Under the pieces are notes generated by a model, which worked only from the letters and a program-made list of their open reading frames with translations, searched no databases and had not been told where the DNA came from. The position numbers and the translations under genes were made by a program. From contig NZ_JAEL01000052.1 in the NCBI RefSeq assembly GCF_000518885.1, positions 1-38,883 on the forward strand: a DNA stretch of 38,883 nucleotides, given 5' to 3'. Below, in pieces: positions 1 to 38,883 of the stretch (the first letter of the stretch is position 1; every line of letters begins with the position of its first letter). The stretch comes from Bacillus sp. J33 (GTDB lineage Bacteria; Bacillota; Bacilli; Bacillales; Cytobacillaceae).

Positions 1-229
1 TCAAGTCTGTATTTTCTTTTTGAAGGTCCTTGTAGGGCTTTATTTCAGGGGACGTATTGCCACTCCCCACGAAACCCTTTTGACTCTTTTTCTTGTATGC
101 ATCAACCCAGTTCCTAATGGTTCCGACTGGAATATCTAGGTCTCTCGCTAATTGAGTTGCTTTTTTACCATCTTCTACGACCATTTGTGCAATCTGTATT
201 TTGTATTCGAGATCAAAATGCTTCCCCAT
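1..229 (-). CDS. IS3-family transposase OrfA, 5' part only (cut by window edge)
   Basis: The frame opens with ATG at 229 and stays open to base 1, giving about 76 residues beginning MGKHFDLEYKIQIAQMV. Residues 8-45 form a helix-turn-helix of the kind found in IS3/IS150 OrfA proteins: an alpha-helical start, the ATQLARDLDIPVGTIRNW recognition segment, then a lysine-rich linker (AYKKKSQ). In this family OrfA binds the element ends and is fused to the DDE catalytic OrfB by programmed frameshifting; OrfB would lie outside the window. An AAAGGA ribosome-binding site precedes the ATG. TTGACA-like (276-281) and TATAAT (263-268) hexamers lie upstream but only 7 bp apart, so the active promoter may need a junction with the other end, as in other IS3 elements. 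The HTH assignment is firm; the IS subgroup is not. Confidence 0.85.
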   Translation of the reverse strand, partial: MGKHFDLEYKIQIAQMVVEDGKKATQLARDLDIPVGTIRNWVDAYKKKSQKGFVGSGNTSPEIKPYKDLQKENTDL

Positions 230-300
230 TTAGACACGTCCTTTAATTGTTCTTTGTTAATCATTATAACGAAAGTGTCAATTTACCGTGTCCGTTTTTT
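1..300 (-). mobile_element. Left part of an IS3-family insertion sequence
   Basis: The transposase OrfA start lies about 70 bp from the probable tip of the element, which should fall near 290-310, where the sequence passes from an ACGGACACGGTAAATTGACA-type stretch (minus strand) into the TGACCGATA array. The exact end and the target duplication cannot be fixed without the other terminus. Confidence 0.6.
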
Positions 301-316
301 AGTCTAGCATCAAAAG

Positions 317-407
317 TGACCGATAAAGATCCAAATCTGACCGATATATTGAAAAAGTGACCGATAAAATGAAAATCTGACCGATAAACATGGGAAAGTC
401 ACCGATA
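317..407. repeat. Five 9-bp direct repeats (TGACCGATA) at 20-21 bp spacing
   Basis: TGACCGATA occurs at 317, 338, 358 and 378, and the one-base variant TCACCGATA at 399. The start-to-start distances are 21, 20, 20 and 21 bp, so all copies sit on one face of the helix, two turns apart. The spacers are A/T rich. Such phased arrays are typical of transposase-binding sites at the ends of IS21-like or Tn7-like elements, and of multi-site operators. No transposase gene of such an element is in view, so this is probably an orphan end left next to the IS3 copy. Confidence 0.7.
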
Positions 408-429
408 CAACTTAAAGGAGCACCTAATC

Positions 430-468
430 ATGCCCCGGATTACTTATAAAGGGCTTCTTCCCCCATAA
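430..468 (+). other. Ribosome-binding site plus 12-codon reading frame (possible truncated gene start)
   Basis: Just right of the TGACCGATA array there is AAAGGAG (414-420) followed by ATG and the peptide MPRITYKGLLPP, then TAA. In IS21-type elements the first transposase gene starts directly after the repeated end, so this could be the surviving start of such a gene. It is too short to assign and may be chance. Confidence 0.25.
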
Positions 469-475
469 AAAACGT

Positions 476-506
476 AAAAAGCCCAGCAGATCCATACCTG
501 CCAGGC
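476..506 (-). terminator. Rho-independent terminator of the aldehyde dehydrogenase-DUF3100 operon
   Basis: On the minus strand a 9-bp stem (GCCTGGCAG with CTGCTGGGC, two G-U pairs) closes an 8-nt loop and is followed by TTTTT. It lies 10 bases after the last stop codon of the operon. Confidence 0.85.
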
Positions 507-515
507 CGCAATTAA

Positions 516-968
516 CTAAATAATTCCCTGCATCCGCAAAATAATCTCGGCTATCACCGCAGAGCCAATGAAGGTTCCGAAGAACACAAAGATTGCGACA
601 ATGATGCTTCTCCAGCCCAGCTTGGAAAAGTCTGCCCAGTTCTTTCCGATCGATATGCCTGCATAAGCAAGAATGGGAGTTGCCAGAGCCAAAATATTAA
701 TCTCGCTTGTCCATCTGACGACATATTCTGAACCCGGAAACCACGGAATGGAGATAAGGATACCAATAATGCCGATATATCCGACGCCAGGTATATTTCC
801 AGGAACAATTTTTTCAAGCACCAGCCCCAAAACACTGATCAAGATCAATACGAGCATGCCCGGAATGGCCGCAGATGGCACCACATCATATCCTACCCAG
901 TTGCCGACAATGGCTGATAGGCCGAATACGGCTAAAATCAGAAACCACTCGATGACATTTTTAAACAT
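516..968 (-). CDS. Small integral membrane protein, partner of the DUF3100-type protein
   Basis: This 150-residue protein is almost entirely hydrophobic. I see four or five likely membrane helices, near residues 5-25, 33-50, 60-78, 92-108 and 122-145, with a short polar loop (GKNWADFSKLGWR) before the last. Its start codon overlaps the end of the upstream DUF3100-type gene by 8 bases, so the two are translationally coupled and probably made in equal amounts. That suggests a two-subunit membrane complex, most simply a transporter for the substrate of the two dehydrogenases encoded upstream. I do not recognise a named family. It is the last gene before the terminator. Confidence 0.8.
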   Translation of the reverse strand: MFKNVIEWFLILAVFGLSAIVGNWVGYDVVPSAAIPGMLVLILISVLGLVLEKIVPGNIPGVGYIGIIGILISIPWFPGSEYVVRWTSEINILALATPILAYAGISIGKNWADFSKLGWRSIIVAIFVFFGTFIGSAVIAEIILRMQGII

Positions 969-1791
969 TCATGTCGCCCCCTTTGCCGGCACCTGCTGCC
1001 TTTTTCTCTTTGCGCCTTATCATTATGGAATATAGCTTTTCCGTTAATGGCAGGCCGATAAAGATACTTACATACAGGCCGGTTGAGAGAGAAATCAAGT
1101 TACTTGCCCCTGCAAAGGCAACAATCTGGCTTTCCAGTTCAGGAAACGCCCCGATGAGCGATCCGCTTGCAGCAGCCATCATACTTCCGCTTCCAACCCC
1201 TGAAGCCATTGCAAAAGAAAGAGGATGAATAGGAGTTATAGTCGCTAAAAATCCGGAAATCAACCCAAGGAAAACCGCCCCAAACACGGTACCGAATATA
1301 TAAATCGCCATAACGCCTCTTCCCTCAGGCGAATCAAAACCGAACTTATTCATAATTAACCCGACATTCGGCTCCCGGGCTACTGAATGAGTCATTCCAA
1401 TGCTTTCTCTTTTGAATCCTAAAAGAATGGCAATTGGAAGTGCAAAGAAAATCGTTCCAAGGTTCCCAAGCTCCTGAAGCAATAAAGCAGGACCTGCTGC
1501 AATCAGCGCCTCGATCTGCGGCCCGATGGTCACGCCAATTTTGGCAATTAAGAGGGTAACACCCAGGATGATGAGAGGCTCAGCATTTTTTGCCTGCTTT
1601 TCTTTAACAAGCGGAGTAAAATATAAACCCAGCCCCAAGAAAAAGGCATAAAGCATTGGCAGCAATAATATGACTCCGCTGCCCACTTTAAAGCTGAACT
1701 GGCCGATCGCTTCAGTAACTCCTACCAGAATAAATGCAATAGCATGCAAGCGCCAATCTTTTAAAATTTCTGTCTTTTCATTCTTCATCAT
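961..1791 (-). CDS. DUF3100-type multi-spanning membrane protein
   Basis: This protein has 276 residues with eight or nine hydrophobic segments and a basic cytoplasmic tail (RRKEKKAAGAGKG). The segments KIGVTIGPQIE, SVAREPNVGLI, FDSPEGRGVMAIY and MASGVGSGSMMAAASGS match what I recall of DUF3100 membrane proteins, which have no established biochemical role. It sits 21 bp after the beta-hydroxyacid dehydrogenase gene and overlaps the following small membrane gene, so uptake or export of the pathway substrate is the simplest role. ATG codons at 1791 and 1788 are both possible; the second has better spacing from the G-rich ribosome-binding site. Confidence 0.75.
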   Translation of the reverse strand: MMKNEKTEILKDWRLHAIAFILVGVTEAIGQFSFKVGSGVILLLPMLYAFFLGLGLYFTPLVKEKQAKNAEPLIILGVTLLIAKIGVTIGPQIEALIAAGPALLLQELGNLGTIFFALPIAILLGFKRESIGMTHSVAREPNVGLIMNKFGFDSPEGRGVMAIYIFGTVFGAVFLGLISGFLATITPIHPLSFAMASGVGSGSMMAAASGSLIGAFPELESQIVAFAGASNLISLSTGLYVSIFIGLPLTEKLYSIMIRRKEKKAAGAGKGGDMNV

Positions 1792-1812
1792 TTCCCCCCC
1801 AAGATTAAAAGA

Positions 1813-2676
1813 TTACGAGATAGATCCGCAAACAGCAGAAGAATCAAGCTTGCCCTTCCCTTGCTCCATCGCCTTTCCATAGATATCGCACACCAGCTGC
1901 CCCAATGGAGAATCTTCGCTATAGTATTCTGCTGTCTCCTTGTATAAGTGAATATCCTTATTCATATGCTCAAGGCTAAACAGTACATGTTCATAAGAAT
2001 GGTTAAGTATGTTCTCTCCGAACACGGACAGCACACGATTATGTGCAGACCCGCTTTGAATGACTTCCGCAAGCTGAGACCGGCTGATGCCTGCTTTTTC
2101 CCCCACTGCAAAGGCCTCCCCAAGGCCTGCAGTAATTAAAGCTACCAGCATATTGTGGCAAAGCTTCGCCACCTGCCCTGATCCTGAAGGGCCCAGCAGA
2201 AAAATATCCTTTCCAACGCTCTCCAGGACAGGGCGAATGTCTGGCAAATATTTATCGTCTCCCCCAACCATTATGGTTAACGTACCGGCATCAGCACCCT
2301 TAGGGCCTCCGCTTAACGGACAGTCATAAAAATGGATGCCTTTCTCCTTTGCAGCCTGATACAATTCCTGGGCTGTTTTTGGGTCAATGGTGCTCATATC
2401 CAGAACAAAACTGTGAGGCTTTAAAGCAGAAAAGACTTCGCTTCTTCCAATCATAACATCCTTCACAATATTTGGTCCAGGCAATGAGGAAATAATTAAT
2501 TCTGATTCCTCTCCAACTTCATAAGGAGAGGCTAGGGCAAAGGCTCCCAACTCCTTGCAGTATTCCATGGCATCTGCACTGGGATCATATACAAACACCA
2601 TATAGCCATTCTTGATTAAATTCTTTACAATCCCCTTTCCCATAGCCCCGCAGCCTATTACACCTATGTTTTTCAT
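1813..2676 (-). CDS. Beta-hydroxyacid dehydrogenase family (3-hydroxyisobutyrate / tartronate semialdehyde reductase type)
   Basis: This 287-residue cytosolic enzyme has the usual length of the family. The N-terminal Rossmann motif GCGAMG is at residues 8-13, and DMST near 93 is part of the cofactor region. The substrate loop SGGPKGA is at 122-128, and the catalytic lysine K171 lies in GQVAKLCHN with N175 one turn later. The family interconverts beta-hydroxyacids and semialdehydes with NAD(P). Its gene follows the aldehyde dehydrogenase gene by 11 bp, which suggests that a semialdehyde is the shared intermediate, reduced here and oxidised by its neighbour. The start is supported by AAGGAG seven bases before the ATG. 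The specific substrate is not readable; 3-hydroxyisobutyrate, glycerate and succinate-semialdehyde-type compounds are all possible. Confidence 0.88.
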   Translation of the reverse strand: MKNIGVIGCGAMGKGIVKNLIKNGYMVFVYDPSADAMEYCKELGAFALASPYEVGEESELIISSLPGPNIVKDVMIGRSEVFSALKPHSFVLDMSTIDPKTAQELYQAAKEKGIHFYDCPLSGGPKGADAGTLTIMVGGDDKYLPDIRPVLESVGKDIFLLGPSGSGQVAKLCHNMLVALITAGLGEAFAVGEKAGISRSQLAEVIQSGSAHNRVLSVFGENILNHSYEHVLFSLEHMNKDIHLYKETAEYYSEDSPLGQLVCDIYGKAMEQGKGKLDSSAVCGSIS

Positions 2677-2687
2677 CCTCTCGCTCC

Positions 2688-4184
2688 TTAAGGTTTAATA
2701 TAGACCGTTTTCGTATCCAGCCAAAAATCCAGTGCCGTGCTTCCCTGTTCACGCGGTCCGATGCTGGATGTCTTTTTGCCGCCAAAAGGAAGCTGGTTTT
2801 CATAATGATTGGAAGGGATATTCACATGCGTGACACCTGTTTCAATTTTCCGGACAAAATCAAATGCTTTTTGCAGGTCATTGGTAAAAATGGCAGATGA
2901 CAAACCAAATTCCGTATCATTCGCAATCTCAATAGCCTCTTCGTAAGTATCCACTTCCATCACCGCCACAACCGGTCCGAAAATCTCTTCTTTTGCAATC
3001 GTAAAATCCTTTGTCACTTTGCTAAAAACAGTTGGGGCGACAAAATAGCCATTCGCTTTATCCCCATCCGTCAGCTGCTTGCCTCCATATTCAAGAACCG
3101 CCCCTTCAGAGATGGCACTATTCACATAATGGAGATACGTATTTAATTGATGCTTATTGGCAACAGCTCCATTATCGTATCCTTCCCGGATACCGTTGCC
3201 GACCTTGATTTGCTTCGCTTTCTCAACTAATAATTCGATCACCTTTTTTGAAATAGACCGCGGCACAATCACACGGCTTGTGCCTGTACAGCTTTGCCCA
3301 TTATTGTAAAAACCGCTGATGACCACGCTCTGTACGGCCTCTTCCAGGCTGGCATCCTCCAAAATTATCGTCGCATTCTTTCCGCCCATTTCAGCCTGCA
3401 TTTTACCGCCATGTGCCGTAACAAGCTTTCCAAGATGGATCCCAACATCAGATGATCCAGTAAAGGAGACTGCTTTTATCTCCGGATTGGTTCCAAGTTC
3501 TTCGCCAACTATGGACCCCGGCCCCGTAATCATATTGAGCACGCCCGCCGGCATTCCTGCTTTTTCAAACAGTTCCACAACCTTTACAGCAATAAGCGAG
3601 GTATCACTTGCGGCTTTATAAATGACCGTATTCCCCGCCAGCATGGATGGAGCAATTTTATAAATGGCGATTCCAAGCGGGAAGTTAAATGGCGTTACGA
3701 CCGCAACCACGCCAAGCGGTTCCTGGATCGTACAAGCAAAGGTATCCGGGTCAATAGCAGGTACCGTTTCACCGGAGAGCCTGTTGGACTCGCCGCTGAA
3801 ATGCTTTAAAGCCTGTACGGCTGCATCCACTTCTTTCCGTGCAGCTTCAATCGTTTTGCCCACTTCCTTCGTAATGATCTCTGCCAGTGCTTCTTTTTCC
3901 TGCTGGATTAAATAAATCAGCTTAAAGAGGATGTCTCCCCGGCTGATCGGAGATGTCTTTTTCCAGTCTGGGAATGCTTTTTGAGCACTTTCGATCGCTT
4001 TCTGTACGTCAGCCTCATTCGATTTTTGAAAATATCCCAATACTTCCTTCGTATCTGCAGGGTTAACACTTGGATATGTTTCTCCTGTCACAGAAGGGAT
4101 CCATTCGCCATGAATATAATTGAAATACGTTTTTACTTCATCGCTCTCAACAGCAATGCCTTGGCTATTAACCTCTGTACTCAT
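2688..4184 (-). CDS. NAD(P)-dependent aldehyde dehydrogenase (ketoglutarate-semialdehyde dehydrogenase-like)
   Basis: The protein is 498 residues from the ATG at 4184. All catalytic residues of the ALDH superfamily are present: N167 in TPFNFP, K190 in VIYKAAS, the FTGSSDVG cofactor loop at 241-248, general base E265 in EMGGKN and nucleophile C299 in NNGQSCTG. Overall the sequence resembles the alpha-ketoglutaric semialdehyde / aromatic aldehyde group of Bacillus ALDHs. I chose ATG at 4184 over a TTG three bases upstream because GGGAGA sits six bases before it. It is first in a four-gene operon with a beta-hydroxyacid dehydrogenase and two membrane proteins, and lies 108 bp behind a PucR-type regulator gene that probably controls it. 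Confidence 0.9.
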   Translation of the reverse strand: MSTEVNSQGIAVESDEVKTYFNYIHGEWIPSVTGETYPSVNPADTKEVLGYFQKSNEADVQKAIESAQKAFPDWKKTSPISRGDILFKLIYLIQQEKEALAEIITKEVGKTIEAARKEVDAAVQALKHFSGESNRLSGETVPAIDPDTFACTIQEPLGVVAVVTPFNFPLGIAIYKIAPSMLAGNTVIYKAASDTSLIAVKVVELFEKAGMPAGVLNMITGPGSIVGEELGTNPEIKAVSFTGSSDVGIHLGKLVTAHGGKMQAEMGGKNATIILEDASLEEAVQSVVISGFYNNGQSCTGTSRVIVPRSISKKVIELLVEKAKQIKVGNGIREGYDNGAVANKHQLNTYLHYVNSAISEGAVLEYGGKQLTDGDKANGYFVAPTVFSKVTKDFTIAKEEIFGPVVAVMEVDTYEEAIEIANDTEFGLSSAIFTNDLQKAFDFVRKIETGVTHVNIPSNHYENQLPFGGKKTSSIGPREQGSTALDFWLDTKTVYIKP

Positions 4185-4223
4185 CAAATCTCTCCCTTTC
4201 TAAGTAATTGAAATTAATTATAA

Positions 4224-4253
4224 TATTTAGAAAATTTAATGTACATGTGTCAA
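4224..4253 (-). promoter_or_regulatory. Probable sigma-A promoter of the aldehyde dehydrogenase operon
   Basis: On the minus strand a perfect -35 TTGACA (4248-4253) is followed after 18 bp by TAAATA (4224-4229), about 40 bp before the start codon. Confidence 0.5.
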
Positions 4254-4272
4254 TAACCAAATAATCTTGCTG

Positions 4273-4288
4273 TTCACTGTGACAGTAA
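4273..4288. promoter_or_regulatory. Near-perfect 16-bp dyad, possible operator
   Basis: TTCACTGTGACAGTAA matches its own reverse complement at 14 of 16 positions. It lies about 20 bp upstream of the TTGACA element of the aldehyde dehydrogenase promoter, just before the stop codon of the PucR-type regulator gene. That is an activator position, so it may be the binding site of that regulator. Confidence 0.4.
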
Positions 4289-4292
4289 CCAA

Positions 4293-5894
4293 TTAAGGGT
4301 GTAAAAAGTCAAGGATTTGGAACGCTAGCACGACAGTAATCCAATCGTCTTTTTTATTAAAATTCATGTCTAATTGATTCTCAATTTTTTTCAGGCGGTA
4401 AGTAAGCGTGTTGGGATGGATGTGCATCTGGGCAGCTGTTTTTTTATGGCTTTTATTATTGGAAAGGAAGATTTGCATCGTTTGCAGATATTCAGGCTCC
4501 ATCTGCAATAGAGAGCCAATCTTATCGGATACAAATTTATTCAGCAAGCTCCGGTCCGTATTAAGCCAAAGCCTCTCGGCGCCAAGCTCGGAATAAGTAA
4601 CAAAACTTTTGTGTTTATGGTTTTTGGCAAAGGATACCGCTTCGGATGCTTCCTGGTAAGAATCAGCGATTTCCTTTAAAGGGACCTCTCTTCCCAAGCC
4701 AATGACAGCTTGTTTGCTTATACTCATAATCCTATAGATATCCTCTGCAAAATCGCGGTCATACTTCGTTCGCTCATGAGCCAGCAAAGCAACAATTTGG
4801 TCTGACTTCGTAAAAACAATGCTGGTTTCACAATATTTCATGAGTACTGTTTCCAACGACCTGATTAGCTTTTCTTTTTGTAGTATAGATGCAGGGTCCC
4901 ACAGAAATCCCGACTTGCAGTCAATCATCATGCAGGATACCCTGCTTTTCTCATTCACATGGAATTTTTCCAAAATCCTCGCATCCAAGCGGGCGCCATT
5001 GATCATATCATGAAAGGCTCCTTCTCTTAGATGCATCTCTTTTTCAAAAAGCGTATTTTGTTTGACGAACTCCAGTGACAGGGCGGTCGCAGCGTGCTCC
5101 AGGGCAGCCTTTTGGATATTGGTTAAACGTTCAGCCGGTACTTTTAAAAGGAAATACCCGAAGAGTTCATTGGAGCTTATAATGGGAAAAGCGTAAGATT
5201 GTTCATCTGCAATCTCTGCATAGATTACTGGCATTCCTAAAATTTGGCTGATCGTTTCAAGGATATAATCCGAACCTTTCCCCTCCAGTAAAATCTTTGT
5301 AAACCTCCTGTGGATATCCAAAGAATGGCTGAGCTCTTCATTTTTGTGCTTTAAGTCTTCGTATAGTTTGGAATTTATAATGGCAATCGCTGCCTGGTCC
5401 GCCACGATCTCCAGAATTTGATAGTCTTCCACTGAAAATTGGACATCTTTATCAAAATTATCTACTACAAGCACACCGATACACTCTTCTTTATACACCA
5501 ATGGGACGACGATTCCGCTTTTAACCTCCCGCCGGTAAACCCCATTGAAAAAGTGGACATAATTAGTTTCAGACATGCGGGTCATATGCTTCCTGAACTC
5601 ATCTCCAGAGGCAATGACACCCTTTCTTGTAAGAAAAACCAGCCCTGTCAAAGATTCTCCAGGCTTAAATTTCACCTGGCGCATGAAACTGGTATCCACC
5701 CCGACGCCATGTGAAAAATGCAGCAGTCCATCTTCATTTAAGGTATATAGAATCGTAGTATCCGCATTCTCTACTAAATCAAACGCTGCCTTAACAAGCC
5801 TCTTTAAAATCTCTTCCAAATCAAGAGATTGGGTCAGGCTGCGATTAATCTCCAAAAGCCTTGCTATCTCATCCTGCGTCATTCTCATGGCCAT
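4293..5894 (-). CDS. GAF-PucR (CdaR-like) transcriptional regulator
   Basis: The protein has 533 residues. Residues about 20-170 form a GAF sensor domain (SLTQSLDLEEILKRL..., ending FSVEDYQILEIVADQAAIAI). A middle segment of PucR/CdaR type follows, with MMIDCK and VIGLGREVPLKEIADSYQEA near its end. The C-terminal PucR helix-turn-helix lies at about 478-530 (KTAAQMHIHPNTLTYRLKKIE). Regulators of this class sense small metabolites and activate adjacent catabolic genes, often for purines, sugar acids or glycerate. It lies directly upstream of the aldehyde dehydrogenase operon on the same strand, so local control is likely. ATG codons at 5894 and 5888 are both possible; GGAGGG is better spaced from the second. 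Confidence 0.88.
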   Translation of the reverse strand: MAMRMTQDEIARLLEINRSLTQSLDLEEILKRLVKAAFDLVENADTTILYTLNEDGLLHFSHGVGVDTSFMRQVKFKPGESLTGLVFLTRKGVIASGDEFRKHMTRMSETNYVHFFNGVYRREVKSGIVVPLVYKEECIGVLVVDNFDKDVQFSVEDYQILEIVADQAAIAIINSKLYEDLKHKNEELSHSLDIHRRFTKILLEGKGSDYILETISQILGMPVIYAEIADEQSYAFPIISSNELFGYFLLKVPAERLTNIQKAALEHAATALSLEFVKQNTLFEKEMHLREGAFHDMINGARLDARILEKFHVNEKSRVSCMMIDCKSGFLWDPASILQKEKLIRSLETVLMKYCETSIVFTKSDQIVALLAHERTKYDRDFAEDIYRIMSISKQAVIGLGREVPLKEIADSYQEASEAVSFAKNHKHKSFVTYSELGAERLWLNTDRSLLNKFVSDKIGSLLQMEPEYLQTMQIFLSNNKSHKKTAAQMHIHPNTLTYRLKKIENQLDMNFNKKDDWITVVLAFQILDFLHP

Positions 5895-5917
5895 ATTCCC
5901 TCCAAAGTGAACTGGAA

Positions 5918-5941
5918 AATAGTAATTTACTATTAATTATA
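5918..5941 (-). promoter_or_regulatory. Promoter -10 and 17-bp dyad before the PucR regulator gene
   Basis: On the minus strand TATAAT (5936-5941) is followed directly by a perfect dyad, AATAGTAA and TTACTATT around one central base (5918-5934). The dyad covers the expected transcription start, a position suited to autorepression. The -35 (near 5959-5964) is poor. Confidence 0.45.
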
Positions 5942-6109
5942 GAGGATGCCTGCCAGCAAAAGCATCTTTTCGACAAATTTCAGGCGGTACCAGATGACCA
6001 TTTTTGGGACTTCTCTCTCATTTTAAATATTTTGAATATTATATATTTTTATACACGAAATAAAATAGTATAATTTACCAGAATGCTAGATTAAGAGGAG
6101 GCGAAGAGG

Positions 6110-8077
6110 TTGAGGCAATTGAAAAAGGGTTTTATTTTGCTGGTTACATTGTTTTTACTGACAGTTTCTTCTGCAGCGTATGCAGAAAAGCCGGGGCTGG
6201 AAGACTTTCCAGAACCGGCTGATGTACAGTCATGGGTGCTTCCTGAAAATATGACATGGGAAGATTACAAGCCTGTCCCGGGAATTGACTGGCGTACCGC
6301 AGATATTAAACCGGAAAGAGTATTAAGGGGAGCTCTTGTGATCGTGGACTTCCCTGACCGAGAGTTTATTTTAAGCCAGCCAGAGGGTTCTGAAGTAGCA
6401 GGCAACCCGATTGGCACCGGCAATATTCCCCGTGACGAAATTGGCCAGTTCTGGGTGGATTTTTTGAACAAGCCACAGCCTTTGAATAATTATCGGACCA
6501 TCAATGAATACTGGAGAGAAAATTCATATGGCAAGTGGGCAGTGGAGCTTGACTCCTTCGGAACATATCGTATGGATCATAATGAATTCCAATACGGATT
6601 TAACGAGTTTGGGCAGCATGTGAACATGCCTGAAGGATACGAAACAAAAAATCTAAGAACCGAAGCTATGGAGAAGGCTAAGGCTGATATTGAAGCCTCC
6701 GGAAAAGACTACGACTTCACCTTCATTCTCCATGCGGGCTATGATGAGTCTGGTGTCTGGCAAGAGTTTGGCGAAATGATGTTCCAGACAGCAGAAAATG
6801 TATCAAAAGAATTTGGACCTCCATTTGAAGGATTCCCTAATTCCGCCAATACACGCTATGTGCCTTGGACTTCCTGGCTTGCTGCAAAAAGCATCTGGTC
6901 AAGTGCCAGCCGCGGTGTTTCCATCCAGGGTGAAAATGATGGAATGGGCACGTTTGCTCATGAGTTTGGCCATATTATGAATCTGGGTGACAACTACAAT
7001 AATCCATATGGAAATCCAGTTTCCCGCTCCTATTCCGGACCTTGGGAATTAATGAGCCGCGGAAGCTTCAATGGTCCTGCAGGGCCGCATACCCGCTGGA
7101 TGGTCCTCCCTACTCTGGGCGGCTCGGCACCATCACACCATATGCTTCGAAACAAAATCAAACAAGGATTCATATCTGAAGACCAATACCTAAACATCAG
7201 CCGAGAAGAATTGGCTGAATCCGGACCTGTGTTCGCTGATATCCTGGCACGGGCTGTTCCGGCGGGGGATGAATTTGGCCGCACCGCGCTTCATGGCATC
7301 AACATCAGCATGGAAGACCTGACTCCGAAAAATTCCCTTGAGGACGATTGGCGAGCAGATATGCAGCGCGGGGAAAAATGGTATAACAACTATACCGTTG
7401 AGGTGGTTGACCGTGTAGGATTCGACTCTTTCACTCCGGACTCCGGCGTCCTTCTTGCAAAAACGAAAAATGCCGAATCAGCACCAAACATCTGGGTAAT
7501 CGACTCACATGCCGAAGATATTAACCAGGTTGATTTTAAACGGCCTGACGGGACAGAAGCCATGTATTCAAAAGGGGATTACAGACAGCTTTCCGATTCC
7601 CTCTTCAAAGCAGGTACAGCTGATGGCGTTGTCAGCGAATATAAGGACGAGCACAACCGCCTTCACTTTTACATTTTAAATAAAAAGCTGGATGACCAAG
7701 GTGCACTCTCCTATCGCGTCGCTGTACGACATATGGATGGCTCCGGTTCCTTTACGCGAGGAATTGCAGCAGAAAACAGCAAGGCTAAATTCGCTGCTCC
7801 GGGCAAGGTTGCAGCCTATTCCTTCAAGGTAACCAATACTGGCAATGCAGCGGATCTTATTCGCCTTAATGCAAAGACAGAAGCTGGCTGGGAGCTAATG
7901 CTCGAGCATAATGTCATTGAAGTACAAGCTGGCGAGACCGTGGAAGTTCCAGTTTACGTTAAAATTCCAAATAACAAGCCTATACCGACAGACCTAACTT
8001 TTACAAGTACATCTGAAACCGACCCAGGTAAGACTGATACTGTGACACGCAGGATCGGGCCTGGGGCAGGAAAGTAA
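6110..8077 (+). CDS. Secreted M6-like zinc metalloprotease
   Basis: This 655-residue exported protein starts with a signal peptide (about residues 1-25: KKG, a hydrophobic LLVTLFLLTVSSA core, then AYA). The zinc-binding signature HEFGHIMNLGD starts at H284, giving ligands H284 and H288, catalytic E285 and likely third ligand D294, as in M6 / immune-inhibitor-A-type peptidases. A beta-sandwich segment near the C terminus (FKVTNTGNAADLIRLNA..., about 570-640) resembles the NEW3-type domains found in extracellular enzymes. The start codon is TTG, chosen because AGGAGG lies eight bases upstream and no suitable ATG is near. It is monocistronic. The role is probably extracellular protein breakdown. 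Confidence 0.85.
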   Translation: MRQLKKGFILLVTLFLLTVSSAAYAEKPGLEDFPEPADVQSWVLPENMTWEDYKPVPGIDWRTADIKPERVLRGALVIVDFPDREFILSQPEGSEVAGNPIGTGNIPRDEIGQFWVDFLNKPQPLNNYRTINEYWRENSYGKWAVELDSFGTYRMDHNEFQYGFNEFGQHVNMPEGYETKNLRTEAMEKAKADIEASGKDYDFTFILHAGYDESGVWQEFGEMMFQTAENVSKEFGPPFEGFPNSANTRYVPWTSWLAAKSIWSSASRGVSIQGENDGMGTFAHEFGHIMNLGDNYNNPYGNPVSRSYSGPWELMSRGSFNGPAGPHTRWMVLPTLGGSAPSHHMLRNKIKQGFISEDQYLNISREELAESGPVFADILARAVPAGDEFGRTALHGINISMEDLTPKNSLEDDWRADMQRGEKWYNNYTVEVVDRVGFDSFTPDSGVLLAKTKNAESAPNIWVIDSHAEDINQVDFKRPDGTEAMYSKGDYRQLSDSLFKAGTADGVVSEYKDEHNRLHFYILNKKLDDQGALSYRVAVRHMDGSGSFTRGIAAENSKAKFAAPGKVAAYSFKVTNTGNAADLIRLNAKTEAGWELMLEHNVIEVQAGETVEVPVYVKIPNNKPIPTDLTFTSTSETDPGKTDTVTRRIGPGAGK

Positions 8078-8184
8078 ATTATTAGGCGGACACTTTTTGG
8101 CGTCTCCCTTTCTAATGAAATTAGCTTGTGTGCTTGGATACTTGTACAACTATTCTTTTAAAGGCTTTTCGGTATTAATATTTG

Positions 8185-8212
8185 AAATAGCCCGGGTTGC
8201 CCCGGGCTATTT
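8185..8212 (+). terminator. Strong palindromic hairpin after the metalloprotease gene
   Basis: A perfect 12-bp stem (AAATAGCCCGGG with CCCGGGCTATTT) closes a TTGC loop and ends in TTT. It lies 107 bases after the stop codon, so it would terminate a long 3' UTR. Confidence 0.65.
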
Positions 8213-8293
8213 TGGCAAAACGTATTTTTTCATCGGGGATTTCCTGCCTATTTTTGCTATTTTTAATGCGAGTTTTGATAAAACACTAAAAAA

Positions 8294-8322
8294 CTAGCCT
8301 GAAATTCCGGCTAGCCTTTTTT
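8294..8322 (+). terminator. Second terminator hairpin
   Basis: CTAGCC and GGCTAG form a 6-bp stem around a 9-nt loop, with an A tract before it and CCTTTTTTT after it. It may back up the hairpin at 8185. Confidence 0.65.
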
Positions 8323-8384
8323 TAAATTAATTTATTCGCTAAATTCTAATGTTTGTTTGTGAGTTTGAGTGATTTATTAGCTAG

Positions 8385-8426
8385 TTTAACTAATTTGTTC
8401 GCTAATTTTACTAATTTGTTCGCTAA
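8385..8426. repeat. Tandem duplication of a 21-bp AT-rich unit
   Basis: TTTAACTAATTTGTTCGCTAA (8385-8405) is followed directly by a copy with one difference (8406-8426). A degenerate copy of the TTCGCTAAATT part lies at 8336-8346. The tract lies between convergent genes and has no coding sense. Confidence 0.7.
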
Positions 8427-8508
8427 ATTCCGCTGTTTATCCGTAAAGTTCACAATTGTCTTGAATATACCCATCAACCTAATATAAAGTCCAGTCAGCT
8501 AACGATTC

Positions 8509-8524
8509 AATCAAACGTTTGATT
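8509..8524. repeat. Palindrome AATCAAACGTTTGATT (copy 1)
   Basis: This is a perfect 16-bp palindrome in the spacer between the convergent metalloprotease and codA genes. The same core recurs at 23038-23059 and 34987-35002, with degenerate forms at 18885 and 37563. Confidence 0.75.
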
Positions 8525-8540
8525 AAACTAGCTATCTGCA

Positions 8541-8577
8541 AAAAAGACTGGCTCAGCTATACTGGGCCAGTCTTTTT
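8541..8577 (-). terminator. codBA terminator (bidirectional)
   Basis: AAAAAGACTGGCTCAG and CTGGGCCAGTCTTTTT pair as a 16-bp stem with one G-U/A-C position around a 5-nt loop. T runs on both strands let it serve both directions. It lies nine bases after the codA stop. Confidence 0.9.
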
Positions 8578-8585
8578 GCAATCTC

Positions 8586-9854
8586 TTATTTCCTAAAATC
8601 AACCTTATCTTCTAACTCACCAAACTTAATGGCAGTTTCACGCGGCTTTGTCTCCGCAATCACTTTCCCATTCCGAATGGAGTAGCGAACAGCCGCCTGC
8701 TTCCGAATTGCCTCATATTCATTCTCCGCGTCCAGCACAATCAGGTTCGCCGGCTTTCCGATTTCAACTCCATAGTTTTCTTCAATATTCAAAGTCTTGG
8801 CACTGTTATCCGTAATCAAATCAAATGAATGGACAATCTGCTCATAGCCCATCAGCTGTGACACGTGAATCCCCATGTGCAGCACCTGCAGCATATTGCC
8901 AGTACCAAGCGGGTACCATGGATCAAAGATGTCATCATGGCCAAAGCTTACATTCAGGCCAGCTTCGAGCAATTCTTTTACCCGTGTGATCCCTCTGCGT
9001 TTTGGATACGTATCAAATCGGCCCTGCAGGTGGATGTTCACAAGCGGGTTGGCAACGAAGTTAATGTTTGAAAGCTTTAACAGCCTGAAAAGTTTATAAG
9101 TGTAGGCATCATTGTAAGACCCCATTGCTGTTGTATGGCTGGCGGTTACCCGATTGCCCAATCCGCGCTCGTAAGCTTCCGCTGCTACTACTTCCACAAA
9201 GCGCGACTGTTCATCGTCAATTTCATCGCAGTGGATATCGACAAGGCGGTCATATTTTTCAGCCAGGTCAAAGGCTGTCTTCATGGAAGAAACACCGTAC
9301 TCCCTTGTGAATTCAAAATGAGGAATGCCTCCTACAACATCAGCACCCATTTTCAATGCTTCCTCCAGCAGTTCGGCTCCGCTTGGGTAGGAGTGGATTC
9401 CCTCCTGCGGGAAAGCCACAAGCTGCAGGTCCACAAAGTTGGACATTTCTTCTTTTACTTCCAAAAGTGCTTTTAATGCAATTAGACTAGGATCGGTTAC
9501 ATCCACATGTGTACGGACATGCTGGATTCCCTGTGCAATTTGCCACTTCAGTGCTGTTTTCGCTCTCGTTTTTACATCTTCATGTGTCAGTGTTTCTTTT
9601 CGCTGCGCCCATCTTTGAATACCCTCGAATAAAGTCCCGCTCTGATTCCACTCGGGCTCTCCTGCGGTAAGGGTTGTGTCCAGGTGGATATGCGGCTCGA
9701 TGAAAGGTGCAGAGACAAGAGACCCCGCTGCATCAATGAACTCCTGTTCCGTCGCTTCCACTTCACCTTGTGAAATGTCTTGGATCTTTCCTTCTTGTAT
9801 TGCTATATTCCATAAACCCTCTTTGCCTCTAAGCTTTGCATTTTTAATAATCAC
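8586..9854 (-). CDS. codA: Cytosine deaminase
   Basis: This 422-residue amidohydrolase converts cytosine to uracil and ammonia. It is very close to E. coli CodA over its whole length, with shared blocks such as [27 protein letters not shown] and [20 protein letters not shown]. The metal and catalytic residues line up: H55 and H57, H208, E211, H240 and D307 in FGHDD. The start is GTG at 9854, overlapping the end of codB by 11 bases with AAGGTGA upstream, which indicates translational coupling. Its uracil product feeds pyrimidine salvage, which fits the PyrR attenuator found in the leader of the operon. Confidence 0.97.
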
Positions 9855-11112
9855 TTCTTAACTCACCTTCTTTAACTGTACTCTTAGCTTGCCATTGAGC
9901 CGCCAATTTCGAAATAAGGACAAACGTAATCGCCGATCCTAACAGCGCATTAACAGGCGGTATCCCCGGCATAAGGTTGGCAATGGCTACTCCAGCACCC
10001 CATGCAAGGATGGCCACCCAATTGACAGCTTTAAATTTCATATCTGCAAACTTCTTATACTTTCCTCGATTTACAATAAAGTAATCGGCTAAAATAATCG
10101 CCCCGATCGATGGCAGCGTAGAACCCAGTATGGTCAGCCAGCCAACAAAGTTGTTATACAGCCACATGGCTGCGAGGGTTCCGACGATTCCATTGAAGAT
10201 AACGACCTTGCTTTTCGAGATTTTTAAAATGCTGGCAAAACCTAATCCAGATGCATATAGTGCGTTATCATTCGTTGTCCAGATGTTTAATCCAAGAACC
10301 AGAATCGCTGGCAAAATCAATTTCTGAATGAACATAACCTCTGAAATATCGGACTGCCCAGTTGCAATGGCACCGATTGCTCCAAAGATGAACATCAGGG
10401 AGTTCCCGATAAAGAAAGCAATAACGGTTGTCATCACTGCTGAACGTTTCGTGTGCGCAAAACGTGCAAAGTCAGGTGTCAAAGTCCCCGCACTGATAAA
10501 TGAACCAACACAGATCGTTAAAGCTGCTGCCAGCCCAATCGCTTCAGCCGGCTGATATTGCATAAGCCCTTCCAAACCGCCTGCTGATTCTGTTGCTTTA
10601 AAAACAGAGAAGCTTCCCAGGATGGTGATTAAAGGTACCGCGATAAAGCTTAGGATTGCCAGTGCCTTCATCCCGAAAAAGGCAGTGGCTGTCATTAAAA
10701 GTCCTGCTGCTAAGATTAGCACGTTCGCATCAAGCCCTGTCACTTTTTGTACTGGAAGGGCAAACATCGCTACCCCTACCCCGAACCAGCCGACCTGCGT
10801 GGCAGCCAGCAGGAAGGAAGAAAGATAAGATCCTTTTTTACCAAAAGCATAACGAGTTAAGAGGTGCGTTGATAAACCAGTTTTTGCCGCAATATATGCA
10901 AGTGCTCCTGTATAAGCACCCAAGATCAAGTTACCTGCTAAAACTATTCCGATAAATTGCATGAATGTTAACCCTGTTCCAAGGGTTCCGCCTGACCACA
11001 TGCTTGCAGAGAAGAAGGTCAGCCCGAGCATCACCACAAGCATTTTCCAGAAACCGCTGCGATGCCCCTGCGGTACTGCCTCTAACGAAAAATCCAAATC
11101 TGCTTTTTTCAT
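9844..11112 (-). CDS. codB: Cytosine permease
   Basis: This 422-residue NCS1-family transporter has about 12 membrane segments and closely matches E. coli CodB. Shared blocks include [70 protein letters not shown] and [11 protein letters not shown]. It imports cytosine for CodA. I place the start at ATG 11112 (MKKADLDF), with GGAGG seven bases upstream. The reading frame stays open a further 49 codons upstream, but that stretch is the attenuator leader and does not look like protein. It is first in the codBA operon. Confidence 0.96.
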
Positions 11113-11182
11113 ACCAATTCCTCCAATCATTTTTTGAAACTGGTACCGAAGGATTCTTCGATGGGGAAGGTGATGGAAAAAG

Positions 11183-11303
11183 AAAAAGGCTTCTCGCCGT
11201 TTCCGACAAGAAGCCTTTTTCCTCATGAAAAACCCATGGGCAGGATACACCTCACCCATTGATCATCATATTTCCGCTGTCCTTGTCAGCCTCACGGGAC
11301 TGA
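11183..11303 (-). promoter_or_regulatory. PyrR attenuator in the codBA leader
   Basis: Read on the minus strand, AGTCCCGTGAGGCT (11288-11301) fits the PyrR-binding-loop consensus ARUCCNGNGAGGYU at all 14 positions and is closed by TCAG/CTGA. Downstream a perfect 12-bp terminator stem (AAAAAGGCTTCT at 11209-11220 with its complement at 11183-11194) is followed by a T-rich run. An antiterminator is also visible: CTGACAAG (11282-11289), which is the 3' arm of the binding loop, can pair over 8 bp with CTTGTCGG (11203-11210) in the terminator. UMP-bound PyrR would stabilise the loop, block the antiterminator and stop transcription before codB when pyrimidines are plentiful. PyrR itself is not in the window. 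Confidence 0.88.
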
Positions 11304-11333
11304 ATTAAAGGTACCAGTATTTAATTGTTTACT

Positions 11334-11362
11334 ATTATTTCAGAAATATAGAAGAGTGTCAA
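11334..11362 (-). promoter_or_regulatory. codBA promoter
   Basis: A perfect -35 TTGACA (11357-11362) lies 17 bp from AATAAT (11334-11339) on the minus strand, about 30 bp before the PyrR binding loop. Confidence 0.75.
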
Positions 11363-11612
11363 CATAGTGTTTCAAGACTCCTACTCAAATATTCTGGCTG
11401 TTCAGCTCTGAAATCTTTATACTAATGTTTTTTAGTAACAGCCACTTGTTTTTAAACATTTATTATCACAAGCTTTTTTCGACAATTTCATTTCCTATTT
11501 CCCAGGAAAAGATTTTTTTCTACATGGTACTGCAGCAGAAAAAGCAGAGCCATGAAAGGGTTCATGAAGTTACAAATCAAGCGATCCGGTGTAAAAAGGT
11601 TTTTCGACTGCT

Positions 11613-11652
11613 GGAAATAAAACAGGGCTGCCCTCATGAAGCAGCAGCTCTG
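11613..11652 (-). terminator. Probable terminator after the amidase gene
   Basis: On the minus strand CAGAGCTGC pairs with GCAGCCCTG apart from one mismatch, and TTTTATTT follows. It lies a few bases after the amidase stop codon. The rest of 11363-11612 holds no gene that I can support. Confidence 0.55.
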
Positions 11653-11657
11653 GCTCT

Positions 11658-13085
11658 TTATATGGTCTGTTCTATAGCGATTTGCGGACGCCTCTTCCCA
11701 TACCCTGTTGCCTGTTCAAAGGCCCGGCCGATTCTTAGGACTTCAAAGTCAGCTCGGTGCGCTCCAACGATCTGCAGGCCAATCGGGAGACCGTCTGCTG
11801 TAAATCCGCTCGGGACGGAGAGAGCCGGGTTTCCTGCAGCGGAAATATAATAGCAGGAACGCATCCAATCGATGTAGTTCTCCATCTTCACTCCATTGAT
11901 TTCAGTTGGATATTCGATATTTACATCAAATGGAGAAACCTGGCTGACTGGCAGAATAAGTGCGTCGTATTGTTTAAAGAATTCACCCATGCGGTTATAC
12001 AGAATTGCGCGGAGCTTCTCTGCACGGCCAATATCCTGGCCTCTTTGATTTCTCCCCTTTTCGATATTCCAGATGACACTCGGTTTAATCATTTCACGAA
12101 AGCGGTCAAAGATTTCCGAATAAGAAATCTCAAACTCCAATGCCCTAAGCACTTGGAACACCTCCTCGGCTTCCTGTAAATCCGGGCATGCTTTTTCCAC
12201 AGTGCATCCAAGATCCTCAAAGACCTTCACCTGTTCTTCGAGGTTGCTTCTTACTCCAGGCTCCACTGGAAGGATACCTCCAAAGTCAGCAGAATAGGCG
12301 ATGCGCAGCCCTTTAATAGCAGTCTTTGCTGGCTCAAGAAACTTCGCACCTGGTTCTTCAATGGAAAGCGGGGACTGCCTGTCAGGTCCTGCAATCACTG
12401 ACATCATGAAAAAGGCGTCGTCTACACTGCGAGTAATCGGACCCTGTACAGCCAGAGGCGAATAGAGCGCCGCTTTTGAAAATGGAATACGCCCAGGAGA
12501 AGTTCTCAAACCAACCACATTATTAAAGCAAGCGGGATTTCGCAAAGATCCTCCCATATCGCTTCCATCTGTAAAAGGGATCATTCCGCTTGCCACTGCA
12601 GCAGCCGCTCCCCCGCTGCTTCCGCCCGCTGTTTTGCCAAGGTCATATGGATTTCTGGTAGCACCAAACAGCTTATTGAAAGTATGAGACCCTGCTGCAA
12701 ATTCAGGAACGTTTGTTTTTCCAATCACAATAGCCCCTGCCTTACGCATCCTTGCTACAATCAGATCATCCACGCTTGGATAATGGTCCCGGAAAATCAA
12801 GGATCCGCTAGTTGCCGGAAAGCCAACAGCATTATGGGTATCCTTTATGGCAATCGGAAGCCCGTGAAAAGGGCCGGCCTGCTTCCCGGCATCCAGCATC
12901 TCATCCGCTTTGGCTGCTTCCTTTAATGCCAGTTCCTCATTAAGAGATACAATCGCATTTACCTTTGGATTAACCCGCTGGATTTGTGCCAGGTGTGCTT
13001 CCATCACCTCCCGGGCGGATAATTTACGCTCTTGAATAGACTTGGCAAGGTGACGTGCAGAAGCAAAACAAATATCTTTTTCCAT
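11658..13085 (-). CDS. Amidase signature family hydrolase
   Basis: This 475-residue cytosolic enzyme carries the Ser-cisSer-Lys triad of the amidase signature family: K81 in IAIKDT, the GGSSGG loop at 154-159, and nucleophile S180 in DMGGSLRNPA. The family hydrolyses amides to acid and ammonia, and includes allophanate hydrolase, 6-aminohexanoate dimer hydrolase and general amidases. It is the last gene of module A. A terminator-like hairpin (13121-13161) sits in the 82-bp gap before it, so it may be expressed by read-through or from its own promoter. The GGGGAG ribosome-binding site is ten bases before the ATG. The substrate cannot be told from the sequence. Confidence 0.88.
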   Translation of the reverse strand: MEKDICFASARHLAKSIQERKLSAREVMEAHLAQIQRVNPKVNAIVSLNEELALKEAAKADEMLDAGKQAGPFHGLPIAIKDTHNAVGFPATSGSLIFRDHYPSVDDLIVARMRKAGAIVIGKTNVPEFAAGSHTFNKLFGATRNPYDLGKTAGGSSGGAAAAVASGMIPFTDGSDMGGSLRNPACFNNVVGLRTSPGRIPFSKAALYSPLAVQGPITRSVDDAFFMMSVIAGPDRQSPLSIEEPGAKFLEPAKTAIKGLRIAYSADFGGILPVEPGVRSNLEEQVKVFEDLGCTVEKACPDLQEAEEVFQVLRALEFEISYSEIFDRFREMIKPSVIWNIEKGRNQRGQDIGRAEKLRAILYNRMGEFFKQYDALILPVSQVSPFDVNIEYPTEINGVKMENYIDWMRSCYYISAAGNPALSVPSGFTADGLPIGLQIVGAHRADFEVLRIGRAFEQATGYGKRRPQIAIEQTI

Positions 13086-13120
13086 TTCATAACCGCTCCC
13101 CGCTATTGATTTTTTGACTC

Positions 13121-13161
13121 AAAAAATCCCCCTCCAATTTTTCTCTAAGCTGAAGGGGAAT
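13121..13161 (-). terminator. Intra-operon terminator before the amidase gene
   Basis: On the minus strand ATTCCCCTTCA pairs with TGGAGGGGGAT across all 11 positions (two G-U) around a 14-nt loop and is followed by TTTTTT. It starts a few bases after the DUF5058 partner gene and would lower expression of the amidase. Confidence 0.75.
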
Positions 13162-13167
13162 CCGTTT

Positions 13168-13881
13168 TTACTCAGACACGCCGCTTTTTGATCTTTCGAT
13201 AAACAGAACGACTGCAATGGTAATGGCTACACACAAAACAATCTTTATCAAGCTAAAAATAGGTGCAAACAGCACACCCATGCCAATCACAAAAGCAACA
13301 AGCCCATACAAAGGCTTTTTTAGGGCAAATTGCCCCAGCACCCCTCCGTAAATGGCAGGCAGAATAAATTGAAGGGCATTTTGCACGGATTGCGGGATAA
13401 TGGTGAGGATATACGAACCGCTTAACACGACAGCAATGATAATGACAATGTTCGTTAAAGAAGCAACAGCAATTCCAAGTGTGCCCGCCACTTCTGCTTT
13501 TTTTGTACCTGGTTCAGCTCCTATTGACTCTTGGGCTGCCGCTGAACAAGGAAGGCACATATTAGCGATATTCCCGGTCAAAAAGGCGATATAGGTGCCG
13601 GATTTTCCAAGCACCGGATAATACGTGATTGGCTCAAGGAACCACATGATCCCGATAAAGGCCGCATACCCGATCAGTCCCCCTGCAATCGCTCCCCAGC
13701 CTGGATGGTAGCCTAAAATGAATGAAAAGTAGATGGGCGGCACGAACGACATGGCAATCAGCAGCCAAAGGGTGGTTTGTCCCCAAAAATCGGCCTTGCC
13801 ATGAAATCCCTGCATGCTCATGGTCGTTTGTTTTATCTCAATATTCGCTTCCGTCACTCCAGCTTTTGTCGGTACAGTCAT
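13168..13881 (-). CDS. Integral membrane protein, partner of the DUF5058-type protein
   Basis: This 237-residue protein has a polar N-terminal tail of about 32 residues, then six or seven hydrophobic segments. Its most distinctive feature is GNIANMCLPCSAAAQESIG near residues 104-122, where two cysteines three apart (CLPC) sit at a membrane boundary. I recall similar proteins beside DUF5058 genes, with no proven function. The gene follows the DUF5058 gene by 15 bp, downstream of two M20 hydrolase genes, so the two membrane proteins most likely form a transporter for the hydrolase substrate or product. The CLPC pair could bind metal or form a disulfide; that is inference. Confidence 0.72.
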   Translation of the reverse strand: MTVPTKAGVTEANIEIKQTTMSMQGFHGKADFWGQTTLWLLIAMSFVPPIYFSFILGYHPGWGAIAGGLIGYAAFIGIMWFLEPITYYPVLGKSGTYIAFLTGNIANMCLPCSAAAQESIGAEPGTKKAEVAGTLGIAVASLTNIVIIIAVVLSGSYILTIIPQSVQNALQFILPAIYGGVLGQFALKKPLYGLVAFVIGMGVLFAPIFSLIKIVLCVAITIAVVLFIERSKSGVSE

Positions 13882-13896
13882 AGTACATCCCCTTTC

Positions 13897-14604
13897 TTAA
13901 ATAAGTGTAGTAAGATAGCTAATGGTCAATGCAATGACAAGCGATATCCCAAGTGCCCATTCCTGAAGCCAGCGGATTTCCCGTTTCTTTGCAAACGTAA
14001 GAATAAGCATCATCGATACGCCGGCAGCAATGGCAGCAACCGTCTCACTATAGCCTTTTACCATTTGCTGACTGGCAAGATAAGCAAACGCACCCAGCAT
14101 CGCCGCTGTCGACACAATGGTCATCATTCTGGCATTTTTACTGACAATCTTTTTTTCCACTTTCCCCAATGATTTCGTCGCAAGAGCAGTAAAGATCAGC
14201 CAGCCTGTTCCGCCCAGGCACATGGTCCAGACGACTGTCGTAAATGCTGCCAGCCCAAAATCAGGGGAATTTAAATCTACTCCATATGCATTTGCCCCAA
14301 TTCCTGCAGCGGTCAATTCGGTTGCTGCAGAACCAATGATTCCAATTCGCATCAATGTAAACGGACCGCCAAGGACGGCAATGAGTGAAATTATGACAAT
14401 GGCAATTCCGAATGAAGGCCCTAAACTGCTGATAAAGCCTGTTCTCAAGGCTCTTTTCGTCTCATCCTTTGTCATTCCTATATTCGGAGCTGTTTGGGAT
14501 GCGATCCGGATAAATATAATGGCCTGAAAAATGACGATTGCGACTACAATGCTGGCAAATATCCAAACCGGGGTACTATTGGCAAACCTTAAAACCTCGT
14601 CCAT
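13897..14604 (-). CDS. DUF5058-type integral membrane protein
   Basis: This 235-residue protein has six or seven membrane helices. The conserved-looking loops include ASQTAPNIGMTKDETKRALRTG near residues 35-56 and the small-residue run GIIGSAATELTAAGIGANAYG near 88-108. The MDEVLRFANSTP start and overall layout fit DUF5058 as I remember it. GGAGGAGG precedes the ATG. It lies 22 bp after the M20D gene and 15 bp before its membrane partner, all under the sigma-54 promoter at 17292. A two-subunit nitrogen-compound transporter is the simplest inference. Confidence 0.75.
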   Translation of the reverse strand: MDEVLRFANSTPVWIFASIVVAIVIFQAIIFIRIASQTAPNIGMTKDETKRALRTGFISSLGPSFGIAIVIISLIAVLGGPFTLMRIGIIGSAATELTAAGIGANAYGVDLNSPDFGLAAFTTVVWTMCLGGTGWLIFTALATKSLGKVEKKIVSKNARMMTIVSTAAMLGAFAYLASQQMVKGYSETVAAIAAGVSMMLILTFAKKREIRWLQEWALGISLVIALTISYLTTLI

Positions 14605-14626
14605 ACCTATTACCTCCTCCTATTGT

Positions 14627-15841
14627 TTAATTGGATTGAACTTCAGCAGATTTGTTTTCAGCAGCGGCTTCACCTGAAAGATAATCAAACACCGCGGAAA
14701 TAAATACCTTGCCAATATCAAGCATGGAACGCTCATCAACATCAAAGCGCGGATGGTGATGCGGAAATTCCTCTATCTTTTCCGAATTTCCTCCAACAAA
14801 GAAGAAGGTGCCAGGTACTTTTTGCAGATAATAAGCAAAATCCTCCATCCCCATCTGGGCAGGCATGCGAATGACATTTTCTTCACCGAAAAGCTTCCCG
14901 GCCAGCCTTTCAATTCTTTTCGTTTCACCTGGGTGATTCTTGACAGCCGGATAGCCTCTTACATATTCATACTTTGCGGTTGCCCCTACTGCTTTACAAG
15001 TCGAATGGGCGATTTCCCCTATCAAACTTTCAATCATGCTGCGAACATCCTCATCAAACGTCCGGACCGTTCCCGTAATCCTTGCTTTGTCCGGGATGAC
15101 ATTAAATCCGGTTCCGCTATTAAAAGCGGCTACAGACACAACCGCGGTTTTAACCGGATCCACTTTTCTGGCCACAACCTGCTGCAGATTCGAAATGAGC
15201 TGACTTCCTGCTGCAATTGGATCTACTGTCAAATGCGGTGTGGCAGCATGTCCGCCTTTTCCGAAGATATTAATCTCAAATGTATCCCCCGCTGCCATGG
15301 CATCCCCTTCCCTAACGCCGACAGTGCCTGCCGGATTCGTCGACCAGACATGAGCGCCATAGATGACGTCTGCACCATCAAGACATCCGTCTTCAATCAT
15401 TGACTTGGCCCCGCCAGGAATCACTTCTTCCGCAAATTGGTGGATAAAAAGAATATTTCCCTCCAGTTGATTTTTGACCTCGGATAATGTTTTGGCTACA
15501 CCAAGAAGAGCAGCGGTATGGATATCATGGCCGCAAGCGTGCATAACCCCTGGAATGCGGGATTTATACTCTACTTCATTTTCTTCCTGGATCGGGAGGG
15601 CATCAAAGTCTGCTCGCAATGCGACCGTTTTTCCAGGCTTTCCGCCTTTCAATAATCCTGTTACACCTCGCCCGCCAACGTTCCTCCTTACCTCCAATCC
15701 TAAATCCTCAAGGAAGCTTGCTACTTTCTCAGGAGTGTTTACTTCTTGGTGTGAAAGCTCCGGATACATATGGAGGTCTCTTCTAAAACTCACCATTTCC
15801 GGATAAATCTCTTGCAATCTTTCAAAAAGCTTCTCTACCAT
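14627..15841 (-). CDS. M20D amidohydrolase (N-acyl amino acid deacylase / IAA-amino acid hydrolase type)
   Basis: This 404-residue metallopeptidase-fold enzyme has the M20D hallmarks: RRDLHMYPELSHQE at 20-33, RADFDALP at 76-83, the metal site HACGHDIHT with C103 and H105, the catalytic pair E138-E139 in HQFAEEVIPGGA, AHVWS, and the dimerisation-domain motif GKGGHAATPH. The family removes acyl or aroyl groups from amino acids or p-aminobenzoyl-glutamate. It is the second gene of module A, 91 bp after a carbamoylase-type M20 gene and followed by the DUF5058 pair. AGGAGAGG lies upstream of the ATG. The acyl group it removes cannot be predicted. Confidence 0.9.
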   Translation of the reverse strand: MVEKLFERLQEIYPEMVSFRRDLHMYPELSHQEVNTPEKVASFLEDLGLEVRRNVGGRGVTGLLKGGKPGKTVALRADFDALPIQEENEVEYKSRIPGVMHACGHDIHTAALLGVAKTLSEVKNQLEGNILFIHQFAEEVIPGGAKSMIEDGCLDGADVIYGAHVWSTNPAGTVGVREGDAMAAGDTFEINIFGKGGHAATPHLTVDPIAAGSQLISNLQQVVARKVDPVKTAVVSVAAFNSGTGFNVIPDKARITGTVRTFDEDVRSMIESLIGEIAHSTCKAVGATAKYEYVRGYPAVKNHPGETKRIERLAGKLFGEENVIRMPAQMGMEDFAYYLQKVPGTFFFVGGNSEKIEEFPHHHPRFDVDERSMLDIGKVFISAVFDYLSGEAAAENKSAEVQSN

Positions 15842-15932
15842 TCTTTGTCCCTCTCCTTTTAAAAATAATATAACTAAATATTATAAATTATCTGCAAAAT
15901 AAAAATGATCTAAAGAAAGAAAAGCAGTTAAA

Positions 15933-17192
15933 TTAGATCTTCTGCTTTTCTGTTTCTTTGCACGCCAGTTTTCTAACGACATTCAGCAATAAATCACAGC
16001 CTGCCTTAATATCTTTTATACTTGTATATTCCTCAGGGCAATGGCTTTTCCCGCCCTTGCTCGGGATGAAAAGCATACCTATATCCGTCAGCCCGCTTAA
16101 CATCGCTGTATCATGCACAGCGCCGCTATTTAATTTTAGATAATCAAATCCCTGCTCTTTTGCGGTTTCTTCAATCTGTCCGATTATGCGGGATGAAAGC
16201 TTTACAGTATCCGATTCGCCAACCAGCTCAATCGTGCTCTTTAATGAATGCTCATCTGAAACCTCTTTTACCTTTTGAGCCAGCTTACGGGATACGATCT
16301 CAACTCCTTCAGCTTCTACATCTCTTATATCTACATAGAATTCGACTATTTGAGGAATCACGTTCGGTATATTCGGCTTGCACTCTATTTTCCCGACTGT
16401 AGCCACCGTTGTCTCCAGTGCCTCATGTTTGGCTGTTTTTTGAATATGGGATATGATTTCAACAGCACCCGCCATTGGATCTGATCTTACGTTCATCGGA
16501 GTCGTCCCTGCATGATTCGAATCTCCATCAATTGTCACTTTGAACGTCTTCATTCCTGCAATAGCCTGTACAATTCCGATTGACTTCTGCTGACTTTCGA
16601 GTACCTGCCCCTGCTCAATATGAAGCTCGATCATGGCGTCTATTTCCCCTTTTTGGAGGATATCTCTTTCCATATGATCGATTTCCAGTCCAAAATCTTT
16701 AGCTGCTTCGTAAACAGATTTCCCCTCCGGGTTCTTGATCGCCTTTAATTCTTCCAACTCATATTTTCCTGCAAACACCTTGCTTCCAACCATGGTAATG
16801 CCAAAATTGGAGCCTTCCTCTTCCGCAAAGCTTACCAGTTCTATCGGCCGGCTTAATTCCGCCTCCTCTTCTTTCAACACTCTTATAATCTCAAGTGCAG
16901 CCAAAACACCGGTTAACCCGTCATATTTTCCCCCGTTTTTCACCGTATCGTGATGGGAGCCAATCATAATGGATGGTTTGTTCAAGTCTTTTCTGTATGC
17001 AGCCCGAATATTGCCGATGGCATCGACCTTTACGTCGAGCCCAAGCTCTTCCATCCGGGCAGAAAGGTATTTTCTTGCCTGCCGATCCTCCCGGCTGTAG
17101 GAGAACCTTGTACAGCCATTCCCCGGCGTACTTGTATAGCTAATGATGTTTTCAAAGTCTTTCATCATTCTCCTGAGGTTTATCTCCAACAC
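15933..17192 (-). CDS. M20 carbamoylase-type amidohydrolase (N-carbamoyl amino acid / allantoate hydrolase family), module A
   Basis: The protein is 419 residues. The two-metal site is complete: GSHHDTV (H80, D82), the bridging aspartate in GGKYDG (D91), the EEEG acidic cluster at 124-127, LHIEQG near 189-194 and a C-terminal SHCPEE histidine. This group (HyuC, AllC, beta-ureidopropionase) hydrolyses ureido or related C-N bonds and releases ammonia and CO2. It is first in a five-gene minus-strand operon that begins at a sigma-54 promoter, with its activator gene transcribed divergently. The homologue at 27822-29069 has the same role as lead gene of module B. ATG 17192 is preferred (AAAGGGGATC upstream); an internal ATG at 17168 would cut into the first helix. 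Confidence 0.9.
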   Translation of the reverse strand: MLEINLRRMMKDFENIISYTSTPGNGCTRFSYSREDRQARKYLSARMEELGLDVKVDAIGNIRAAYRKDLNKPSIMIGSHHDTVKNGGKYDGLTGVLAALEIIRVLKEEEAELSRPIELVSFAEEEGSNFGITMVGSKVFAGKYELEELKAIKNPEGKSVYEAAKDFGLEIDHMERDILQKGEIDAMIELHIEQGQVLESQQKSIGIVQAIAGMKTFKVTIDGDSNHAGTTPMNVRSDPMAGAVEIISHIQKTAKHEALETTVATVGKIECKPNIPNVIPQIVEFYVDIRDVEAEGVEIVSRKLAQKVKEVSDEHSLKSTIELVGESDTVKLSSRIIGQIEETAKEQGFDYLKLNSGAVHDTAMLSGLTDIGMLFIPSKGGKSHCPEEYTSIKDIKAGCDLLLNVVRKLACKETEKQKI

Positions 17193-17291
17193 ATGATCCC
17201 CTTTCTATTAAAATGACTTTTCTCCCTAGTAATGACATGAATGCAATGATATAATTTTTAGAAAATTTTAAATGGTTATTTAACTTTATAT

Positions 17292-17308
17292 TGCAAGAAG
17301 CATGCCAA
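17292..17308 (-). promoter_or_regulatory. Sigma-54 promoter of module A
   Basis: Read on the minus strand, TTGGCATGCTTCTTGCA fits the -24/-12 consensus TGGCAC-N5-TTGCW with one mismatch and correct spacing. Transcription would start near 17281, about 90 bases before the carbamoylase start codon. A sigma-54 activator gene begins 102 bp away on the other strand. Confidence 0.85.
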
Positions 17309-17345
17309 CTTAGTTTCATTGTGTTTATAGGTCTTTGCTTTTGTT

Positions 17346-17386
17346 TTTGATGAAAATATTCATCAAAACCGATGAAATTGATCATC
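17346..17386. promoter_or_regulatory. Two dyads upstream of the module A sigma-54 promoter (probable activator sites)
   Basis: TTTGATGAA and TTCATCAAA flank four central bases (17346-17367), and GATGA and TCATC flank six (17371-17386). Both share the half-site GATGA. They lie about 40-80 bp upstream of the -24 element, where enhancer-binding proteins act, and end 23 bp before the activator gene, so they could also serve autoregulation. Confidence 0.7.
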
Positions 17387-17409
17387 ACTCAAAATAAGCG
17401 GGGGTTTTT

Positions 17410-18804
17410 ATGGAAAATAATCAGCTGGAAACATATAAGCAAGCATTTGAAGATTTAAATTTTATTTTGGACCTAACCCATAGCGCCATCACCATCACAA
17501 ATGGCGAAGGAGTTTTTACCAGAATCAGCAAGTCCTGCGAGAGTATATTTGGAGTCCCGGAATCTGAGATTATCGGAAAAAGTGCCTTTTTGCTGGAAAA
17601 GCAAGGTTTTTTCAGCACATCTGTCACCTGCGAAGTAATCCGCAAGAAAAAAAGGGTCACCATTATACAGAAAACAGCTGCCAATAAAACGGTCCTGGTA
17701 ACCGGCACCCCATTTTTTAATAAGGAAAAAAAGATCGAGAAGATTATCAATATCTCAAAGGACATCACGGAAACGAATAAGCTGGCATCTGACCTTAAAA
17801 GGCTTCAGGCAGAACATGAATGGCTGAAACAGGAATTAATGAAGCGTACACGGCTGGAACGCGGCAAGATTGCCTCTGAAAGCCAGGATATGAAAAGAAT
17901 CATTGAACTGGTTCATCATATTGCTGATATGGACGCCACCGTATTATTGCTCGGAGAAACCGGAGTCGGGAAAGGATATATGGCGGATATGATCCATTCC
18001 GTCAGCAAACGCAAGGACCAGCCCTTTATTTCCATAAACTGTGGGGCTATTCCTGAAAATCTGCTGGAATCGGAGCTATTCGGCTATGAAAAAGGGGCAT
18101 TCACAGGAGCACTAAAGGAAGGGAAAAAGGGGTTGTTTGAAACAGCCGGCAATGGAACCATTTTTTTGGATGAAATTGGCGATATGCCTGTAAGCCTGCA
18201 GGTAAAGCTTTTACACGTTCTCGATGACCGTACCGTCAGAAGAATAGGCGGATCAGCAGCTTTTAAAGTAAACTGCCGAATCATCGCAGCCACCAATAAG
18301 GATATTAAAGACCTTGTAAAGGCTGGCAAATTCCGTGAGGATCTCTTTTACCGGCTGAACGTTGTACCCATTACCATCCCTGCTTTAAGGGAACGCAAAG
18401 AGGATCTGTTACTTCTCGCCAACATGTTCCTGGAAAACATGAATGAAAAATATAGGATGAAAAAGACATTTTCCGACGAAGCCATCAGAGTCCTATATGA
18501 CTACGACTACCCTGGGAATATAAGAGAGCTGCAAAATATGATCGAAAGACTGGTCATCCATACAATCGGGGACACCATCGAAGCCGAAAAAATCCGCGAA
18601 ATAATCGAACCTTCACGCGCAAACACCCATAGCGAAGAAATCATTCCCCTAAAAGAAGCCGTAGAACAATTAGAAAAGAAATTGCTGCGGGCTGCTTTCC
18701 AAAAATATAGAACAACAAGAAGAGTGGCCAAAGCTTTAGAAATTGACCAATCTACGGTTGTGAAGAAAGCGAAGAAACTTAAAATGGAAGTGCATAGGCG
18801 ATAG
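17410..18804 (+). CDS. Sigma-54-dependent PAS-AAA+ activator, module A
   Basis: The protein is 464 residues. An N-terminal PAS domain (about 10-125, ending IINISKDITE) should sense a small ligand. A short linker helix leads to the AAA+ domain with Walker A GETGVGKG (182-189), the sigma-54-contacting GAFTGA loop (229-234) and Walker B TIFLDEIGD (250-258). The C terminus is a Fis/TyrR-type helix-turn-helix (about 435-460: RRVAKALEIDQSTVVKKAKK). GAFTGA is intact, so it should activate sigma-54 promoters. The gene is divergent from the module A operon, whose -24/-12 promoter and dyads lie between them. The only ribosome-binding site is a weak GGGGG. Confidence 0.93.
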   Translation: MENNQLETYKQAFEDLNFILDLTHSAITITNGEGVFTRISKSCESIFGVPESEIIGKSAFLLEKQGFFSTSVTCEVIRKKKRVTIIQKTAANKTVLVTGTPFFNKEKKIEKIINISKDITETNKLASDLKRLQAEHEWLKQELMKRTRLERGKIASESQDMKRIIELVHHIADMDATVLLLGETGVGKGYMADMIHSVSKRKDQPFISINCGAIPENLLESELFGYEKGAFTGALKEGKKGLFETAGNGTIFLDEIGDMPVSLQVKLLHVLDDRTVRRIGGSAAFKVNCRIIAATNKDIKDLVKAGKFREDLFYRLNVVPITIPALRERKEDLLLLANMFLENMNEKYRMKKTFSDEAIRVLYDYDYPGNIRELQNMIERLVIHTIGDTIEAEKIREIIEPSRANTHSEEIIPLKEAVEQLEKKLLRAAFQKYRTTRRVAKALEIDQSTVVKKAKKLKMEVHRR

Positions 18805-18816
18805 AGCGCCATAAGT

Positions 18817-18848
18817 AAAAGGCCGGTTTCTATAAATTCCGGCCTTTT
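18817..18848 (+). terminator. Terminator of the module A activator gene
   Basis: AAAAGGCCGG and CCGGCCTTTT form a perfect 10-bp stem around a 12-nt loop, with T runs on both strands. It also faces the convergent gene at 18914. Confidence 0.9.
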
Positions 18849-18884
18849 GACTGTTAGGATTAAATCCTTAACCTCTCAGATTCA

Positions 18885-18897
18885 ATCAACGTTTGAT
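18885..18897. repeat. Degenerate copy of the ATCAAACGTTTGAT palindrome (copy 2)
   Basis: TTCAATCAACGTTTGATAAA lacks one A in the left arm compared with the perfect copies. It again lies in the spacer between two convergent genes. Confidence 0.55.
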
Positions 18898-18913
18898 AAA
18901 TTAAAAGGCATGC

Positions 18914-19270
18914 TTATGCCCTTATCCACGCCCACGCTTCCTCCAGCTGATGCCCCTCGAAATATTCTACTTCAATGCCAGGCAGGTAGTCAGTAAGCCT
19001 GGACATGGTGCCGATCCAGTCTTTATCGCTGACAACCGCAAATTTATGAAACTGCTTCCATCTTTTCAGATCGAATTTAACGCCTTCGGTGGCGCCTTCA
19101 AAGGTTGTTCCATCCACATCGGTCATGATAGCTAGAATGTTAAATTTCTCATCCTCCTTAAAATTCTCTCTTACGTATTGATCCAGTTTCTCTGCGTCTT
19201 CCTTCGTGGCATGGCCATTAAAAACAAGTGCAATTGTAGATGGGTCCAAGGATTCTATAAATTGAAGCAT
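18914..19270 (-). CDS. SpoIIAA-like STAS/SEC14 domain protein
   Basis: This 118-residue soluble protein fits the SpoIIAA-like (STAS/SEC14) family in length and pattern: an N-terminal strand-helix (IALVFNGHATKEDAEKLDQYV), a central strand (FNILAIMTDVDGTTFEGATEGVKFDLK), KFAVVSDKDWI and a C-terminal FEGHQLEEAWAWI. Members bind lipids or act in stress signalling; the biochemical role is unknown. It has a good AGGAGG site before the ATG. It lies 97 bp downstream of the acyl-ACP desaturase gene, but a terminator separates them. Confidence 0.8.
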   Translation of the reverse strand: MLQFIESLDPSTIALVFNGHATKEDAEKLDQYVRENFKEDEKFNILAIMTDVDGTTFEGATEGVKFDLKRWKQFHKFAVVSDKDWIGTMSRLTDYLPGIEVEYFEGHQLEEAWAWIRA

Positions 19271-19335
19271 GAGAATTACCTCCTACTTTTCTTTTTAATT
19301 AATAGATTCCCTCAAGCTGCTTTCTTGAAACAAAG

Positions 19336-19359
19336 AAAAAAAACCAGCAAATTGCTGGT
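19336..19359 (-). terminator. Terminator of the acyl-ACP desaturase gene
   Basis: ACCAGCAA and TTGCTGGT pair around one central base. On the minus strand a run of T follows directly. Confidence 0.8.
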
Positions 19360-19367
19360 TCTTCCAT

Positions 19368-20258
19368 TTACTTCTTGCTATAAAACCGATCCCGCACCTT
19401 TTTCAACCGGGCATGGTACTTTAAAATATCCAGCCTTGCTTTTTCTGCTTCCGGAGCAATCGGCCTTAATTTTTCAATTTCCCAGTATTCGATAATTACA
19501 TCCAGAACCTGATCGAAATATTCCAGCGGGCCATAGTTAGCTTCTTTGGCAATGATGGACATCCGGTCTTCAAAGTCCGGCATAACAGCTCCCGGCATCT
19601 TAAAGTTCATAATTACATTTCCAAGGTAGTAGCAATAATTAGGCTCCAGCTGCAGATGAAATTTAATCACATCCCGATAAAAGGCATAATGCAGCGTCTC
19701 GTCCTTTGCCAAACGACGGAGCAGACTGGACAAATCCTTGTCGTGGGGTCCCGCTACCTTTGCTACATTATAGTAAAACACCATCGTTGCCAGCTCCTGC
19801 ATGGAGGTATAAACCATTGTTTCAAACGGCGTATGGAAGTCAGGGTTCCACCCATTTTCCAGGGTCTGCTTGTGCAGCTGATGAAGCCTTCCCGGATTTA
19901 CATTCCTTGTAATCAGCAGATACGTTTCCAGCAGATTGGAATGCTGATCCTCCTCCGCTGTCCATGTATGTACAAATTCTTTAATGACACTTAACGATCC
20001 TTTAAAGGTCTGATCCAGATATGAGGTGAACCATGGCAGATTTACTTCGGTTAACAGGGCTGTTTCAACCGCTGTTATAACTGGCCCAGGCAGCGTTACC
20101 TGGCTTTCATCCCACGGAACACGCCGAAAATCCTGTGCCTTATCCCAAGGCAAAAATTCGTGATAGCCCCAATCGATCTTTTCAGCACGCTTTTTGTGTT
20201 CCTCATACAATTCTCTTACCTTTGGCTCCAGCCGAAAATCCAGATGATTTGTTAACAA
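19368..20258 (-). CDS. Acyl-ACP desaturase family (soluble ferritin-like di-iron enzyme)
   Basis: This 296-residue soluble all-helical protein has the carboxylate-bridged di-iron ligand set: E71 in LLTEVNLPWF, E103-x-x-H106 in EEDQHS, E155 in SMQELAT and E187-x-x-H190 in DETLHYAFY. Stearoyl-ACP-type desaturases use this site to introduce a double bond into acyl-ACP chains, so membrane fluidity is a likely role. Membrane-bound Des enzymes are the better-known type in Bacillus; this soluble type is also found in the group. The start is TTG at 20258, with GGAGGG eight bases upstream. It appears monocistronic. Confidence 0.85.
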   Translation of the reverse strand: MLTNHLDFRLEPKVRELYEEHKKRAEKIDWGYHEFLPWDKAQDFRRVPWDESQVTLPGPVITAVETALLTEVNLPWFTSYLDQTFKGSLSVIKEFVHTWTAEEDQHSNLLETYLLITRNVNPGRLHQLHKQTLENGWNPDFHTPFETMVYTSMQELATMVFYYNVAKVAGPHDKDLSSLLRRLAKDETLHYAFYRDVIKFHLQLEPNYCYYLGNVIMNFKMPGAVMPDFEDRMSIIAKEANYGPLEYFDQVLDVIIEYWEIEKLRPIAPEAEKARLDILKYHARLKKVRDRFYSKK

Positions 20259-20452
20259 AATAAACCCTCCATATCAGGAAATTAAATATTCTGAAATTAA
20301 AATTTATTGCTTTTATTGATTTATAACTTGTTATTATGACCTGCTACCAATTCTACTATAGCACATGTACCCTTTTGTTAACGACTGCCTCAGACAATTT
20401 TAGTTCTTTTAACCTTCCAATTTTCTATTATTTTCTAAAAAATCCGAAAGTA

Positions 20453-20556
20453 TTCGACACAGTGCTACATCTCTAGACAATATTTCCTTCGACATAGGTC
20501 GACAGTAATAAATAAATGCTAAAATGCGGTAAAACTTTGTATAAAAATGCTAAAAT
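20453..20556 (+). promoter_or_regulatory. Upstream region of the LysM endopeptidase gene with Spo0A-box-like and repeated motifs
   Basis: TTCGACA, the complement of the Spo0A box TGTCGAA, occurs at 20453-20459 and 20488-20494, and GTCGACA at 20498-20504. AAATGCTAAAAT is repeated at 20514 and 20545. I cannot define a clear -35/-10 pair. The rest of 20259-20622 is AT-rich with no gene. Confidence 0.35.
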
Positions 20557-20622
20557 ATGAACCTTTTTGCTTATGTGTGTGTTAAAATAATTTAAAATCT
20601 ATTAAAGGAGTGAGTTGGAAAA

Positions 20623-21663
20623 GTGAAAAAACAGATGGTCTCCATAGCCGCTGCTGCCATGCTTTCCTCCGCCTTTGCCGCCCAGGCTTCCGCTGATACA
20701 TATGTGGTAAAGAAAGGAGACACTTTATATCAATTATCCTTAAAATATAAAACCACCGTGCCGGAGCTTAAAAACTTAAATAACTTGAGTTCGGATTTCC
20801 TTTTTATTAACCAAACACTTCAAGTACCTGGGACTATAAAAGAGGAGACTGTCAGTAAACCGCCCGCACCACCACCTGCAAATCTGAGTGCAAATGATAC
20901 ATATATCATACAGCCTGGCGATACTTTATCAAAAATTGCCTTTGATCATAATATGAGTTTAAAAGACTTAATGAGTTTGAATAAACTTACCACTACTTTG
21001 ATTTTTCCAGGACAGGCATTAAAGGTAACAAAATCTGCAGGAAGTGTAAGCGGGAATAATCAGTCACCAGCGGCGCCCTCGACACCAAATTCCCCTTCCG
21101 GATCCTATATTGTTAAAAAAGGAGATACACTGAGCGGTATTGCTTTAAAACATAATACAACCGTCCAGAAAATCAAAGAATGGAATAAGCTTAGCTCAGA
21201 CTTAATTTTCATTGGCCAAAAGCTGGTGCTGGATGCAGGACAAAAATCACCAAGTCCTTCTGTTAATGAAAAGCCAGCACAGGAAGTCAAAGAAGATAAC
21301 ATGTCTGCAGGATCCCTTCTGGCTGAAGCCCATAAATATCTGGGGGTTCCTTATAAGTGGGCAGGATCCAGTCCTGATGGCTTTGACTGCAGCGGCTTTA
21401 TCTATTATGTGCTAAATAAAACCGGTTCACAGATGGGCAGATATTCAACAGAGGGCTATTACAGCCGCTCCTATTATATTCATAATCCTCAGCCTGGTGA
21501 TCTGGTATTTTTTGAGAATACCTATAAGCCCGGCATTTCCCATATGGGCTTTTACGTTGGAAATAACCAGTTTATCCATGCCAGCTCCAGCGGCGTTGTT
21601 ATTTCCAGACTGGACAACCCATACTATAAAGCGCATTTTGATGGTTTTAAGAGATTTTATTAG
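20623..21663 (+). CDS. Secreted peptidoglycan endopeptidase, three LysM domains plus NlpC/P60
   Basis: This 346-residue exported protein is built like LytE/LytF/CwlS of B. subtilis. A signal peptide (about 1-24, ending AQASA) is followed by three LysM repeats, each starting Y(V/I)-(V/I)-x-x-GDTL (about residues 27-68, 93-135 and 162-204), joined by Pro/Ser-rich linkers. The C-terminal NlpC/P60 domain has catalytic C256 in FDCSGF, H307 in ISHMGFY and polar H319. These enzymes cut the D-Glu-diaminopimelate bond during cell separation or elongation. The start is GTG. AAAGGAG is 12 bases upstream, rather far, and a three-codon frame (TTG GAA AAG TGA) overlaps the start, so coupled initiation is possible. 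Confidence 0.92.
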
Positions 21664-21689
21664 GCACCTGTGGAAGGTGTCTTTTTTTC
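21662..21689 (+). terminator. Terminator of the LysM endopeptidase gene
   Basis: AGGCACCT and AGGTGTCT form a short stem (one G-U) immediately after the stop codon, followed by a run of seven T. Confidence 0.75.
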
Positions 21690-21734
21690 ATATCTTCTAC
21701 TATCAAGTATGAGATGATGAGCGTGATCAACGCT

Positions 21735-21765
21735 AAAAAACTCCCCACGGGTGGTACCGGGGGAG
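21735..21765 (-). terminator. Terminator of the EEP-family gene
   Basis: On the minus strand CTCCCC pairs with GGGGAG around a 13-nt loop, followed by TTTTTT. It lies about 20 bases after the stop codon. Confidence 0.8.
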
Positions 21766-21786
21766 CAGTTTGTTTTGATATTTATA

Positions 21787-22692
21787 CTATTGAAGAGTCA
21801 CGTCGGCAATTACAGGATAATGATCGCTAGGGAATTGTCCATTCTTTTGAAAATCTGCAATTTCAATCGTCTTTGCTGTGACATTTCCTTTGGAAAGAAT
21901 CCAATCAATGCGGTTATTCGGCCCTCCGCCAGTCGGATTATTGAAGCCATTGAAAGTGCCCAGGTCTTCATTGATTCTGGTTTCAGCTGTATTCCATAAA
22001 TCTGCAAACGCCCCTTCCGCTGTAAGGAGCTGATGAGGCATGGTGCCAGGATTTGCATTAAAATCGCCTGTCAGCAAAATAGGCAGCTCTGGATTAAATT
22101 CTTTTATTTTTTCTACAATTAATGCAGCACTCTTTTCTCTTGCTTCTTGGGATCGGTGGTCAAAGTGGGTATTTACGAAATAGAACTGCTGGCCAGATTT
22201 TTTGTCTTGGAATTTCACCCATGTTACCATACGCGGAATTGTGTTGCCCCATGACGCAGATCCGATTATATCCGGAGTATCAGACAACCAGAAATGGTCG
22301 TATTCAATCGGAGAAAACTTGTTTTTGTCATAGAAGACAGCCATGAATTCCCCTTTGCTTCCTCCCTCTCGGCCTTCGCCAATCCATTCATATTGCGGTA
22401 AATCCTCATCTAGACCCTTAATCTGTTCATATATCGCCTCTTGGGTTCCAAAAATATCAGGCTTTTCATTGCTGATTAACTGACGGATGGTTGGACGCCT
22501 TTCTTCCCATGTATGCGGGGAAGGGTCAGAGTTATTTTTATACCTTAAATTATAGGTCATTACTCTTAAATCCAATACAGATGCTTGTCCATCCTGACTG
22601 GATGCAGATATCCCTGAAGCGCCAGACAACAGATTTCCAATGAGCAGCAACACAAAGGACAGCAGTAAAACAGGTTTGAATACTTTTTTCAA
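21787..22692 (-). CDS. Secreted endonuclease/exonuclease/phosphatase (EEP) family protein
   Basis: The protein is 301 residues. A signal peptide (about 1-32) is followed by one EEP domain with all active-site motifs: N48 in TYNLR, E85 in GTQEA, H176/D178 in NTHFDH, D210/N212 in TGDFNAN, D263 in RIDWI and D290-H291 in SDHYPV. This fold cleaves phosphodiester or phosphomonoester bonds with Mg2+, in DNA, sphingomyelin or inositol phosphates; the NLRY/TGDFN layout matches small secreted members often called endonuclease or metal-dependent hydrolase. The start is TTG with AGGAGGG nine bases before it. It is monocistronic, and one of three exported phosphodiester-acting enzymes in the window. Confidence 0.88.
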   Translation of the reverse strand: MKKVFKPVLLLSFVLLLIGNLLSGASGISASSQDGQASVLDLRVMTYNLRYKNNSDPSPHTWEERRPTIRQLISNEKPDIFGTQEAIYEQIKGLDEDLPQYEWIGEGREGGSKGEFMAVFYDKNKFSPIEYDHFWLSDTPDIIGSASWGNTIPRMVTWVKFQDKKSGQQFYFVNTHFDHRSQEAREKSAALIVEKIKEFNPELPILLTGDFNANPGTMPHQLLTAEGAFADLWNTAETRINEDLGTFNGFNNPTGGGPNNRIDWILSKGNVTAKTIEIADFQKNGQFPSDHYPVIADVTLQ

Positions 22693-23037
22693 TCAAATTC
22701 CCTCCTAAGTTTTGATTTCAAAAAAATAGTAGCAGGTTAATATAAATTAACAATTACAAATATGTAAAAATATACTAATCATTATGAATGTTATATAAAT
22801 TTAAAACACCAAAGGAAAAATACTATAGGGAAATTGGGGATGAAAACCTATTGAATAAAATTTACTTGAGGCTTTTCTACGTTGCTGGCAAGACAGAACA
22901 AGCTTCGATATTTTCTATTATTTTTCGGGAAATATTTTGTTTTTCATGTCGTTAATTCCCTCCTGAAGTTTAAATAATAATAAAAGGCTCCACTCATGGG
23001 ACCCCAAAACAGCAAGCCTCCCAATGCTTTCAATCAA
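22693..23037. other. Non-coding spacer
   Basis: The sequence is AT-rich. The only structured items are an AGGAGGG site on the minus strand followed by an eight-codon frame (MKNKIFPEK-like, from about 22947) and a G/C-rich patch near 22987-23020 followed by T-rich sequence. I cannot support a gene. It may hold remains of deleted genes, given the pseudogene next to it. Confidence 0.4.
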
Positions 23038-23059
23038 TTCAATCAAACGTTTGATTGAA
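23038..23059. repeat. Longest copy of the palindrome (22 bp perfect, copy 3)
   Basis: TTCAATCAAAC is followed directly by its exact complement GTTTGATTGAA. It lies between the EEP gene and the aldehyde dehydrogenase stump. Confidence 0.8.
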
Positions 23060-23081
23060 AGAAATCTATCCAAAAATAAAA

Positions 23082-23107
23082 AACCACCGATATATTTTTC
23101 GGTGGTT
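23082..23107 (-). terminator. Terminator after the aldehyde dehydrogenase stump
   Basis: AACCACCGA and TCGGTGGTT form a perfect 9-bp stem around an 8-nt loop. On the minus strand TTTTTTA follows. Confidence 0.75.
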
Positions 23108-23169
23108 GGCCTTTGTGGAACATAACTGTGAAACAACAAAATTCGGGTGGTATCTGGAACTGCTTCTAA

Positions 23170-23305
23170 TCAATTGTTATTATTAATCACCAATGTCATT
23201 TCATCAATAGCGTACTTGATGCCTTCGCGGCCGGCGCCGCTTTCTTTGACACCGCCGTAAGGCATGTGGTCAATGCGGAAGGTTTTCCTAGCCTCCCCGT
23301 TTCAA
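23170..23305 (-). pseudogene. 3' remnant of an aldehyde dehydrogenase gene
   Basis: On the minus strand one frame reads [20 protein letters not shown] and then [18 protein letters not shown] before a TGA stop. This is the canonical ALDH C terminus, with the PYGGVKxSGxGREG motif. Upstream the frame meets a stop within a few codons, so about 40 codons of a roughly 480-codon gene remain and the nucleophile-cysteine domain is gone. The stump begins right after the terminator of the omega-aminotransferase gene on the same strand. An aminotransferase followed by a semialdehyde dehydrogenase is a common pair, so module B probably once ended with a dehydrogenase that was deleted. Confidence 0.85.
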
Positions 23306-23310
23306 TAATA

Positions 23311-23335
23311 AGAAGAGTGCCTTACACACTCTTCT
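23311..23335 (-). terminator. Terminator of the module B operon
   Basis: AGAAGAGTG and CACTCTTCT pair around a 7-nt loop. On the minus strand TATTATT follows. It is 13 bases after the aminotransferase stop codon. Confidence 0.7.
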
Positions 23336-23347
23336 CTGCCAATACCC

Positions 23348-24652
23348 TTATATACTTTGCTCCACCGCAAAAATGGAATCGTGGAGGATCTCTGTAAGAC
23401 TGCCAATCTCCTGCTTGTTAATGGTCAGCGGCGGGGCAAAGACGAGAATGTCCATGCCATCAAAGATCACCGAGCGGCAAATAAGCCCTCGTTTAGCAGC
23501 TTCATTTACAACCGCTGGCGCAAACTGCCCCTTCGCACTCTTAAGCTCGACAGCCCCGATTAATCCTAGTCCTCTTACATCTGATACAAGCTCCCGTTCA
23601 CCCTGAATCCATTTAAAGCCCTTCAGCAATTCCTCTCCCATTTTTCTAGAGTTTTCTATCAAGTTCTCATTCTCAATAATTTCAATATTCTTCAGTCCTA
23701 CCGCACAAGCCATCGGATGTCCGCTGTATGTGTAGCCATGCAGAAGGGTTCCGGCTGAAAGCTCCTTAAAATCCTCATGAATCCGCTTGGATAATACCAC
23801 CCCGCCAAGCTGGGCATAGCCGCTTGTGACACCCTTGGCAAAGCACATCATATCCGGTGCCACACCATAATGCTCAATTCCGAATGCTTTCCCTGTACGG
23901 CCAAAGCCCGTAATGACTTCATCTGTAATAAACAAAATATCAAACTCGCTGCAAATCTTGCGCACTTCCTGAAAATAACCGTCAGGAGCAATATGGACAC
24001 CGCCAGCACCCTGAACCGGCTCTGCGACAAAGGCTGCAATGGTCTCTGAGCCCTCTGATTCAATGGTTTTCCGCAACGCTTCAGCAGACAGGTTTTCCGT
24101 AAAGTAAAAATCCGGTGCCAGCGAATTTGTGAAATCCCGAAATGGCTTAAGTCCTGTGGCACTGGTCGCGCCCATCGCGACCCCATGATAGGATTTTTTC
24201 CGGGATATGATTTTCTTTTTGGAAGGCTGGCCCTTTAAAATCCAATAATGCCTTGCGAGCTTATATGCTGTATCATTCGCTTCCGACCCGCCGGAGGTGA
24301 AGAAGGTTGCACTTAAATCACCAGGCGTGATCTCAGCCATTTTCGCCGCCAGCCGAATGGCTGGCTCATTGCTGAAGGTGGCAAAGCAGGAGCTGAACGC
24401 CAGCTGGTTCATCTGCTCCATTGCCGCCTGCCCCAGCTCTTTTCTGCCGTGCCCCACGTTCACATTCCATAGGGAGGACATCCCGTCAATCACCCGGCTG
24501 CCCCTCACATCCTCAAGATATACACCCTCGCCTTTAGTAAAAATAAAGGCCGGACCCTGTTCCTGCTGCTGCTGAATCGGAGAAGTCGGATGCAGAAAAT
24601 GGTTTTTATCCAGCTCTGCCAATTCCTGATATAAAGCTGCTGTCTTGCTCAT
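23348..24652 (-). CDS. Class III aminotransferase (omega-amino acid:pyruvate type)
   Basis: The protein is 434 residues from ATG 24652 (MSKTAALYQ); an upstream ATG at 24658 has worse spacing from GGGGAG. PLP-fold landmarks: SSLWNVNVGHG at about 61-71, FTSGGSEAND for phosphate binding, SYHGVAMGATSATG, the aspartate in FITDEVITGFGRTG, and the PLP lysine in MCFAKGVTSGYAQLGGV. The family moves the terminal amino group of beta-alanine, GABA, putrescine or similar omega-amines to pyruvate or oxoglutarate, giving a semialdehyde. It is last in the module B operon, 12 bases after the symporter stop codon region, and is followed by an aldehyde dehydrogenase stump. With a carbamoylase at the head of the operon, beta-alanine-like amines are attractive substrates, but that is inference. 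Confidence 0.9.
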   Translation of the reverse strand: MSKTAALYQELAELDKNHFLHPTSPIQQQQEQGPAFIFTKGEGVYLEDVRGSRVIDGMSSLWNVNVGHGRKELGQAAMEQMNQLAFSSCFATFSNEPAIRLAAKMAEITPGDLSATFFTSGGSEANDTAYKLARHYWILKGQPSKKKIISRKKSYHGVAMGATSATGLKPFRDFTNSLAPDFYFTENLSAEALRKTIESEGSETIAAFVAEPVQGAGGVHIAPDGYFQEVRKICSEFDILFITDEVITGFGRTGKAFGIEHYGVAPDMMCFAKGVTSGYAQLGGVVLSKRIHEDFKELSAGTLLHGYTYSGHPMACAVGLKNIEIIENENLIENSRKMGEELLKGFKWIQGERELVSDVRGLGLIGAVELKSAKGQFAPAVVNEAAKRGLICRSVIFDGMDILVFAPPLTINKQEIGSLTEILHDSIFAVEQSI

Positions 24653-24694
24653 TTGCATTCTCCCCTTATTATAAAATGTCAATATAATGAAGAT

Positions 24695-26287
24695 TTATAT
24701 TCCCAGCCTGACGATAAAATAACCCCAAAGAACGACGGAAATCACAACAAATGAAACGGCAACCGCTAACGTTTGCCTGTATTCCCGTTTCAATTCGGCT
24801 GCTCCATTATGTTTGGCCAAAATCTTTTGGATTGTTGCAGCAGAAAGCCTGGTTTCTTTAATCTTCTGGTAATAGCCCAGCTCATAATCGGTCGGTTTGG
24901 CTATAAACCCGACGATAAGCAAGGTAAGCACAGATACAATAATGGCCAGGTAGAAATGATCAAATCCAACCGGGAAGGTAATCATTTCATACCGTTTCAA
25001 TTCACCGAACACGATAAATGTAATGATCCCTGCAAGCATGCTTGCTGTTGCAGCTTTACTGCTCATCCGCTTCCATTCGAGGCTTCCAATGATTGTCGGC
25101 ATCCAGGAAACCGCAAAGATAGATCCGGCATAAATGGAAATCCAGAAGATCGATGAAGGCTGAAGAATGGCGATGATGCAAACAACCACAGCGACTAAAG
25201 CCTGGGCACTGCGTCCAATAAACATACTTTTCTTATCATCAAAATCTTTATGGAGGACGTTTTCAAATAAGTCTTTCGCCAATGCAAATCCAATTAGGAC
25301 AAATAGCGTGGAGGCAGTCGACATAATGGATGCCATCAATCCTGCCAAACCAATTCCAGCCAAAGCAGGCGGCGTATAGTCCATCATTCCAACGATAAAC
25401 ACGCGGTCAGCCGGCTCAATGCCAGGCTGAAGCACCATCATGGCAGTTGCAGCAATAAAGACTAGCAATTGCATAAATGGAGCAAAGAAGACCCCAATAA
25501 CAGCAGTCTTTAGGATGACAAAGTCATTTTTCGCCGGGAATACCCGGGATACAAGGGATGGGGTGCACCCGAAGAAAAGGATCCACATTAAAAATTGTGA
25601 AAACACCCAGCCAAACGGACGGTCAGCTCCGCCATTGATGCCATAATAGCCCGGGATCACTTCCCCCAGGTTTTTGATCTGGTCCAGGCCGGCCTGTCCA
25701 ATAATGAGCGGGGAAATCACAATCGCAATCGCCAGCATCGTGAAGAACATCAGCGTATCAGTAATCACAACTCCATACATGCCGCCCATTGCACTAAAAA
25801 TGAACAGGGCTAAAGTAAATAATAGAATTAAGACAGGGAACGGAATATTTAACAATTCAGATAGGATGACACCTGCTCCGATTAATTGAACCACTCCATA
25901 TCCCAGCAATCCGATAATCATAATGGACGTAGCAATGACAGTAACCCATTTGTTTCGGAACCGTTTTTCAAAAAAGTCCGGAAGCGTCTGGCAATCCAAT
26001 GCCTTTAATTTTCTTCCTACATAAATAACAGCAAATAATGTCCCTAACCATGCCCCATATGAACCTAACCCTGCATGGGCAACAGGTCCTTCGTTGTAAA
26101 TCATCCCTGCAATCCCAAGCAGCGTGACCGCACTTAAATACGTAGCTGCCAATGTACCCACAATTAATAAAGTAGAACCCTTTTCACCCATAACGTAGAA
26201 ATCATCTTTGTTTTTTACATATCTGGTTACGAAAATTCCGGCGATTACATAGACTGCAACAACGATAAAAAATACCGTTTTCTCCAT
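24695..26287 (-). CDS. Sodium:solute symporter (SSS family)
   Basis: This 530-residue membrane protein has about 13 helices. The conserved SSS segments are present: FYVMGEKGSTLLIVGTLAATYLSAVTLLGIAG in TM1-2, YGAWLGTLFAVIYVGRKLKAL, the TLPDFFEKRF loop, MGGMYGVVITDTLMFF and AGLMASIMSTASTLFVLIG around TM8. These transporters bring in solutes such as pantothenate, proline, urea or carboxylates with Na+. Its ribosome-binding site AAGGAGG lies in the last codons of the 58-residue membrane peptide gene, and the two genes are one base apart. It presumably imports the module B substrate. Confidence 0.92.
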   Translation of the reverse strand: MEKTVFFIVVAVYVIAGIFVTRYVKNKDDFYVMGEKGSTLLIVGTLAATYLSAVTLLGIAGMIYNEGPVAHAGLGSYGAWLGTLFAVIYVGRKLKALDCQTLPDFFEKRFRNKWVTVIATSIMIIGLLGYGVVQLIGAGVILSELLNIPFPVLILLFTLALFIFSAMGGMYGVVITDTLMFFTMLAIAIVISPLIIGQAGLDQIKNLGEVIPGYYGINGGADRPFGWVFSQFLMWILFFGCTPSLVSRVFPAKNDFVILKTAVIGVFFAPFMQLLVFIAATAMMVLQPGIEPADRVFIVGMMDYTPPALAGIGLAGLMASIMSTASTLFVLIGFALAKDLFENVLHKDFDDKKSMFIGRSAQALVAVVVCIIAILQPSSIFWISIYAGSIFAVSWMPTIIGSLEWKRMSSKAATASMLAGIITFIVFGELKRYEMITFPVGFDHFYLAIIVSVLTLLIVGFIAKPTDYELGYYQKIKETRLSAATIQKILAKHNGAAELKREYRQTLAVAVSFVVISVVLWGYFIVRLGI

Positions 26288-26288
26288 C

Positions 26289-26465
26289 CTAGACCTCCTT
26301 CGTTATGCTCTCATGAATCGGATTTGCCGGAGACGCATCTTTCTCTTCCTCCAGCTTTTTAATCGTTGGCAAATACTCTTTCTTTAAGATCCACACCACA
26401 ATTCCAGCTGAAATGACTGTCGTCGCAATCGCGTTTCCGAATAATAACCATAATCCTGGATTCAT
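26289..26465 (-). CDS. 58-residue single-span membrane peptide, companion of the SSS symporter
   Basis: This short gene reads MNPGLWLLFGNAIATTVISA, then GIVVWILKKEYLPTIKKLEE, then a charged tail ending ITKEV. It has one membrane helix (residues about 5-27) and a charged, probably cytoplasmic helix behind it. The stop codon is one base before the symporter start, and the symporter ribosome-binding site is inside its last codons, so the two are tightly coupled. Several SSS and related carriers have small companion subunits of this type, such as YhdT with PanF. A stabilising or regulatory subunit is the likely role. Its own ribosome-binding site is a weak GGGGG. Confidence 0.8.
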   Translation of the reverse strand: MNPGLWLLFGNAIATTVISAGIVVWILKKEYLPTIKKLEEEKDASPANPIHESITKEV

Positions 26466-26522
26466 TTTCTATAGCCCCCATTTAATGGCGGAGAAAGGGC
26501 AGCAGTCCCTTCCGCTCAAATT

Positions 26523-27818
26523 TTATTCTTTATACTGGCACCACTTTAATAGAAAAGCTGCATACGTTTTCGTGACTCTTTTGACACTATCCAGGTCCAC
26601 CCATTCATCAGGGGCATGCAGGTTTGCGCCAGTTGGCCCATAGCAGGTGGAAGGGATATTGTAATAGAGATTATAAAACCTGGCATCCGTTGTCCCTGTA
26701 AAAGCAGCATGTTTTAAATCGCTTTTCTCAATTATCCGATGTGCTTCCTCAAGGGTATGGATAAACTCCTGGTCCGGATCAAGTGTAAATCCTTCCGCAT
26801 GAAATCCGTAAAAGCTGATTTCCGGCGGATTCTCTTTCAGCCACTCATCCTTCTTGGCCGCTTCCAGCAGGAATTCCTGCACTTCCCTCTTCACATCTGC
26901 CGGGTCTAATCCTGGATTAAAGCCCACCCTTGCTTCAACAATACATTCCGATGGAACCGTCGAAGGCCAGTCGCCAGAGTGGATTTTCCCGATATTGATA
27001 TTCTGGGGATGAGGGTGATCGCCAAAAATCTTATGCTTTGAACGACTATTAATCTCTTTCTCGTAGTCTTGAAGGGCTTCTATCATTTTATAGGCTTTCA
27101 CAATTGCATTGACCGCTTTGTCCGCCCTTTCCGTATGGGCACCAAGCCCTGCAACCTTGATGCGGACCCAAATGACCCCTACCTGCCCTGCTAGTGCCTG
27201 CTGTCCCAGGGGCTCCGGGATAAGGGCTGCATCTGCCCTGTATCCGGCTTCGATGGCAGCGAGTGCCCCGTTGCCTGTACACTCTTCTTCTGTAACGGTT
27301 TTAATCGTTACATCATTGGAAAGTTCTACTCCAGCCTGCTGAACAGCCTTAAGTGCATAGATCATGGCCGTAACCCCTGATTTCATATCCGCAATGCCGC
27401 GGCCATACATTTTATTGCCGACAATTTCAGACCCCCATGGATCATAGCTCCATTTCGACACCGGCTCAGGGCTGACCACATCTATATGACCTTGAAAAAT
27501 TATGCTTTTTCCCTTTTTCTCTCCCTTTGCTTCATACTTCCCTACCACGACAGGGCGGTTGTCATAAGACCATTCGGCCTTGGAATATCCGGGATGAGCT
27601 CCCAGCTTCTCCGGATCAGGAATAATTTTTTCAACCTTCAATTTCAAATCCTTTTCAAGGGATTCAGCCAGATAATCCTGAATCGCCGCTTCATTCCCCA
27701 GTGTGGACGGATAACGCCCAAGCTTCTGCAAATAGGAAACTTCCTCCTGCCATAAAGCATCCACTTGTTCAAAGACTTTATCGATGACATCCTTTTGCAC
27801 TTTTTCCAACTTAAACAC
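26523..27818 (-). CDS. M20 ArgE/DapE-type deacylase
   Basis: This 431-residue zinc hydrolase carries the ArgE/DapE motifs: FQGHIDVV with H111 and D113, YGRGIADMKSG with bridging D144, TEEECTGNG with the catalytic and metal glutamates near 178-179, GLGAHTERAD in the lid domain and a C-terminal HAPDEWV histidine. The family removes N-acyl groups from amino acids (acetylornithine, succinyl-diaminopimelate, formyl or other amides). It is second in module B, three bases after the carbamoylase stop, and starts with GTG, so translation is probably coupled. Here it is more likely catabolic than part of arginine or lysine synthesis. Confidence 0.9.
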   Translation of the reverse strand: MFKLEKVQKDVIDKVFEQVDALWQEEVSYLQKLGRYPSTLGNEAAIQDYLAESLEKDLKLKVEKIIPDPEKLGAHPGYSKAEWSYDNRPVVVGKYEAKGEKKGKSIIFQGHIDVVSPEPVSKWSYDPWGSEIVGNKMYGRGIADMKSGVTAMIYALKAVQQAGVELSNDVTIKTVTEEECTGNGALAAIEAGYRADAALIPEPLGQQALAGQVGVIWVRIKVAGLGAHTERADKAVNAIVKAYKMIEALQDYEKEINSRSKHKIFGDHPHPQNINIGKIHSGDWPSTVPSECIVEARVGFNPGLDPADVKREVQEFLLEAAKKDEWLKENPPEISFYGFHAEGFTLDPDQEFIHTLEEAHRIIEKSDLKHAAFTGTTDARFYNLYYNIPSTCYGPTGANLHAPDEWVDLDSVKRVTKTYAAFLLKWCQYKE

Positions 27819-27821
27819 CCC

Positions 27822-29069
27822 TTATAAAGTTTCTTTGTTCGCCAAGGCCAGAACTGTTTCAAATAAAACCTGTACGCCCTTTTCAATATCTGAAGCTTTG
27901 CTGAATTCTTCCTCACAGTGGCTGAGCCCGCTGATGCTCGGTATAAAGAGCATAGCTGCCGGTGTGATCCAATTTAAATACTTAGCATCATGGCCGGCTC
28001 CGCTCAGCATTCTCATATAAGAAAAACCATGCTTTTCGGCTGCGCCTTCCATTGCCTCAATTATTTCTTTCGAAAAGAAGTCAGTATCGATTTTGTCGAG
28101 GTCCTTTATCTGCAGCTCCATTTCATCCACTAATGTCATGGTGCTTAATGATTCCTTCAGCAGCTTCTCAAAACGTTCCCGTACATGGTCTTCCGGATGT
28201 CGAATATCAATCGAGAAGACCGCCTGATCTGCCACTGTATTGATGACATTCGGAGACACCTGAATCCTGCCAACAGCTACCAGCAAATCCGGAATCTCCT
28301 CTGCCAAAGCGTAAATTTCCGCGATAAGCTTTGAAGCGAGTAAAACGGCATCCTTTCTCCTATTCATCGGTGTTGTCCCCGTATGGGACGTCCTTCCGGT
28401 AATCGATGCCTCCAGCCAGGTCATCCCTTGAATGCCTGTTACGACTCCGATCGATTTCCCCTTATCCTCAAGGACCGGTCCCTGTTCAATATGCAGCTCA
28501 AGGAAACAGAAAGGAGCCTGCTGGCGATTTTGCTTTAACCCTTTGTAGCCAATGCGCTCCAGCTCTTCTCCGAATATGACTCCCTTTTGATCCTTCGCAT
28601 TCAGGATGGTATGTTTGTTAAAGACCTCAGCCATCGCGCCTGACCCGAGCATGGCCGGCTGAAACCTGGCCCCTTCCTCATTCGTAAAGTTAACAATCTC
28701 TATAGGTCTTTCCGTTTCAATTCCAAGATCATTTAAAGTACGGATCACCTCTAGAGCTCCAAGCACCCCCAGCACGCCATCATACTTTCCGCCTTTTGGC
28801 TGTGTATCCAGATGGGAACCCGCTAATACCGGAGCAAGTTCATCGTTTTTTCCTTTCCGCCGGCCATACATATTGCCAAAGTCATCAATCCTTGTTTCCA
28901 ATCCGCAATCCTTCATCCACTGAAGGAATAGGTCTCTCATTCTCTTATCCTCGTCCGTCAATGAAAGCCTGCAGATCCCCCCATTCGGCAGCCTGCCAAT
29001 CTCAGCGCTTTGCCGGATCGTTTCCATTAAACGATCCAATTTAATATTTTTTACTTGCTGTGTCACCAT
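27822..29069 (-). CDS. M20 carbamoylase-type amidohydrolase, module B
   Basis: The protein is 415 residues, homologous to the lead enzyme of module A. Metal motifs: AGSHLDTQ with H86 and D88, GGKYDG with D97, NEEGARF with E131-E132, LHIEQGPVLE, the HTGTTPMNRR substrate loop, and the C-terminal GLSHCEEEF histidine. N-carbamoyl amino acid hydrolases, beta-ureidopropionases and allantoate hydrolases share this architecture. It opens the module B operon: the sigma-54 promoter is 28 bp before the ATG, and AAGGGAG lies in the very short leader. If the omega-aminotransferase works on its product, N-carbamoyl-beta-alanine would be a fitting substrate, but no uracil- or dihydrouracil-degrading enzyme is in view. 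Confidence 0.9.
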   Translation of the reverse strand: MVTQQVKNIKLDRLMETIRQSAEIGRLPNGGICRLSLTDEDKRMRDLFLQWMKDCGLETRIDDFGNMYGRRKGKNDELAPVLAGSHLDTQPKGGKYDGVLGVLGALEVIRTLNDLGIETERPIEIVNFTNEEGARFQPAMLGSGAMAEVFNKHTILNAKDQKGVIFGEELERIGYKGLKQNRQQAPFCFLELHIEQGPVLEDKGKSIGVVTGIQGMTWLEASITGRTSHTGTTPMNRRKDAVLLASKLIAEIYALAEEIPDLLVAVGRIQVSPNVINTVADQAVFSIDIRHPEDHVRERFEKLLKESLSTMTLVDEMELQIKDLDKIDTDFFSKEIIEAMEGAAEKHGFSYMRMLSGAGHDAKYLNWITPAAMLFIPSISGLSHCEEEFSKASDIEKGVQVLFETVLALANKETL

Positions 29070-29096
29070 ATTCGCTCCCTTCTTGCCTATTCTTTT

Positions 29097-29113
29097 TGCA
29101 AATATCGTGCCAA
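29097..29113 (-). promoter_or_regulatory. Sigma-54 promoter of module B
   Basis: Read on the minus strand, TTGGCACGATATTTGCA matches TTGGCAC-N5-TTGCA exactly, with consensus spacing. Transcription should begin near 29087, leaving a leader of under 20 bases that holds just the ribosome-binding site AAGGGAG of the carbamoylase gene. Confidence 0.92.
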
Positions 29114-29205
29114 TTTAATAGGTTCATTTAGGCGGTTTTTGCTAGGTTTTATTGTGAATTTTTAGAATTTTTACTATAATTGTTTTTAAAAGCGATTCAC
29201 ATGAG

Positions 29206-29259
29206 TTGATTTCGATTCGCCTCTATCAAAGGATTTGGATAAAAATGAATCGAAATCAA
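29206..29259. promoter_or_regulatory. Perfect 13-bp inverted repeat, probable activator sites of module B
   Basis: TTGATTTCGATTC (29206-29218) is repeated in inverted form as GAATCGAAATCAA (29247-29259), 28 bp apart. The arms lie about 95-145 bp upstream of the -24 element, a normal place for enhancer-binding-protein sites, and directly before the activator gene. Each arm could be one half-site of a looped dimer or a complete asymmetric site. Confidence 0.75.
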
Positions 29260-29277
29260 TTCAGAAAGGAGGACTTT

Positions 29278-30678
29278 ATGGAGGAGCTAATGAAACTGGC
29301 CAATCAGCGCCCAAATTTTTTTACAGATATATTGAATTCTATTAATGATGCCATTTATATTACGGATAAAAACGGAGTTACGTTATGGATCAATCATATA
29401 AGTGAAATGATGACTCAGTTCCCAAGAGAAAAACTGATTGGAAGAAATGTGAGAGATTTGGAAAGAGAAAAGGTATTTTCTCCTTCTGTTACGAGGCTTG
29501 CAGCTGAAGCCAGCAGCAATGTCAGCACCGTTCAGGAAATGAGGGACGGCAGGAAGTATATCGCCACCGGCCATCTTGTGAAAGATGAAAATGGAGAAGT
29601 GATTGCGATCGTGGCCCATTGCCGGGATATTACGGAAGCTGTTAAAACATCGTCAAGGCTTAGAGAAACAGAAGAACTTTTGGAAAAATACAGCCAGGAA
29701 CTTCGAAAGTTAAAAATCCCCTCCCAGCTCAACGGTAATCCCTCAAAAAAAGAATTGATCCTGCACCCTTCAACAGAGGAAATGATCGGAAAAATAGCGA
29801 ATGTCGACACCACCGCTTTAATCACCGGTGAAACAGGAACAGGAAAAAGTGCAACAGCAGAAAGGATTCATTTACTTAGTAACCGCCACAAACACTCTTT
29901 CGTCCAAATAAACTGCGCTTCCATGCCGGAGCAGCTGCTTGAATCAGAGCTTTTCGGCTACAAAAAGGGAGCTTTTACAGGGGCAAGCACCTCTGGCAAA
30001 CAAGGATTAATCCAGGCTGCAGAAGGCGGAACATTATTTTTAGACGAGATTGGCGAGCTTCCTCCCCATCTCCAGGCAAAGCTATTGCATTTTCTGCAAA
30101 CCAAAACCTACATGCCAATCGGTGGACGTGAATATGTACAGGCAAACGTCCGGATCATTGCCGCAACGAACCGAAATCTTGAAAAAATGACCGAAGAAGG
30201 TTCCTTCCGCTCTGATTTATACTACCGCCTGCACATTCTATCTATCAAACTCCCCCCGCTCAGAGAACGAAAGGAAGTCATCGAGGACCTATCATTCTAC
30301 TTTTTAAAGCAGTATAACGAGAAATACAACGTTAAAAAGCACTTCTCTTCCAAAGTACTGGATATCTTTTATGCGTACCACTGGCCAGGAAACATCAGGG
30401 AGCTTGAAAACCTAATGGAACGGCTGGTAATCCTATGTGACGACACGATTGAGGAAAAAGATCTGCCTCAAAAAATGATGGAAAACCAGCAGCTTCCTCA
30501 ATATATGAAACAATTGAATCAATTGGACAGCATGCCTGAACTGCTGGAAAGCATTGAAAGGAATATGATTATAGAGGCTTTAAAGAAGGAGAAATCGACA
30601 AGGAAGGCTGCACAGCAGCTCGGGGTCACCCAATCCCTTTTGATGAGACGGGTACGAAAATATGGAATTCAATTATAA
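29278..30678 (+). CDS. Sigma-54-dependent PAS-AAA+ activator, module B
   Basis: The protein is 466 residues from ATG 29278 (MEELMKLAN), chosen because AAAGGAGG is five bases upstream; a longer reading would cover the inverted-repeat sites. A PAS domain (about 12-120, IYITDKNGVTLWINHISEMM... ending HCRDITEAVK) is followed by a linker and an AAA+ domain with Walker A GETGTGKS (184-191), GAFTGA (231-236) and Walker B GTLFLDEIGE (251-260). The C-terminal helix-turn-helix is STRKAAQQLGVTQSLLMRRV. It is clearly homologous to the activator at 17410-18804, but the recognition helices differ, as do the putative sites, so the two probably control separate modules. Confidence 0.93.
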   Translation: MEELMKLANQRPNFFTDILNSINDAIYITDKNGVTLWINHISEMMTQFPREKLIGRNVRDLEREKVFSPSVTRLAAEASSNVSTVQEMRDGRKYIATGHLVKDENGEVIAIVAHCRDITEAVKTSSRLRETEELLEKYSQELRKLKIPSQLNGNPSKKELILHPSTEEMIGKIANVDTTALITGETGTGKSATAERIHLLSNRHKHSFVQINCASMPEQLLESELFGYKKGAFTGASTSGKQGLIQAAEGGTLFLDEIGELPPHLQAKLLHFLQTKTYMPIGGREYVQANVRIIAATNRNLEKMTEEGSFRSDLYYRLHILSIKLPPLRERKEVIEDLSFYFLKQYNEKYNVKKHFSSKVLDIFYAYHWPGNIRELENLMERLVILCDDTIEEKDLPQKMMENQQLPQYMKQLNQLDSMPELLESIERNMIIEALKKEKSTRKAAQQLGVTQSLLMRRVRKYGIQL

Positions 30679-30730
30679 TTACCAGAGATTGATTAACCAA
30701 ACATATCTGGAAGGGATGAGCGAACTTATA

Positions 30731-30751
30731 CCGGCAAACGAGCCGGCTTTT
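30731..30751 (+). terminator. Weak terminator after the module B activator gene
   Basis: CCGGC and GCCGG form a 5-bp stem around 6 nt, followed by CTTTT. Confidence 0.5.
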
Positions 30752-30855
30752 GCATTTCCTTAACTTTTACTCTGCTTTATTGATTGATTTCAGGAATGAA
30801 AGATAGCCGCTGCTGATCCTTGAAAAAACGCCCGTCCCTTTGAACTTCCAATATT

Positions 30856-30887
30856 TATTCAGAAAAACTCCGCCGTTTTTCTGAATA
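30856..30887. other. Orphan hairpin with a perfect 13-bp stem
   Basis: TATTCAGAAAAAC and GTTTTTCTGAATA pair exactly around the loop TCCGCC. No T tract follows on either strand, so it is not an ordinary terminator. It lies about 190 bp before the LTD-phospholipase D gene. The rest of 30752-31078 shows no gene. Confidence 0.6.
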
Positions 30888-31078
30888 TCTAAAGTTTCCC
30901 TCCCAAACAAACCCTTTTAAAAAGATGCCTTAAGTCAATTTACTATTTTGGTATTTGGACCCATTCATTTTAATAAATCAATGAATATAGAACTTTTTCA
31001 GAAAATTTACAATCCCTATATATTTTTCCTATATTTCTGCATTATGATTATCTTGATTTGTATTTTTAGGAGGTAGTC

Positions 31079-33103
31079 ATGATGAAAAAGTTGTTTACTA
31101 TTTTTCCAGTCTTCATTTTATGTTTTTCAACTCTTTTTCCTGGAATGCTGAACAATGTCCCAGAAGTAAACGCTTCCGGAACAGAGAGTGTGGTAATCAA
31201 TGAAATAGCCTGGATGGGAACATCCGCAAACTACAATGATGAATGGATCGAGCTATTTAATAACTCCGGTTCAGATGTTTCCCTGGATGGCTGGAAGTTA
31301 CATGCTGCCGATGGGACACCCGCCATTGCGCTCAGCGGCACGATTCCGGCAAATGGCTATTTTTTATTGGAAAGGACCGATGATCAGACCGTATCCGATG
31401 TTCCTGCAGATCTTATTTACAGCGGAGCCCTTGGCAATACGGCGGAACACCTAAAGCTGATCGATCCGGCCGGCACGACAGTCGATGAAGTCGACACATG
31501 GTATGCTGGGGATAACACATCAAAGGCGACAATGGAGCGTATCGATCCTAACGCGGAAGGAATGTCATCGTCAAACTGGGCAACTGCCAATAAGAGCTAT
31601 GCAAATGGGCTCGGAACACCTAAAGGCCTTAATTCCACCGCTGCTGATGGAAGCGGCTCTGTTGAGGATCCGGGCAGCGATCCCACTGATCCCCCGCCAG
31701 CATCCAATGTATGCAATGACAGGACTCAGCACCTCAATAATGTTTCCGAAGCTGAAGGAGCCATTAACGTATATTTTAACAAATGCGCATTTCCTGAATA
31801 TGCTTCAGCCGGAAATGAAGCAAACTACAATGTAAATTTTGAAGATATTTTAATCAAACGCCTGAATTCAGCAACAAAGAGCATTGATTTTGCTGCATAT
31901 GAAATTAATCTTCCACGCGTCGTAGATACCTTGATCCAAAAAGCTGCGGAAGGCATAGATGTCCGCGTAATTGCCGATTCCAAGGATGCAGCAGATCCTC
32001 ATTATGCAGAGCGTTTTGAAACCATGCGTCTGTATTTGGAAAAAATGGCCCGCGGGCAGGATTTGACAATCGGTACAGCAGATGACATTGTCATTTTTTC
32101 TGATTCCCCTATGTTTGCTGTAGAGGATAGTGCAAAAAGGACAAGCAAAGGCCTCCCTTCATCAGCAAATGATATCAATGAAGTTTCCGTGACAGTTGGA
32201 AATTCTGCTGTAACAGGCCGTTTATTCGCGGATGCTGAATCTAAATCACCTGGAAGCTACTACAGCCCCGGAAATCAGATGCACAATAAATTTGCCATTA
32301 TTGATGATAGATGGGTATTTACGGGAACATGGAATTTTACTGTAACCGGACTCTATGGATCCGAGGAAAATATGCAGCAGGGTATTTTGGATGGGAACCA
32401 AAATCAGATTGTAGAAATGAACTGGCCAGAGCTTGCAGGGATTTATGAAACGGAATTCAATGAAATGTGGGGAACGGCTGCGCTGAACCCGGATCCTGCT
32501 GCATCGAACTTCAGCAGCCGCAAAACAGATAACACAACCCATGTGATTGACATTAATGGAAAAAAGGTTGAAATCTATTTCTCTGCAGGAGACAATGCAA
32601 TTGGCAAAATGGCTGAGCTTATTCGCAATGAAGCACATTTCAATACATATTTCTCCATTTTCGCCTGGAGTGACCAAGCGATCACCGATGAACTGAAAAA
32701 CAAGTGGGAAGGATCCTATCATGACCTTGAAGGAACCCTTACTGGATTTGATGTAAAGGGATTGTTTGATTCTTCTTTCTGGAATCAATGGTGGTCTGCA
32801 AGCATCGATATGACTGGAAGGACCGCATCCCAAACAAGTGTCAATAACCCTAATACACGCTGGAATAATCCCGCCCCTGTCTATGCGGATGCAGAAGTGC
32901 GGAAGCTTCACAGCAAGACGATGATCATTGATGCAGATACAAACAGTGACCCAACCGTCATTGTCGGTTCCACCAACTGGAGCAATAACGGCAACAATGT
33001 AAATGATGAAAATATGCTGATCATTCATGATACAGCCATTGCCAACCAATTCGTTCAGGAATTTAACGCCCGTTACATCCAGGCAGGCGGAACCATCCAA
33101 TAA
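31079..33103 (+). CDS. Secreted lamin-tail-domain / phospholipase D fusion protein
   Basis: The protein is 674 residues. A signal peptide (about 1-33, ending VNASG) leads into an LTD (lamin-tail) beta domain at about 37-180 (VVINEIAWMGTSANYNDEWIELFN). After a Pro/Asp-rich linker, two PLD half-domains follow. The HKD motifs are complete: H402-x-K404 with D409 in MHNKFAIID, and H611-x-K613 with D618 in LHSKTMIID, each followed by the usual GTWNF or GSTNWS segment. Such enzymes cleave phosphodiesters in DNA or phospholipids through a phosphohistidine. LTD domains bind DNA or surfaces in some secreted nucleases, so an extracellular nuclease is favoured. AGGAGG is five bases before the first of two ATG codons. 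Confidence 0.9.
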   Translation: MMKKLFTIFPVFILCFSTLFPGMLNNVPEVNASGTESVVINEIAWMGTSANYNDEWIELFNNSGSDVSLDGWKLHAADGTPAIALSGTIPANGYFLLERTDDQTVSDVPADLIYSGALGNTAEHLKLIDPAGTTVDEVDTWYAGDNTSKATMERIDPNAEGMSSSNWATANKSYANGLGTPKGLNSTAADGSGSVEDPGSDPTDPPPASNVCNDRTQHLNNVSEAEGAINVYFNKCAFPEYASAGNEANYNVNFEDILIKRLNSATKSIDFAAYEINLPRVVDTLIQKAAEGIDVRVIADSKDAADPHYAERFETMRLYLEKMARGQDLTIGTADDIVIFSDSPMFAVEDSAKRTSKGLPSSANDINEVSVTVGNSAVTGRLFADAESKSPGSYYSPGNQMHNKFAIIDDRWVFTGTWNFTVTGLYGSEENMQQGILDGNQNQIVEMNWPELAGIYETEFNEMWGTAALNPDPAASNFSSRKTDNTTHVIDINGKKVEIYFSAGDNAIGKMAELIRNEAHFNTYFSIFAWSDQAITDELKNKWEGSYHDLEGTLTGFDVKGLFDSSFWNQWWSASIDMTGRTASQTSVNNPNTRWNNPAPVYADAEVRKLHSKTMIIDADTNSDPTVIVGSTNWSNNGNNVNDENMLIIHDTAIANQFVQEFNARYIQAGGTIQ

Positions 33104-33111
33104 CCATATAG

Positions 33112-33170
33112 AAAAGTGCCTGACACCCGGCAGTTAACATTTTGCCAGCCGGGAGTCAGGCACTTTTTTT
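33112..33170 (+). terminator. Long terminator of the LTD-PLD gene
   Basis: AAAAGTGCCTGAC pairs with GTCAGGCACTTTT, and inside it CCCGGC pairs with GCCGGG, giving a near-continuous stem of about 20 bp, followed by TTTTTTT. The GTGCCTGACAC arm resembles intergenic hairpins common in Bacillus genomes. Confidence 0.9.
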
Positions 33171-33363
33171 GGGGATAGGCGGGATTCAAATAAAAAAGCA
33201 TGCTGTCGTTTCGGATTTACAAACTCAATAAACCTTAACAGCGCTGCAAAGATTGGTTAATGCTTGTTTAATACCTATTAATTATACTGTGGGTAAATGA
33301 TCGATCATGGATAGAAAACTAGGAATGCCCCAGCTTGAATTCAATTTTGAAGGAGTGAAAAAA

Positions 33364-34968
33364 ATGAACAGTCCCTTGAAAAAAGTGATCATCCCTGCTA
33401 TTGCATCCCTCAGCTTAACTTCTGTTTTGTTTACAGTTTCTGTTCCGGATGGCCCGGTCAGCGCTAAATCAGCAGGGCAGATGGAAAAACAGGCGGAGAA
33501 AGAAACGCTGCCGCTTGGACTTCCGAATCTAAAGGAAAAGAGAACCACCGAAATCCTTGCTCCTGGAGTCACTTACACAAAAATAACCAGGGGGGAGCAA
33601 TCTGAAAAAGATTTTTTCACAGTAGATGTTGATTTTACCGAAACACATGAACAGGCCAAAGCTTTGGCAAAAAAGCTTGAATCAGAAGGATTTACCCCAC
33701 GCATCGGCCGCATTGCCGATCGAGCCATGGATGACAACGAAAAAGGCCCTCTTGGATATCTGGTCAGGGTTGGAGCGTTTCAGACTGAAGAGGCTGCAAA
33801 AGAGCTTCAGCAAGAATTGGCCGGCATTGGGTATACAGGCTTGCGTACTGTCTATACCGGAGAAGATGGCCAGCAGACAACTGGCCCGTGGATCCTTAAT
33901 GTCCTTGAGGTCGACCCGAATTCATTTAACGGAAGCATTTTACCCGAGCTAGGAAAAGATAAGGTCCAGGACAAAGAAACCCTAACGGAAATGGCCGGAC
34001 GGAATCAGGCATTGGCCGCCATTAATGGAGGCTATTTTGTGGTAGGAAGCAAGGATGGAACACCTGGTGACCTTGCCGGCATTTCGGTCATGGAAGGAAA
34101 GCTCGTAAGTGAAGCGGTAAACGGCCGTTCAAGTCTTATTCTCCCATCTGCAAACAAAGCCGCTGATATCGCTTCTGTTTCTTCCTATCAGACGGCTGTA
34201 TCGTCTGACGGGGCAGTACGGGAAGTGGATGGATTAAACCGGAAACCAGGCTTGATACGGGGCTGCGGAGGTATAGGAGAAGATACACCGACCGAGAACC
34301 CGAAGCATGATTATACCTGTAAGGACGAAAGTGAGCTCATCCATTTCTCACCGGTATTTGGTGAAGAAACAGAAGCTGGTGAAGGTGTTGAAGCAGTCTT
34401 AAATAAATCGGGAGAAGTTATCGAGCTTCGTAAACACCGAGGCGGAGAAATTCCAAAGGATGGTTCCGTTCTGGCAGGTACCGGAGAGGCAGCCCAGTGG
34501 CTTGAAGCCCATGCTCAGGCGGGTATGCATGTTCAGGTCAAAAATGAAATAATAGCAGACGGCCAGCCATTATCATTAGAACAAACAACTGGCATTATAA
34601 ACGGCGGACCACGTTTGCTGGAAAACGGGAAAATCTCCATCAATGCGGCGGCAGAAGGCTTTCACTGGGAGGAAAATCCTGAATTCTATTATCGGTTTGG
34701 AGAACGCCGCAACCCGAGAACCCTTGCCGGAGTAAAAGCGGACGGAACCCTCCTTTTTGTGACAGTTGATGGACGGGCTCCGGGGCTGAGTGTCGGTGCA
34801 AACTTTGAAGAGAGCGCCAGAATCATGAAATCGCTTGGTGCAGTCGATGCCCTCAACCTTGACGGAGGCGGCTCTACTTCCATGACTGTCGGCAGCCAGC
34901 TGGTCACAAGACCATCTGACCAAACAGGAGAACGGCCGATTGCGGACGCCATCCTATTGCTTCCGTAA
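33364..34968 (+). CDS. Secreted SPOR-phosphodiester glycosidase (NAGPA-type) protein
   Basis: The protein is 534 residues from ATG 33364 (MNSPLKKV), with AAGGAG eight bases upstream; an upstream extension is open but lacks a ribosome-binding site. A signal peptide (about 1-35) is followed by a SPOR-like peptidoglycan-binding region at about 65-150 (two beta-alpha-beta halves, ETHEQAKALAKKLESEGF and GYLVRVGAFQTEEAAKEL). The C-terminal phosphodiester glycosidase domain (about 175-534) has AAINGGYF, TGIINGGPRL, RNPRTLAGVK and NLDGGGSTSM. NAGPA enzymes uncover phosphodiester-linked sugars, as in lysosomal targeting or teichoic-acid-like polymers. A cell-wall-bound role on glycosylated wall polymers is plausible. 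Confidence 0.88.
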   Translation: MNSPLKKVIIPAIASLSLTSVLFTVSVPDGPVSAKSAGQMEKQAEKETLPLGLPNLKEKRTTEILAPGVTYTKITRGEQSEKDFFTVDVDFTETHEQAKALAKKLESEGFTPRIGRIADRAMDDNEKGPLGYLVRVGAFQTEEAAKELQQELAGIGYTGLRTVYTGEDGQQTTGPWILNVLEVDPNSFNGSILPELGKDKVQDKETLTEMAGRNQALAAINGGYFVVGSKDGTPGDLAGISVMEGKLVSEAVNGRSSLILPSANKAADIASVSSYQTAVSSDGAVREVDGLNRKPGLIRGCGGIGEDTPTENPKHDYTCKDESELIHFSPVFGEETEAGEGVEAVLNKSGEVIELRKHRGGEIPKDGSVLAGTGEAAQWLEAHAQAGMHVQVKNEIIADGQPLSLEQTTGIINGGPRLLENGKISINAAAEGFHWEENPEFYYRFGERRNPRTLAGVKADGTLLFVTVDGRAPGLSVGANFEESARIMKSLGAVDALNLDGGGSTSMTVGSQLVTRPSDQTGERPIADAILLLP

Positions 34969-34986
34969 TGCAGCTAAATTAATCGT

Positions 34987-35002
34987 AATCAAACGTTTGA
35001 TT
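34987..35002. repeat. Palindrome AATCAAACGTTTGATT (copy 4)
   Basis: This is a perfect 16-bp palindrome, identical to the copy at 8509-8524, followed by TAAAAAAA. It lies between two convergent genes, 18 bases after the phosphodiester glycosidase stop. Confidence 0.75.
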
Positions 35003-35026
35003 TAAAAAAATTGCCTTCTATGGAAG

Positions 35027-35055
35027 GGAGTCAGCGGTTATTTTCCGCTGACTCC
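35027..35055 (+). terminator. Hairpin after the phosphodiester glycosidase gene
   Basis: GGAGTCAGCGG and CCGCTGACTCC form a perfect 11-bp stem around TTATTTT. The tail TATTGCTTT is only moderately T-rich. The rest of the spacer to 35415 is AT-rich and I see no gene in it. Confidence 0.55.
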
Positions 35056-35415
35056 TATTGCTTTACGGGATGGAGCGTTAGAAGACGAGTGAAGCCCAAT
35101 GAAGGAACTCTAATGATTGAATTTATATCAGTGGGGCGTTTTTTAACTTTTTGCGAAGGTATTGTTCTTTTTGCCATTGCTGCAGCTGAAGGGACAGGCT
35201 CTTTCTATTTGTTTTGTATCAAAGTTTAATAGCGTAATTCAATCAGATTTTATTTCAAAACTACAGTAAAAAAAGCGGATAGTTAATTTTCTAGTTCCTT
35301 CTATTATAAAAATAAGTATTTTATCTAAGATCAAAATGAAAGTTAGCGACATTCAGTGTAAGCCCTTTTGATATTTCGATATAAAATTTTGAATTTCACA
35401 AACTTAATCTCTATA

Positions 35416-35458
35416 CAAAAAGGATAACAACGAGCAATGGTCTCACTCATTATTATCC
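35416..35458 (-). terminator. Terminator of the meta-cleavage lower-pathway operon
   Basis: On the minus strand GGATAATAATGAG pairs with CTCGTTGTTATCC over 13 positions (two G-U), followed by TTTTTG. It lies about 45 bases after the aldolase stop. Confidence 0.8.
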
Positions 35459-35501
35459 AAAATAAATATCTATAATCCGATTAAACTGGTGACAAACGAA
35501 C

Positions 35502-36527
35502 TTATGCTTTCACCGGTTTCTTTGCTTGAGCCATTTCAGCCGCTACATCCCAAATCATATCTTCCTGGCCACCGACAACCTTGCGACTTCCAAGTTCAGT
35601 TAAGATGTCACGTGCATCGATTCCAAACTTAGCTGCAGCACGTTTAGCGTGAAGCGCAAAGCTAGAATACACACCTGCATATCCAAGAGTTAGACTCTCC
35701 CTTGTAATTTCTTGAGGAGTTTGTAAAATTGGGGCGACAAGCTCTTCAGCCAAGTCCATCATTTTATAAACATCAACACCTGTTTTGATGCCCATTCGGT
35801 CAAGAACAGCAACAAGTACTTCCGTTTGGGTATTTCCAGCACCGGCACCTAAACAGCGTACACTTCCATCAATGCGGGTTGCTCCTTCTTCAATTGCCAC
35901 CAATGTATTAGCCATTGCTAAAGAAAGGTTGTTATGCCCATGAAAACCAACGTTAATTCCGACACTTTGTTTAAGCGCACGGATTCGCTCGCGAACTCCC
36001 TCTGGAAGCAAGGCACCAGCTGAATCAACTACATAAACCGTATCTGCCCCGTATTGTTCCATTAGTTTCGCCTGTTCGACTAATTTGTCAACCTCTGCCA
36101 TATGAGACATCATCAAAAATCCAACTGTTTCCATCCCAAGTTCTTTTGCTGCATAAATATGTTGTGGAGCCACGTCCGCTTCTGTTACATGAGTCGCAAC
36201 CCGTACCATTTTTGCCCCTAGGTTCGCAGCCTGTTTTAACTCTTTTACCGTACCAATTCCCGGAAGAAGAAGGACAGCAATTTTAGATTGGCCAGCAACG
36301 GAGACAGCTGCCTCAATCAACTCCATTTCATTTGTTCGGGAAAAACCATATTGCAAGGATGAACCAGCTAAACCGTCCCCATGCGTTACCTCGATATAAG
36401 GAACTCCAGCGACACTTAGTGCTTTTGTTACATTCAAAACCTGTTCAACGGTAAATTGGTGTGAAATTGCATGACTGCCATCACGCAGCGCAACCTCTGT
36501 GATCAGAATATCTCGAGAGTTTGTCAT
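35502..36527 (-). CDS. 4-hydroxy-2-oxovalerate aldolase (DmpG/MhpE type)
   Basis: This 341-residue class II aldolase splits 4-hydroxy-2-oxovalerate into pyruvate and acetaldehyde. Catalytic residues R15, D16 and H19 lie in LRDGSHAISH, and the metal-binding pair is in GFHGHNN. The C-terminal domain (LGYAGVYSSFALHAKRAAAKFGI) makes the contact that channels acetaldehyde to the partner dehydrogenase. That partner is encoded immediately upstream (21-bp gap), as in other bacteria. The ATG is preceded by GGGAGG. It is the last gene of the three-enzyme lower pathway for meta-cleavage of aromatic compounds. Confidence 0.95.
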   Translation of the reverse strand: MTNSRDILITEVALRDGSHAISHQFTVEQVLNVTKALSVAGVPYIEVTHGDGLAGSSLQYGFSRTNEMELIEAAVSVAGQSKIAVLLLPGIGTVKELKQAANLGAKMVRVATHVTEADVAPQHIYAAKELGMETVGFLMMSHMAEVDKLVEQAKLMEQYGADTVYVVDSAGALLPEGVRERIRALKQSVGINVGFHGHNNLSLAMANTLVAIEEGATRIDGSVRCLGAGAGNTQTEVLVAVLDRMGIKTGVDVYKMMDLAEELVAPILQTPQEITRESLTLGYAGVYSSFALHAKRAAAKFGIDARDILTELGSRKVVGGQEDMIWDVAAEMAQAKKPVKA

Positions 36528-36548
36528 TGTAAAAAACCTCCCTTTCCT

Positions 36549-37433
36549 TTATACTAGCTCTTTCGCTAATTTGTTTTTCGCAAACTCCTCTGCAACCTTT
36601 ACACCTGCTGCTGTCATAATGTCAAGGTTTCCTGAGTATTTAGGCAGATAATCGCCGGCACCCTCTACCTCAATAAAAATAGTTACTTTATTTCCGTCAA
36701 ATTGCGCTTCTGTACGCAGACGGTATCCAGGAACATAAGATTGTACTTCCTTTTCCATGTCTTTAAGCGATTGAATAATCTTTTCTTCCTTCATTGTTCC
36801 TTCTTCCACCAGAACGTGGATAGTATCGCGCATCATAATTGGCGGTTCAGCCGGGTTTAAGATAATGATGGCTTTTCCCTTCTTAGCTCCGCCAACCTCT
36901 TGAATTGCCCTGGAAGTCGTTTCTGTAAACTCATCAATGTTGGCACGAGTTCCAGGACCGGCACTTTTACTTGAGATTGTCGCAACGATTTCTGCATATT
37001 CTACTGGACTTACTCGATTCACTGCATGGACCATTGGAATAGTCGCCTGACCACCACAAGTAATTAGGTTTATATTTTCAGCTTCTAAATTCGATTCGAT
37101 ATTAACAGGAGGGACAACTAGTACTCCTCTTGCAGCAGGTGTCATATCAATCGCTTTAATCCCTGCATCTTTTAGTAGTTTTGCATGGCGAATATGAGCC
37201 TTTGCTGAAGTAGCATCAAAGACGATATCGGGTAATTCCGGGCGTTCAAGTAGCCCGTCGATTCCAGTGTCAATCGCGATATACCCTGCTTCTCTGGCTT
37301 TCTTTAATCCATCTGACTCCGGATCAATACCCACAACAGCCGTAAGCTCTAAGATTTCTGACCGCCCCAGTTTGATCATGAGGTCGGTTCCAATATTCCC
37401 TGAACCAAGAATCGCAACTTTTACTTTAGACAA
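36549..37433 (-). CDS. Acetaldehyde dehydrogenase, CoA-acylating (DmpF/MhpF type)
   Basis: This 294-residue enzyme oxidises acetaldehyde to acetyl-CoA with NAD. Features: NAD motif GSGNIG (10-15), catalytic C126 in [26 protein letters not shown] and [12 protein letters not shown]. Length and layout match DmpF. The start is TTG at 37433 ([10 protein letters not shown]), with AGGAGG eight bases before it. The frame continues open for 90 codons upstream, but that extension is not conserved-looking and overlaps a separate gene remnant, so I exclude it. It should form a channelling complex with the aldolase encoded 21 bp downstream. Confidence 0.95.
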
Positions 37434-37896
37434 ATCGTTCTCCTCCTTAATGTAATTTTTTATATGAACTCTAAACTGAATTAAGACAGTTTGAGTTTGT
37501 ACCCCAAGCTTTTCGAGATTTCCGCAGCAGCCTGGGTAATCCCCGTAAAAAAAAAGGCTTTCAATCAACGTTTCAAAATAGTTTGACTTAAATGTTTTAA
37601 ATGCGATATAAAGCATTGAAGGACAAATAGGAGGACAAAAGAGGACTACTAAGTATTTAAAGACCTTCTCAATTGAGTGGGGCTTTTCCTCTACAGCAGA
37701 CAATCCTTCTTTAACTCAAGCACCTTATAATTTACGTACATTTGTTCACAAACTAAGTTTTATTAAAGGACTGCTGCCGTGTTTATTCAATTAGGAGTTC
37801 ATAAAAAGTACCTTAATCCCACCTTTTAAAAGAAGAAGGAACAACTGCGATTCCTTGCCACTCTATTCCTTCTCCATTGTTCCCAATGCTTAATAC
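37434..37896. other. Intergenic gap inside the lower-pathway cluster
   Basis: This gap of about 460 bp separates the hydratase gene from the acetaldehyde dehydrogenase gene. It holds the possible remnant at 37481, a nine-A run at 37547-37555 and a degenerate palindrome copy (CAATCAACGTTTCAAA near 37563). In most meta-pathway operons these genes are adjacent, so the gap may mark a deletion or insertion scar. Confidence 0.5.
37481..37546 (-). pseudogene. Possible 3' gene remnant between the hydratase and acetaldehyde dehydrogenase genes
   Basis: On the minus strand one frame reads [20 protein letters not shown] and S before a TAA stop, a composition typical of coding sequence and of a C-terminal helix. 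A run of nine T and then a stop precede it. It could be the tail of a deleted gene of the aromatic pathway, but 21 codons are too few to name a family and it may be chance. Confidence 0.25.
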
Positions 37897-38688
37897 TTAC
37901 CGAAAAGAAACTTCCACTTTTCCTAACTCACTGAACTCAGCAGTAAACACATCCCCTTTTTGTGCAACTACTGCTGCGGACAAAGCACCTGATAAAATCA
38001 CTTCTCCGGCTTTTAAAATGACATTATATTCAGATAATTCGTTCGCTAACCAGGCTACACATGTGGCCGGATGACCTAATACATCTGCCCCTGTCCCTTT
38101 GTTCATGAGCTCGCCATTTTTAAAAAGATTCATTTTGATTTTAGTCAGGTCTAAACCATTGACAGCGAATTTTTCGTCTCCTAATACATAAAGCCCGCAG
38201 GAAGCATTATCGGCAACAGTGTCTTGGAGCTTGATTTTCCAATTCAGAATTCGACTGTCCACAATCTCTAATGAAGGAATGATGGACTCAGTTGCAGCTA
38301 AAACGTCTTCCGCTGTCACATTTGGACCTTTAAGATCCTTATTGAGAACAAAGGCGATCTCCCCTTCAACCTTTGGTTCGAAAAGCGAATCGACAGCGAT
38401 GCTGCCCTTATTTGGAACACTCATGCTGTCCAATAAGTGACCGTAATCCGGCTGGTCGACACCTAAAAGCTCTTGCATGGCAAAGGAAGTTAACCCAATC
38501 TTTTTCCCAACGATTTTCTGCCCAGACTTGACTTTCTGATCAATCGCTTTTAACTGGACTTGATACGCTTCTTGAACAGTCAGGCTTGGGTACAGATCGG
38601 TTAACGGAGTGACGGATTTTTTCGTTTGCTCTGCCTGGAGCAAATGCTCGTATGCATCTTGTACTACAGCTGTTTTTTGTATGCTCAA
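37897..38688 (-). CDS. 2-keto-4-pentenoate hydratase (DmpE/MhpD type)
   Basis: This 263-residue enzyme adds water to 2-hydroxypenta-2,4-dienoate to give 4-hydroxy-2-oxovalerate, the substrate of the aldolase at 35502. The family pattern is clear: VGKKIGLTSFAMQELLGVDQPDYGHL, the metal-binding KVEGEIAFVL, and SLEIVDSRILNWKIKLQDTVADNASCGLYV. Length is normal (about 260). The start codon is TTG at 38688, with AAAGAGG about eight bases upstream. It is first of the three lower-pathway genes but separated from the next by a 460-bp gap; a GC-rich repeat lies directly upstream, and no ring-cleavage dioxygenase is in view. Confidence 0.93.
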   Translation of the reverse strand: MSIQKTAVVQDAYEHLLQAEQTKKSVTPLTDLYPSLTVQEAYQVQLKAIDQKVKSGQKIVGKKIGLTSFAMQELLGVDQPDYGHLLDSMSVPNKGSIAVDSLFEPKVEGEIAFVLNKDLKGPNVTAEDVLAATESIIPSLEIVDSRILNWKIKLQDTVADNASCGLYVLGDEKFAVNGLDLTKIKMNLFKNGELMNKGTGADVLGHPATCVAWLANELSEYNVILKAGEVILSGALSAAVVAQKGDVFTAEFSELGKVEVSFR

Positions 38689-38731
38689 AGAAAAAACCTC
38701 TTTCTTTTAAATGATGGTTCTGTTAAATTTG

Positions 38732-38878
38732 CCTGTTGATTTCAGCACGAGGAACTCGCTTTCCGCGGGCGGTCCGACGCTCCTCGGTGCATTCGCACCT
38801 GCGGGGTCTCCCGCTGACACGCTTCTCCCGCAGGAGTCTCGCACCTTCCGCTCCAATCAACAGGGTGCTAAAATCAAC
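38732..38878. repeat. GC-rich dispersed palindromic repeat of Bacillaceae type
   Basis: The element is bounded by inverted arms: GTTGATTTCAGCAC (38735-38748) pairs with GTGCTAAAATCAAC (38865-38878) at 13 of 14 positions, and CCTGTTGATT with AATCAACAGG just inside. Within it are GC-rich hairpins (GGTGC/GCACC; CTGCGGG/CCCGCAG). The CTTTCCGCGGGCGG and CCCGCAGGAGTCTC phrases recur, as I remember, in many Bacillus genomes. It has no reading frame and is probably a non-autonomous dispersed repeat or structured RNA. Confidence 0.7.
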
Positions 38879-38883
38879 AATAA

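Follow-up and report, generated by a model that had tools for sequence, protein, structure and literature searches.

Organisation of the two modules

The window analysed here, the whole 38,883-nucleotide stretch of DNA, comes from a soil Bacillus relative and contains two neighbouring modules, A (11658-18804) and B (23170-30678), in each of which an activator gene faces a divergent operon. Their features are as follows.

Module A
11658..13085, minus: amidase-signature amidase, PRK07486 subfamily (Pfam Amidase 345 bits; NF005686 527.7, cut-off 465)
13168..13881, minus: MEM2, membrane protein of an unnamed family, taken as the DUF5058 partner from its adjacency
13897..14604, minus: DUF5058 membrane protein (PF16481 243.7 bits, cut-off 28.2)
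14627..15841, minus: M20D amidohydrolase, aminoacylase/carboxypeptidase-like (TIGR01891 402.6, cut-off 153.75)
15933..17192, minus: M20 hydantoinase/carbamoylase-family amidohydrolase, first gene (TIGR01879 415, cut-off 204)
17250-17255, plus: TATAAT (TGN-TATAAT), likely housekeeping -10 of the activator gene
17293-17307, minus: sigma-54 -24/-12 promoter TGGCATGCTTCTTGC, ~100 nt upstream of the carbamoylase start
17348-17365: dyad 1, TGATGA-N6-TCATCA, putative activator site
17370-17387: dyad 2, 22 bp from dyad 1, putative activator site
17410..18804, plus: PAS-AAA+-HTH sigma-54 activator (domain profiles, motifs)

Module B
23170..23285, minus: aldehyde dehydrogenase relic, last ~40 codons (tblastn 82-85% over 40 aa)
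23348..24682, minus: class-III omega-aminotransferase (Aminotran_3 341.6 bits; nearest solved structure 6fyq, an amine transaminase)
24695..26287, minus: sodium:solute symporter, SSF (PF00474 118.7 bits)
26289..26465, minus: 58-aa single-pass membrane peptide (orthologs in L076, 84%, and L079, 51%)
26523..27818, minus: M20 ArgE/DapE-family deacylase (NF005306 543.9, cut-off 376; TIGR01910 305, cut-off 217.6)
27822..29069, minus: M20 hydantoinase/carbamoylase-family amidohydrolase, first gene (TIGR01879 410, cut-off 204)
29098-29112, minus: sigma-54 -24/-12 promoter TGGCACGATATTTGC, ~28 nt upstream of the carbamoylase start
29152-29180, plus: TTGTGA-17-TATAAT, likely housekeeping promoter of the activator gene
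29202-29219: dyad 1, TGARTYGATTTCGATTCR, putative activator site
29246-29263: dyad 2, 44 bp from dyad 1, putative activator site
29278..30678, plus: PAS-AAA+-HTH sigma-54 activator, 466 aa from ATG (domain profiles, motifs)

Much of this plan had been proposed in a first-pass annotation, and its main elements were recovered: two activators with a PAS domain and an intact GAFTGA motif, a divergent -24/-12 promoter in each module, paired dyads between activator gene and operon, and an M20 carbamoylase-family enzyme as first operon gene. Both activators also have a C-terminal HTH. Their Walker A motifs read GETGVGK in A and GETGTGK in B, and matches to the sigma-54 interaction domain (PF00158; 234.5 and 217.7 bits) identify both as bacterial enhancer-binding proteins; neither reaches the PrdR equivalog NF041552 (423 and 375 bits against 795). 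For the B activator the most probable start is the ATG at 29278, which follows an AGGAGG and places the B dyads in intergenic DNA; TTG 29206 is a mechanical start only, and the ATG is preferred. Module B had been given an end at 23170. The position is the stop codon of the aldehyde dehydrogenase relic, from which ~1.3 kb has been deleted relative to L075/L076, with the blastn flanks abutting at ~23285. For the aminotransferase, an internal ATG is the likelier true start (orthologs are 434 aa).

A loose -24/-12 scan of the window gives no more sites than chance would (36, with 37.6 expected), so that the evidential weight rests on the position and conservation of two elements. The strict pattern occurs at exactly two sites in the window, the A and B promoters (mononucleotide shuffles: mean 0.38, largest 2, n=50), and each is kept in 6/6 aligned loci of its module, counts that include the window's own locus. 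The dyads are visible by eye in aligned orthologs, more distant rows carrying substitutions, and the TATAAT element is kept in five of six aligned loci for A and likewise for B. Linkage extends to the operons: as predicted, the activators stay with their hydrolases, since all five other A orthologs (>=60% identity, that is, at least 60%) have carbamoylase and M20D genes and all six other B orthologs have carbamoylase and ArgE/DapE genes. The sixth of the latter (L080) has its carbamoylase and ArgE genes differently arranged, and a strict -24/-12 site is absent near them. A-type genes are also found in 11 loci of other bacilli (L150, L152, L154-L162), with no sigma-54 activator within the stretch covered.

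The genome has a single-copy sigma-54 gene to go with these conserved target promoters, and the conserved promoters and paired dyads support the earlier proposal that both operons are under sigma-54-dependent control, which would probably hold in vivo. We propose that a housekeeping promoter would drive a one-component activator in each module and that its PAS domain would sense a substrate or product, by analogy with GabR of B. thuringiensis (Bt), reported as a GABA-induced PAS activator (PMC4279683). The activator would occupy both dyads, upstream of the divergently read genes, and from there open the sigma-54 promoter by means of its AAA+ ATPase and GAFTGA loop.

The DUF5058-MEM2 pair of module A

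The genes and families were found as first described, except that a supposed DUF5058 pair proved to be one DUF5058 protein and an unrelated partner. MEM2 has no Pfam or NCBIfam match, and its candidacy as a second DUF5058 protein was rejected on an hhalign probability of 0.7% against the DUF5058 profile; among 75 members of its family, Pfam matches appear in only two, weak and different (E 0.002 and 0.009). A PDB search with the AlphaFold model of DUF5058 (pLDDT 86.4) gave nothing at or below an E of 0.001.

Of 80 loci taken from titled genome records (the best 80 of 99), 79 have the two genes side by side, as do 22/22 other loci of a phylum sample, and record titles place the pair in Bacillota, Synergistota, Spirochaetes and haloarchaea. 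A same-strand M20 hydrolase adjoins it in 66/80 loci, a figure biased upward by near-copies and by retrieval with patterns drawn from ten rows, most of them M20-associated; the corresponding count for control genes of these loci that lie beyond the cassette is only 2 of 367. Nine more loci have another amide-hydrolase-type family beside the pair: an isochorismatase-family gene in three, an AAT-family gene in three (both presumably amide hydrolases), and an M19 dipeptidase with an amidohydrolase in three, Pfam having been run on one of these last. M20 adjacency in the phylum sample is 17/22, some of it from weak profile scores only, with one M42 and one amidohydrolase gene adjoining the pair in further loci; in the remaining three the neighbour is of PGA_cap type (L142), of molybdate-transporter type and on the opposite strand (L134), or a LysR regulator, the one neighbour scanned (L112). 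Single sigma-54 sites precede DUF5058 operons in one Clostridioides and one Clostridium locus (shuffle means 0.03 and 0.07), and the pair was seen behind sigma-54 sites with an activator in three genera, Cytobacillus, Clostridioides and Clostridium.

From this company we suggest that DUF5058 and MEM2 may be the two subunits of an importer that takes up amide or N-acyl compounds, although neighbours of the same type are not proof of a transport function. The pair could instead anchor the hydrolases to the membrane or regulate them, as the small size of both subunits, the lack of an assigned transport family and the lack of a useful fold match would allow. However, the adjoining hydrolases belong to several families, which suggests a common substrate type rather than a common binding partner, and the module A operon has no other recognised transporter; we regard an anchor or regulator as unlikely, at perhaps one chance in four.

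If DUF5058 and MEM2 are indeed an importer, their cargo would be amino compounds in amide, N-acyl or N-carbamoyl form, and cytoplasmic cleavage by the M20D, carbamoylase-family and amidase enzymes would yield free amino acid and ammonia. AbgT-AbgA/B, which takes up and cleaves p-aminobenzoyl-glutamate, resembles module A in that a membrane transporter, a putative one in A, adjoins M20 hydrolases, but AbgT is a single large protein, whereas module A has two small unrelated ones. Separately, an AbgT-family gene lies with M20 genes at C124. The wider value lies in proposing a function for DUF5058 and for the membrane family, as yet without a name, that accompanies it: if true, two small proteins, found together from bacilli to haloarchaea beside varied amide-cutting enzymes, would be a new type of importer.

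Enzymes and candidate substrates

Both lead enzymes keep the metal and carboxylate-site residues in a residue alignment, and the aligned H/N/R, taken as the carboxylate site, are present in all 21 carbamoylase-family rows. The closest solved structure to the A enzyme is 3n5f, an N-carbamoyl-L-amino acid hydrolase; the best matches of the B enzyme are 4wjb, 5thw and 5i4m, followed by 8apz and 8c46. Likeness to the N-carbamoyl-L-amino acid and N-carbamoyl-beta-alanine amidohydrolases 3n5f, 8apz, 8c46 and 1r3n consists of M20 carbamoylase family membership and shared metal and substrate-site residues, so far as sequence comparison can tell, and 'carbamoylase' is used here as a family name. Both enzymes miss ErtE (N-carbamyl-L-glutamate amidohydrolase, NF058540; 396.2 and 366.5 bits against 520), as the A M20D enzyme misses the CpsA equivalog (415.9 against 500) and the B symporter misses PanF (the sodium/pantothenate symporter, TIGR02119; 139 bits against 328). 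The enzyme families are in keeping with the catabolism of amide-type compounds originally suggested, and nitrogen scavenging would be the role of both modules.

For module B, the SSF symporter would import blocked omega-amino acids, the ArgE/DapE deacylase and carbamoylase-family enzyme would strip an N-acyl or N-carbamoyl cap, the omega-aminotransferase would pass the amine on, and oxidation of the semialdehyde would fall to the aldehyde dehydrogenase, which is deleted here but retained by two relatives. Aminotransferase and dehydrogenase genes are adjacent in only two of six other B orthologs, however, so the core substrate of B may be something other than omega-amino acids. The aminotransferase is 78-80% identical to a counterpart at an agmatine locus in three other relatives (L081/L082/L084), and the relatives' dehydrogenase is 76-80% identical to its counterpart there; on these identities, GABA derivatives are our best single guess for the B substrate. 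Each of the three agmatine loci has the aminotransferase-dehydrogenase pair, three -24/-12 sites, an agmatine deiminase identified by its equivalog profile and a related M20 enzyme, under an activator only 46% identical to that of B. No AguB and no putrescine carbamoyltransferase scores over cut-off in the three genomes. In these relatives, agmatine breakdown may put the oxidation of N-carbamoylputrescine first and leave the M20 enzyme to free GABA from 4-ureidobutyrate; the suggested route has six enzymes, with the M20 enzyme in place of the missing AguB. That DUF5058 and MEM2 are obligate subunits of an undescribed importer class for amide-linked nitrogen compounds (N-acyl, N-carbamoyl or peptide-like), with this oxidation-first route in the relatives beside it, is a joint reading that we hold tentatively, at slightly under even odds.

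Module B might alternatively serve pyrimidine nitrogen, taking N-carbamoyl-beta-alanine through beta-alanine to malonate semialdehyde. Its lead enzyme matches 8c46 (N-carbamoyl-beta-alanine amidohydrolase) and 1r3n (yeast-type beta-alanine synthase), class-III aminotransferases include beta-alanine enzymes, and a cytosine permease and deaminase lie within the window. Yet these codBA genes track module A and were seen in 0/6 B-ortholog stretches, a search of modules A and B gave no dihydropyrimidine dehydrogenase or dihydropyrimidinase family match, and the methylmalonate-semialdehyde family is absent from the best 25 NCBIfam matches of the relatives' dehydrogenase; we give this route about one chance in five. 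It is very improbable that the lead enzymes are allantoate amidohydrolases serving purine nitrogen, as the NCBIfam subfamily names imply (NF006771 for A and B and NF006769 for B score above cut-off), given that both fall far below the AllC equivalog (TIGR03176; 302 and 278 bits against 597.75) and that the genome's allantoinase adjoins a different carbamoylase-family gene (C33).

Origin of the modules and known sigma-54 systems

The activators and lead enzymes of A and B are homologous, as first noted (38% and 36% identity), and an ancient common ancestor of the activators is not rejected (p-AU 0.178 for sister grouping of the wide activator clades). From such likeness and the shared divergent layout, the first-pass annotation had envisaged one duplicated regulatory chassis, that is, an activator-plus-carbamoylase unit whose copies each gained other genes. 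For the lead enzymes the placing of L135, a row from another family of the phylum, matters: counted within the group, it lets the two carbamoylase clades fall together when set against four own-genome paralogs, with an unstarred support of 70.6, but its exclusion from the group leads to mild rejection of a single carbamoylase clade (p-AU 0.0335). Among 17 paralogs each activator has closer ones than its counterpart, B ranking sixth for A and A fifth for B; the dyad sequences differ; and among 151 genomes of the family, with the ten best candidates scored in each, no further genome has orthologs of both activators. Each lead enzyme also scores higher with other, solved enzymes than with its counterpart, though by a different program. 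Duplication is thus not supported, and we consider it improbable, at roughly one chance in seven. Our preferred explanation as a whole, with a probability of about 0.6, is that A and B are catabolic regulons of a common bacterial type and were inherited independently of each other.

Related systems are known. The available part of the report on the GabR/gab cluster of B. thuringiensis HD73 (PMC4279683) describes, as for A and B, a one-component PAS-AAA+-HTH activator with a sigma-54 promoter, and, as for B, an omega-amino acid aminotransferase and a semialdehyde dehydrogenase; it has a footprinted repeat upstream where our modules have dyads and, in that part, no hydrolases, and the likeness is by description, not sequence. 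The AguQ regulon of Clostridium, from the available portion of its account (PMC6615313), likewise sets a sigma-54 activator over agmatine genes (aguDA, aguBC and aguQT), whereas in L081/L082/L084 the locus includes an M20 enzyme and no gene scores above the AguB cut-off. A literature search on the genus gave, among the matches listed, no paper naming both 'Cytobacillus' and 'sigma-54'. For Bt HD73, the accessible part of a regulon survey (PMC4428206) gives the divergent plan as one of three usual layouts for sigma-54 activators, the commonest being co-directional, with the promoter in opposite orientation for RocR and PrdR. Its RocR, PrdR, KamR, SoxR and BkdR regulons have other substrates, with no DUF5058 or carbamoylase operon in the tables seen, but they too place PAS activators beside sigma-54 amino-acid catabolism operons, with the same -24/-12 consensus as A and B, and the regulatory part of our analysis adds to this known class two well-supported regulons, in Cytobacillus.

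Gene content and control regions of the two modules

The genes and families of both modules were recovered, and the modules are present as the first-pass annotation had described them.

Features of module A (11658-18804) and module B (23170-30678)
Module A, minus strand: amidase; MEM2, a membrane protein without a Pfam family (13168-13881); DUF5058 (13897-14604); M20D amidohydrolase; M20 carbamoylase-family enzyme
Module A, plus strand: activator
17293-17307: -24/-12 element, module A
Module B, minus strand: aldehyde dehydrogenase relic; class-III aminotransferase; SSF symporter; 58-aa membrane peptide; ArgE/DapE deacylase; M20 carbamoylase-family enzyme
Module B, plus strand: activator
29098-29112: -24/-12 element, module B

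The 5.56-Mb genome, of which the window makes up 38,883 bases, has one sigma-54 gene and 22 activator-domain matches; the 18 that score >200 bits were taken into the paralog comparison of activators. Judged by the DUF5058 gene, Cytobacillus oceanisediminis strains come closest among titled genome records, which may not include the genome itself.

Activator orthologs (at least 60% identity) were sought in 151 family genomes, the window's included, with the ten best candidates per genome scored, and five were found elsewhere for A and six for B. The carbamoylase and M20D genes accompany each of the five A orthologs; in four of these the set is complete, with codBA next to it. All six B orthologs are accompanied by the carbamoylase and ArgE/DapE genes, four of them by the SSF symporter (in L078, an MFS permease occupies the symporter position) and two by the aminotransferase together with an intact aldehyde dehydrogenase. 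The first-pass annotation had proposed this neighbourhood comparison and named the parting of activators from hydrolases as one outcome that would refute its reading; that outcome did not occur, since the activators keep company with the hydrolases in every ortholog. We also note that codBA (cytosine permease and deaminase; 8586-11259 in the window) adjoins module A in 4/4 complete same-genus A loci; a scan with the strict pattern found no -24/-12 site of its own.

A loose -24/-12 scan across the window gave sites at a frequency not above chance, and the argument for the promoters therefore rests on position and conservation. Each divergent region was aligned for the window and five orthologs, and the element is kept in 6/6 A rows and 6/6 B rows, 100-104 nt (A) and 24-53 nt (B) ahead of the called carbamoylase start. 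The sixth other B ortholog, L080, in which the gene arrangement differs, was left out of the alignment; no strict -24/-12 site was found near its carbamoylase and ArgE genes. Two dyads lie in each region, TGATGA-N6-TCATCA in A (22 bp apart) and TGARTYGATTTCGATTCR in B (44 bp apart). Both patterns were taken from the same sequence, so shuffle counts for them serve as description only. Visual inspection of the ortholog rows shows the dyads, which carry substitutions in the more distant ones. A TATAAT oriented toward the activator gene is present in 5/6 rows of each alignment, which suggests that the activator genes have housekeeping promoters. According to a section heading of PMC4279683, the promoter of Bacillus thuringiensis GabR does not depend on sigma-54.

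The DUF5058-MEM2 pair and module A

Of 299 genomes of the phylum, 23, this one included, encode a DUF5058 protein that scores over cut-off, and MEM2 adjoins it in all 22 other loci of that sample. An M20 enzyme stands next to the pair in 17/22 (for some of them, the only profile scores are weak). Two more have an M42 or amidohydrolase enzyme there; the other three are L112, L134 and L142. A second set, the best 80 of 99 titled-record loci found with a DUF5058 alignment, includes many from metagenome assemblies and some near-copies; it has MEM2 after DUF5058 in 79/80, the exception stopping at a contig edge. Here an adjacent same-strand M20 gene is found in 66/80 loci; the corresponding figure for control genes taken from outside the cassette of these loci is 2/367. 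The remaining 14 comprise three with isochorismatase-family genes, three with AAT-family genes, three with M19 dipeptidase and amidohydrolase genes (Pfam was run on one of these), one with a divergent amidase, three cut off by a contig edge and one, L193, that shows none of these families. We take these families to be mostly amide-cleaving, and the common denominator of the pair's neighbours seems to be the bond cleaved rather than a single enzyme family.

Sigma-54 sites are also found at such operons elsewhere: a -24/-12 site precedes the DUF5058-MEM2 operon, and a sigma-54 activator lies upstream, in one Clostridioides difficile locus (L201, 3681-3695) and one Clostridium locus (L196, 4053-4067). 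Eleven loci of the A type in other bacilli (L150, L152, L154-L162) show no sigma-54 activator within the stretch covered. From these gene neighbourhoods, the best reading of DUF5058 and MEM2 is a putative two-subunit importer; they may instead serve as an anchor. The predicted DUF5058 model is confident (pLDDT 86.4) and matched no solved structure at E 0.001 or better. In the open-licence literature, we found no paper mentioning DUF5058 and none on M20 gene neighbourhoods.

Several related observations were made along the way. In L129 (6977-7675), where MEM2 and M20D genes lie alongside, an in-frame TGA interrupts the DUF5058 gene, which may be broken or a case of recoding. The window holds a second pair of small membrane proteins (516-5894), one DUF3100 and its partner without a Pfam match, together with hydroxyisobutyrate-type and ketoglutarate-semialdehyde-type dehydrogenases, both below cut-offs; the 533-aa gene beside them has no NCBIfam match and looks PucR-like by eye. 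Elsewhere in the genome (L235, C124), an AbgT-family transporter is clustered with several M20-type genes, one of the carbamoylase family.

Agmatine loci of relatives and module B

Compared with loci L075 and L076 of other genomes, ~1.3 kb has been deleted after the aminotransferase gene of module B, and only the last ~40 codons of an aldehyde dehydrogenase gene remain (23170 to ~23285). Reconstructing the pathway just from the window would overlook this gene. Fourteen aldehyde dehydrogenase matches are present in the genome, one inside the window. The nearest of them shares 62% identity with the ortholog of the lost protein, so another gene may cover the step.

Three loci of relatives (L081, L082 and L084, in genomes G143, G050 and G116) encode an activator 46% identical to that of B, set among three -24/-12 sites.

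Sites in L081, L082 and L084
Site 1: ahead of a carbamoylase-aminotransferase-dehydrogenase operon
Site 2: ahead of the agmatine deiminase gene (scanned in L081)
Site 3: ahead of a second aminotransferase gene, then a dehydrogenase gene where the stretch reaches

The second aminotransferase is 78-80% identical to that of B, and the dehydrogenase of L081 and L082 shares 76-80% identity with its counterparts in L075 and L076, the orthologs of the window's lost gene. Agmatine deiminase was found in exactly three of the eight genomes searched, those of these loci, and neither AguB nor putrescine carbamoyltransferase scored over cut-off in any of the eight. TIGR04384 gave matches of ~330-350 bits, below cut-off, in 8/8, which we take to be ornithine carbamoyltransferases. 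In the window's own genome, an AguB-like match reaches 336.5 bits (cut-off 410.25), and no agmatine deiminase match was found.

An M20 enzyme could fill a step otherwise lacking in the agmatine loci. H/N/R residues, presumably the carboxylate site, are kept in 21/21 aligned carbamoylase-family rows and are for that reason useless for telling substrates apart; because this site is kept, 4-ureidobutyrate seems a likelier substrate there than N-carbamoylputrescine, a topic on which no matching open-licence paper was found. By extension, module B might uncap GABA-type compounds, to which we give roughly one chance in three.

Ancestry of the two modules

The first-pass annotation read the modules as a duplicated regulatory chassis loaded with different substrate pathways. 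By score, B's activator ranks 6th among A's 17 paralogs and A's ranks 5th for B; the A and B orthologs form separate clades in the activator tree, and no other genome among those with orthologs has both. In the fair activator test, which constrained the A orthologs together with B's wider clade, p-AU was 0.178, so that this grouping is not rejected; an unfair version that placed the wider clade outside the group gave p-AU 0.0001. The carbamoylase-family test gave p-AU 0.0335 with the L135 row outside the group and no decision with it inside. The observation of two modules was right, but ranks, clades and the lack of co-occurrence leave the idea of duplication unsupported, and the simplest reading is that A and B are two independently inherited units.

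Two things are new here: the DUF5058-MEM2 pair, and the agmatine loci of relatives with their three sigma-54 promoters. The regulatory arrangement of A and B is ordinary: PMC4428206 describes an activator facing its operon as one of the usual layouts for such regulators, which would explain why two independently inherited units look alike.
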